This document shows positions 1 to 64,000 of a DNA stretch of 64,000 nucleotides, one piece after another. This DNA is from Procambarus clarkii (lineage: Eukaryota > Arthropoda > Malacostraca > Decapoda > Cambaridae). Where the stretch lies: the NCBI RefSeq assembly GCF_040958095.1, contig NC_091160.1:36443736-36507735 (forward strand). Reading direction: 5' to 3'. The notes under the pieces are model-generated. The model was not told where the DNA came from. It saw only the letters and a program-made list of their open reading frames with translations, and made no database searches. The position numbers were made by a program, and so were the translations under genes. The stretch's first letter is position 1; each line of letters begins with the position of its first letter.

Positions 1-191
1 TACTTCAATTCCTGGTAATTTATTATAGTACAGTACAGTATTAACAAATCATATGAATGTCTCCAATATCTTGAGAAACATTATGGACCTATTGGTACAA
101 AAGAAATGTGTCATTGAAGACACTATTTAACCACAACCCTTAAGTATTGCAGCCCTACTTACCAAATAAATTGTGACATACAGTACTTAAT

Positions 192-374
192 GTTAATCAA
201 ACCACACGCTAGGAACTAAAGAGACGACAACGTTTCGACGACGAGACAATGACGTTTCAACGACGAAACGATGACGTTTCGACATTGTCTCTTAACAGTT
301 GACTTGATAATGGTCCAGGACGGACCGAAACGTCGTCGTCTCTTCGGTTTCTAGTGTGTGGTTTGGTCAACATT
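192..374. repeat. Inverted-repeat element (GACGACGTTTCG family), copy 1
   Basis: Ends read TCAAACCACAC and GTGTGGTTTGGTCAACAT and are reverse complements. The core contains AACGTTTCG and CGAAACGT blocks and TGGTCCAGGACGGACCG. There is no coding capacity; this is a short palindromic, MITE-like element. The copy carries an extra duplicated core. Confidence 0.7.
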
Positions 375-2375
375 TTTTCAGCCATGTTATGGTGACTCAT
401 CATCTGCATACAGTACTTAGTGCCACAAAACTCTGGCTCGCCTCACCATCTTTTCCATTTCTTCTCTCGACTTTTTTGTTCCTGTACATGGTTGTCAGCA
501 ATCTGCAGTCATTGATTGCCACCAAATTTATGACAATTTCTTTAGAGCTTCTGTCTCAGACGGGGGATTGAGTCAATGTCTGAATGGAAACAGACTGGAT
601 GAAATTAGTAGTTGGTTAAATATAGGGTTTCATTATATTTTAGATGCTGATGATTAATGGTTGGCAGTGGTTCTGTGTGCAATCCATCCTCAAAATAATG
701 GGCCCAAATCAATTTTATGCAGCAGAGTTTCCCATATTAGTGAAGGAAATGAACTTGACATGACTCCCAAATGATGTCATTCCTGTTTCTTGAAAACAGC
801 TTTTTCCACTTAAAAAGTTTAAAAAGCACTTCTCAAAATGATTGACACTAGAAATCAAACTATGTAGCTAAAGGGTTAACTAAAATGGAACTTACTAGCT
901 GACTAGAAATCTAACATAAAAATAAATTCAAATATAAATTTTATAAAAAAAAAAATGAAGAAAGAATTGTATATATATAAGAAAAAAGAAAAAGAGCTTG
1001 ATCTTCAGTTCTTTTTAATTTTACACTTTCTGACTATGTGTACTTTCAATATCCGAGTACAATTTGCCAGTTCTAATATTCAGAAATGGATAATACGCAT
1101 TAACAAATATTCTGAATTACATCCACATTTTCATGTGTAAGCTATTTTAATAAACAACTAAGATAAAATTCCTGGCAATGAGTAAAAATATTACAATCAA
1201 AGAGTTTTTCCAGTTTGGCTACTGACAGCCCTGTTGTACGACAAGCTTCAAAATATTTTATTATACTATAGTAAAATTGCACTAAGAATGCCAATTGTTG
1301 AACATCGTAAATATATAATTTACTGATTCTGATGATGCTTCTATCGGCAGATGTTGCTGTTTAGTTAAAATCTAAATAGGAAACATTAAAATATTTGTTA
1401 AATTGTTTATATTGATACATGAGAAAATTTTAAATGTTTAAGCCTGCAATGCAGCTTTTTCAATAGTGAAAAATCATTAGCAAATTAAGTACAGTACTGT
1501 ACAGATAAAACAAAATGATTCAAAAATTGATAAAAAAAAAGTACAAAACTTGTCATTTGCATATATAGTATACAGTGTACATGTACAGTACAGTACTGCA
1601 TTAAAAAAAAAAAAATAAACAAATGTATATTTACCTAATACAAAAGGTAATTTTCTTTTTTTGTGAAAAAAACTGTGTACAGTTACAGTACTATGTGGCC
1701 AAGTTAAAGCCACATGGTACAGTATTAGGAGAGATAAGCTTGTTAAGGCCAAACAAAAAGCTAAATTCCCTTAGTCCATTTATCACAATACTGTACTTTA
1801 CAAATATGATGATAGTGTTGGTCATGCAGTGGCATTAATCTATCAGTTTTATCATCATATTTTAACATTGCTGTATCTTGCTTACACATGAGTGTTGTTT
1901 TGAAGTTTGTACATCTTACTGTGTGGACGTCATGAAGGGCAACTGAGAGTACAGCAGACCTTAAAATTAACTCTTGCTCTATGCAGTACTTATCTGTTCT
2001 CGCATCTCATGACTCTCATTCCAGTTTCTGAATTTCCTGACCAGATCTACTGCTATACAAAATTTAATGTATAGCAAGAAAAGCTTGAAAACTGATCGTC
2101 CTGTGTGCTGGGATAATAAAAACAAGTGCAAGAAAAACAGTTTGATTATAACCCCATTTACTAACAGAATTAACAAGGTTTGTCTTAATTGGCCAAATAT
2201 ACTGGTATATGATAAATTGTTAGTACATTTGTTTATGCTATGGGCTGCATGATACAAAGAATATCAGTCTACAGTACAATACAGCATACTGTATTTTTTA
2301 TATGGCAAATTGGCATTGCTTGATTATGTATTGGAGTTTACGTAGCTTCGTAAAACTAAAGTTTATGTAGTTTTG
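375..2375. other. 3' flank of the large minus-strand gene
   Basis: AT-rich DNA with many TACAGTA motifs (ACAGTACAGTACTG at about 1580) and no coding frame I trust. It should contain the 3' UTR of the minus-strand gene; I could not fix a polyadenylation site. Confidence 0.4.
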
Positions 2376-2439
2376 TCAAATCCTAGGCCACGCAAGTAGG
2401 ACCTTCTCCAGAGGAACAGTCACCACACTTCCCTGCAGC
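2376..2439 (-). CDS. Unrecognised gene, probable last exon 8
   Basis: After the acceptor ATGTTTCAG the exon adds one base to complete Arg, then reads LQGSVVTVPLEKVLLAWPRI and TGA. The hydrophobic beta-strand pattern fits as the end of the domain begun in exon 7. It could instead be an unrelated short exon; another frame is also open for 18 codons. Confidence 0.45.
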
Positions 2440-5400
2440 CTGAAACATAATAGTGCAAGGTTTATCCAATAATGGAACTCATAAATGTATGATTTATATT
2501 TTCAAAAGAGTACAGTATAGTAAAACCCTTAAATTGTAAATAATTCATGGATGGTCAGTTGGCCATGAAAAATTAATGAGATGGAAAAAGGGGAAGAATG
2601 CTACTATGATGTGACTTCAGTGTCTAACATGACTGAGATCCTGGATTTCATGTACAGTATTACAAAAGTGTCAGTTGTATTAATCATATGGTACTTATTC
2701 TAATTATATGAGTAGTGATATTCTTTCAATGCCATTGGTCTTTTCCTATCTTGTTATACTTTTTTTATTTTATTTATGGTTCTACTGAATTCCACCATTA
2801 TGGCAGCGCCTCTCTCTCTTACTCCCTCTGTTCCACTCAACCAGGTACACTTGATATGAACAATGTTGACCAAACCACACACTAGAAAGTGAAGGGACGA
2901 CGACGTTTCGATCCGTCCTGGACCATTCACAATTGACTTGAGAATGGTCCAGGACAGACCGAAACGTCGTCGTCCTTCACTTTCTAGTGTGTGGTTTGGT
3001 CAACATATTTCAGCCACGTTATCGTGACTCCTCGTCTGCATAAGAACAATGTTGGCCCAACAGTGTGCCTAATGAGATTTCGGCCCAATTTGCCTATATC
3101 TCAATTGTATGGTGACTATATTTCAAGAAGCACATCAACAAACTGGAAAAGGTGTACAGACATGCAACAAAATGACTGTTGAAACTGAAAGACATGAGCT
3201 ACAAGGAGAGGCTAGAGGTGTTAAATATCTCAAAGCAAGAAGATAGAAGAAAAGAGGAGATATGTCCACTAAATACAAAATAGTAATGGGAATTGACAAA
3301 ATTGATAAAGAATTCTTTATATAAAGAATTCTGGTAGATAGTTGGAACAAGTGAAGTGAGGTGTTGGAGGAGACCAAAACCGTCAGTAATGTAGTTTCAA
3401 AGCATCATATGACAAAGAGTACCAAGAAGATTGGACACCTCAAACATAGCTCTCATCCTGTAATTAGACTTACGTAATTACTTGACTCCATGAAAATCAC
3501 ATAAGGGGAGTCTCTATAAATGCAAATATTTCTTAACTTAGACCTATCCATGTACCCGAGGCCTACCTCGGAGGCCTGGTCGAGGACCGGGCCGCGGGGA
3601 CGTTGAGCCCCAAAATCATTGTTAGGTAACCGGACCATCCTACGTTTGTCCTGTACTCCAAACTATTTCTCCTGAAAAGCTCCAAGCATCTGACTTCCTA
3701 CTTTGGAGAGACAGACAAAGCCATTCTCTTTAATAGATGAGGTAGGAAATGTTCAACGTGGAATGAAAGTTTTTGCCAAAAATTTTAGTCATCACTTTTT
3801 TAATGTGAACAACTTAAAAGCTGTACATTTAAAGGGTGACTTTAAAAATGGTAACAAATTTTTGGGAGTGTAGGTAATATATAAGTAAGAGAGTTATTAG
3901 CATTTTCCATGGTAAACTTTTATAATATGACAAATTTCTAAGGGTACATATGAAAGTTAATGATTTAATAATGTGACATTTATAAAGGACACAATTACAA
4001 GTTAACAGTATTGACTCAGTAAGTGTAATTTAGAAAATAACAAATTATGTAAATAATATAAAAAGTGAACAGGGGTAAGTCCTAGGTAGATAACATGTGG
4101 GGAAATTGGAAGTGTGCAAATGAATGGGGTAACAGAAACACAGTTGACAAAGAAAGTAAGATTAAAGGGCACCCATACAGTCTCTGAACCTAATTAACAT
4201 CTTTGCAAGAGGGTGTGCAATGGGGGTTCTGAGGGAGCTTCCCCTTCATGCAGGAGAGCCTAACAAGGGTGGCAAGGAAATGCAACAGGGAAAGAGGAGG
4301 GAGACAATCACGGAAGACCTGCAGAAGTCCACGTTCAAAAGAGTGACCCGGCTGGTTGCTAAAGCTTACTAGCTGAGCGTGAACTAGGTGAGCTGACTAG
4401 GCTCCATCCCTTTACCCATGCAAATCAGAAAGTGTTGCAATTTCATCACACTGTATATATAGAGGACCTTAGCTGTAACACAGAATTTTGTTTAATACAG
4501 TATTTGAAGGCAATGAAAATGTATGTGCTAAACCTATAGTACATATGTCCAGTGTCATAACCCAGTAAGAGCCAGAGCGGCCAGGGAGCCGGTCGGCCGA
4601 GCGGACAGCACGCTGGACTTGTGATCCTGTGGTCCCGGGTTCGATCCCGGGCGCCGGCGAGAAACAATGGGCAGACTTTCTTTCACCCTATGCCCCTGTT
4701 ACCTAGCAGTAAAATAGGTACCTGTGTGTTAGTCAGCTGTCACAGGCTGCTTCCTGGGGGTTTGAGGCCTGGTCGAGGACCGGGCCGCGGGGACACTAAA
4801 GCCCCGAAATCATCTCAAGATAACCTCAAGAATCTCAAGAAGTAAAATCTCTACTTGTTCCCACCTGTTAGGCTCACTCAATAGGATAACTGTCACTGAA
4901 GCAGATGAAACAGGAGCAGAAGTGTGATGAATTTTGTCATTTATCTGCCATGAAGACTTCTGATTTGTCAGGACTCTAGCTACAGCCACGCCTCCTCCTG
5001 GAGCTAGCACCTTCACCTGCTGGCCAGGGGAGAGCTGGTCCCCACGGTATGGCAGGTATGGACGTCCACTGCTAGTTCCTGTGGCACATAATTACTGTTA
5101 GCAGAGTGAGTATCCTCTCGTCACTAGGATACAGAGAAGAAGGGGAAGTGAAGGGAGGGGGTTAGAGAGAGGAGGGAAGGATGAGAGAAAGGGGAATAAG
5201 GGAGATGGAATGAAAGAGGGGGGTGGGGGGGGAGAGCAAGGCGGTGAGGGCATTAGGAGATGGGGAAAGAGGGGATATGTTTAGAAAGAGAGGTAGAATG
5301 GCGATGGGGTAAAGATAGACTATTCCTAGGCACTACTTGGTATGCTTTTTAGTATGAAATGTAGCAAAACATTTCTTTCTTACTGTCATAAAAAGTAAAC

Positions 5401-8400
5401 CCTCCTAAATACACATTAAAAGTGTAACCTTGATTTTGGTACTGTAACCATCTCGGCTAAAGTAATTGATCTTATTTGGGTTCAAAGTCTTTCACTGGGT
5501 CAATTCTGATAATGACCAAATAAAGCATTCCCTAGTCATCGTGGATGAAATAGAAAGATAAACTAACTAAAAAAGCTGTAGACCCTGAGCAAATATTTGT
5601 AAAACATATCTTGGCAGAAAATAAAATCTATTATATACTAGTGAAAATAAACATTACATAACACATGGTCAGTCACAACATGCATAATAAAATAAAGCAA
5701 TTCATATTATTCCTGTAAACTTAATGTAACTAACCTACACTAGCAGAATCAGCTTCACTTCTCCAAGCACTGAACCCTCCCTGGTGTGAACGTGTCCTTC
5801 GTCTTCGCTGTTTGTGGTGCTTTCTATTTGGCATATCCCAATCTGTAGACACACCGATTTTTGTTGACTGGGGGGTTAATGGGGTTAACCTGATTACCTG
5901 TGAAGTCTTGAGACAAAATTCAGTAATGGATGGCACTTATTTACACCATTTATCAACTCCATCAGTTTATTTACACCATTCTCTGGTTGCTGGCTTAACG
6001 TGCACACGATGGTGTTGTGCCTGTTCCCCTGACACATCTGCTCTATGCAACACTTTTAACATGCTCTCTTCTTACCACTCTGTCAGCTTACTTTCCCCCA
6101 TTATTAGATTTTTCCAGTAGCGTATTGTATTGTCAGATTTCCATCAGCTCGTGCTAAGTTTTAATACGTATCAATTATTAGCCTGTTCCTTGTCATTCAT
6201 TACAATATATTCATTCTTACAGGACCTCTAAATCTTCCGCCGCCAAGCTAATCAAGTATCAAGGATGACCCCAGCCTTTGGTTCGGCCAAAACAAACCTA
6301 ACAATAACATCCTGCATGCTTCTGTTCTCAGACTATTAATTTCAGGGTCTGTTATCTTTCTCAGTGATATCACTACACATCTTTCCTTAAAATCTAATTT
6401 GTCCCCTTTTACTCCATTAATGTGGATGTTGTAGAAATCCTTAGCACAGTGTCCTCCAAATGCTGTAAAATAAGATTACAGTCCGGCCCTGGATGCTAAA
6501 CCTCCCATATAAAGCCAGCCCCTCTTTGCCAAACACATTCACAGTTCTCTTAATTTTCTGTGATGTCCTTTCGTACTAGAAAATGACTCCTGGTGTTTTA
6601 TTTGATTTTATTATTTATTTATTTTATTTCATCAGAAAGTTAAGAAACGACAACATTTTAGTCCGTTCACAACTTGATAATGGTCAAGGACGGACCAAAC
6701 GTCGTCGTTTTTTCACTTTTTGATGTGTGGTTTGGTCATCACTTGCATACAATTCTCAGTACCCCTCCTTCAAAGATCTCATGTTACTTCTTCAGAATAA
6801 TTATTATGCCAGGTCTTTTCTATTACTCCGCAATGATCCCATATGCAGTACACCACACATTATAATTTGCAGCACTTTACAGTACCTTTATTTACTTAGC
6901 CCATTTTACCATTCATCATTATTTCACTTATGGCAACTGATTTATATAACTGAGGTCAAACTGAACTGGCACTTGCTTGATATGACCAAGCAGCTACCAT
7001 TGCTAGAGATGCCATTCATATTTACCCTTCCTCCCAAAAGATAATTCCTTTCTCAGATTTCTACTGATATTCATAGTGCAAACTGCAACCACTGCAATGA
7101 TAGATGTTGGCTACTACACACAACAAATTGTGCCATTAAGCATAACATATCCCTGTGGTATTCCTGCTATAATGAAATAAGGAGTGGGAATTGACTCCGG
7201 CTAGGTTAAATATCAGAAACACAATTTACTCGTGGAAACTTAATGGAACACCGACCTGCACCTTACTGTCACACTTGCATTGTTCCACTTAGTCACTTAC
7301 CTGCTACAGTTATCTTGAGGTTATCTTTAGATGATTTCAGGGCTTAGCGTCCCCGCGGCCCGATTCTCGACTAGGCCTCCTTTTTGTTACACCCCCCCAG
7401 GAAGCAGCCCGTAGCAGCTGTCTAACTCCCAGGTACATATTTACTGCTAGGTAACAGGGGCATTAGGGTGAAAGAAACATTTTGCCCATTTGTCTCCGCC
7501 TCCACCGGGAATCGAACCCGGAACCTCAGGACTACAAATCCGAAGCGCTGTCCTCTCAGCTGTCATGTGCTAATTTTCAACATAATAAATTTTGTTTTCT
7601 CATTATTCCTTTGAGTCATTGGTCCATCTATAAAATACTTGGTGAATCTGCCTCCTTTGACATTGAGGATCTTATGTCTTTCAGGATACCAGTAAGTGAG
7701 GTGGACACATTTCTTACTGGCATCCTGAATGATGTCCAGAAACTCATACAGTATATATTCTGTAACACAGACAGTGTTATATTGCCATCCTATACACATG
7801 TTCCTTGATAAAATCCTTAGTGAATCTGACTACTTTGACATCGAACATCTTATGTCTCTCTATTCATATTGGCATTCTGTATGATATATAGGAACTCCTG
7901 AATATTCTCCAGAAATAGCCAGTGCAATGTAACTATTGTATACAATACTGTACTGGTTTTGCATTTTATTTGGATAATTACTTATTTACTTAAACTGTAC
8001 CATGTATATCTCATAATACAAGTACCATACTATTATGAATACAGTACAATACCTTAAATTATTTACATGTCTCTGTTCTGTTGACCATAACCTGGAAAAT
8101 ACTGCCTCTATCCCATTTGTTTACAGTATTTCCGTCGGTATTCTCATATATGTTATGATCATATCTCTTCTGGTCCTTTCTCCTTCTAATTTTGTTATAT
8201 TAAGTTCATTTAGTATGTGCTCTAGCTATCTATCCTTAGCAGTCTCATTTCATATCTTTGTACATTCTAAATTTTCTTCTTGTACTTTATCAGATGTGGA
8301 TTTCATTGTTGATGCATAATATTCTAGGACGGATCTCAGATATGATTTGCATACAATCATAAAACATTTCTTATATAAGTTCCTAAATGCCATCCTGATG

Positions 8401-11400
8401 TTTACCAACTTTTCATGTGCTACTAATCTAATGTTGTTTACATGTGCCACTGATGTAAAGGCTGTTGTTATATGTACTGGTACCTATCCAGGTCCTTTTA
8501 ACTTTTTTACTCTTTTCAACTTCTTTGTGTTTGCTACTGCTCTTTAGGTATAGATGGAATGGTTTGAATGTTGTGCATGCCCGTGTTTATATGAAGAACT
8601 CGTCAGTGAGAGGTTGAGAGGAGCAAGACATTAGAGGAGCTCTCGGTTGCCTCTGCCAAATTGTAGTGATAGCTAGGTCGTTGCAAGTTCTTTAAATCGC
8701 TTCTAGCAAATATATCACATTATTATTATTTATTACAATAAACAATTATAAGCGAGCATTATATTTATTATTATTATTATATACTGTATCAGGTTAGGAA
8801 AGCCTGATATATTTGCCAGAATATATCAGGCCAGTTATATTTCTCAAGTTGTGGGTCAAAATAAACAATGATCCCTCAGATTGAGGGGACCAAATAAATC
8901 AAGATCTCAAAGAAAGAGTGAACAAAATAGAAGACAACCTCATAAATGAGGGTAAAAGCAAGATCTCATAAGTGGAGAAGTGCATGATCTACTTCAAAGT
9001 TTAAGAAATTATTTTCTTGACTTGTGCCACACAAGCCACATGAAAAGAAGTGTTTCTGTCTTTTATATCATTACAGTATTGTCTATTTATATTTCGAGCC
9101 ATGGCTATATATATATACTTTCATGATATAGCATGATCTATGCATTTACTAGAGGTGGAGACATACCATGGATACGAGGGTAAATATTGTAAATGTTGGG
9201 GTCGAGTGGGGTGGTGGTGATGTGTTCAGCTTCATCAATGAGGGAGTCCGTAGATCCACCACTATCACTCTCATCCCAGTACAGCCCCTTCAGCCCAACA
9301 CTGCTGCCACTGAAGCAACAATGACACAATATTAGTATGCACTTGCAAACACAGCAATATGATAGAATGGCAAAGCTGGAATGTTAACTTGTTAGATAAG
9401 ATCATTATCAGAAGAAAGTGCTAAGCCAAAATTTCTGTACTGTACTCACCTAGTTGTGCTTGCAGGGGTTGAGCTTTGTCTCTTTGGTCCCGTCTCTCAA
9501 CCGTCAATCAACTGTTGTACGGATAGAGCCCTTGTGGGCTCTATCATATCTACATTTGAAACTGTGTATGGAGTTTGCCCCCACCACATCACTTCTTAGT
9601 GCATTCCATTTGTTAACTACTGACTGAAAAAATTCTTTCTATTGGCTCTGTGGCTCATCTGGGTACTGTACAGTACTAAGTTTCCACCTGTGTCCCCTTG
9701 TTCGTGTTCCACCCATGCTAAAGGTTTGTCTTTGTCCACCCTGTCAATTCCCCTGAGAATTTTGTAGGTGGTTATCATGTCTTCCCTCACTCTACTGTTT
9801 TCCAGGGACATGAGGTTCAGCTCCTTTAGCCTTTCCTCGTAGCTCATACCTCGCAGTTCCAGGACGAGTCCAGTGGCATACCGCTGAATCTTCTCTAATT
9901 TTGTCTTGTACTCACCTATTTGTGCTTGCGGGAGTTGAGGTTTGGCTCTTTGGTCCCGCTTGTGTTGGTCCCATATCTTGTGTTTAACTAGGTATGGACT
10001 CCAAGCTGGAGCTGGATATTTCAGGATTGGTCTGACATGGTGGTATACAGGGTCCTGAACGATTCCTTACACAAGTTTCTAAAGGCAGTTCCTATGTTGG
10101 CCAGTCTAGCATATGCCGCTGATGATATTCTTTTGATGTGGGCCTCTGGGGACAGGTTCGGTGTGATATCAACCCCCCAGATTTCTCTCTCTATTTGACT
10201 CTTTCAGGATTTCATCTCCCAGATGGTACCTTGTGTTCAGCCTTCTGCTCCCTTTGCCTAATTTCATTACTTTACACTTTCCTGAGTTGAACTTTAGTAG
10301 CCATTTTCTAGTACATATGGAAGGGATATGAGGACAGGACAGGAGGAATCCATATGGAAAGGATATGAGGACAAGACAGGAGCTAAGATATGAGGATGGG
10401 ATGTGAGAACAGGGTATGTGGGAGGAAAATATAATTTGTTTTGTCAGACAGGCTGCCTGCGTGTGTATATACTGTATTTGTTAGGCATATATTGAGGCCC
10501 CTTCCCCCCAAAAACCGACCTTTCCCAGAATGTAATCCCACAACAGTTGACCAGCTCCTGGGTATCTTACCACTAGGTGAACAAAGGCATTATGTGAAAT
10601 GAAATGTGCCCAACCAATTGTCCCACCCGGGATTCAAGCCCTGGATCTACAATTGTGTCTAGAACGAACTCAACTATACTACCAAGGCCCTGTCACTGCC
10701 ACTGAACTGTCAGCATGTGAAAGTGATTCATAAGGACTGTCCGTATATGTAAACTTTATAATAACAATTAATTTTGTTCGGGGACAAGTAGCCAATGTAT
10801 ATAAACATGTTAGGCTTATATCCAGGTCCTCATCCCCCTCAAGATCGAACTACTGACCTTCTCCTGGATGCAACCCCACAAGCTAACTCTTGCATTGGAG
10901 TTGCTTAGGGGGGTAGAAATAGCCTAAGCTACTCTATCCCTTTGAGATGTAGTTCTTTCTTGTCTCAATAAACATACTTGAACTTGAACCTGCATTGGTA
11001 CCTACTTACTGCTAAGTGAATGGGGGCATTAGGGATAGGAAATGGGCCCAACCATTTTTATCCCGCCTGGGATTCCAACCCTGAATTCTCGATTGCGAGT
11101 TGAGAACGAAATCTGTACTGCTAAGATCTTTTTAGCACTCTGTACTCCTTTTGCGATACAGCTCAGGATGAGTATAGGGTGCACAACAAACTAGGTGCTG
11201 CACTAGCAGCAGCAGTCAAAACATACTCAATATGCGAGACGAGTGTGCTGTTTTCTCTGCATCCTAATTTTGTGATATATTTTGTCCATGTGTCTCACCG
11301 CTCTAATGGTAAACTCAACATTGTTTTACCAATATATACTAACATTCAAACTGTAAGCTACATGTTCAATTTATGCCAAATGTGTTTTATTTAAACTGCT

Positions 11401-11620
11401 ATTCACCATACTTGTTTAGTACAGCCATTATTGTAAAGTGATGCACAAGTTGTGGCGAGTGAAGTCTATATAATTCTAAGTCCATGCCCGAAACGCTATG
11501 CATCTTAGTGGCTTTAGGTATTGCATGTACTAGCTCTATGAATCCAACAATATGTTTGTAACTCTGCATCTATGTATGTACTTTTCCCAAATGAATTATT
11601 ATTATTATTATTATTATTAC

Positions 11621-11672
<52 letters not shown>

Positions 11673-14600
11673 TAAGTAAAGTTGACACACGAGTGAGTTG
11701 ACTGGAAAGTGTTTGTTTGGGTGTGTGTGTGTGTGTGTGGGGGGGGGGATACTCACCTACCAACCATCACGTCAAAGGCAGAGTGGGCGTGTGTTGGGCC
11801 TGGGTTAGTGTGAGAGAATGATGAGGATTGACTAGGCACTCTTAGGTGGCTAGAGGCTGGATGTTGCAGGTCTGGAAGGCTGGCGGCACTGCGGATACTT
11901 GACCCACCTGCACCTGCCGACCAAAACAAGTAATTACATACACTTTATTATTTTAGGATGCACAAGACAGTAGCAGTTACTCTGGAAATAAAGATGCATT
12001 TAAATATATTTAAATCAAATTAAATGTTATAACTGACAAATTATAATGTTCAGGAACATTTAAAAATGGATTTGGTAGTTCTGAAGTCACCTAACAATGA
12101 CTTTAGTTGAGGCTACTCCACGTCCCTCACCACCCAAGGATCACTGGGTGGTCCTGTGGTCCCGGGTTCGATCCCGGGCGCCGGTGAGAAACAATGGGCA
12201 GAGTTTCTTTCACCCTATGCTTTCACCCTTTCACCCTTTCACCCTATTCTTTCACCCTTTCTTTCACCCTGTTACCTAGCAGTAAAATAGGTACCTGGGT
12301 GTTAGTCAGCTGTCACGGGCTGCTTCCTGGGGGTGGAGGTCTGGTCGAGGACCGGGCCGCGGGGGACATTAAAGCCCCGAAATCATCTCAAGATAACTAT
12401 TGTACATAACCTCACAATAACCCACTACCCAACATGTATAGGCGTAGAACATTTAAAAAATTATGGACAAGCCAGAATTCTGAGGAAAGGCATAGGGTTT
12501 GTGGATAAGTTAACACTGGCTGAGGGTAGTTTTTGTTGGGCGTGATGGAGCTAACAAGAGAACTCAGGAACAAGGAGAGTTTTGTTTAGTGTGAAAACGC
12601 GGTCTGTATGCGTCCCCAGATCTAAGACATCTTAATAATACATTAAACGATAAAGAAATGAACATTATAGAAACATGGAAATGTATGGAGCTACATATAA
12701 CTATGGAAGACATACTTTAAGAATCACAATTATGAAGGCGACAATTACAAGTCGCAGATAATTACGAAACCTCAAGTTCATGTATGTTTATTGCGACAAG
12801 GAAAAAAGTACATCTCAAAGGGATAGAGTAGCTTAGGCTATTTCAACCCCCCCCCCCCCCAAAGAAGCCTCGAGTACTTTTTTTTTTTTTGAGATATATA
12901 CAAGAGTTGTTACATTCTACTTACATAGGTGACAGGTAATTATGAGAAGTTTAGTAATTATTAAGGGAGATAATTAAGATAAGTGATTATTAAGTGAGAT
13001 AAGAGAAGTTAAGCGATTTTTAAGTGAGATAAGAGAAGTAACAGGTCAGTGATAATAGATCATAACAGGTACGTATGGCATCAATATAGCATACATGTTA
13101 GTATAACAAGCACATATATGCCACTCATAACAACGACACAGGTACGCGTATATCAGCTATAAGTATAACTCGTGTTTAATAGTAAGTATAACTCTTGTGA
13201 GCATGACTCGCGTAAGTATACGTAAAGGTAACATTCCACATAACTATATAGTTGTGTCCACTAACAACACACGACAACAGTTGTGCTGACTCCATGATGC
13301 TGCTAAATAAACTATCCCTCTGAAGCAAAATTAAATTAAATTAGATGTAGTAGTAGTAGTGTCCACTCATGACACATGACAGTCTAGACAATCTTGAGCA
13401 AATATGCCTTTAACCTGGGCAAAATAACTTCCAAAGGTTTGTAAATGATTTCCAGCTCAGGGACCATTGCCATATTACATATCCGAAATCCGACAAAATC
13501 GCATTCGGACAACCCCAAAATTGATTTAAAAATGTATCCGACTGGAAGGTGAAACTGGACAGCGGACAGGCGAGGGTAAACATTTCACACAAAGAAGCAG
13601 ACGGTATAAATGAATCCAGTCGCAGTTGTCTGAGCGATGTTGATGCAGCAGCTGGAAAAGGTTTCAAAAGCATCGCCAGAAAAGGTTTACGGACAACTAG
13701 ACCATTGGAATAAAGAAACGACAGAATGCAGCCGATGCAATGCCAAGGTATAAAGTGCTCGTTTAAATGAAGAATCTGTCGGGGAATCCATCACCAAGTT
13801 ACATCACTGCAGAAAGTACTCTGGATTACATTAACAAATCTTAATTGGCTATTATCAAGAGCATTTGGGGGAGAGGATCCTTTCATAAAAATAGGTGCAA
13901 TTTGGCAGAGCGTTATGCAAGGTATTTGCCCAAGAGGATTACTATGTCCATTACAGATAGAGTTGTCTATTTAGCTACACCACAACTTTAGATCAAGAAA
14001 CCTCACTGACGTTCTCCGCCATCTTGGTTTACTGTTCGTCGTTTGCAGAGGTAACACGCTTCGAAATAAACATGGCGCTAGCAAATGGCTTTGCTTCTTT
14101 GACTGTTGATAAAAACACTGCAGTACTTCTAACAGCAGATAACATGGATCATGAAGTCTTCACTTTGGATGGTAAGAATATATTTAACGGAATGAGTAAA
14201 ATTGCGGCAGTGACCCCCGAAGATCAAGATCCAGTTTTCTATTCGTAGGCGTAATGTTAGTGGCAGCGAAATTAAGAAGGCTGCAACAAGAGAATATAGA
14301 AACGCACAAGGCATGTCAAGGGGCATCTTATTTTGCGAACTTCCAGTACCCATAATCACCATAAATAAACTTAGTCTTCTCTGATAGATCTTTTCACCAG
14401 AAGAATCAGGTCCAAATTGGTCAGGGACAATGCAAGCAATTCACTGTAGATCAAGTATCTCTGTTCAGTTACAAATACATCATGTTCTGATTGTTACCAA
14501 CACTCGGTTATTGAAGCCGCTGGAAGAGCGGCAATAATGCTGTTGTCTGACTGCCAAACTGGAATCTGTTAACGCATTACGTCATCGAATGTTCATTGAA

Positions 14601-17600
14601 AAGGTGGCTGCAGCTACGTGGGTGTCTTGCTTCCCAACCGTCCCACGCGGTCACGTGTCCCTCCATAGAATTCTTGGTGAATCCGATACTTTGGTATCGC
14701 TCACCTTATGCGCTTTTGCTCTCGTATTGGCATCCTTGGTGATATTTAGTGCCTTTTTGAATATCCTGCAACTTTGATGGTGCTATATTGTCTCCCCGGC
14801 TTGGCCTTTTGATAATTACGTGTTACATCCGAGTCTTTGTCACCTACAGATTCGTTCACAAGTACCACATTTCGCACATATTTTCAAGAAACAATAGCTG
14901 GAAGTCCACAGAAGAGAGAATCAATGTAGAATAGAGGATCAATGTAGAACCACACCAGACATAAATATGTCTTTGATATCCCCAGAGTCAAACTTAATCT
15001 GTGTAAACACTCTATGCAAATAAAGGGACCTAGTCTATGGAACTCACTCCCTAATGAATTGAAAAGCTGTCCAACTTTTGCCATATTCAAAAATAAAACC
15101 AAAAAGTACCAAATTTCATCTTCATAGTTTTCTACCTAGTGCTTTATCTTCGCACTGTATCTAGTGCTACCCAATCCCCCAATATTTGCACAAAGCCATA
15201 TTACTTTACCATTGTAATCTTAGATATCATCTGATATCATGGTTGTTGTATTGAGTACATATTCTACTGCATTATTCCTTGAAATGATCCTCATATTGTG
15301 CTTCAGTGAACCAATGTATAACCCTGAAATGTTATCCTAATGTACCTTGCCTTACCTTGCAAGGTACCTAGTAATCCTTGTTCATTATTGTGTTTTAAAA
15401 TTAAGTTTAAGGATTAAGGACTTGCCTGAAACGCTGCGCATGCTAGTGGTTTTACAAGAATGTAAAGTCAACTTAATTTCTATGTTCTCTGTTAACCCCC
15501 AATGTACCTTCTTGTATAAAAATAAATAAATAAACAGTGGGGTTGGTATGTAAACAATAGTTCCTACTATCCTGAAGTTTGCGGCATGCCAGCAGCACCA
15601 GGGATTATCTGCTCCACATTATCACTCTTCATGCAAGATGAAATGTGCCACTTCACGATGTAAATGCAAGCACAATGGATCGCCCTGTTCAGCTGCAAAT
15701 TGTTGCGAGTGCCAAATGAGTGGATGGAGTAGTTCAAATACCGGTAATGAATGTGATGACAGTGACGAAGAGGATTAATTTACGTATATTTATTTATTTA
15801 TGCATATACAAGAAGGTACATTGGGAATGTGAGGATACATAATATGGTAATTACAGTCTTGTAAAGCCACTAGTACGCGCAGCGTTTCGGGCAGAAACCA
15901 GGTGTGTGATCAGGTGTCACTTCTGTAATGAACAAAACTTGAAACAGGAATTGAAATAATTGTTCTTGTCTATATTTTAAAATTCTGTAAAACATTATAT
16001 GACATCATAATTACGTAATAAATGGTCGTATTGTATCACAACAAAAACCTAAAGATATGGAGAAGAAGGGATATGATCTCTGTATACAAAATACTCAGGG
16101 AAATATAGAAACTGGACAAGGACGGCCTCTAAAATGAGAAAACATGACAATAGGACCACAATGGAAACTTAACACGCAATTAATTCATGGCAAAGTGCTC
16201 ATATCCTGTAAGAGCTGTCAACAAGAGAATACAATGAAAGAACAAGTCGAGGAAGCCTCCTCAGTCTAATATTGTTTGACTTCAAGGTCAAACATGTTAC
16301 AGAACTTAAACGTTCAGAGCTGGACTTCACTCGCCCGTAGTTCATTAATAAGCAAACACAATTATGCATGAAATATAGAAGCCTAGTGAAGGTCAGTATG
16401 GCACACTTAAGCATGACGGGACTCTGGAAAACATGGCACAGTAAGCATGATGCATGTAAGCATGAGAGGCGTGCCTGACTAGTATGCATGACACAAATAG
16501 TCATCGCAGAAACAAGCATAATAAATGATTCATGATATCATCAAGCATAGCACAAGCATGCCAGAAATAAACATAACACAGGTAAGTATGACAGATAAGC
16601 ATGCCCCCAGGCAAGGATGATACTGAAGAGGTAAGCATAAAACAGATAAGAATAACACAGATAAGCATGAGACAGGTAAGCATAACACAGGTAATCCTGA
16701 AAAAGGTAAACATAACACAGATAAGCATGAGACAAATAAGCATATTAGAAGCAAGCATGTCAGAAGCAAGCATGACTCTAGTATTAGCATCATTATCGTC
16801 GAGTAAGGACGACAAAGCATGATACCTCAAAATAATAGGCGAGACTGGCAAGCTATAGTTAGATGGACAAATGCCATAAGGCTCTCAGGATATAGCATGA
16901 CCTGTTAGCCTACAGCACGGCAAGGTCGAGGAACAGTCACCTGACCTTCACCAAATCGTCAATACGCAGATGTAATTAATTCCTTCAGAACCCCGCCGTC
17001 CATTTTAGAACCTCAGGGAGCACCGGGAGAAGCACAGGGAATCAATGAGAGGACGTAGATAAAACAAAGAACACCCGGAAAATCAGAGGAAAGAGCTGAA
17101 TGTGGGAGAGAAAATGGTACGTCCGCTCTTCCCGGCGGCCCCAGAGTTACTGGTAGGACGTGGGAGTGCTAGTGGTGCGGTCTACTTCCATTCTTGCAAT
17201 TCTCACGCATGTTATTATTATCTTTAAGAAATGGGTGGGGGAAAATAAGAGACAGCTGAGGCAATGTAGGATAATATATCTTAGTCTACATGAAGATTCG
17301 TGAGAGAGAGAGAGAGAGAGACAGAGAGAGACAGACAGAGAGAGACAGACACACAGACACAGACAGACAGACAGAGACAGAGAGAGACAGAAACAGAAAG
17401 AGAGCACAAGAGCAAGCGCCAGCCAGCCATCCAGCTATGTGAGTACTAACTTTTAAGCCTTTTGATAGCCAAAGTATTCACATACCCTATGTCATACGTC
17501 ATTATATAATTGAATGTCAAAAGAAAAATCAAAGAACACATGACAGTTCTATTACTGATGCTCAAGAAATATACAGTACATATATTTAATGCCCTTGTCA

Positions 17601-20334
17601 ATTCTCCCAAGTTTACCTGTTGTAGATAGCATATTCGACTGTAAACTGTTACTCCCTGTTAAGTCCTTTACTTGCTTGTATCATGACCAGTGTAACATTA
17701 TCTACTGCAGAGATATATACACCGAAAGGTGTATTCTGCTTCTGGGTGTATACATACACCCAGAGTGTACTTTAGTCTTGGACATGTACAGGGCTAAAGT
17801 AATCATGCTGGTTGGAGTGTAAGCCCTTGTATGGCCGCAGTTACAAGTTGATAGGCCTTAATGGGGGGGTAGAAATAGCCTAAGCTACTCTATCCCTTTG
17901 ATATGTATTTCTTTCTGGTCTCAATAAACATACTTGAACTTGATAGGCCTTAAGCCTAACACTACCACTACAGTATTGTAATTACGCTCCTTCTCAGTTG
18001 TAACTTGATCACAAAGCTCAGGCAAATGAAAACCTTTTTTATCTAGTTCAACATAAATATAAATTATTTATCTTAGAGAAGATTGGGGTCCTTCCTCGGC
18101 TCATTATGTGACTAAGTTTTCTGGCACCGTCCGTGTACATGGACGGGTTGTAGCCAGGAATGATATGAGCAGCATAATTAAGTCAACTTACTGAATTCTT
18201 GTCACTCTTATACCCTAACCCTAGGCACGAGGTCTCACTAACATACGGACATTCATAACTGCCAACACACGCACATGTACGTTAGAACTTACATGCTCAC
18301 ACTGACATATTCAAAGTTACCCTAAATGGAAGCGTTACATGAAAAGTGATACAGGTTCCTGGGGCAGAGATTACAGCTGGCAAGATATATCAAGAAGCGC
18401 ACGTAATAATGATGCGGAACAGACCATCCCTCAAAGCTACTTATTATAAAACATTCTGGTAAACAATACATCAAATGACAACATAATATACACGACGTTT
18501 TAAACTTCCATTGCAGCACTAGTAAACCTGGCTACTTATTAGGCGTAATTAGAATTTATAACAAGATCGTTTCCACACCAGAAACCCAAATTAAACAACG
18601 GGTGGAGATGACCAAGAAGTCCTTAACATTCACCCCCCCACCCACCCAACCCCACAAACAAGACCTTTGGAAGGAAAGGAGTTATCCCTGTTCTCTGTAT
18701 TATCTAGGCTTACTATCCAATACAGTATAACTGAGCTGGTATAATCCAACCGTAAGAACCTGCAGCAAGTACCTAGGCTTTATTATTTTTATTTTTTCTC
18801 AACACATTTTATACTTTAATCTCAATTAGTATTAAGTTTTAGACTTTAATGTTTTTCCTGCCCGAAACGCTTTACGTAATAGTGGCTTTAGGCATTGTAT
18901 GTACTAGCTCTATCTATAAATCTATCAATTTTTGTATCACCTCTTGTATGTATGTACTTTACCTGAATAAACATTTGAATTTTGAATTTGAATTTTGAAT
19001 ATATGGCGTAGTGGCGAAAACTCCTCTAGCAGGACCAGCTAATAGTGCCTGAAGGGACTTACTAGGACGCGAAGGGACCTCTGGTGAGTGTTGTATTGAT
19101 CGTGGAGGAAGATATTACTGATATGAGAGAGGTGGTGTTGCTAGCTCCGGCCGTCCCCCCTTGTGTGATACTATCAGTTAACACCACCTGTGAGGGGAGC
19201 ACACCCTCGCCGCTCCTACACCCTCCTACACTTTATTTTATTGACGTACACCCGCACTTATACGGCTACCCGTAGAGATTATATGAACACTTACAAAAAT
19301 CCCCATCTCGCAGGATGGTGTGTGATACAGGAACATATACTGAGTTGGACAGTAATAAACTTTGGATGATTATGAGTGTCTACTACACATTTGTTTCACT
19401 TAGTAACTCCGCCAACCATTACAGGGATACCACAATACTAGGGAAAGAGATAGATAAATATATAGACGCACGCATACAGATAGATAGATAGATAAGCGGG
19501 GGAAGGAAAGGGGGAGGTCTCTGGCACACACTTGACCTCTGGTTCATATTGTTCCTTACATGCTAGTTACTTAGTATTAATAAATGAGTATAATCTTAAT
19601 GAATAAAAATAATAAATTGTTAAAATAAATTGAGTTTCTAGACTTATGCAGGGCTTCAGATGTAGGACAACAGCTCTTAGCTCACAGTTTTACTAAGAAC
19701 AACAATGACGTCCCTACAGAACATTTACAGCCCCGCTCCTGTGCCAGGTAAGTCCACTACGGGCTCACCATAGCCCGTGCTACTTGGAAATTTGTTCCCA
19801 GTACCTGAATCTTAAACAACAAAACGACGTCCCATAGTGAACCATTACCTTGGTACAAGCCAAAGGTTTATTTAGGACTGTTATTTTTTGTTTAAAGAAA
19901 AAGAGTGAGAGAGCAGTTATCATCAACATACGGAGCCCAGCTGCCAAAGCAGATGTCACCAAGACCACACGCAAATGTATTGACTCTAGAGTCCTCTGCA
20001 GTAATCGCAGGAGGACTCATGCAAACTACTTATGCCAAGACAGAGGAGGGAAGAAGAGTGAATTATATCCATCCCTTGGCCGCCGCCTTAATCCAAATGG
20101 TCGTGCAAGTAGTTCTATAGTTCTATCCGGTGTCGCCTCCAGATTTTACAATTTGTATGAATTTTAAAATCTTCATTTATGTCCATATATTATAAAATTA
20201 AATTTACAATATCGATGGTCCATGTCGATGAAATGTTTATACCAACAACATTGCTGAGCTGAAAATTCTGGATTAGGTAGCAATGTGATTGACTGCCTAA
20301 TCGCATCTTAAAGTGTTCAAACTGAAATCCCGAT

Positions 20335-20418
<84 letters not shown>

Positions 20419-21150
20419 AAATATGACCGAAAAAGTAAGATTAATAATTCTAACACGAATTTTCTCAATCTTTCGTACATTTCTTTTCACTGTTGGAGGT
20501 AAATCAAAAATCAATTCTCCAAAATTCATTTTTATTTCTAGTCTGACGCGACACGAGCGCGTTTCGTAAAACTTATTACATTTTCAAAGACTTTAGTTTA
20601 CAAATACACAACTGAATAGAACTTACGCATCTCCGATTTTATATCTACATTTGAGAGAGGTGGATGGGGTGAGGTGGCATTAATAGGGTATTAATTTCAT
20701 CAACACAAGACAGAACAAGAGGTGGCATTAATAGGGTATTAATTTCATCAACATTTTCATTTCATTAATTTCATCTGTTGATGAAATTAATACCCTATTA
20801 ATGCCACCTCTTGTTCTGTCTTGTGTTGATGAAATTAATACCCTATTAATGCCACCTCACCCCATCCACCTCTCTCAAATGTAGATATAAAATCGGAGAT
20901 GCGTAAGTTCTATTCAGTTGTGTATTTGTAAACTAAAGTCTTTGAAAATGTAATAAGTTTTACGAAACGTGCTCGTGTCGCGTCAGACTAGAAATAAAAA
21001 TGAATTTTGGAGAATTGATTTTTGATTTACCTCCAACAGTGAAAAGAAATGTACGAAAAATTGAGAAAATTCGTGTTAGAATTATTAATCTTACTTTTTC
21101 GGTCATATTTAATAATATATGTCTACAGGAAAGACTGCTACCAAAATATA

Positions 21151-21232
<82 letters not shown>

Positions 21233-24200
21233 ATATAAAGTGTGTTTATATATATTAAATATTATCAAATCCCAAACCCATAAATAAATCCCCAAATATT
21301 GAACTATTCCTTATATACAAAAATGTTAACGAAATCTAATCTATAAAGGATTGTCAGGATCTTAGCCTAATATACAATAATCTAACTTCATAAAATCTCG
21401 GTCATTATACTGTATATACACACCCTATAGCGAAATTCAAACAAGGCTAATCCATACCTGACTAATCTGTCAAATCTATCACAGCCTATTCCAACATCCT
21501 AATTTATCCTTCAACATTAATTTTCAAAAAAACTATGAAATAAACTTTTTGTCTGTTAATAGCTTTATATATATAGTGTGTCGAGGTAGTGCATGACTGC
21601 AGTAGTTATGTACAGTGTCATTAGTGTGTCCCACTGGGAGGCCGACAGATGGCAGACAAGCCGGTGGAGTGTTGAATAAATGATGTGTGCGATGAGTCAC
21701 CTCCATGGCAGAAATGCCTGACTCATACACAGTAACTCATATTCAAGTTTCAGTTTAAACTTGCCACGGGAGACATCTCCCGTGACATCTCTGTCACGCG
21801 TCACAGATCTCCAGTATCATATATTGATACCGGTAATGGCTCAAAAGGGCCACCACTTACGGGCTATTCATGCCCGTGCCACCTTTTGGATGGCTTAATC
21901 TTCATCAACCAATCAATAAACTTGCTCCACTTACGTCTAACTCTCCTGTGAGATATGGGAGTAGAATAGGATAGCAGCACAATGCTGCGTGTACTCAACC
22001 TTGTTAAAAGTCTACTTACCAGCACGGTGGTGGAAGAAAGTGTTGGTATGGTGGAGCCTAGTTAGGTCTCTTGCACTGCCGCCATAACTGACCCCTGCTG
22101 CTCTGTCTCCTGGAGGCGGTCCATCCCGCGCCCCCAGGTGAGGTCGAGTGGTGAAGTAGGCCAGGGAGGAGGACGACTGAACGAAGGTAGAGTTCAGCAC
22201 TGGGTACTTGTAGTGGATAGGTGTGGCGGATTGATGGACTGGTGATTGGTGGTAATTGGGGACGGGTGGATGGTGGCAGTGATGTTTGACGGGAGACTCA
22301 TGGTGATGGGGTGGATTCACGGAGGACTGTTGGCGGCGGGGAGGCGGGTCTTGTACGGAGCCAGGGTGGATGTGTTGGCTCAGGTGTGGGGCAAGATATG
22401 CCTTATGTCGCAACCCATTCTGCAGTTGCCTCAGATACATTGTATTCTCGTGTCCTTGCACTAGGTTATATAGGTTCCTTTGTAGGGCAGCCAGGTCGGC
22501 ATTGGCAGGGGAAGGTGACGGGCCCCTGGCAAGTCTCTGCGACCAGGGGCCACTCAGTCGGTCTGGTAGTGGTGTAAATGGGGGCTCTGTCTGTCCATTG
22601 CGCAGGGGAGAGCGGCTGTATTTGGCGGCCGAACCAACGGTGACACCTTCTCCTTCATTGAATTTATAAGTCCACGATGATGCCATTTTCGACGTCCGTT
22701 TCGTCTGCGTTGTTTGCGTGCCGGCATTCTGCAGTCTCACGTACCGTAAGTGCGGTTGGTGGCTTTCCGCATCTCTCTCAGGGTGCTGATCACTGGTCGC
22801 TGACCCTGGTGGGTGCTGTCCCTGTCTTCTTCCACCAACGCTAGCCCTCAACTTCTTATCGCCTCCGTATTGTCCAGACAGAAAACTTCCATTTGTCTCA
22901 TATCTTCTCACATCACTACCTGCCGAAGTTTTGCCGACATCCGCAAAACTTACACCTCTTTCATCACCTATCACACCTCTGTTTTTGCCAACGTCTGTGT
23001 GAGCTCCACCGTATAAAAGCCTGCCTTTGTCACCACCTTTGTAAGTTCTACCATAAAAATGTATGTCTCTGTCATCACTTTTATGAGTTCTACTATCTAA
23101 AGTTCTGTTTGTGTCACCACTTTTATAAGTTCTACTATCTAAAGTTCTGCCTCTGTCATCACTTTCAAAAGTTCTATCATCGAATGTTCTGTTTGTTAAC
23201 GTTTTGCTCCTGTCACTGACATTGTATGTTTTGCTTCTGGCATTTCTTCTTGAAATTCTGTCTCTGTTATCATCAATTGATGATCTGTTTCTGCCATGGT
23301 CATCACCCGTTAAAGTTCTGGCTCTGTCATCACCTGTTAAAGTTCTGGCTCTGTCATCACCTGTTAAAGTTCTGGCTCTATCATCACCCGTTAAAGTTCT
23401 GGCTCTGTCATCACCTGTTAAAGTTCTGGCTCTGTCATCACCTGTTAAAGTTCTGGCTCTATCATCACCCGTTAAAGTTCTGGCTCTGTCATCACCTGTT
23501 AAAGTTCTGGCTCTGTCATCACCTGTTAAAGTTCTGGCTCTATCATCACCCGTTAAAGTTCTGGCTCTGTCATCACCTGTTAAAGTTCTGGCTCTGTCAT
23601 CACCTGTTAAAGTTCTGGCTCTATCATCACCTGTTAAAGTTCTGGCTCTATCATCACCAGTTAAAGTTCTGGCTCTATCATCACCTGTTAAAGTTCTGGC
23701 TCTGTCATCACCTGTTAAAGTTCTGGCTCTGTCATCACCTGTTAAAGTTCTGGCTCTATCATCACCTGTTAAAGTTCTGGCTCTATCATCACCAGTTAAA
23801 GTTCTGGCTCTATCATCACCTGTTAAAGTTCTGGCTCTGTCATCACCTGTTAAAGTTCTGGCTCTGTCATCACCTGTTACAGTTCTGGCTCTATCATCAC
23901 CTGTTACAGTTCTGGCTCTATCATCACCTGTTACAGTTCTGGCTCTATCATCACCTGTTGAAGTTCTGGCTCTATCATCACCTGTTAAAGTTCTGGCTCT
24001 ATCATCACCTGTTAAAGTTCTGGCTCTATCATCACCTGTTAAAGTACTGGCTCTATCATCACCTGTTAAAGTACTGGCTCTATCATCACCTGTTAAAGTT
24101 CTGGCTCTGTCATCACCCATTAAAGTTCTGGCTCTATCATCACCTGTTACAGTTCTGGCTCTATCATCACCTGTTAAAGTTCTGGCTCTGTCATCACCCA

Positions 24201-27200
24201 TTAAAGTTCTGGCTCTATCATCACCTGCTAAAGTACTGGCTGTGGCACTTACTACGCCAGAGGTGGCCTCGACACTTTCACTGCCACTTTGAATTTCTGT
24301 TGACTTACTCATAACTGAAATGTACTCACTATAGTTCAACAAGCTTTTTGGATGGTCGCAGCTCTTTGGCACATCACATTGTTCACTAGGATCACTGTTA
24401 GGGTCTCGCGAGTCACTTTCATTGTCTTTATCTTCGTCACTCTTAGTGCCTGTGAGATCAGCTTCTCTCACAGTGACTTTTAGACTGTCTTCCAGTGGTA
24501 TTGCACTAAAGGAATCTGTAGGTATTTCTCTATCCACGGAAGAGGTAATGGATTCTGCCCTATCTAACTCATGCAAGTTGCTTCTTTCACTCTCATCTTT
24601 GTCACTTTCCGGAGGACTGCAAGCTTCATCTTCTGCCACATCATAACGAACACCATATTTGCATGCAACACCTTCTGTCGAGTCTTCACTATCAATATTC
24701 CTTATGTCTATTGGAATGTGTTCATCTTCGTGCTTTAAAGATTCGTACTGGAAGTTATCATCTTCTGCAATGTCAGGTGTTATGCGAGAGTCACTGGTCA
24801 GCGCTGCCACGGTAACAGTGCCATCCCCCTGAAGTGTCACTCTGTGTCTTGCTTCACTTTCGCTGATGTCTTCATCAGACATGGCTTGGTCCCCCTCCGG
24901 AGGGCCTTTGACATGCACCTGAGAGCTGTCCAAGGAAGAATCAAATCCTTCATTATGAGACTCGACACTCACTAATGTCTCGGACACCAGACTCACATTC
25001 AGTCTTGGAGGCGATGGCACTGGCACCTTATTTATCAAACTTGATGGGCCTGAACATGATCTAGGAATGGCTGTTCTTGGTTTAGGCTCAGGTTGTCGCC
25101 TTTCAGAACTGCTGGATGTTCCAAGATTGAACTCAGAATCATGCTCTTCATCAGAAGAGTGTAGCTGGAGCTTTGATGGTTCGAAGACAACCTCGGGGTG
25201 GCTATCATTGGAAGTCAGCGATACGAGCACTTCCTCCAAGGCTCTGGGAGACCCAACGTCGTCCATGCTAGAGCTGCGACTTTCAAAGGTGATAACGCAT
25301 CCGTAATTTCCTGCAATGTCTGAGTCACTAACTTCGCAAGCTCCCTCCTCGTCTTCAAAATCAGAGTCCGACGGAGCCAATATTTCCTTTACCAAGCGTT
25401 CTTGTGCCAAAGTGTCAAATCGTAGCAGGTTCAACTCAGTTTTAAAAGTAGCTCTTCTGGTTGAGGAAATATTAGCAAGAAGATCCTCATATGATGTGCT
25501 GGAAGCATTTGATCCATCGAATCCCTTAGCTCCTGCCTCTCGCCTGCATCTCCAGGCCTCTTCGCCAGTTAAGTCTTCTATGCGGAGAGATCTATCTCGA
25601 GAACTGAACAAGGATTTTTTTCGTCTGGCACCTTCACCGGCGTCTTCTGAGTCCTGTGAAGTTTCTCCTCCAGCAGCGTAAGGACTGATGTTATTGGGTG
25701 TTTCTTTATTATCTGGAGACGGAGGCTCACTGCCATCCTCAAACCCAAGACAAACACCGCTGCTTGTTGAAGACAGTCCAGCCAAGAACTTTGAACTAGC
25801 ATGTGACAAATCAACAGCAACTTGGAAAGCACGTGAGAGATTTGGCGATGATATTGATGCTTCCTTTTGGTCTTTGAGGTTATTAAATGATGTGGATGAT
25901 GCCCGGAGCTGGCTGTGAGATCTTCCTCGGGTTAAGCTTCTAGGGAGGACTCTGGTCTTGCCATCTGATCTAGCAAAATTCTTTTGAATGCTTGAAGACG
26001 CTCCCTCTTCTTTTCCTTCATCTCCAGTGTAAATCAGTGAGGTGGAAGAAACCCATTTACGACCTCCGAGGGTTCCAAACTGGTGATAGGGATGTGAGTC
26101 TTTGTGTGTGGAGCCGACGAGTCTCTCTAGGTGATCGGAACTGAGGTAACGCAGTCGCAGCTCCGGTACATCGCTCCAGAAAGGGGAAGTTTGGTCTGAC
26201 TGCAAGAACAGCTCGACAGCAAACTTGTGTGGCACGATGTGGAATGGGTCCACCTTGTAGTCCCTCTCTCGCACCTGCAGGCTCCCGCTGATCGCGTCAC
26301 GTACCTAGCAAAGAAGCAGTATAAACTTTACCATTTACTGATGTTATACAGATACTGTATCTCCAAAACTGATTAAAAAAATCAAGCTTGATACATATAA
26401 AGTGACTGGATGAAAATGTAGCATACAACGGACCTTGTCTTTGATGAGTATGAAGCCGGTGTGGAGGCCACAAGGTATGGGTGTAGGTGTGGCCTCGTAC
26501 CAGCCCAGGTGAGGCTGCCAGGTGAGGCACACTCGTGTCCCCGTCACAGAGGTCAGCACCAGCCACACCTCCGGCGCCCGGCAACCCACCGTCCGGCACC
26601 ACCGGAACCTGTACCAACAAATGATCATATATGCAGCACCTACTATATATCTTGTGTCTATATCAATAACCCTCGAATTTATACTGGTATACGCTACATC
26701 CAAGGCCGAACATCACATTAATCAGCAGGTGAGGATTTTCTTGCTAGAGTGCATTTACTAGGAAATTTATTTTTACACTAATTAAAATATCTGCCGCAAA
26801 TATGTAATGTTTAATATGAGTGTTTCTCCGGCCTGAGTACACATCTCTCACGTAGGTCTGTATTATTGTATTATGTATTGATGCCAGCTCCTGTAAAAGC
26901 TGTATTATAACACTCCACGACTCACCAAGGATGTTCATGGTCTAGCGGGAAGCTTGAGACATCTTCACCATTATATCTTTTACTTTATTTTTATATCTAA
27001 TGCTTAGATAAATTAGGATACAAGTTTACACTGAGGAGCGGTCGTTAGGGGGATGCCAGGTTAAGTGTTCATAATTAATTAGCTTATATTAATTTGTCAT
27101 CTTAATTATTTTCTTTGAGTTCCCTTGTGGGAACATACGCCAGATGGTTCAATGTTTACCCTACACTCAGAATCTGGCGAAATGTATATGTTTATCTCTC

Positions 27201-27387
27201 AGAATGTTCGGTAATATGTTTATTGTTTGTGATATGTGTATATGTATTAACACGATGTACTGAACGGGGTGAGAATAGCTTGAGCTGCCTCATCCCTTTG
27301 TGTGTATTTTACCTCAATAAACTTATTTCAATTTGAGAGTGTGGCCACATACTTGATCTCAGGCTGGAAGCTGCCTGCAGGTATCAT
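2376..27387 (-). CDS. Unrecognised large Ser-rich repeat protein, 8 coding exons
   Basis: Joined exons: 27387-27353, 26608-26434, 26304-22020, 11913-11757, 9309-9167, 5842-5735, 5078-4865, 2439-2376. All junctions keep frame, with GT/AG boundaries, giving 5181 nt or 1726 residues. The start ATG has a good context (CCGCC before it) and an in-frame TGA 18 nt upstream. Residues 1-130 look folded (W-, H- and L-rich, for example LTWQPHLGWYEATP). Residues 150-1490 are mostly Ser/Asp/Glu-rich and probably disordered, with about 35 nine-residue repeats at about 759-1073 and a His/Pro-rich stretch near 1410-1450. Residues 1636-1726 look like a small beta-rich domain (RGDQLSPGQQVKVLAPGGG), perhaps SH3- or Tudor-like. 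No signal peptide or membrane segment is evident. I do not recognise the family and assign no function. Exons 1-5 are strong; exons 6-8 rest on phase agreement and coding look. Confidence 0.75.
2864..3006. repeat. Inverted-repeat element (GACGACGTTTCG family), copy 2
   Basis: A compact 143-bp palindrome from TGTTGACCAAACCACACACT to its reverse complement. It lies in the 3' flank of the large minus-strand gene. Confidence 0.8.
3110..3425 (+). mobile_element. LINE 3'-end fragment
   Basis: Frames include YKERLEVLNISKQEDRRK, the C-terminal non-LTR polyprotein block also seen at 51890-52255 on the other strand. Frameshifted and 5' truncated. Confidence 0.6.
3556..3632 (+). mobile_element. SINE tail fragment
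   Basis: GAGGCCTGGTCGAGGACCGG and GCCGCGGGGACG followed by an AAAATCATT-type tail, matching the 3' part of the SINE at 4581-4842. Confidence 0.6.
4581..4842 (+). mobile_element. tRNA-derived SINE
   Basis: The tRNA-like head has the B box GGTTCGATCCC inside a paired CCGGG/CCCGG arm, and an anticodon-like loop CTTGTGA. A unique body (TTACCTAGCAGTAAAATAGG) and the tail CTCAAGATAACCTCAAG follow. It begins 23 bp downstream of probable exon 7 of the minus-strand gene. Confidence 0.85.
4865..5078 (-). CDS. Unrecognised gene, probable exon 7
   Basis: The acceptor GTGCCACAG completes Gly from exon 6. The exon reads TSSGRPYLPYRGDQLSPGQQ onward and looks like a small beta-rich domain. The donor GTGGGA at 4864 is not strong. 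The open frame continues past it into the SINE at 4581-4842, which would supply an alternative stop codon. Confidence 0.55.
5100..5290 (+). repeat. Purine-rich tract
   Basis: About 190 bp almost entirely of A and G (GGGAAGTGAAGGGAGGGGG and similar), in the intron before exon 7 of the minus-strand gene. It is not a regular microsatellite. Confidence 0.7.
5735..5842 (-). CDS. Unrecognised gene, probable exon 6
   Basis: The acceptor GTGTCTACAG opens an exon that completes Asp with the exon 5 phase, then reads WDMPNRKHHKQRRRRTRSHQ, a basic segment that could be a nuclear-targeting patch. The donor is GTTAGT in phase 1. Other acceptors at 5866 and 5882 do not keep the frame. Confidence 0.55.
   Translation of the reverse strand: MGICQIESTTNSEDEGHVHTREGSVLGEVKLILLV
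6635..6740. repeat. Inverted-repeat element (GACGACGTTTCG family), degraded copy 3
   Basis: Contains AAACGACAACATTTTAGTCC and CGGACCAAACGTCGTCG ending in GTGTGGTTTGGTCA. The left end is lost or mutated. Confidence 0.55.
7311..7570 (-). mobile_element. tRNA-derived SINE, degenerate
   Basis: Reverse orientation: the tail TTATCTTGAGGTTATCTTTA comes first and the B box remnant GGAATCGAACCC near the end. It shows the same body as the SINE at 4581 with a different tRNA-like head. Confidence 0.8.
7622..7910 (+). repeat. Repeat family with CTTGGTGAATC core, two tandem copies
   Basis: Two blocks (about 7622-7760 and 7805-7905) share the patterns CTTRGTGAATCTG, TTTGACATYGA and CTTATGTCT. A third relative is at about 14665-14780. 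Short frames (ILGESASFDIEDLMS) suggest a fragment of a coding mobile element. Confidence 0.45.
8250..8520 (-). mobile_element. LINE fragment
   Basis: The minus frame VNIRMAFRNLYKKCFMIVCK resembles the LINE segment at 47450-47560 (LANIRTAFRNLCKESFR). Truncated and frameshifted. Confidence 0.6.
9167..9309 (-). CDS. Unrecognised gene, coding exon 5
   Basis: Begins by completing a Ser codon from exon 4, then reads GSSVGLKGLYWDESDSGG and continues as an acidic Ser/Thr segment ending PNIYNIYPRIH. The acceptor is GCTTCAG and the donor GTATGT, leaving phase 1. Confidence 0.75.
9449..10320 (-). mobile_element. LINE 3' region, with an internal tail insertion
   Basis: The minus-strand frame reads YEERLKELNLMSLENSRVRE and YKILRGIDRVDKDK, matching the LINE at 46985-48015. 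At about 9905-9958 an extra copy of the element's own 3' end (GTACTCACCTATTTGTGCTT) is embedded in the body. Confidence 0.75.
10480..10695 (-). mobile_element. tRNA-derived SINE, old copy
   Basis: Contains CAGCTCCTGGGTATCTTACC, TAGGTGAACAAAGGCATTA and the head remnant GGGATTCAAGCCC. Reverse orientation. Confidence 0.65.
10810..11125 (-). mobile_element. tRNA-derived SINE interrupted by a 92-bp insertion
   Basis: SINE halves 10810-10898 and 10991-11125 are separated by a foreign 92-bp segment. TGCATTGG occurs on both sides (10891-10898 and 10991-10998), a target-site duplication. Confidence 0.75.
10899..10990 (+). mobile_element. Short LINE-tail insertion with target-site duplication
   Basis: GGGGGGTAGAAATAGCCTAA leads to CAATAAACATACTTGAACTT. 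The same sequence recurs at 17865-17945 (plus) and about 12772-12860 (minus). The flanking 8-bp TGCATTGG direct repeats mark an intact insertion. Confidence 0.75.
11480..11690 (+). repeat. LINE 3' tail followed by (ATT)n microsatellite
   Basis: CCCGAAACGCTATGCATCTT and a TATGTACTTTTCCC tail run into about 80 bp of ATT repeats, which are probably the element's own expanded 3' end. Confidence 0.7.
11757..11913 (-). CDS. Unrecognised gene, coding exon 4
   Basis: Reads AGGSSIRSAASLPDLQHPAS onward. The acceptor (CGGCAG) supplies the two bases that complete a Gly with exon 3. The donor GTGAGT leaves phase 2. It lies about 10 kb from exon 3 across a repeat-filled intron. Confidence 0.75.
12130..12394 (+). 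mobile_element. tRNA-derived SINE
   Basis: Truncated head with an intact B box (GGTTCGATCCCGGGCGCCGG), a body with a short CTTTCACC duplication, and the tail CATCTCAAGATAA. Same family as 4581-4842. Confidence 0.85.
12772..12862 (-). mobile_element. Short LINE-tail element, reverse copy
   Basis: Reverse complement of the 92-bp element at 10899-10990 (TCAAGTTCATGTATGTTTAT, then GGGATAGAGTAGCTTAGGCT), ending in a C-run. Confidence 0.7.
12920..13230 (+). repeat. Degenerate short tandem-like repeats
   Basis: AAGTGAGATAAGAGAAGT units recur at 12990-13040, and GTAAGTATAACTC-type units at about 13160-13220. No coding frame. Confidence 0.45.
14024..15777 (+). pseudogene. Decayed gene with Cys-rich tail, split by a LINE
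   Basis: Fragments in several plus-strand frames. At 14070-14245 one reads MALANGFASLTVDKNTAVLL onward. At 14565-14665 another reads SVNALRHRMFIEKVAAATW, and at 15600-15777 a third has CKMKCATSRCKCKHNGSPCS then an acidic end DDSDEED and TAA. The pairing of an LRHRxF-KVA block with a terminal C-x-C cluster resembles a family I recall as widespread in arthropod genomes and transposon-like, but I cannot name it. A LINE 3' end (about 14885-15535) separates the last two parts and there are frameshifts. No functional product is expected. Confidence 0.4.
14885..15535 (+). mobile_element. LINE 3' end with its stop codon and tail
   Basis: One frame reads GPSLWNSLPNELKSCPTFAI and ends YQISSS with TAG at about 15126, the usual last residues of several non-LTR ORF2 proteins. 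A 400-bp 3' UTR follows with CTTGCCTGAAACGCTGCGCA and a terminal AAATAAATAAATAAAC. 5' truncated. Confidence 0.7.
15783..15910 (-). mobile_element. LINE 3' tail, reverse copy
   Basis: Begins TATTTATTTATTTATGCATA and contains CTAGTACGCGCAGCGTTTCG, the reverse complement of the tail at 15420-15535. It starts right after the stop of the decayed Cys-rich gene. Confidence 0.7.
16370..16800 (+). repeat. Degenerate minisatellite with about 15-bp period
   Basis: Units of the form GGTAAGCATAACACA and GATAAGCATGAGACA recur many times, most regularly at 16630-16760. All frames are open because the period is a multiple of three; the frames are not evidence of a gene. Confidence 0.75.
17300..17405 (+). 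repeat. (GA)n/(GACA)n microsatellite
   Basis: GAGAGAGACAGAGAGAGACA and similar, about 105 bp of low complexity. Confidence 0.9.
17865..17945 (+). mobile_element. Short LINE-tail element
   Basis: GGGGGTAGAAATAGCCTAAG to CAATAAACATACTTGAACTT, nearly identical to 10899-10990. Confidence 0.75.
18850..18995 (+). mobile_element. LINE 3' tail
   Basis: TGCCCGAAACGCTTTACGTA, then a TATGTATGTACTTTACC tail and AATAAACATTTGAATTTTGA. Same tail family as 11480. Confidence 0.65.
19745..19820. repeat. Short dispersed repeat with hairpin
   Basis: CTACGGGCTCACCATAGCCCGTG forms a small hairpin followed by CTACTTGGAAATTTGTTCCC. A variant is at 21855-21930 (ACTTACGGGCTATTCATGCC). Confidence 0.5.
19905..20120 (+). 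other. Unassigned open frame with coding-like composition
   Basis: A 71-codon frame reads EQLSSTYGAQLPKQMSPRPH and later GLMQTTYAKTEEGRRVNYIH. It sits in a GC-richer island inside intron 3 of the large minus-strand gene. A second frame is also open here. I do not recognise it; it may be a fragment of a mobile element. Confidence 0.2.
20337..20410. repeat. (TA)n microsatellite
   Basis: A run of about 74 bp of pure TA that abuts the left end of the large palindrome at 20411. A second run (21153-21230) lies beyond its right end. Confidence 0.95.
20411..21118. repeat. 708-bp near-perfect palindrome between (TA)n tracts
   Basis: Starts ATATTATTAAATATGACCGA and ends with the reverse complement; the arms meet at about 20765. 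It includes an internal direct repeat (GGTGGCATTAATAGGGTATT) within each arm. The frame reading MNFGELIFDLPPTVKRNVRK occurs in both arms on opposite strands and may be a relic of a coding element. Confidence 0.9.
22020..26304 (-). CDS. Unrecognised gene, coding exon 3 (4.3 kb)
   Basis: A single 4285-nt exon open for 1428 codons, beginning VRDAISGSLQVRERDYKVD after the acceptor TTGCTAG. The donor is GTAAGT, leaving one base (phase 1). It holds the remainder of the N-terminal domain, acidic Ser-rich segments, the 27-bp coding minisatellite and a His/Pro-rich stretch. Its length and freedom from stops in such AT-rich surroundings make it the most secure part of the gene. Confidence 0.9.
23300..24240 (-). 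repeat. Coding minisatellite, 27-bp unit, about 35 copies
   Basis: Tandem 27-bp units encode TGDDRARTL variants, with L/V/S/M substitutions concentrated toward the N-terminal end (higher coordinates). The period is a multiple of three, so copy changes keep the frame. Units at lower coordinates are nearly identical, suggesting recent expansion. Diverged relatives (SDDRGRTLDSRTYK type) follow at about 23000-23300. Confidence 0.95.
26434..26608 (-). CDS. Unrecognised gene, coding exon 2
   Basis: Residues 13-70, a compact Trp-rich stretch reading FRWCRTVGCRAPEVWLVL and ending GFILIKDK. The donor is GTCCGT, a weaker version of the consensus. It ends in phase 0 and exon 3 begins in phase 0. GC content is higher than in the flanking introns. 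Confidence 0.75.
27184..27335 (+). mobile_element. LINE-tail-like repeat, copy A
   Basis: TTTATCTCTCAGAATGTTCG to ACCTCAATAAACTTATTTCA. A second copy of about 150 bp is at 32648-32800. It ends just below the first coding exon of the minus-strand gene. Confidence 0.6.
27353..27387 (-). CDS. Unrecognised gene, coding exon 1 (start)
   Basis: Encodes MIPAGSFQPEI plus two bases of a Lys codon, followed by the donor GTATGT. Those two bases combine with the first G of exon 2 to make AAG. The short exon is supported by this phase match, the in-frame upstream stop and the Kozak-like context. A possible acceptor (ATTACAG) lies just upstream at about 27425, so a 5' non-coding exon may exist. Confidence 0.65.
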
Positions 27388-27397
27388 GGCGGTAGAG

Positions 27398-27405
27398 TGA
27401 CGTCA
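27398..27405. promoter_or_regulatory. Palindromic CRE-like site (TGACGTCA)
   Basis: A perfect TGACGTCA, the consensus for CREB/ATF factors, lies 11 bp upstream of the ATG of the large minus-strand gene. The transcription start is unknown, so it may be promoter or 5' UTR. A single 8-mer can occur by chance. Confidence 0.35.
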
Positions 27406-27759
27406 CAGGGCACGTCGCACCGACCTGTAATATTCACAGTTAACATAAGTGTTCATCTTATAAATGTTTATGCTTTCATAAGTATCTAGGTTATTTACTA
27501 ATGTTCATTTGTATTACTTTTGAAATATTTAGCAAAATGTAATTGGTTGATTAACGTTTAATAGTTTTGAAGCCACTTTTAATGTTTTAATTAATATTGC
27601 CAGAGTTATATTTGTTATTTTTATTGATCAATAACACGGCACTATTCAAAGAATGTTTTTGTCGCAATAAAACACTTATTTAAGTTATCTCGAAAGGTTA
27701 ATTTTATCGGATATATACTTATGAACAATATTATATCTATATATTATATCATCCGGGTA

Positions 27760-28140
27760 AATGGAGAGACCTATGACAAGCCGCCAGCCGGGACGTCCAC
27801 CTCCTGGGGCTCGTGCGGCCCCCCAGGCTCTGCTTCAGGAGGCTGGGGTCGTCCATACCCTTGCTGGGGTGGTTCTTCTCCGGCCCCGACCACGGCCGTC
27901 TCCGGGTTGGGAGTCCCTGTGCCTTTTTTCACCAACTTTGAGGTCAATTCCGGAGCTATCAATTCCTGCGACGGCGCTGGAACCAATCGTATTGGCGTTT
28001 GCCTTTCCATTGGAGACTTTCGGCGCCGTGGAGAGGAGGGACTTGCTGCATGGGTGACAGCTTCTCCTCCATATCAACCTACCCTGGCTATGCCCCCTGG
28101 AGAGGCCACTCCAGACCGATAACCAGAGCGCAACTCCATA
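27760..28140. other. GC-rich island, origin unclear
   Basis: About 380 bp of markedly higher GC content than the flanks, open in two plus-strand frames. No frame resembles a protein I recognise, and it runs into a SINE. It may be a mobile-element fragment or a CpG-type island in the divergent intergenic region. Confidence 0.35.
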
Positions 28141-28189
28141 GTCTCCTGAGACTGATGGCTGCCCACTATACTGCTATGCCCAACCCATC

Positions 28190-28470
28190 CCCCCCCCCAA
28201 AGGCCGAACTACTGACCCTGCCCAGGATGCAACAACACAACAAACTGACTAACTCCTGAGTACCTACTTACTGCTAGGTGAACAGAGGCATTAGGTGAAA
28301 GGACCAACTTGGCCAACAAAGGACCAATGGTTGGCTACACCATTAGGTGTGGCCAACCATTTTTGTCCCGCCCAGGATTCGAACCCGGAATTTTCGATTA
28401 TGCGTGGAGAACGAACCCAACTGTACAGTACCGTAACTGTGCCACCGGAACAGAGGTGTCTCTGTTCAAC
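28190..28470 (-). mobile_element. tRNA-derived SINE
   Basis: Contains CTGAGTACCTACTTACTGCT, AGGTGAACAGAGGCATTAGG and GGATTCGAACCCGG (B box complement). It carries an internal partial duplication, TGGCCAAC. Confidence 0.75.
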
Positions 28471-28550
28471 CCGTTCTCGCATACAAAGATCCAAGCTCTT
28501 TAATCTAGCCGCCAAACCCCCTGTTTATGAATGAAAAGCGGTTTACGCAC

Positions 28551-29870
28551 AACCCGTCCTCGACTCAAGTCCATTACATTCAGCGGTCAACCCCACAGAC
28601 GCATTCATCAATTTTAACATGCTGTTCATTCAAAACGGGAATTTTCGCAAGTATAAAATAATATTATAATATATTAGCATATTGTATATATATAGGCATA
28701 GGATAGGTTAGGTTAGGTGTTTAGGTTCTGTTGACGATTATTTGTATTTGTAGTACGTGGGTGAAGCATTTATAGCGTTGTGATTCGAACAAAATTCGTC
28801 AGTGAAGCACTTGTTTCGGATATGTTCGAACGTTAGCAGTTGTGAGTCGTGTGTAAACCGCTTTTCATTCATAAACAGGGGGTTTGGCGGATGCATGGAA
28901 TCACTTTTGAATCTTTGTTTGGAGGACGAGCTGTTACACACGACTCACAACCGATGACGTCCGAACACTTCCCGAACAAGTGCTTCGCTCACGTCCTCTG
29001 TTCGAACCACAATTCTATAAATGCTTCACCCACTACGCCAAACTATACATACAATTTTTATGTATAAGAATATTAATTTATATATGAAAACATGCCAATT
29101 TTTAATACACAGTATGCTAAAATTGATGAATGCGTCTGGGGAGGACGGCCGCTGCTTTAAACAGCCTGGTGTGAGAACGGGTTGCTCTGTTCACCTAGCA
29201 GACTGTTGTACAGCCCGTCCTCCAAACAAAGACTCAAAAGTGATTCCATGCACCCGCCAAAACCCCCTGTTTATGTATGAAAAACGGTTTACACACGACT
29301 CGCATCTGATGACGTTCGAACACTTCTGGAACAAGTGCTTCATTGACGAATTTTGTTCGAACCACAACGCTGTAAATGCTTCACCCACGTACTACAAATA
29401 CAAATAATCGCCAACAGAACCTAAACACCTAACCTATGCCTATCTTCTTGAGGTTATCTTGAGATGATTTCGGAGCTTAGCATCCCCGCGGCCCGGTCCT
29501 CGACCAGGCCTCATTTTTGTTACACATCCCCAGGAAGCAGCCCGTAGCAGCTAACTCCCAGGTACCTATTTATTGATAGGTGAACAGGCGCATCAGGGTG
29601 AAAAAAACTTTTTACCCATTTGTCTTTGCCTTCACCAGGGATCGAATCCGGAACCTCAGGACTACGAATCCGAAACGCTGTCCACTCAACTGTCAGGCGC
29701 CCACTATATGCGCCTATATATATGCACAATATGCTAATGTATTATAATATTAATTTATATTTGAGAAAATTCCCGTTTTGAATGAACAGCGTGTAAAAGT
29801 TTACGACAGCGTCTGTGGGGTCGACCGCTGGATGGAATGGACTTTAGTCGAGGACGGGTTCCTATTATGT
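28551..29870. repeat. Nested palindromic element with a SINE in its right arm
   Basis: Outer arms 28551-28700 and about 29708-29870, and inner arms about 28709-28950 and 29205-29436, are reverse complements (for example AACCCGTCCTCGACT against AGTCGAGGACGGGTT). The centre contains a further inverted copy of part of the arm. Confidence 0.8.
29446..29705 (-). mobile_element. tRNA-derived SINE inside the palindrome
   Basis: Starts TTGAGGTTATCTTGAGATGA and ends with a head remnant GGATCGAATCCGGAA. It interrupts the right arm of the palindrome between CCTATGCCTAT and TATGCGCCTATA, a likely imperfect target-site duplication. Confidence 0.85.
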
Positions 29871-29886
29871 CCCTCTGTAACCCTTT

Positions 29887-29916
29887 CCACCACCGCCCAC
29901 GGGATGGGTATGGGGT
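29887..29916 (+). repeat. Single-copy unit of the 30-bp minisatellite
   Basis: CACCACCGCCCACGGGATGG and GTATGGGGTACATAATAAT occur once here, with the same downstream flank (CATAATAA) that follows the last unit of the large array. Confidence 0.8.
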
Positions 29917-30837
29917 ACATAATAATGAAATTAATAATGCTATTAATAATAATAATAATAAAAAGTATATAAGTATCCGGGAGTTAGGCAACTATTGTGG
30001 GTAGCATCCCGGGAAGGTCAGCTGTTGACTCATGGGGGACCGTGATAAGCCTAACAGGTTTATTACTAAGAGAATGGGAAACCGTCCTAACCCTTTAAGT
30101 GACCAACCCTTACCCTCCTTCCCTCCAGAAAAACTCACGTTCCCTCCCCCCTTCACTACCCTCCACCTCTTAAATGCATGAAAATAATTAACTTGTAATT
30201 ACAACAATTCCCTAGGAGCACTATTTCTCGTACTTCAGGTGACGTGAAGGTGCGGGTACCTTGAGCAGACGCCGGTGTGTTGCTTCCCGGGAATACCGCC
30301 CTTATGGGGAGAGTATATATGTCTCTTATTTCCCTTACCATAACATTACTGGATTTGTTGGGTGGAGGAAGCCTACATCATCATTGCTCCCCCACCCCGG
30401 GCACCCATTACTTCGTATGATGAGTTATGTCACCTGTGTCTTGCCAGTCTGGCAAAATTATTGGTATAAAATAAATCCTCTCTGAGAGAAGTACTTCGTG
30501 TTACCTGAAGTACTTCTCTCAGAGTACTGTTTACCGGGTGCTACTGTTTGTCTCAGCACGCTCCTCCACTTTGTGATATTTTGCCGAACTTATATATACT
30601 TTGTTGTGTGTTCATGGTTACTGTACGTACCTAAATGTATTTAGAGGGTCGGACGCTAGCTTCCGATCCCGCCCCACCTCCAACTAAATGTATATAATGC
30701 AACTGACGATCACACAACACTAAACATAGGTGTGCGGAAAGCACATTTCATTATTGGTTTCCGCGCATATAATATAATAATAATAATAATTTGTATTTAA
30801 AAGTACAACATACACATATAAGATATATATACAGTCG

Positions 30838-30990
30838 GGTTCGTTCTCGACTGGCAATCGAGAATTCAAGGTTCAAATCAAACAGACAGAAATAGTCGCT
30901 TTTCCTATCACCTAATGCACCTGTTCACCTAGCAGTAAATAGGTGCCCAAGAGTTAGTCAGCTTCTTGTGGGGTTGCATCCTGGGGGGGG
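30838..30990 (+). mobile_element. tRNA-derived SINE, old copy
   Basis: GAGAATTCAAGGTTCAAATC (weak B box), then CCTAGCAGTAAATAGGTGCC and GGGTTGCATCCTGGGG, followed by G-runs. Confidence 0.65.
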
Positions 30991-31141
30991 GGGGGGTCAG
31001 TAATTCGGGGGGGGGGGGGAGGAGGAGGGATATGATATGCCTAACGTGAATAAATACAACCTGGTTGCCTGTCCCCCCGAAACAACAAATTATTTATAAT
31101 TACTTGCTCCTGACCCCTTTTGTGGCTTTTAACCTTTTCCG

Positions 31142-32265
31142 CTACCGCCTACGGAATGGGTATGGGGGTCCACTACCGCCCACGGGATGGGTATGGGGTC
31201 CACTACCGCCCACGGGATGGGTATGGGGGTCCACTACCGCCCACGGGATGGGTATGGGGTCCACTACCGCCCAAGGGATGGGTATAGGGTCCACTACCGC
31301 CCATGGGATGGGTATGGGGTCCACTACCGCCCACGGGATGGGTATGGGGTCCGCTACCGCCCATGGGATGGGTATGGGGTCCACTATATACCGCCCACGG
31401 GATGGGTATGGGGTCCACTACCGCCCACGGGATGGGCATGATGTCTACCACCGCCCACGGAATGGGTATGGGGTCCACTACCGCCCACGGGATGGGTATG
31501 GGGTCCACTACCGCTCACGGGATGGGTTTGGGGTCCACTACCGCTCACGGGATGGGTATGGGGTCCACTACCGCTCACGGGATGGGTATGGGGTCCACTA
31601 CCACCCATGGGATGGGTATGGGGTCCACTACCGCCCATGGGATGGGTATGGGGTCCACTACCGCCCACGGGATGGGTATGGGGTCCACTACCGCCCACGG
31701 GATGGGCATGAGGTCTACCACCGCCCACGGAATGCGTATGGGGTCCACTACCGCCCATGGGATGGGTATGGGGTGCGCTGCCGCCCATGGGATGGGTATG
31801 GGGGTCCACTACTGCCCATGGGATGGGTATGGGGTCCATTACCCCCCATGGGATGGGTATGGGGGTCCGCTACCCCCCATGGGATGGGTATGGGGTGCGC
31901 TGCCGCCCACGGGATGGGTATGGGGGTCCGCTACCCCCCATGGGATGGGTATGGGGTGCGCTGCCGCCCACGGGATGGGTATGGGGGTCCACTACCGCCC
32001 ACGGGATGGGTATGGGGGTCCACTACCGCCCACGGGATGGGTATGGGGGTCCACTACCGCCCACGGGATGGGTATGGGGGTCCACTACTGCCCACGGGAT
32101 GGGTATGGGGGTCCACTACTGCCCACGGGATGGGTATGGGGGTCCGCTACCCCCCATGGGATGGGTATGGGGTGCGCTGCCGCCCATGGGATGGGTATGG
32201 GGTGCGCTGCCGCCCACGGGATGGGTATGGGGTGCGCTGCCGCCCATGGGATGGGTATGGAGTGC
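31142..32265 (+). repeat. Minisatellite A, 30/31-bp unit, about 37 copies
   Basis: The unit reads CCACTACCGCCCACGGGATG followed by GGTATGGGGT. Variants alternate ACC/GCC and ACGGGA/ATGGGA in higher-order blocks, and some units have an extra G. All frames are open by periodicity. It lies 1.6 kb upstream of DDX49. Confidence 0.97.
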
Positions 32266-32647
32266 ATAATAAATGAACAAAATCAAATACTAGCAGCAGC
32301 ACAATAATAAAGCCCCGCTTATGGCAACACCACCTTGGAGACGCTCGTGCAGCAGCAGAAATTAACTTCTTTAATGGCATCGATCTCCTTGACTTACCCC
32401 TTCCTCTCCCCGATTATATTTTACAATATATCGCACCTTTAAATTAGCACTGTACGGTTAAATATAAACACTAGGTAGATGCGAACGAATTACGACTCAA
32501 GGTATGAACGCGTCATAATATCCGGAGAGTTAAGTTGCTCTTCCATGTATTGACTACATTATCCGGAGCGCACCGGGCAGCACCCTCCTGACGTCTTGTC
32601 TCGGGCTTCATTACGCCAAGACGTCTCCTGGCGTAGGACATGGAGAT

Positions 32648-32800
32648 GTTTATCTCTCAGAATGTTTGGTAATACGTTTATTGCTTGTGATGTGTGTCTA
32701 TGTATGTATTAACACGATGTACTGAACGGGGTGAGAATAGCTTGAGCTACCTCATCCCTTTGTGTGTATTTTACCTCAATAAACTTATTTCAATTTTAAT
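32648..32800 (+). mobile_element. LINE-tail-like repeat, copy B
   Basis: About 90% identical by eye to 27184-27335, ending ACCTCAATAAACTTATTTCA. Confidence 0.6.
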
Positions 32801-33239
32801 TTCTCTTGGCGTTCATGCTGCACGTTCTCATGTCCCTCACAACAGGATGTTTGGGATGAGTTTCATCACTACGAGATATTCACGATCCGATTAAACAATG
32901 AGGTACGAGGGCACGAGGAGGAATTCCTGCCCTCGCGGAGTACTCACCATGATGCTAGACAGATGATGACATAGCAGACATGTTGGGTTAGAGTGAGAGG
33001 AAGAGACAGGAGAGCCCAGGGCGGCCGTCTTCCCCTCCCGCGCCTCCAACGTTAAACTGTCTGGCAAGACTCAACACTGAGGGGAATCCATCACTGCTGC
33101 CACTGACCGCAACATGACACGCATATATATATTTTACACTAATATATTATATTTTCTCCAATGTTATTAATCCCTCGGTAAGAGTTCAAGGCGTAAATAC
33201 ATGACCAACGGGAGTTATTATGCTGTGGGAAAGGACTGG

Positions 33240-33315
33240 AGGAGGTATAATAGGTGGCAGTGTGGCACTCTCGTCTCGCCCAGTACGCAGGCGCGGGGTT
33301 CGAACTACCCGCCCA
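33240..33315 (+). mobile_element. tRNA-like SINE head fragment
   Basis: GGCGCGGGGTTCGAACTACC resembles a B box in a T-arm context (GGTTCGAAC). No intact cloverleaf can be drawn. Confidence 0.4.
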
Positions 33316-33828
33316 CATTAAGTTTCCTTTGCTTATAACAACTTATAACTTTACTATATTTGTTTTTATTACTCCATTAAGCAGCTGTGGCTTCTGAGGC
33401 CTGCCTATAATCGTTATTAAAAAAAATGACTGTCCACAATTCAATCTTAACGAGAATAATTATCATCCACTGTCCATTACATTTATGGGCCATTATATAT
33501 ACGTCGCATGATAATATTTTGATGAAGCTATATAATTTAGTTTTATTGTATTATTATTTAAACCCTTGTAAAAAAATAGTACAATGAGCCCTTTAACAAT
33601 GTTGGGTGCAAATGAGTTATGTACAATCTTACAAAGTCACAAATAATCTTGTTGCCATAATAACGGACATATAACCTTTAGAAAATAATAAATGTACTTA
33701 ACATTCAAATTAATTCATAATATTTTAGAATTATTGTACAATTTCGGATAATACAATTATTATGTTGTTGATGATCCAGGGATCGAATGCGCACATGTGT
33801 AACGCCAGCCAATGTTTACAAACAAGGC

Positions 33829-33840
33829 AAGATGGCGGAC
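33829..33840 (+). promoter_or_regulatory. YY1-like core overlapping the DDX49 start codon
   Basis: AAGATGGCGGAC contains the AAGATGGCGG core that in animals is bound by YY1 and is common at the start of housekeeping and ribosome-related genes. It also serves as the Kozak context. Binding is inference. Confidence 0.4.
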
Positions 33841-33925
33841 GTGGTGAGCGAGGATACTCAGGGCAAGACTTACGCTGACATTCAGGGCCTCCAGCCTTGG
33901 GTCATACACCAGCTCGGGGAACTCA
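33832..33925 (+). CDS. DDX49: DDX49 exon 1 (start)
   Basis: Encodes [20 protein letters not shown] onward to LGEL. The donor GTCAGT leaves one base, giving Lys with exon 2 and restoring the helicase reading [13 protein letters not shown]. The more obvious GTAACT four bases further on would break the frame. Confidence 0.9.
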
Positions 33926-36900
33926 GTCAGTAACTCTTGTGGGCTTTGGTTCATGAGTGTTGACCCGTGATTGTGATGTTTTTGGTAGTGATACTTCCTA
34001 TGACTATGGCTAGTAGTTTTTTTTATATACAGTATAAAGTTTTGTTAATTTATCATGCACAGCACCCCATACCCATCCTGTGAGTGATAGTTGACCTCAT
34101 ACCCATCCTGTGAGTGATAGTTGACCTCATACCCATCCTGTGAGTGATAGTTGACCTCATACCCATCCTGTGAGTGATAGTTGACCTCATACCCATCCTG
34201 TGAGTGATAGTTGACCTCATACCCATCCTGTGAGTGATAGTTGACCTCATACCCATCCAGTGAGTGAAAGTTGACGTCATACCCATCCTGTGAGTGATAG
34301 TTGACCTCATACCCATCCTGTGAGTGATAGTTGACCTCATACCCATCCTGTGAGTGATAGTTGACCTCATACCCATCCTGTGAGTGATAGTTGACCTCAT
34401 ACCCATCCTGTGAGTGATAGTTGACCTCATACCCATCCTGTGAGTGATAGTTGACCTCATACTCATCCTGTGAGTGATAGTTGACCTCATACCCATCCTA
34501 TGAATGATAGTTGACCTCATACCCATCCTGCAAGTTATAAGAGACCCATACTCATCCTGTGAGTGGTAGTTGACTCGATGCCCATTTTATCTGCACTACC
34601 TATAGTAGGCAAACTTTGAATAGGTGAACAATAATGGCTCTGGCATTGGAAACATCTGAGAAACTGACTTGGGATGGAATGTTACACAACATTTGATCCA
34701 TTATTTTTGTCATGTCCCAAGATATGGTGACCTGTTGATACATCTCTTGATCGTCTACAACCACAACTGCACAGATATGTGTGTGTGTGATCATTTGTTG
34801 TAATATGCAGTCCTGACAGTGGACTGTCAGATGTCATGCCAAAGATATGACACTCATGGTGTCATGTCTTTGCCAATTTAGTCCTATTGTTTACTCCTAA
34901 AGTCTTCTGTGATACACTGTATTAAATGTTTATCATTTAAAAAATAAAGTTTTGTTCTTTCTTTTTACCAGAGATTCACCAGCCAACCCCCATTCAGTAT
35001 CATTGCATCCAGCCTGCACTTGAGGGCAGAGATGTCATTGGAGCAGCAAAGACTGGCTCAGGGAAAACCCTGGCTTTTGTTATACCCATCTTACAAAAAC
35101 TATCAATTGACCCTTTTGGAATTTATGGCCTCGTACTAACACCCACACGGGAGCTCGCTTTCCAGGTAAGGAACTGTACATCTGTATTGCTTGAATGTTA
35201 AAAGCAGCTGTATTCTATGTGCTGCTCTGATAATTTATAGACAGATTTTTTGTTGTATGGTTAATTTTGGTTAAATGTTTGGTTATATATGTTATATGTA
35301 TCTAACAGGTAACAAAATATATTTATACATAAAATTGTGAGAATTTTTGTTCTTTGCTGAATTATTTAAAATAATAAAATTAAAGTACAGTAAGTGTAAT
35401 TACAGTACCAAAAGAAAATACCAAGCTGGAAAGACCATGTGTCACCCAGACATTCAGGTGCAAAATATCATTCAGAATGCCAGTACAAAATACAGATAAA
35501 AAGTAAAAATATGAGCGACGTCAAAGGTATCAGATTCGACAAGAATTCTATGCGGGGACAAGTGACCCAGAGAGTCATTTGGAAAGAAAGACTTACAATC
35601 ATCATAAAAATCTAGACATTCAGCAAGGAGGTAAATGACTACAAGTGGCACAGTGCAATTCGGACATTAAGGAGCAGGGCATCGTTGCATCAAATGCTCA
35701 TGAATTAAGCACATGTGCTTGATACACAGCCTAGTCAGAGCCATTTCCCACCAATAATTATGACGGTAGGAGGAAGGCCATGGGAATAATCAACCTTTAA
35801 GAGTGTGCAGTTTGTTACCCATAATGTTAGAGCATTGACTTAGTCAACAGTTGCAGATGGCAGAATGAATGGGTAGAAATCCAAACAAGGGGTCCATTTA
35901 CCAGGAATGAGACAGTCGTGCATTTCTTCCTTAGCAGTGATGTCAGCAAGTTTATTCGAAGTAACACCAAAATGGCAGGGGTACTCAGTAGAATTCAACT
36001 GTTTTAAACTTGCTAAAGATGAGAAATGGCCAGTATTGGAGTTCACACCAGAAGATGGAAAAGATTAAAAAGACTACAGAGCCATAAGGGCACTGAAAGG
36101 CAACCACAATGACAAAGACCATTGACGCATAAAAAGTAGCTGATGAAGAGCATACAAAATTGCATAATACCTGTACTCTGTAGTTAAGATGCTAGTCTCA
36201 GGATGGCAGATGGCACATTAATAGAATGAAGCTGTAATAATATGTTGTGTAAGCTTATGAATACATTATCTACTGCCAGCTTCATGTACTATGCAGTACA
36301 TATTCCTATCCAGAAATCATTTAATTAATATCTGTAATTTCTATTCAAAGTATATAACTGTGAATGGCTGTCTGCCCTATCATTTGGCCTCAGGGCTAAA
36401 TCCTACTGTTCATGTAGTAGGTATAGTAGGATTTAGCCCTGAGGCCAAGTGAGAATGCAGACGGGCATTCACAGTTATATACTTTGAATAGGAATTAAAG
36501 ATATTAATTCTATTAATTAAATGATCCAGTATCCCAACATTCTTCTTTCCCCATTAAACATATTACTGTCTGTACTAATAACAATTTATTTTGACATTCA
36601 AGTGACATTTAAGGAGTGTCATGTATATTGTAACTATTTCTGCCATGTCATATAAACTGTGACAACACTTCATAAGTTTACAGTTAAATTATTATTACTT
36701 AATTTATATAGAACATACAATATACTTTGTCAAACTTTGTCAACTCAGTTAAAGATGTTTTCATACAATAACTGAGCTACATAGTCTTCCTGGCTTGGCA
36801 CCCTCTTTTGATAATTACTGTACTTATTTACAGATAGCCGACCAGTTCCGGGGTCTTGGATCACCAGTATCACTGCGTCTGAGTGTGGTGGTGGGAGGCC

Positions 36901-39900
36901 TGGACAGGGTGGCTCAGTGCGCAGAATTGAATCAGTCCCCACATATAGTTGTAGCCACTCCTGGAAGACTGGCAGACATATTGGAAACCTCACCAGAATT
37001 AACACTCAAAAGGTAAAGGCTATATGATAGAAAATGGATTTATACATAAGTGTTTTTGAATAAGGTACTTATTTTTTTATTTAATTTTTTTTCCCCAGGA
37101 TAAAGTTTTTAGTTTTAGATGAAGCTGATCGTTTGATGGATGGTAGGTTTGACACTCAGCTACGCACTATATGGGCATCACTACCAGAAAAGAGACAAAC
37201 TCTGCTGTTCTCTGCAACCATTACAGACAGGCTCCAGCGAATGAAGGAACTGGCAACATCTGAGGTAATATATATGTGTGTGTGTATAAATTTTGCTATC
37301 CTTTGCATTTAAAATGAATTAGATATACCTTGAAGGAATGCCTTACAGTATTTAAATATTCCCGTAATGAATTAGTTATTTATGTCCTATGAAGGGATGA
37401 AGTTATTTGTGTCCCAGAAAGGGATACAATATTTAGATATTCCCTGAAGCTATACCTTATATAGATGTCCCTAAAGAGATACACGTTTTATAGTTTTTTT
37501 TTCTAATTTTCAAGAAATTTATGGTGGTGTAAGGGAGATTTCTATTGTTATAGGGCCATATAATTTACAAGAGACTATTTAGCACCATCTGTGTCTTATG
37601 ATATTACAAAAATACAGGTTGTTAACATGAGAGCAAAAAAACATGAGCAATGTCATAGGTATCCAATTCTCCTAGGAGTTTATCAAGGGACATATGGCTT
37701 TTTTTTATGAAATACTGAGAAAACAAAATTTCCAATTATCCTGAAAATCAGAACATACCCCTAATGGGTAGAAATAATGTAGTCTACCTTGGAAGCTAAT
37801 GGTATAAATTAATATTGTCACTTCCTTGAGAAGATGACTGCTTTTGATGCCTATCTAAGTTACTCACTCATAAGATACTTAGTCCACCATTAATAGCCTA
37901 TGAACTCAGCCGATCACTGTAGTAGTGATGGACAGAGAATTGGACTGGGTGAATGCTATGTATTCTCAACAAATGAGATAAGTGAATACGGGATCATTAA
38001 GTTCAAAATTATATTGGTACTTTCTATTTCATTATATACATTTGTCGGCAGTGATCTTCGTATCGCAGACATCATCCTTCAGCACTGTATTGTAGACCTG
38101 TTATGGTCCACATTGTAGTACCAAGTGATACTGTTGCTTCTTTAGTACTTGATCTTAATTGGCTTTCTCTGGTAAGATAGCAACATAATTGAGTAACTCT
38201 TATGTTGATTAACTAACTTGATGCTGTCTGTGGCTTGGTATTTTCACTAGCTTCTTGGCCATCAAAACTACAGATACACTGTACTCAGTTTGATGACTGA
38301 CAACAAAATGGAGTTCCTCCAGGCAGGTGATATAGCACTCTCGTCCTCATCTAATGCTTTCCTTAGTGCTTCTCTGAACACCAATAGTCAAAGAGATGGG
38401 CAGTGATGGTGGTACTTAGACCTGACAACCCTGTTGCTGTCTAAGTGTTACGGTGGTCATTACCACAGAGCCACAATCTCCCCTCCATGTACCATATCAC
38501 TCCAAATTCTCTGGAATGAGGCTGCTTTCTAGTTGGTTCTTTATTAGCTTGTATCTAATTTGGTCTAGATTATTATAAGAGGGTGTTGGTTTTGATCGGG
38601 CAAGGAAGCTCGAGCTACATATCTGTAAAAAAATTGTTCCTTCAAATGTGTCACTGAAGTTTTAATACAGTACTGTATATAACATTATAATATGTATACA
38701 TTTCAGATAAATAATACTGTATTTTAATTGTTTTTCTTGTTGCGAACTGTTTATATAGTATATTTTAACTAGTACTCAACCCTTTTATTTAACCCTTACA
38801 GGTTAAATTTACATTTAAGCTTTGGGGAACCTTTGTAATTTAAAAAATGGTTCTTTTCTAGGTATTTCTCTGGCAGTCAACAAATACACAGGCAACTGTT
38901 CAGCAGCTGGACGAACGTTATGCTTTAGTCAATCCTATTGTGAAAGATGCTACCATGATTGCTACGGTTGTTCGGCAAATTGAACAGAAACCGAAGGGTC
39001 TCATATTAATTTTTACCGATACATGCAAGAACACACAGGTATGGAATATGTAAATGAATCAGCCCATCCCTCCTAAAATGAAAGTACTTATACTAATTTG
39101 GTAGAAAGTGTCAATATGTGGTGATGAACCACCAGAAAGTTGACTTTTGTATTATGGAATTTAAACAAACTGAAAACTTTTTTTAACCGCAACATAAATG
39201 TAAGATCTAACCTAGCCTCTATTAGCAGTTCTAGGCCTAATACATGCTATCTTAGGCCTAATATGGTTCACATATATGTTATACTTGGTCTAGGAATATC
39301 TAAATTTGACTTTTAGCTTTATTTTTCCTGATTCTAAAATTACAGTAATAGAACAAAAAGTGCTTTACTGGTGGTCTATCATGACATATTGGAACTTTGT
39401 ACTAAATAGTTATTAAAGGTACTGTACTATCATTTCAGGAGGATGGGTTGAAATGAATGTATATTCTTTTATAACTACTATAAAGCATTTACTTGAGAAA
39501 AATTCTAATTCTTTTCAGTAAAGGCAGGAACATAATTTTCAGATATTTAAATTTTATATACAGTATTTAGCCTTTTGATCTAGAAGAGCAGGACGTGGAG
39601 GACCTGGTTTAAGCAGAGGATCACAACTAAACTATCATTGATCTTTACCTAGTATGGATCATTATATTCATTGCCTAGGATAGTTACAGTGGCAAGGACT
39701 CCTTACCTTGCGGTTACCTTGTGATGATTTTGGGGCTCAACATCCCCGCGGCCCGGTCCTCGACACAGTAATAAAATATGCTTCATTGAAAGTGATATAT
39801 TGTAGTTCATAAGTTTGAACTGCAGTAAATATAATTTATTGCAATTGTCTTTTCCCCACCCTTCAACTTATCAGTCCTTACCTAACCTATGTAGAAAATA

Positions 39901-41586
39901 GGATACTGTATTATAATTGAAGTTGACTCCACCATCCGTTAAGAAATATATAACAATTGATTCCAAGGATACTTCTGTTTCTGAATCAGGTTAGGTGAGG
40001 GATTGTTTGGTCCATGTCTGGAAAATGGCATATACATTCCAGTTTTGGTGATGATGATATTCTGAGATTCTCTCACATATCACAAAATATTTATATAAAC
40101 AAGGAGACCTAGTTTAACTTTCCTTTTTCTGGTATTATAATCTAAATACTGATGGTAAAGGTAGTGGCAGAATTATCCAACTTTAGGACAGTCTCTGGCA
40201 TTAACTTGACTACATTGTCATACTACAGGTCTGATAGATCATTAGTTTCATATTTATATGTTTCAGGTCATTATTTCCATAAAATATTAACCCATCCCTC
40301 ATATGTGATTCTGGGCAGGTGCTGAGCATGTTGCTAAACTCCTTGAGCATAGATTGTGTGGCCTTACACTCCATGATGTCCCAGAAAGAAAGACTCTCTT
40401 CTCTAGCACGCTTCAAGTCATCGCAAGTAAAGGTCCTCATTGCAACCGATGTTGCAAGTCGAGGGCTGGACATTCCCCTGGTTAGTGTGCAAAATATAAA
40501 TAAAATTATTTGTTTATATGTTTATTATCTGCTGATATTTTTAAAGTATTTTAGATACCCAGATTTTCACTTAACATTGTTCTTATAACCGATATTGAAT
40601 CTATTCACCTTATGTTTTGGGACTGCTTTTTTATATTTGTAGTTATTCTCTTGAGCATTATGGACTTTATCTAAGATCTCTTCCTTTCTTATGAAGCTGT
40701 ACTCTTTCCCGATCCTCATATGGGGAGTTACTCATATATATGAGTACACTGGCCTAGTACACTACACATACCCCACTCTCTGTCTAGCCAATATTTTTTT
40801 CATTCTCGCATATATATTTTTGTTTTTATTAGTACCTGTACTGCACCATAAATTTTTCTCTAAAGGTGGAGCTAGTAATCAATCACAACATCCCTAACCT
40901 TCCCAAGAACTACATTCATCGTGTTGGTCGAACAGCTCGGGCTGGCAGGGCCGGTCAGGCCGTTACCTTCATCACGCCACATGAGATCAAGATTTTACTA
41001 GCTGTTGAGGCAGAAACACGAAGGAAATTGATGGAGCTGAAAGTAAGTAGAAATTGCAATGCTCTATAATTGGTCAAATTCAGACTAAGTTCTGGGCAAC
41101 AAGTATATCAAAAGAAATTATGGAAAGTGCTGAAAGAAGATTTGGATAGAAGAATTAGCAAAAGGGAAAACTTACATAGGGTAATATCAACAGTGATAGC
41201 AATGTTTACAAACTTTTGCTATCACTGACTAGTATCTAATTGATAAGATACCAGTAAATGTGAAAGAAGTTTAACATTTAAAATATATCTTTGTATGAGT
41301 ATCTCTGAAATCAATTTTCTAAATCTCTGAAACCAAATATATAATTTTAGTGTCCGTGGTGTAGTGGTAAGACACTCGCCTGGCGTTCCGCGAGCGCTTT
41401 GTCATGGGTTCGTATCCTGGCCGGGGAGGATTTACTGGGCGCAAATCCTTAACTGTAGCCTCTGTTTAACACAACAGTAAAATGTGTACTTGGTTGTAAC
41501 AACGATTCTTCGCGGCAGGGATCGTATTCCAGGGACCTGCCCGAAACGCTATGCGTACTAGTGGCTGTACAAGAATGTAACAACTC

Positions 41587-41624
<38 letters not shown>

Positions 41625-42992
41625 AAAATTACCTGTATCTGCAAACAATTATTTCTTGACTCGGTATAAGATAGGTGTAGATTCAGGAAAGACCTGGGTA
41701 AATACTGGTTTGGAAATAAGGTTGTTAATCTATGGATCAGATTAATGGTGAACATAATAGATGTGGGATTGCTGAATTATTTAAATAAAAAAGATTAGAC
41801 ACATGAGAAAGTTGTGTTAGGAATAATATATATATGAATGAGTTTGATTGGGTATAAATAAGTATTTTTTACTGCAACACAAAGAAAAAAATTATGACAA
41901 GTTTCCTAAAAAGCAGATGATGGATAAGCTATCTTTCTAATCTGAAATTAAATGATTATTATTAGTATCCTTTCTGTTACTGTTACAGTATTCTGACTTT
42001 TCATCTTGTTCCTTTAAACTTAGTGGTGCTCCTGTGAATAATCTTTCATAACTTGGAAATACTGTAGTAGGAAATAATCTATATTTTTGTAATGGAATTG
42101 CTCTTGTAAATTTGTTGTGCACAGGTGGATGAGGCTGGGGTACGGAGGATCATGAAGCAAGTCAATGTAACTCGCCGGGAGCAAGAGATCAAGCTTGATC
42201 AGACTGACTTTGATGAGCGTCGGAACATTAATAAACGCAAACGGCTCATCTTGGAGGGCAGGTGAGGTATTAAGGATTTTATTACCCGATAAAAAGCTTT
42301 AGTATAAAGGATGTAGGGAATGATGAGGAAAAGTATGACTAGGAGTGAAAATGTTTTGATAGCATAATAACACAGACAAATGGTCATTTGGTGGGTGGCA
42401 GTCACATACCATATAGTGTACAAAATCAGTACTGTATTTTGTGCTCAGTGATCAATACTATATGCTTCCTCTTGTTTTGGTAGCACATGAGCAGTATTGT
42501 TAACTGACATACTGAAGAATATTTTATAATTTTATTAATTAATCCAGTGATTTGAGAAGGATGAGTCAGTTCTGGAGTTATAGTGAGGAAGTGGCCTCAC
42601 TTGGCCAAGGCAAAAGAGCATCTAAAAGTGACTAGCTATATTTTTGTCTGGAATTTTATCTCTTTCTAACCTCAAAATATTTGTGTGCAAACAGTTGGGC
42701 AGCAGTTTCCACTTGTTGGCAAAGTTGGCAGGAAGAAAGCAAGTGTGGATTAGTTTGCTTACGTTTACAGCAAGATCATCTGTACCTTAATTATTATGAC
42801 TCCTTCTCTTTTAATATTAAAACACTAATATTATTTTTCTTTTAAAGAGATCCTGATGAGGAACAAAAGAAGAAGCATAAACACTTGAAAAACCTTAGAA
42901 AGGCTGAGAGGCAAGAACGAACAGAGTTACTCAAACAGTTGGAGAAGAAAAAGAAAAAACAGAGAGAGAAGACAATTGAAAGAGCTACATAG
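33832..42992 (+). CDS. DDX49: DEAD-box ATP-dependent RNA helicase DDX49 (Dbp8 orthologue)
   Basis: Nine exons: 33832-33925, 34972-35165, 36834-37012, 37099-37264, 38862-39038, 40319-40480, 40866-41042, 42125-42261, 42848-42992. They total 1431 nt, 476 residues, close to the human protein. Visible motifs are Q-motif QPTPIQ (35-40), motif [10 protein letters not shown] (56-64), Ia PTREL (89-93), Ib TPGR (138-141), II DEAD (163-166), III SAT (194-196), [13 protein letters not shown] (312-323) and [13 protein letters not shown] (342-352). The C-terminus is a Lys-rich tail. The family unwinds pre-ribosomal RNA in the nucleolus during small-subunit assembly; this is known for yeast Dbp8 and inferred here. 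Every splice phase is consistent and no key residue is missing. The first ATG sits in AAGATGGCGGAC, a good start context. Confidence 0.97.
34056..34580 (-). repeat. Minisatellite B, 30-bp unit, about 17 copies, DDX49 intron 1
   Basis: The plus-strand unit is CATACCCATCCTGTGAGTGA plus TAGTTGACCT. Read on the minus strand it aligns with minisatellite A at about 24 of 30 positions (shared core GGATGGGTATG) and ends with the same GTGCATGATAAA flank. Most units are identical. Confidence 0.95.
34972..35165 (+). CDS. DDX49: DDX49 exon 2
   Basis: Carries the Q-motif, the Walker A motif AAKTGSGKT and motif Ia PTREL. Acceptor TTACCAG, donor GTAAGG, phase 0 at the end. Confidence 0.97.
35400..36130 (-). 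mobile_element. LINE fragment with RNase H region, DDX49 intron 2
   Basis: The minus frame [20 protein letters not shown] matches the C-terminal RNase H block (GVxxNxxADxxAKEA) of I/Jockey-type LINEs. Lower coordinates share sequence with 52260-52475. Degraded. Confidence 0.65.
36315..36527. repeat. 213-bp palindromic MITE-like element, DDX49 intron 2
   Basis: Arms containing TATTCAAAGTATATAACTGT and GGCCTCAGGGCTAAATCCTA are reverse complements about a spacer near 36418. Ends are AT-rich (TTTAATTAATA). Confidence 0.85.
36834..37012 (+). CDS. DDX49: DDX49 exon 3
   Basis: Reads [20 protein letters not shown], then the GG pair and TPGR of motif Ib. Acceptor TTTACAG, donor GTAAAG, phase 2. Confidence 0.97.
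37099..37264 (+). CDS. DDX49: DDX49 exon 4
   Basis: Carries the catalytic DEAD box ([12 protein letters not shown]) and the SAT motif (LLFSATITD). Acceptor CCCCAG, donor GTAATA. Confidence 0.97.
38862..39038 (+). CDS. DDX49: DDX49 exon 5
   Basis: Linker and first part of the second RecA-like domain, 59 codons, with [13 protein letters not shown] at the end (motif IV region). Acceptor TTTCTAG, donor GTATGG. Confidence 0.96.
39705..39766 (-). mobile_element. SINE tail fragment, DDX49 intron 5
   Basis: GGGGCTCAACATCCCCGCGG and CCCGGTCCTCGAC, the 3' part of the common SINE. Nothing else is recognised in this 1.3-kb intron. Confidence 0.6.
40319..40480 (+). CDS. DDX49: DDX49 exon 6
   Basis: 54 codons including [12 protein letters not shown] and motif [13 protein letters not shown]. 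Acceptor GGGCAG, donor GTTAGT. Both boundaries are phase 0. Confidence 0.97.
40866..41042 (+). CDS. DDX49: DDX49 exon 7
   Basis: 59 codons with the arginine-finger motif [15 protein letters not shown]. Acceptor TCTAAAG, donor GTAAGT. Confidence 0.97.
41345..41595 (+). mobile_element. tRNA-derived SINE with LINE-type tail, DDX49 intron 7
   Basis: The head GTCCGTGGTGTAGTGGTAAG has an A-box pattern; the B-box region is GGGTTCGTATCC. The tail CCTGCCCGAAACGCTATGCG to GTACAAGAATGTAA matches the LINE 3' UTR at 15420-15470. It is followed by (GT)n(AT)n. Confidence 0.8.
42125..42261 (+). CDS. DDX49: DDX49 exon 8
   Basis: Reads [20 protein letters not shown] and on to the conserved [10 protein letters not shown] block typical of the DDX49 C-terminus. 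Acceptor GTGCACAG, donor GTGAGG, phase 2. Confidence 0.95.
42848..42992 (+). CDS. DDX49: DDX49 exon 9 (stop)
   Basis: Lys/Glu-rich basic tail ([16 protein letters not shown]) ending at TAG 42990-42992, as expected for a nucleolar helicase tail. Acceptor TTTTAAAG. Confidence 0.95.
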
Positions 42993-43130
42993 TTGAATAT
43001 TTTCCCAATATAATGTGTTTTTTATAATACTAAGGAGAACTGATGATACTTTAGTTGCTCATTAGAGTAATATTGTTATAATTATGATATAAAGTTGTGG
43101 AAATGGCTATTGCAAAAACATTATTTTTTA

Positions 43131-43136
43131 AATAAA
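43131..43136 (+). terminator. DDX49 polyadenylation signal AATAAA
   Basis: A canonical AATAAA lies about 140 bp after the DDX49 stop codon, followed by the GT/T-rich ACGTTTTCTTGTC at about 43157. The cleavage site is not determined. Confidence 0.6.
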
Positions 43137-44484
43137 AGAAAAATGGATATTGTTAGAACGTTTTCTTGTCATTGGTGTAAGTAATCGGTTTTCTGTCAGT
43201 CCTATACAGCAAGACAATGGTTGCAAAATTTCTGAACAGGCACAACCCCTTAACAAGCATGAAGTTCTGTTGTTTGAATGATAATCTTTCAAGAGTTAAA
43301 TATTAGTCAACATAATTTCTTGAGCAGGAAAAAACAAAGGATCGCCTTTGTGAGACACCAATAAGCATTATATCAAAGTTTTAGAAGTAAATTTTCATAT
43401 AAAATGTAAGGAAGATAGAGAAATACATAATTAATTTTCATTTATTTCAAATAACATCAGAGCATACAAGATGGGGGCAGCAATAACAAGACAAGACTGA
43501 GAGGAAGGTGTGTGTGTGGTCTGGCAGGACTGGGCTTTACCCTTACATACCAACTCCCATTTCTTCATTCCATTAATGAAAGTTTTATTGCAGTATTCAT
43601 GTAGCCCAAAGTAACCCAGAATCTTTTCTGTTACACTGTATTGCACTTGATAACAATGTTCTAAATGTTAGAATGTTTAAAAATTCCTGAAAATTGAATA
43701 TTGCTTACCCATCATTTTCTAATGTTAAAATACTCTAGTACAATACATTGTTTTATGTACCTTATTTTTCTCCCTGGTTCCTGACCCATATAAACACACT
43801 CAATAAATTTGTGACTTGTCTATTTTTACAAACTCTATCTCCTATCTGAATTCAGGCAAGGACCAAAGTAGTGTATAGATTAAGGTCACTGGCTACCTTG
43901 GATTTACAATGCTCACACCAGCTATTTCATAGCTGTATATACAGTATATTGTAGTACGTGTAGTTATAGAAAAAAATCCTTTGTTATTAATTTTTCACAT
44001 GCTATATTTTGAATAGCATTTATATTTTTCTGAATAATTTCAAAATATATCTGTAAATAATCCACACAAATATGATACTTTAGTCTGAAACTTCATTAAC
44101 AATAATCTGTACTTCAGACATCTCAGTGTGAAGGCTAGTGTTGTAGGAACACACTACATAAGACCCATACTAGTTTTAATCCCCTACATATAATTGTACT
44201 TAGGTCTACCCAAAAAAAAATACAAGCCTAATATTGTGTGTAGACCTCTAAAAATGTCATTAGCCCATGTTTTCTAGTAATTTGTTATTTTAAGGCATGA
44301 CTAGGTTACATATTAAAATCACAGTTATGTGGATGAAATTTGAAAATGTTTTATAGAGGAAGGTGGGGGGAATATAGCTTAGAGCTGGAGGAAAAATTGT
44401 AGGGTCAGTCAGAAACCATAAATATATATTTTAAATCTTTTAGCAAAGACATTAAATTGTAAACATATAAAATCAGTGTTGAGT

Positions 44485-44562
44485 GTAATGAAATGCCAGT
44501 TTGTGGGTGAGCACCAGAGGCTCCCTGGAGCCTCAAGGTGCCACAAGGGGCTATACCCCAGA
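44485..44562 (+). repeat. Half copy of the GAATGTAATGAAATG inverted-repeat family
   Basis: GAATGTAATGAAATGCCAGT and GGCTCCCTGGAGCC match the left ends of 52880-53287 and 62423-62986. Confidence 0.55.
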
Positions 44563-44809
44563 AGTACATGGCAGAAATGTTATAGTCTAGTAAAATTCCC
44601 TTTAGTATGCTCCTTGATAAGATATTTATAGAAATGAAAGTGTTAATGGAAGACAGGTATATCACAAAAGAAATTTAACGCAATGATAATAATTAGTTTT
44701 AAATACAATTGTGACATTTACCTTAGGGAAACATTTTTTTTTATCAGTGATCCTTACTAAATTTTGAAAGAAAATAAAGAAAACTTACTAAATTACTCTC
44801 AGATTTTTT

Positions 44810-44811
<2 letters not shown>

Positions 44812-44854
<43 letters not shown>
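44812..44854 (+). repeat. Poly(A) run of 43
   Basis: An uninterrupted A-run in intergenic DNA. No retroelement body is recognised immediately upstream. Length may be affected by sequencing. Confidence 0.8.
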
Positions 44855-44856
<2 letters not shown>

Positions 44857-46979
44857 TAAGATAGGTTAGTCCTCCAATAGACGCACATGGCTATGAATTT
44901 GTGGTACAAAAATTATCATTTTATATTAATATGTAGAGTGCCTTTTTTGTTTTTATTATCAAAGCTTATGAAAGGACTGACACTTTAGCTCCAAATCAAT
45001 TAGTGATAAATTTCATGCAGTGGCCAGACAAAGTTGGAGGGCTGATACTGTGTGCACGACTAGGTCACTTATTGCTAACCCTTGTTTGGAGTTACCGGAA
45101 ACAATGGGAGGCTGCAATACTTTTTTTTTTTTTTTTGGTGCGGAAGAGCCCACAGGTTCCTTGGTCTAAAACCTGACATTCGGTTTTTGCAAAAATATAT
45201 TAATTTTACTAATTTCATCAACAGCTCTTGCGTTAAAATAAATATTTTTAACACGAATGCAACTAATAGAAATTTCTTCTTACAGAGGCCTGCTTTCCAA
45301 ATGTTTTGGAAACTGAACACATCTGAAAAACTAGGTTTGTCTGGAAAACCGGGTATACCTTCCCGCTCATGAAAAAATATTTGTCTGAAAATTCATCATA
45401 ATTCTGTACACTAAATAATAAGGGTACTCGCCAAGGGTCAAGGTGTTTCTCCTTATGGGGTCTTGGGATGATGTCTTAGATTAGGTTTCAGCGCCTGCAC
45501 TATTTCAGATTTGGACATATTTTTCTGCACCTTCCACACCAGCTGTCATTCATTATTACTCACAATTTACTTGTTGATTTCTTTATGGAAATGCTTGGCC
45601 TTCTGGGTTAGCCAATGTGCCACTGGAGGGTATCTTTTGTTTCATCTTATCTAACAGATGCTTGTAGTGATGCATTTTGACAAAACAATCACTTTAAACT
45701 TTATCCCTGCACACAGTTTCCTCTTCAACATTGATGTATTGCTCAACCTTTGAGAATAACAAGATATTATCTTAGACTTAAAAATCATCCAAGTGATGCC
45801 AGATGCTACTTCTAACCTTCACTTCCTCCTCAAAATACATCACACTTTCTCTTAGGTTTGCTGCAAGTTAAAGCTTAGGTGAGATATTCATGTAATTTTG
45901 GAAGCCATGATTGCAGGATGTTTAATTAAAAAAAAATATTGTGGGAGAAAAGGTCTTTGTCACACCACAAAAACAACAAACTTGTCACAGCAGTAAACTC
46001 TCAACTCATTGGCAATGCAGTTGCCTCCTGGAAATTAGGTGTGAAGAGAGAGGGAGGAAGTTTGGACTCAGAATTAACAATGGAAGTCCAGAGAGCAGGA
46101 CAGTCTCTGTATATCACTCATTTTATTGAACAGTATTGGGCAGAGGTGATATTAGCATGTTAAGTACAATATCCAGTTATGTTAGCTGGGTTATCTCATT
46201 AATAAATAAAGTTTATTTATTTTAGCAGCAATTTAATGATTACTTGCAAAATAAACCCTATATGCAAGGAAACCACAATAATGTGATATATCTGAGAAAA
46301 TCTTTGGAGCAAGATAGAGTTTGAATCCTGGGTAATCCAAGACTTAATCTATGACCACAATATGCTATTGATTATTTAACCCGGGATCCACTAGGAGCCT
46401 GAAGGCACCAAGATAGTAGCTATTTAACATTTCACAAATAACCCACAAACACTGGTGTAGGTGATGAGGTTCTCCACCATATAAATAGCATGTTCCATGG
46501 GTTAAGGTTAGTCTGGAGTTACCCAGGATACTGGATCAATCCCCATCCTATTGCAAAGATTTTCTCAACATAAATCCTATTTCCACTTTAAGACAAAGCT
46601 GAGGATGTTCCTGTAGTTAGGACTAGGATATCCCAGCAGAAAGGACCTAGGATTGTTCCAGCACATAGGTAACCCATGTGTTTAATTTTGGCTGGATTTA
46701 AGAATTGTTCTACTCTGGCTAGGCTTTTACTAGTGATTGATCAGCCAAGCTGTTGGTACTTGTAACTCAAAGGTTCACACATTGTCATTATAGCGTGAAT
46801 TGTTTAGTACCTTTAAAGGTGGAAATCTAAACATGCAGTATATTGTAATAAATTGTTGGACAAATAATCATAAAAAACCCTGCAGGATTTACTGCACTGC
46901 TCTGTGTGCAGCTCTAAAGCCCCATCTTAGCTGTTGTATCTGCCGCATTTATACTAATTGAAATTTCACACACACACAC

Positions 46980-48015
46980 GGGCGCTCCAGTGGATAAGGG
47001 AGTACCTAAGCAATAGGAAGCAGAGTTGCAGTGAGGGATGGGACTTCAGATTGGCGTGAAGTCACCAGTGAAGTCCCACAGGGCTCTGTACTCGGACCTC
47101 TCCTGTTTCTGATATACGTAAATGATCTCCCAGAGGGCATAGACTCATTCCTCTTAATGTTTGCTGATGACACCAAAATTATGAGAAGGATTAAGACAGA
47201 GGAGGACAGTTTGAGCCTTCAAGAAGACCTGGACAAGTTGCAGGAATGGTCGAACAAATGGTTGTCAGAGTTTAACCCAAGCAAATGCAATGTAATGAAG
47301 ATAGGTGTAGGGAGAAGAAGACCAGATACAAGGTATCATTTGCATGATGAAATACTTCAAGAGTCTAAGAGAAAGACCTGGGGGTTGATATCACGCCAGA
47401 TCTGTCCCCTGAAGCTCATATTAAGAGGATAACATCAGTGGCATATGCCAGGTTGGCTAACATAAGAACGGCCTTTAGAAACTTGTGTAAGGAATCTTTC
47501 AGAACTTTGTATACCACATATGTCAGACCAATCCTGGAGTATGTGGCTGCAGCATGGAGTCCATGTCTAGTCAAGCATAAGACTAAACTGGAAAAGGTTC
47601 AAAAGTTTGCCACCCGACTAGTACCTGATCTGTGGGGTACGAGCTATGAGGAGAGACTACGGGAATTTAACCTCACGTCACTGGGAGACAGAAGAGTTAG
47701 AGGGGACATGATCACCACATACAAGATTCTCAGAGGAATTGATAGGGTAGATAAATACAGGGTATTTACCACAAGGGGCACACGCACTAGGGGAACACAG
47801 GTGGAAATTGAGTGCCCAAATGAGCCATAGAGACGTTAGAAGAATTTTTTAAGTGTCAGAGTAGTAGACAAATGGAATACATTAGGAAGTCATGTGGTGG
47901 AGGCTGACTCCATACACAGCTTCAAGTGTAGATATGATAGAGTCGAGTAGGCTCGGGAACCTGTACATTGATTGACAATTGAGAGGCGAGAGACCAAGGA
48001 GCCAGAGCTCAACCC
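46980..48015 (+). mobile_element. Non-LTR retrotransposon (LINE), reverse-transcriptase C-terminal part
   Basis: Frames read LQWIREYLSNRKQ, then VPQGSVLGPLLFLIYVNDLP and LLMFADDTKI (the FADD catalytic block). After a frameshift near 47430 come YARLANIRTAFRNL and TYVRPILEYVAAAWSP. The 3' end (AGCCAGAGCTCAACCC) runs into (TTTA)n(TA)n. It is 5' truncated and frameshifted, so inactive. Related fragments occur at 8250-8520 and 9449-10320. Confidence 0.9.
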
Positions 48016-48034
48016 TTGACACACATTTATTTTA

Positions 48035-49188
<1,154 letters not shown>

Positions 49189-49191
<3 letters not shown>

Positions 49192-49575
49192 GTACCTAGT
49201 AGCCAGAACGCACTTCTCAGCCTACTATGCAAGGCCCGATTTGCCTAATAAGCCAAGTTTTCATGAATTAGTTGTTTTTCGACTACCTAACCTACCAGAC
49301 CTAACCTAACTAAACTTTTTCGGCTACCTAACCCAACCTAACCTATAAAGATAGGTTAGGTTAGGTTAGGTAGGGTTGGTTAGGTTCGGTCATATATCTA
49401 CGGTAATTTTAACTCCAATAAAAAAAAAATTGACTTCATACATAATGAAATGGGTAGCTTTATCATTTCATCAGAAAAAAATTAGAAAAAATATATTAAT
49501 TCAGTAAAACTTGGCTTATTAGGCAAATCGGGCTTTGCATAGTAGGCTGAGAAGTGCATTCTGGATACTAGGTAC

Positions 49576-49578
<3 letters not shown>
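49189..49578. repeat. TA-flanked palindromic element, copy 3
   Basis: Same family, but its interior runs in the opposite direction from copies 1 and 2 (the GTTTTTCGACTACC side comes first). Followed by (TA)n to about 49660. Confidence 0.9.
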
Positions 49579-49641
<63 letters not shown>

Positions 49642-50540
49642 TATATATATATACACACACACAGTATATTTATTTATTTATTATATATATATATTATATA
49701 TATAATTTATTTGTATTTTTGGGCAGCAGGTGTTCCTTTAAGGATATCTGATTAAATATGACTACATTGCTGATGTTGTTGTTCTTATATTGTAAGCTTT
49801 CTAGTGGGGACTCTGGCACCCTCAGTGGGTGGGGAAACCTCAGTAGAGAAGTCATCATTATCCAGTGATGTGCGGCAAGATTTGGATCAGTGTGTGGGCA
49901 GGGTAGCAAAGTCGTCACTGTATGTTTGATTACCCACATATTCCTTCCACATTTAACCCAAAATTGCACCTTATGTATTCATTCTTTATCTAAAGATGTT
50001 CAAGTGGAATGAAAAATTGTAGAAAATATATCCTTCAATAATTACAACCGGTAGTTTCTTCATGAATTTTAGTACTGTAACTTGATTGCTCTTCTTAATG
50101 CTGACACTGAAAATAGTTAGAAGCATAGAAAGCTTACACTTTAACAATGCCAGCAATGCAGTCATATTTAACCAAATACAGTATATTTATTTTATATTTA
50201 TATTTTCAAAGATAGCATAGGACAGCTTGGTCCTTATGTTTAGGCACAAAAAATGTTCCTTTTTTATTATTATTTTAAGTGTTCAAGCACCTTACACTCC
50301 TACTTTTGTTTACTGTACTGCTCTGGACCACCCACAAAAAATGTAAACATTGTCATGCCAAAAATACGATGGCTCACTTACGATGTATTACTTGGCACGG
50401 TTAAAGACAAATAACCTAAACGTGCAGTAAAAACATGGCTTAATGACAATATTGTATGGGGTACCATGTGAATGTTCAATTAAAACAAACTGGATGTATA
50501 GTAATGGTTGCCAACAGATATCAAGAAAAAATCAGCATTG

Positions 50541-50656
50541 CTAGTAATGAAACGCCTCTTTCTGGTAAGGCATCTGCGGCTCCCTGAAGCTGTCTTGTGG
50601 AGATGGCTCCTTCTCACTGAGTTGAGGTTCAAAAAACGAAGGAAGGACGAAAGCTT
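50541..50656 (-). CDS. Candidate terminal exon, unknown gene
   Basis: After the acceptor TTGTTTGCAG one frame reads AFVLPSFFEPQLSEKEPSPQ and continues to KEAFHY and TAG. It needs a preceding exon in phase 1, whereas the exon at 53452-53586 ends in phase 2, so at least one further exon would be needed between them. Another frame is also open. Confidence 0.3.
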
Positions 50657-50803
50657 CTGCAAACAATTAAATAAAGTATTTATATAATGTTTATTTGCTG
50701 TTCAAATATCCCAGTGGAAATTAGTCAATCTAGCCACTGTATAACAAACCAATTTTAATTTAATGTTTTTGTTGTAATTCCTTATTTACTGAATAACAAA
50801 TCT

Positions 50804-51450
50804 GAAAATGTTGACCAAACCACACACAAGAAATTAAAAAGACGACAACGTTTCGGCCCGTCCTGGACCATTATCAAGTCGATTGTGATGAGACGAGGGA
50901 GGCAAGGGGCAGTAAGTAGGCAAGAGAGAGGTGAGGAGATGGAAAACTTAGAGGAAGATAAGAACAAGGCAAAAGGTACAGAAGGTAAGGTGTAATAATA
51001 GGAATAAGAAAGAGATCATAAGAGAAAACAAGATGAAGAAAAAGAAAGATAAAAGGAAGGGTAGGCTTATGTTAGGTCACATTTGTTAGAAAGTTTAGAA
51101 CATTTGAGTATAATCTGAAAAAGGGAAGTCAAAAGCAACTCTTCCCTTTCTAAGATTACTGTATACTCAAATGTTTTAAACTTTCTAACAAAAGTGACCT
51201 AACTTAAGCCTTCCCTTCCTTTTATCTTTCTCTTACAATCCCTTTCTTATTCCTAGTATCACACCCTTACCTTCCATACCTTTTGCCTTGCTCTTATCTT
51301 CCTCTAAGTTTTCCATCTCCTCACCTCTCTCTTGCCTACTTACTGCCCCCTTGCCTCCCTCGTCTCATCACAATTGACTTGATAATGGTCCAGGACGGGC
51401 CGAAATGTTGTCTTTTTAATTTCTAGTGTGTGGTTTGGTCAACATTTTTC
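50804..51450. repeat. Large fold-back element (GACGACGTTTCG family), copy 4
   Basis: Two arms of about 320 bp, near-perfect reverse complements, meet at about 51127. The outer ends match the short copies at 192 and 2864. The inner arms carry an additional purine/pyrimidine-rich stretch (GGAGATGGAAAACTTAGAGG and its complement). Confidence 0.85.
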
Positions 51451-51879
51451 AGTCGCGTTATTGTGACTTCGTCTGCAAATCTAAAAATGTTTTTTAATTC
51501 AAATGAAAACCAAATTTTGTTTTAATAAGATGCTGTGCTTTTAATTATTTATACTGCACCTTGTTTTTCAGAAGCCTTGTAAAAAAATCTAACCTTTGAA
51601 TTATAATAAAAATGGGAACATTTGGTTATTAAAACTGCTGTCATTAAGAAATTTTGAGGGGGTTATTTCTGCACGCATTTACAAATATGAATTGTGACAC
51701 CTCAGCACTCATACTGAATGTGAATGGAAATAAGTACAGTAATTATGAAGTGTGCCAAGCTAGTACAATATTAACATATAGCACTACACAAGGTACAGAG
51801 GATTCAAAAGTGTAGTTATTGTTGATGTCAGTATGGAAAAAAAAAGATAAGTTTATCTATGTTGTTGGAGTCTGATTCA

Positions 51880-52255
51880 CTAAGAATTTTATCAGGCCAT
51901 TTAGTAATTACGTAAGTGTAGTTACAAGATGAGAGCTATGCTCATGGTGTCCCATCTTCCTAGTTCTTTGCAACTACTGACTGTTTTGGCCTCTACAACC
52001 CTCTCTCATTTATCTTGTTTCAATCATCTATCATTGTTTGCAAAAATGGAATTTAGAACTTTTTTGGCAGCTTTGTCTGCACAGCTGGAGTCTATGACCA
52101 TGCTCTTGAAGTTTCAGGTTTCAAGAATTTTTCTTTATCAATTTTGTTGATTCCTGTTACTATTTTGAACGTACTATAGTGATCATATTGCCTCTTTTTC
52201 TTCTATCTTCTAGCCTTGGCATATTTAATACCTCTAGCCTCTCACATTGTAAAGA
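51880..52255 (-). mobile_element. LINE 3'-end fragment
   Basis: The minus strand includes LNMPRLEDRRKRGNMITIV, matching the fragment at 3110-3425 (LNISKQEDRRKEEI). Plus-strand text such as GTCCCATCTTCCTAGTTCTT is part of this element's 3' end. Confidence 0.6.
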
Positions 52256-52475
52256 TACAGATGAGAAGCACAATCTCTGATTATCCTGAAAATCTGAACA
52301 TTCAGATATATGTATGACTTTAGCAGAACAATGCAATAAGGGGCAGGTTTCTAGTACATTAAGCGCCCACGAGTTAGCCTCATGTGGCTGATGCATAATC
52401 AGGCTAAATTCATTTCTTATTTTGGTGAGGTTAGAAAGACCGTGATGGGAATAGATCACCTTTGATTTCATAGTG
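52256..52475 (-). mobile_element. LINE terminal fragment (second family)
   Basis: The minus frame NLTKIRNEFSLIMHQPHEAN then TCPLLHCSAKVIHISECSDF has the terminal His/Cys pattern of I-like elements. It shares sequence with 35590-35830. Confidence 0.55.
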
Positions 52476-52509
52476 TCAGGGACCGGAATCCTATTAGGCT
52501 TATCGAGGT

Positions 52510-52605
52510 TCCCTTAGGCCAACTATTTACAACACGACACAACCAAGAACAGTTGACTAACTCCCAGGTACTTATTTACTGCGAGGTGAACAATGGCATC
52601 AGGTA
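52510..52605 (-). mobile_element. SINE fragment
   Basis: ACTAACTCCCAGGTACTTAT and GAGGTGAACAATGGCATCAG match the body of the common SINE. Confidence 0.6.
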
Positions 52606-52879
52606 AAAAACAAGGTACCTATATGTTTCTGTTCTGCCATGGGAATAAATTCCAGCAATCTATCATTCCAATAATTGCAGATAACAAATTATAGGGTAGC
52701 AACTAAACAAAAAATAAAAAAAGGATGAATTTGTAGTAGACAGTACAGGTCCTCTACATGACTTGGAAGATGAAATGCACAGAAAGGCAGTTAAAGAAAA
52801 AGCAAAACACGTAGTTATAATATTAATCCGGACAACATTAACTATCAAATGAAGCCGAGGACAAAAAACCAGCGTTGAA

Positions 52880-53287
52880 TGTAATGAAATGTCATTTTCT
52901 GGGTAAGTCCCGGAGGTTCCCCGGAGCTATCCATGGCTGATAGCCTAACTATTTTGCATCAGTCGATGTGGGTGAAGTACTAGGCCTACCAGGGACCACG
53001 AGCCAGAACCTGGCCCCCCCCCTCACATTGGCATGAGGAGCAATGGCCCATAGAAATGCACATGTGATTTGGAGCATTCTATATCTGCCATCTCCAAATC
53101 ACATGCGTATTTCTATGGACCATTGCTCCTTGTGCCTCTGTGAGGGGGGCCAGGTTCTGACTCGTGGTCCCCGGTAGGCCTAGAACTCCACCCCACATCG
53201 ACTGATACAAAATAGTTAGGGGTATCCATATCAGCCATGGATAGCTTCGGGGAGCCGTAGGGGTTCCCCCCAGAAAAAGAAGTAATA
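52880..53287. repeat. 408-bp inverted-repeat element
   Basis: Arms with GGGACCACGAGCCAGAACCT and its complement meet near 53085. The centre has CTCCAAATCACATG in both orientations. Related to 62423-62986 and 44485-44562. Confidence 0.85.
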
Positions 53288-53451
53288 ATTGAAATACTGG
53301 CATTCACTAAACTCCACGTTAGTACTTTAGTGGGTAACTGATGGTATTCAGTGTTCTATTAATTGTAGAATTTCCAACCTAAACATGAAACTAGTTTTAT
53401 CTATAACTTAGGATGACAAGCACACAAGTGACAATCTTGAGTTTTACTTAC

Positions 53452-53586
53452 TGTAACAAGTGAGATTTGATCTTCATAAGACTTGATTCAAAAGAAGCCC
53501 ATGTACCATATGTTGTGTCTGTTTCGAGGGTACTGCATTGGGCACTGTATTGTTCATCACAAGCTGATGCAAAAGTGCCAGAGCAG
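53452..53586 (-). CDS. Candidate internal exon, unknown gene
   Basis: Flanked by acceptor TTTTACTTAG and donor GTAAGT, with only one of three frames open: CSGTFASACDEQYSAQCSTL and then ETDTTYGTWASFESSLMKIK. It ends in phase 2. It has a coding look (balanced composition against AT-rich flanks), but I recognise no family. It lies beyond the CUL5 3' end, so it would belong to a separate gene or a very long CUL5 3' region. Confidence 0.35.
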
Positions 53587-53587
53587 C

Positions 53588-56036
53588 TAAGTAAAATCTA
53601 AATAAAGAATGTCATTCAGCTTTCAAAATAGGTATTGTCTTATCAAAACTACTTGAGGTATAATTAGTTCATTATCATCAAAAAGACTAGCATATCAAGA
53701 CTTCTGCATAAAACAAAACATGTTCAGTCACACTCCAATGAAAATAACACTTCTACTCTACCATACCATACACGATCAATCTACATCTGTGACCTCAACA
53801 AAGTGTAACTTGATACAAGATGATAATTCACAATGAGGAGACAAAACAAGGGTGTGTATGGAGACCACACAGGGACACACGATGCTGCCCCATCCTGGTT
53901 GTTCAACATGTCACATAACATACCAGTAAAAATTACTATGATTTTCATAATATTTTGCCTTTCTGGACAGGTGACATTATTATAGATTAGTAATATTTTA
54001 TCATAATAATATGTACATTATGAGTGTGCCAAGGACACATATAAGGCGATTTTCATGGTGATATGACAATGGCTACTACTTGGCTAGTTTGCATTTTTCA
54101 TCTTTGTCTTAGGAAGCTTGTCTAATCAAGGCAAACACTTAAACAATTTGGCAGAATGCAAATTTTTAAAGCATGAGAAATTTTAAAATAGGTTTAAATG
54201 CTTTGGGAAATGTTTGATGGATGGTACATCTGTACAGGTAAATTGAAATTTTTACATTAACAAAGATATCATAATTAAACTTCTTATATGTCAATTATAT
54301 ACAAGAATAACAATTAAGTCAAAATGGAACTTCTTGACAAGCATTTATCCATGTAACTATGCATTATAATTTAAATCTATTTATCAATGAAATTTTGTAA
54401 TATAAATAAAAATGCTTTTGGCATTAAAACATCAATGAATATTTTATATACTGTATATCTAACAAGAATTTGTAAAGCATGCGTGAGGCACTAGATGAAG
54501 ACCAGTGTTTACATCATAATGCTTGCCCAGGAAACACAAACACTGGCAATAAATGCAAGCTAGTAATCCACAAACCATTAATCACCATCTCGCCACTGCT
54601 ACAGCACGCTGTACCACCAGCACGTTTTTATTTTGCACTTGCTATATACACCATCTTCATTATACACAAAAATGATAAATTCATGAGAAGAATGACTTGT
54701 AACGTCTGGCATGAGACAAGATAAACCTATTAACATGGGTTCTTGAACAGTGAGGCAGGGTAGAGTGAGTCTCTCTGTCTGGAGAGTTGGTCTTAATACC
54801 TTATACGTCATGTTATTTCATACAGGTATTTAATACATTCACCATGCACTTTTTTGGCTTTCATTATAATTTAGTTTCAATAGCAATTCAGCACATTGCC
54901 TTGATAAAAAACAAAAAAAGGATACTATAAAAAGTATTATTTTGCAAATTACAAAAAAGCAACAACTAGGATCTTCACAGTAAAAACAATACAACCCAGC
55001 TCGGAAATACTACCTTTAATATTAAGATTTACTTTATTTACAGAATATATATGTATTTGTATCACAAGTTAGCCACACACTGTATTAATCTCTGAGCTAC
55101 CTGAGGACCTGCAGAATGCTGCAAGCACAAGTGAGGGCTCAATAGTCATGTGTATGCAGAGCTGGCAATCACAATGAAGTCGGCTGCCATTTTGATTGAG
55201 CTTTTGTCCCATACCTTTGCCCTGGTTCATTCACATACTTCATGAACCTCAGCCGAAGAGACTTCAAGTCATGTGAATTGTAATAATTAAATAAATATAA
55301 CAATTCAGTTAATTATTAAAAGTAGTAAGTACTAAAACTGACTGATAAACCTGCATCTCCAAGGAAAATCTCTTTTCTTCAAACAAACTGTATCTCATGA
55401 TAACACGAACTGATATTATCTCTCATATCTAACAGTTTCAAGGCTCAGTTAATCTGGCAGAATAACAAGTACTTAACTCATCTTGACTATCAGAGCATCT
55501 TAAAGTAGGACGTTTCCAAGCTTATATTTGAGTTAGATAGGTTTGGAAATCCTATACTTTTGTGTGGAAAACAGAAATAAAGTTGTTTAGCTATCTGGTC
55601 TTAGAATGCCTGAACTGGGAAATTCATGGCAATAAAACATTAACAAAATATTTTGGTAAATATTCATTGTATTCCTTTTAAATGTTGATCTGTTACTAGT
55701 CGAGCAAACGGCAGCACTCCTGAACTTGGCTCGTGTTACTGTCTCGACTGTCAGCCCATGCCTGTACAAGCCACACAATACTCACGAACCCCACGACTTG
55801 CTGCTTGCTTGATAGAAGAAACAAATATTTAACTATCTGGCCAAGAAGGATGAAGACTCTTAATAAACTATTATTTATACAGTAACAGCCACCAGACAGT
55901 AAGCAGGCAGCAGCCATTGCAACAACCACTTGGCCACAAGAGACTCGGATATATGTACAGCTGCAAGATGTGCCGGGAGGTTGCACTCGTAGACGGTTTT
56001 CCTCTGATATGGCTTCTTATTACTATTATTTTCCGG
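53588..56036. other. Region beyond the CUL5 stop codon
   Basis: Probably includes the CUL5 3' UTR (minus strand). A possible small coding-like frame at about 55160-55275 (minus, HDLKSLRLRFMKYVNEPGQ) has a donor-like AAAG/GTATGG but no clear acceptor. Confidence 0.35.
55033..55038 (-). terminator. Candidate CUL5 polyadenylation signal
   Basis: AATAAA on the minus strand about 1 kb after the CUL5 stop. Other candidates exist (for example near 54628), so the real 3' end is unresolved. Confidence 0.25.
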
Positions 56037-56231
56037 CTAAGCCATGTATATGAATATGTTGATATTATCATCATCACGTTTCATGTACTTGTGTTCAATG
56101 AGCCATTCAAGCTGCTCCTTAATTAGTTTCTTACTAGGTAGGAACATGTTTTTGAGCATCTCCACCAGCTCTGTCTGCAGCTGTGCATTAGAGATCCTCT
56201 TCCTCATTTTCAGTATCTTCACTATTGCCTC
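56037..56231 (-). CDS. CUL5: CUL5 last exon (neddylation site, winged helix)
   Basis: 65 codons including stop, opening EAIVKILKMRKRISNAQLQ. The eighth residue is the lysine aligned with the NEDD8 acceptor of cullins. The winged-helix end reads LIEHKYMKRDDDNINIFIYMA without its first residues being altered. TAG at 56037-56039. Confidence 0.98.
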   Translation of the reverse strand, partial: EAIVKILKMRKRISNAQLQTELVEMLKNMFLPSKKLIKEQLEWLIEHKYMKRDDDNINIFIYMA

Positions 56232-59200
56232 CTGTGGATCAACAAGTATATTTGTGATTGACATAACAGCACATTTATAATGTAAGCTCATTCAACTAAG
56301 GCCATTTATATACAAATTAAACACTTAATACATCATATCAGTTTTTAATACATCATATACACTTCATTTTACATTATACTATGAAAATCATCATCATCAT
56401 CACTACTCTTTTTCCACTTCATTGAGTGGAGAGGCATGAGTGCAAAAGAAGTTAAAGAACAAATAGGGAAAGAAAAATATAATTATATATCAAATAGCCC
56501 CATCCATTTGCTCTATCTTCCACAAAACATACTGCATCATCATCATGTAGACCCAGCACCATCATACTCAACTCCACATATAAAGGTGTAAAATTCTGTC
56601 TGAGATGCCATTTACAAAAATATCAAATATTTACACTATTAAATCAATTTTATCTAGCCTTATCCCTTATCACTTTTCAAATGCTGTTCACATTCAACTC
56701 TCACTTCCTTACACACTCACAGTGTCCATCCATTATCTTTGACTTTTCTCCCTTCCTTCTACCTTCAAATTTACTCAAATACATCATCCATTGTCTTTAT
56801 ATGTCCAAACCATCTCAATAAACTCTTCTCAATCTTACACTTTACACACTTTTGTACTACACATCTTTCCTTGACTCATTGTTGATTATCTTCATAACAC
56901 CACGTCTTGGATAGTCCATTTATACAGCTCTTAATTGTTTATTTTACATGTTCATGCCACACCCCTAAGTGTACAGTGATCCTTGTCAACTGTCATATCT
57001 CTCTGGGGGGCAGCAAAACTCATGCTTTAACTCATAAGTAGACAATTATCAAAAGAAGGTGCCAAACTGGAAACACTATGCAACCTTAACTCAAAACACA
57101 GGCTCTGAGCTTATATTAATTTTTTTTCTGTAAATATTGTGCCACTCTTGCACTGTCCCATCCTGCTGCACATTTAAGTTTTCCTGTGATTGTATGTTCC
57201 TCCATAAGCCAGGATTGTATTTACTATTTGTGCCTGCAGAATCAAGCTATTAGCTCTTGGACCCTGCCTTTCTAACCAATATATTTTTCCTCTATTATGG
57301 TTACTACATATATTTCTCTCAAACACACGCACACACACACACTCATCCCCAGCTGTTTAACTCCCAGGCACCTATTTACTGCTAGGTGAACTTCATTTAC
57401 TGCATCATGGTGAAAAACTCTGCCCATTTGTTTCTACCTCAGCAGGGAATCGAACCTGGGCCCTTAGGACTGTGACCCCTGAGCGTTGTCCACTCAGCTA
57501 CGAGGCCGTGTTATCATTGGAGTGAGCAGGTCCTGTGTCATAGAGGTATTGCCAACTTTTGTTGACATGAAGAAGGGATTTGTTGTGAATGGTCATTAGG
57601 ATAAGAAGAAGCAAGCTGCCAATGACTGTCACATTAGTTGTCATTGGAATTCACCCGAGTATATGTTATTCTGGCTGGATTGATATCTCTAATGGCTCTT
57701 AAGGATTTGAAATAATCCTGTAGGGTTGTCATAGTCCCTGTGGTATCTATGCCATAATTATTCCTGCCTGACTCTGCTGATCCTTAGGAGATAAAGTAGA
57801 TCACTATACCTTTCACAGCAACAAACCAGCTTTCTGAGAAAATACCTTTCCACAAGTTCGACACCTATATATTTTCCCATTACTGTATTAATGTCCCCTC
57901 AAACTTTTTTACCTTTTTGTTTCCCTTTGTAATGCAGGTGAAGATGGAGGTAACAGTACTGACCTGGGTGCGAAGTATTCTCAACTGCACGATGCCCTCG
58001 TTGTCCTCCTCTTTACTCTTCTCTGTACTAAGTTGCAGTCGCCCAATGAGGTTAACTTTCCCCCGTTTCTGAGGCTTCCCATTTTTACTATTGGAACAAG
58101 ATCACAATCAGTACATAGTACAACACTCTTCAAAATCAGCAATCACTTGGATAAACTACATAAAATAATTCAAATCATTCCTAGTTAACCATTAAGCACA
58201 AGAGAACTGACATCTTTCTTAATGAGATAAGTACAGTAAAAATTCACTCATAAAATGCCCGAGACCAAAGGTGAGTGTAGGTACAGAAGTGAAACTTGTA
58301 AAGAACGGTGTGAGACATCATTATATAAGATTGAATGGTTTAGGTACAACAGTGCCTAATATATCTTGAATAAATTTTATGTTAATGGTGATGATAAAAG
58401 CTGGAGATATACTCACATAGGGGCAAATTCCTGGTTAACCCAGAAGAGTGTGTTTTCTGTGAATTCTTTTGGTGAGGTCACCTCCCCAGACATACTGAGA
58501 ACTTGACGCTTCATTTTGGGAAATGCTACCAAAGACTGAAGGGAGGAAATATAAAAAAATAAGAATTAAATATATAAATACAATAAATATATACAAAATA
58601 AGGACCTAATTTAAGACTTTTACATAGCCCACTACACCAACAACACTTAGGTTGTCAGTCCAATATCAAACTGTCCCATGCAAAAAAATAAAATATATAA
58701 ATAAATAAATAAACTTAAATTTTCATTAAAATTTGGTTTCCACAGTTTCCTTAGCTAGTCTTGTGTTCAAATGTTATAATACTATACTGTATCAAGATCT
58801 TAGGCAGAGCCAATTATTCCTCCATGAAAGATTAGCTAAATGATTATGGAACAAATAGTGAAATAAATCATTTGAATAATAAATATTGTGTTCCAGCATT
58901 CCCTTCCCAATACTGGTCATTGTTTTATAATAAAGTGTAATATTACCAGTATTTCAATATTATCAAGATTTAACCATTATATTATCCTACTTAATTCTAA
59001 TTTTCCCGTATCTGGTTATGACTCTATAACATTTATTTTTTTTACTTTACTTTACTGGTTAATTTCTTCAACACTTCAGCAAAAATCTTTTTTTCTAATA
59101 CAACTTCAGTTGTTCATGTTTCTTTTTATATAATGTTATTTTTATTGTTTCCTTATTCAACATATACCATGTTACTAATACTGTATGAAAAGTAAAGACA

Positions 59201-62200
59201 AAAATAATTCAAACTTTTTAGACCTTGACTTTACACAATCCACTCACTAAATTATGTATAATTTCCATAATTCATGTTACTCTACTATAGTTCCATATTA
59301 CCATTAGCTCTATTTCCTGTTCCTTCTATGACATAAAGGAAATTTAAAGTGTAATATTATATTTCATTATTAATGAGGGGATGCAGAGACTGACATCAAG
59401 GTATTATCAAAATAGGCAATCTACCCATAGTGTCCGTCGCAATTCAGGATCTGGCAACTCGGTCGCAAGCCGAAGGTTGTCAAAAGAAATCTTGTCATGT
59501 GTCCGTTGATTCCATGCGAACATAACAGCCATTTGGAACGTTGTGACATCCAGGTCAAATCTTCCCATGTTGTTCGAAAATGTTATCTGTTCAGGGATGA
59601 GTATCAAGAATAAAAAAAAAAAAAAAACATGTTCAATTCAACATATCTATGGAAATATATTACTATAGTTACTGAAATAATAACCCAATTCAATACTGCC
59701 ACAATCTAGTTTAAAAAGTGATTAATGTTATCAGTTATAGTTCATGAACATCATCACAAAACACACATTCACAAAGGTGAAAGTGGTGGTGTTTTAGGGT
59801 ACAAATCAATGTAAAGAGAGGCTCACTGTGCTCTAATGTGCCAATGCAACTGACACTCATAAAAAGGAAACTGCTTATGATTAGAAAAAGTCTTCTTAGA
59901 AAAAGAAAATGAGCTTAGCGCGTATTACTTAAGAGCTTATTTGAACCATAGGAAGAACTACGTTAATGGTGCTGGCTTGACTGAGAACAGCAAAATGGTC
60001 TAATTTCTTGGTAACTGCTCATCACATTCACATGAAGATGAGCTACCAGTAGTTAAGGGCAGTAGGGTTACTACATTCTTATCACTCTACACAGTTTCCT
60101 TAGTCTAACTCATGGATAAAGAATGAATTTTAACCTTGAACTCCACTAAAGAAATGAGCTTGCCAGATATCTATATGAAGAAGGTCAACATAAAGAAATG
60201 CATGAAAACCTCAAATAAAAAGTCAACCCTATGAATATTGCATATGCATGGGGAAATGATCAATCAACCTTCAAGCATGGCTGGAACAATATTTGGCCCA
60301 AAGCTGGTTTCTCTCCTTGCTGACTTTCAGGGTTTTTGTGAAAGAAAATCAGTAAAATATAGAAATTAGTATCAAAACTCCTTGTCTTATTTAAGGAAAT
60401 AACATTGCAAGAACAAGGAAAATATTTGATTACAGACAATATCGAGTAAGAAAATTATATCCCTAATGCACTAAGCTGATGATGATATTACTGTATTGAT
60501 ATGGTGACCAAACACACAATAATTCCCAGGACTCAGAGGAGGTTATCTTGAGATGATTTCGGGGCTTTAGTGTCCCCGCGGCCCGGTCCTTGACCAGGCC
60601 TCCACCCCCAGGAAACAGCCCGTGACAGCTGACTAACACCCAGGTACCTATTTTACTGCTAGGTAGGTAACAGGGGCATAGGGTGAAAGAAACTCTGCCC
60701 ATTGTTTCTCGCCGGCGCCTGGGATCGAACCCAGGACCACAGGATCACAAGTCTAGCGTGCTGTCCGCTCGGCCGACCGACTCCTTTGCAGATGATTGAC
60801 CGATTGATTAACAGAGACTTCACTAATGCCACAACATCAAGGTCACTGGCACTGAATGCAACAAAAGGAAGACATGTCATTCAAAATGAGTAATATCAAA
60901 GGAAGTGATCTATACTCCAAAATAATGCACAGAAGAGATAAACAAGTACTGTACAGTATTTTGAAGCAATTATTAAGATTACAGAGAAAAATTACAACCT
61001 CAGTACTCAGAATACATTGAGATTTTATAGAGTTTTTCAAGAATTAAGAGAAATTTGCACAATTAACACTTAGAAACTTTTGAGAAAACTGCTCTGGGAG
61101 CTTTAATAGAAGAGCCTGGTGTTCCACCCTCATGTAATGCTGGACACATACCATCTCTGCTTCAAGCCTCAACTTCCACCTCCTCCCTCAATTACCACCA
61201 CCTTGCTCATCTAGGCTTCATTCCAAGTTCATATGAAAAGGAACATCTATACCCTTGGTTAGTACCGGTATATTGTAATGCACTTTCATTCATTGCGTAC
61301 AATGTTGTGATGTCTTTAGTTTACATTATTTAGTGAACATGTATTTTTCATGGTTGGGAAGATACATCTCTATCTCCAAATAATGAGACACGTGCAACCA
61401 CATCCAGCCCCAAGCTGGTAGAACAGTGCAACAGTATTTGTACAAAACTATTCACATTCAGAGCAACATCACTCCAACATATATTTTTTCAACAAGAGTT
61501 ATTGACCAGTGCACCTGTACTCAACAAACATTAATACTATGGACCGGTGTTTGCCAGAACTACTGTAATATACAAGAAAAATACTAAATTGAATGCAGAC
61601 GAGTGCCTAAATATTGTAGTTACAAACTTTTAAGAAAACCCTTGGGAAGTGAACACTTACTGTGCCATTGGACATGTGATGATGCCATTGAAGTTTGCGA
61701 CCCGAGTGCTTCTTGCGGTAGAAGTCTTCAACCTCAGGGATGAAGTCCTCCAGCTCCATGGGTAAGCTTACTGCTACTCGATCACTTCCTCTTGCCCATG
61801 CTCCCGCATTTAATATTTTTATATTCAAATTATCTGCAAAAATAAATAGCAAAACCTGGCATAACTGTATATGCACAATGTGTGTTAGATTTCCTATACA
61901 ATAAAGCACATCTCACATCTTACCTTGAGGTTACCTTGAAGTGATTTTGGTGCTTAGTGACCTAAGCAGCTTTGAAAGGGGCTGTCATTGCTGTCACTGT
62001 CTTAACATCAAAATGTTAAAATATTTTAGCAATTAAACTTTACTTGTAAAATTCAGTTGAGTTAGGATTTAATATCTTGTAAACATCCACTGTGGGCATT
62101 CCAGTACCATTCCATTAATAGGTCCTTTCTGTTAGCTTTCCACAGCTTTCAAGGGATAATTCCAGCAATTTTTCTTTCCATAGTAAATCTAATAATATTA

Positions 62201-63983
62201 AGAATCAAGTAGTGAGAAGACATCTTTAAATACTAATTAATATTAACAGGTTGTCAGATCTCAGCATGCAATGATGAGGTCCAGTAAAAGAGTATACAGT
62301 TTTAATACTGACATTAATAAGAGAATGATAACTATTTTTAAAATGCTTAATTTAGCAAAATAAGCAATAATATAAAAGTTTAAATACAGTACTAGTCAAA
62401 AAGGAGGAACTCTCCTAAAAAGAGTTGAATGTAATGAAACGCCATTTTCTGGGAGAGCCCCGGAGGCTCCCTGAAGCTATCGGAGTGATATGTGATATAT
62501 TAGTCTGGGGGAATCAGTCAATTAGAGTTCAGTCTACCGGGGACCACAAGCCAGAACCTGGCCCCCTCATGAGAGGCAAAGGTGTGGGGGGTCCAGGGCT
62601 ACCTCATTCCCCGTCTCGGAAAGGTAAGGACTGCGCAGACAAGAGGAGTGGTGGTGGGGTGTGACGTTTGCTTCTTTTAGGTTGGGGAAGTTCTACCTCT
62701 CTGTTCGGTCTCCGGTTTCAATTTTCTTACCATGTTAGGTCTGTTTTGTTATGCCTACTTTTCTGGGTGCTAACACCAGTCGATGGCAGACACGGAATAC
62801 CCCCAAGTACAAGGGGATTTCCATAGGCCATTGCTCCCTTTGCCTCTCTGAGGGGAGGGGGCCAAGTACTGGCTCATGGTCCCCGGTAGGCTGAACTCCA
62901 ATTGACTGATGCCTAAGACTAATATATCGCATATCAGTTCGATAGCTCGAGGGAACCGGAGGGGCTCCTCTCAGAAAAGCAGTAATTAAAAATATGGAAC
63001 ATACACAAAAGCATAAGCATGTGTTACCACTGAAACACTTCCAGGGAGTGTGACTTACAAAAATACTTAAGTTTACCAAAATTCAGTAGCTGCAAAAGCT
63101 CTTACCTGCTACACTAGACTTGGTAGTCGTTCTAATAGTCTCCTTGAACTGTTGATTGAGATCTTCTGATACTTTGATATCTTGAAACATTCTTGCCAGC
63201 TTGTTGACATAGTCTGCAGGCATGCCAACCTCTCGTAGCCTATAGTGTGTAAGAAATAGTACAACCTTAATAGTTTATCTAATTTCCAGGTACATATACC
63301 AGTTGTTCCAAGTGACCTAAATGCTTCTACTGTAGCATCTTCTCTACTTCCCTCCAATCATCTTCCATTTTTAACCGTACCTAAATTATACTAATTGAAA
63401 AGAACCATCAATGGAAGAGAGGGTATGGCCATGATGTTCTCCACCGTATGGTTAAAAACCCACACTTATGTATTTGTGACATTTATGTAACGAATTACAC
63501 CAAGTCTTTCGCACTCTCCTGAGTGCTTTGTCAAGGTCTGAGTATGTGGTTAGGATGAGACTTACTCAACGGGTAGCTGAGATGTTCAGTCATTGAGATG
63601 TAAGTCTCATCCTAACCCCATACTCAGACCTTGACAAAGCACTCAGGAGAGTGCAAAAGACTTGGCATAATTCTTTACAGAAATTTCAAATAGACAAGTG
63701 TGTGTTTTTATCCTATATTATTTTGTCTCTGAGAAGATATTACCATTACTTATTCTCCACTGTATTACATCCATGGACGAAGAAAAGTCAACTAGATTGC
63801 TACTTGCTACCACTCAACAACCCATCCACTAACAGTACTGTATATTCATTGTACTTACCATTCCACCATATTTTCCTCCTTCTCCGAGTCTGCAGAGGTG
63901 TCCAGAATGAGGCGACGAGTAAGATGAGCCTTATGGTACCGCATGAAGACATCCTTGTTGCTCACATACTTTAGCACCAGCAA
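56037..63983 (-). CDS. CUL5: Cullin-5, C-terminal half (5' part outside the window)
   Basis: Seven exons: 63983-63859, 63239-63106, 61833-61661, 59586-59425, 58535-58417, 58087-57964, 56231-56037. They total 1032 nt, 343 residues plus stop. The sequence follows vertebrate CUL5 almost residue by residue (NKDVFMRYHKAHLTRRLILD, GMPADYVNKLARMFQDIKVS, SGRKLQWHHHMSNG), which separates it from CUL1-4. CUL5 is the scaffold of CRL5 ubiquitin ligases, pairing Elongin B/C and SOCS-box receptors with RBX2; that comes from family knowledge. This half holds the cullin-homology region that binds the RING protein, the neddylation lysine (codon 56210-56208, in IVKILKMRK) and the winged-helix C-terminus ending FIYMA. 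All internal splice phases agree. The gene continues beyond 63983. Confidence 0.97.
56390..57000 (-). mobile_element. LINE remnant in the last CUL5 intron
   Basis: The minus frame near 56800 reads KCKIEKSLLRWFGHIKTMDD, matching the RWFGHV-RM block near the end of some LINE ORF2 proteins. The rest is too degraded to place. Confidence 0.5.
57340..57510 (-). mobile_element. tRNA-derived SINE, CUL5 intron
   Basis: TTAACTCCCAGGCACCTATT, then GGGAATCGAACCTGGGCCCT (B-box complement) and a cloverleaf-like end GCTACGAGGCC. Confidence 0.75.
57964..58087 (-). CDS. CUL5: CUL5 exon
   Basis: Completes Ile, then KNGKPQKRGKVNLIGRLQLS and EDNEGIVQLRILRTQ. Acceptor CCAATAG, donor GTCAGT, phase 0. Confidence 0.96.
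58417..58535 (-). CDS. CUL5: CUL5 exon
   Basis: Reads SLVAFPKMKRQVLSMSGEV and on to NTLFWVNQEFAP. Acceptor CCTTCAG, donor GTGAGT, phase 2. Confidence 0.96.
59425..59586 (-). CDS. CUL5: CUL5 exon
   Basis: 54 codons, ITFSNNMGRFDLDVTTFQ onward to PELRRTLW. Acceptor TGAACAG, donor GTAGAT. Confidence 0.97.
59590..60537. other. CUL5 intron, nothing recognised
   Basis: About 950 bp of AT-rich intron between the CUL5 exon at 59586 and the SINE at 60538. No coding, RNA or repeat feature is supported. Confidence 0.5.
60538..60783 (-). mobile_element. tRNA-derived SINE, CUL5 intron, well preserved
   Basis: Tail GAGGTTATCTTGAGATGATT, body with CCCAGGTACCTATTTTACTG, B-box complement GGGATCGAACCCAGGACCAC and head end GCTCGGCCGACCG. 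Same subfamily as 4581-4842, opposite orientation. Confidence 0.9.
61661..61833 (-). CDS. CUL5: CUL5 exon
   Basis: Reads DNLNIKILNAGAWARG and ends HWHHMSNG-like (WHHHMSNGT). Acceptor TTTTTGCAG, donor GTAAGT, phase 0. Confidence 0.97.
61920..61965 (-). mobile_element. SINE tail fragment
   Basis: TTACCTTGAGGTTACCTTGA and TTTTGGTGCTTAGTG resemble the 3' end of the common SINE. Confidence 0.4.
62423..62986. repeat. 564-bp inverted-repeat element, CUL5 intron
   Basis: Left arm GTTGAATGTAATGAAACGCC and CTACCGGGGACCACAAGCCA; right arm ATGGTCCCCGGTAGGCTGAA. Same family as 52880-53287 but with a longer, non-paired centre. Confidence 0.8.
63106..63239 (-). CDS. CUL5: CUL5 exon
   Basis: Reads LREVGMPADYVNKLARMFQD onward. 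Acceptor CACTATAG, donor GTAAGA, phase 1. Confidence 0.96.
63501..63665. repeat. 165-bp palindrome, CUL5 intron
   Basis: Arms of about 65 bp (CGCACTCTCCTGAGTGCTTT and its complement) with a short loop near 63583. Confidence 0.85.
63859..63983 (-). CDS. CUL5: CUL5 exon (first seen in the window)
   Basis: Reads LLVLKYVSNKDVFMRYHKAH and on to SEKEENMVEW. Acceptor TTCTATAG, donor GTAAGT, phase 2, completed to Trp by the next exon. Confidence 0.95.
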
Positions 63984-64000
63984 CTATAGAATAAAATGCA

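Follow-up and report, generated by a model that had tools for sequence, protein, structure and literature searches.

Large scaffold and adaptor proteins are of a general kind in which ordered ends are joined by a disordered linker. The protein encoded by the locus studied here resembles them in composition, with order-prone ends and a disorder-prone middle (a likeness qualified by a helical module and by order-prone blocks within that middle), but it differs from them in having no recognised interaction domain. Its C-terminal tail can be compared with the SH3/Tudor-like beta-barrel domains (Tudor, CAP-Gly and Pfam DUF4537). Like these barrels, the tail has short hydrophobic strands (QQVKVLA, VAVARVL, VTVILL and GSVVTVPLEKVLL), of which QQVKVLA, VAVARVL and VTVILL correspond to strands of the exon 7 model. 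In contrast to them, the tail has no Pfam listing at E up to 10 and no significant match in PDB, and confidence in its fold is low. The locus also carries a repeat array, which can be compared with coding tandem-repeat proteins (PMC3995336 and PMC6149999). The likeness lies in in-frame, near-identical units, here with higher-order duplication, whereas the GDDRARTLT unit found here, with its recurring RxRxxT motif, was tied to no family in the searches described below, and exon 3 had no Pfam family above its cut-off.

Eight exons on the minus strand join into one open frame

The window, which is the whole stretch of DNA that was analysed, comprises 64,000 nucleotides (C11:36443736-36507735) of the nuclear genome of a crayfish, a decapod. 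On its minus strand, eight exons between positions 27387 and 2376, with GT-AG at every junction, were spliced into a translation of 1726 residues without internal stop; the entry phases of exons 2 to 8 are 2, 0, 1, 2, 1, 1 and 2, and the stop codon is TGA. A preliminary description of this DNA had joined eight exons without a phase error into about 1726 residues, and the spliced translation returned exactly this length over the same span. The exon chain is read directly from the DNA, and it would be transcribed as one unit.

The candidate exon 1 (27353..27387, 35 nt) supplies the start codon ATG, encodes residues 1-11 and ends two bases into codon 12, and exon 2 (26434..26608) encodes residues 12-70 of the Trp-containing head. 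Exon 3 (22020..26304, 4285 nt) encodes residues 71-1498 and the first base of codon 1499, and contains the remainder of the head, a serine/acidic middle and the repeat array. Beyond an intron of approximately 10 kb (22019 to 11914) follow exon 4 (11757..11913) and exon 5 (9167..9309, carrying STDSLIDEAE), both backed by coding score, spliced frame and the two exon scans described below. Exon 6 (5735..5842, 108 nt), with the basic stretch KHHKQRRRRTR, was found by an automatic gene-finder, in the spliced frame and in both scans. Exon 7 (4865..5078) covers the part of the tail that holds its first three predicted strands and is backed by the spliced frame and both scans, and exon 8 (2376..2439) adds, by the spliced frame, the final stretch of the tail and the stop. 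Two candidate polyadenylation signals lie on this strand, at 2067 (ATTAAA) and 1261 (AATAAA). An alternative model that lacks exon 6 joins too and gives 1690 residues, which means that phase alone does not require this exon; it is backed by its splice sites and its coding score. We judge it very likely that the locus is a genuine gene.

Coding potential of the exons

Exon 3 is open throughout its length and has a strong coding score. A codon model was trained on 1099 codons of exon 3 outside the main array, and the remaining exons were compared with overlapping open intron segments of equal length. Exon 4 scored 16.1 and exon 7 scored 12.1, values that were reached by none of 1218 and none of 524 open intron segments, respectively, and the score of exon 5 (8.9) was reached by 0.35% of 1444 segments. 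Exons 1, 2 and 8 were indistinct from introns, with 29%, 14% and 16% of the open intron segments scoring as high. Exon 6 is absent from this comparison; the gene-finder and the two scans each picked it out independently.

The first scan was phase-blind, covered 22000..2450 of the minus strand with repeats masked, and gave 35 exon-and-phase rows. Exons 4, 7, 5 and 6 occupied rows 1, 3, 8 and 9, and the remaining rows ranked above exon 6 all overlap one or other of these four exons. The second scan, likewise phase-blind, was performed on the unmasked 19.6 kb downstream of exon 3. With a score of at least 17, a threshold fixed when the 17.1 of exon 6 was already known, with a codon model that itself derived from exon 3 of this same gene, and with overlaps removed, it left four candidates, which are exons 4, 5, 6 and 7 and which chain in phase from exon 3. 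As controls, 300 second-order Markov sequences of equal length yielded at most one candidate apiece; a single candidate came from the plus strand of the region and another from its reversal, and a shorter control stretch (41000-54000 of the window) gave none on either strand. If the phases are taken as independent, simple arithmetic on phase alone gives a chance of one in 81 that exons 4-7 chain in phase.

The gene-finder, a crude one that was run on unmasked sequence, recovered exons 3, 4 and 6 in full; it also kept exon 7, but placed its donor 10 nt further downstream. Instead of exon 5 it selected 10031-9688, and 4695-4555 as last exon instead of exon 8; both of these substitutes lie at least partly inside dispersed repeats.

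A probable single transcription unit and its 5′ end

The intron of about 10 kb between exons 3 and 4 could mean that the locus holds two transcription units, with exons 1-3 as one gene and the later exons as another (exons 6-8 in the preliminary description). We consider this very improbable: the donor of exon 3 ranks in the top 0.4% of GT sites in the region and no stop precedes it, the acceptor of exon 4 is good and in the required phase, and the phases stay consistent through exon 7. The chaining of exons 4-7 in phase lowers the likelihood of a separate transcript for exons 6-8. That exons 3-7 form one unit is, in our judgement, highly probable.

The outer parts of the model are less firm, and exon 1, the small exon 8 and the frame of exon 2 are candidates. 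Eleven ATG-to-donor stretches end in the required phase, six of them outside repeats, and exon 1 is one of these eleven candidate first exons. Exon 2 is open in two frames, the Trp frame and frame 0, and under the exon 3 codon model frame 0 outscored the Trp frame (row 5 versus row 15 of 21). The gene-finder built another 5′ end, using 28010-27801 as first exon followed by exon 2 shortened to 26608-26501 in the other frame. Taken together, these points speak for a different 5′ end, with exon 2 in its other open frame or a first exon elsewhere, in which case the Trp-containing head described here would be absent. However, GC content by codon position in the Trp frame of exon 2 is 0.57/0.57/0.78, compared to 0.65/0.35/0.70 in the first 60 codons of exon 3, and at the third position it drops to 0.57 in frame 0. 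The Trp frame was favoured because its value of 0.78 is near the 0.70 at the start of exon 3. In addition, it continues directly into exon 3, whose beginning is similarly ordered in composition. A different 5′ end seems unlikely to us, although it deserves more weight than a split into two transcription units.

Ordered-looking ends and a mostly disordered middle

Hydropathy, charge and disorder propensity together suggest order at residues 1 to about 120 and at 1641-1726 and disorder over most of the remainder, with order-prone blocks by composition scattered through the middle (for instance 221-260 and 341-380). Order-promoting residues make up 39% of residues 1-135 and 33% of residues 1636-1726, versus 20-23% in the two parts of the middle outside the array. 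The general picture of ordered ends around a disordered, repeat-bearing middle, as proposed in the preliminary description, thus agrees with composition, but it has to be amended by a predicted helical module in the middle, at residues 311-370 or thereabouts. The N-terminal domain had also been called Trp-rich, which amounts to five Trp in 135 residues.

Single-sequence AlphaFold2 was run on 25135-26304, corresponding to residues 71-460. The mean pLDDT was 43.7, with 53 residues at 70-90, and the block means of residues 311-370 reached 70-84. Helices were predicted near 317-329, 342-347 and 351-379, and the module as a whole spans approximately residues 310-379 (25378..25587, minus strand). 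The middle therefore probably holds one small helical module, which was missing from the earlier account. For the exon 3 part of the head, folded in the same input and hence with exon 2 missing, no fold was predicted (block-mean pLDDT 29-38).

The C-terminal domain had been proposed to be beta-like. When exon 7 was folded alone, three strands were predicted at a pLDDT of about 60, in part lower, with a mean of 48.8, which lends this proposal weak support. A simple propensity plot is consistent with strands in both head and tail, and both ends may fold.

Family and copy-number searches

Exon 3, the head and the tail were among the parts scanned against Pfam, and no family passed its cut-off for any part scanned. 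For the head and the tail no Pfam family was listed at E values up to 10, in a search in which HMMER filters can drop weak matches. A PDB sequence search of the parts scanned gave no significant match, and structural comparison of the helical region gave nothing beyond noise. The statement that neither end belongs to a recognised family accordingly stands against Pfam (E up to 10) and PDB sequences. Unrecognised is meant here as by Pfam and PDB; it does not mean that the protein is without relatives.

We also searched the assembly of 4,027,284,227 bases with three pieces taken from outside exon 1, exons 4-6 and the array, namely the head, the tail and a 345-residue piece of the middle. Among the best candidates, to which scoring was confined, all three pieces matched only their own locus, aside from two chance-level matches, both of the middle piece, with E 2.41 and containing stops. 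For the pieces searched, the gene is single-copy. Dispersed repeats of at least 60 bp within the window overlap no exon except for the own arrays of exon 3. An origin of the gene from a transposon was considered and rejected, as the exons, apart from the arrays of exon 3, lie outside the dispersed repeats of that length found in the window, and the three pieces searched occur at a single locus save for the two matches mentioned.

A young in-frame 27-bp array in exon 3

Tandem Repeats Finder reported an in-frame array of 27-bp units at 23300..24241 (minus strand; 34.9 copies, 95% match), adjoined on the same strand by less regular coding repeats of 42/84 bp at 23021..23196 found in the tandem-repeat search. 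The array encodes mainly (GDDRARTLT)n and makes up about 18% of the protein. It contains 34 full units of exactly nine residues each, and the frame is kept across its entire length; it has the form of a coding minisatellite, with tandem units inside the open frame of an exon. Six positions of the unit are variable: position 9 is silent, positions 18, 22, 23 and 26 alter a residue, and position 27 is A, G or T and mostly silent. The order of the unit types, ABCABDDEEFCCCBBGEEBBGEEBHEBHEBHEBH, points to recent duplication of blocks of three and five units, and the array is young.

Residues 761-1072 contain 66 basic and 70 acidic residues together with 30 matches to RxRxx[ST], the AGC kinase consensus; an RxRxxT motif is present in most array units. 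Of ten kinase, 14-3-3 and SH3 motif classes counted outside the array, not one clearly exceeded shuffled sequences. The nearest was Rxxx[ST]xP, with three matches versus 1.1 expected, a count reached by 49 of 500 shuffles.

Possible function

From this architecture, we tentatively favour an intracellular scaffold or adaptor in which small binding ends are connected by a long flexible linker. Such a protein of about 1.7 kilo-residues would have its head (residues 1 to about 130) and its beta-rich tail (about 1636-1726) joined by a mostly disordered linker, which would bear the helical module (about 311-370) and the 34 charged nine-residue units, most of them with RxRxxT. Head, tail and helical module might bind one partner each, the linker would determine their reach, and phosphorylation could tune the linker. 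The deviating model of the gene-finder, the low pLDDT of the exon 3 part of the head and the near-chance motif counts outside the array weigh against this reading.

Somewhat less probable, in our view, is that the gene is real but fast-evolving or lineage-restricted, with a middle under little constraint and the array as a passive minisatellite by-product without a role in signalling. The recent multi-unit duplications in the array (...BBGEEBBGEEBHEBHEBHEBH), two more self-repeating stretches near it that lack a clear gene (31138-32282 and 34040-34586) and motif counts close to chance outside the array all fit such a by-product. On the other hand, each unit is divisible by three in length with the frame kept across the array, and exon 3 is intact across 4285 nt with strong codon structure, which speaks against it. 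A further idea, which we regard as a long shot, is a family limited to some arthropods and without described domains, in which a fast-growing array of kinase sites within the linker would link two binding ends as a charge switch or as a tunable phosphorylation counter.

Should other arthropods prove to conserve the head and tail, the locus would stand for a gene family not yet described, containing two or three small domains without assignment. The 27-bp in-frame array offers a test case for variation in kinase-site copy number among individuals and its effect on protein behaviour. Without orthologues, the product would be another uncharacterised large disordered protein.

Neighbouring genes and repeats

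Among ten neighbouring open frames that were scanned, five matched DEAD-box helicase or cullin families and five matched nothing. By these family matches, helicase exons, which we assume to be those of DDX49, lie upstream of the gene at 34941-40588 on the plus strand, and cullin exons lie beyond the helicase at 56037-61912 on the minus strand. These neighbours give no clue to the function of the gene. By self-comparison and open frames, and not by the tandem-repeat program, two strongly self-repeating stretches without a clear gene were detected at 31138-32282 and 34040-34586, both within 11 kb of the array.

Genes and open frames around the eight-exon gene

Exons of a DEAD-box RNA helicase, matched by Pfam DEAD and Helicase_C, were found at 34941-40588 on the plus strand and presumably belong to DDX49. 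They are oriented head-to-head with the eight-exon gene, which lies on the minus strand. Pfam also identified cullin exons, including the neddylation domain, at 56037-61912 (minus strand), which we take to be those of a CUL5-like gene.

Upstream of the eight-exon gene, a GC-rich stretch on the minus strand (27771-28173) has several open frames, and part of it was used as the first exon of the automatic gene model. Furthermore, two open frames that resemble each other, at 9617-10066 (minus) and 47369-47830 (plus), look like reverse-transcriptase fragments; Pfam at E 0.01 returned 0 matches for either. One of them sits in an intron of the eight-exon gene, and this intronic frame led the automatic model astray.

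Repeats in and near the gene

Self-comparison together with open frames revealed two strongly self-repeating stretches, 31138-32282 and 34040-34586, each open in several frames and encoding peptides such as GMGMGSTTAH and a second one of 10 residues (not shown). Both lack a clear gene context. Minisatellites seem to be common in the vicinity of the eight-exon gene. Within its exon 3-exon 4 intron, an inverted pair of near-identical sequences (20337-21262), seen by eye and self-similar in the self-comparison, adjoins AT microsatellites.

Four self-similar stretches of about 250 bp (4585-4832, 7310-7565, 12148-12397 and 60539-60784), also from the self-comparison, are apparently copies of one short dispersed element with a head that looks tRNA-like by eye; ARAGORN called no tRNA. 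One copy is located about 32 bp past the exon 7 donor.
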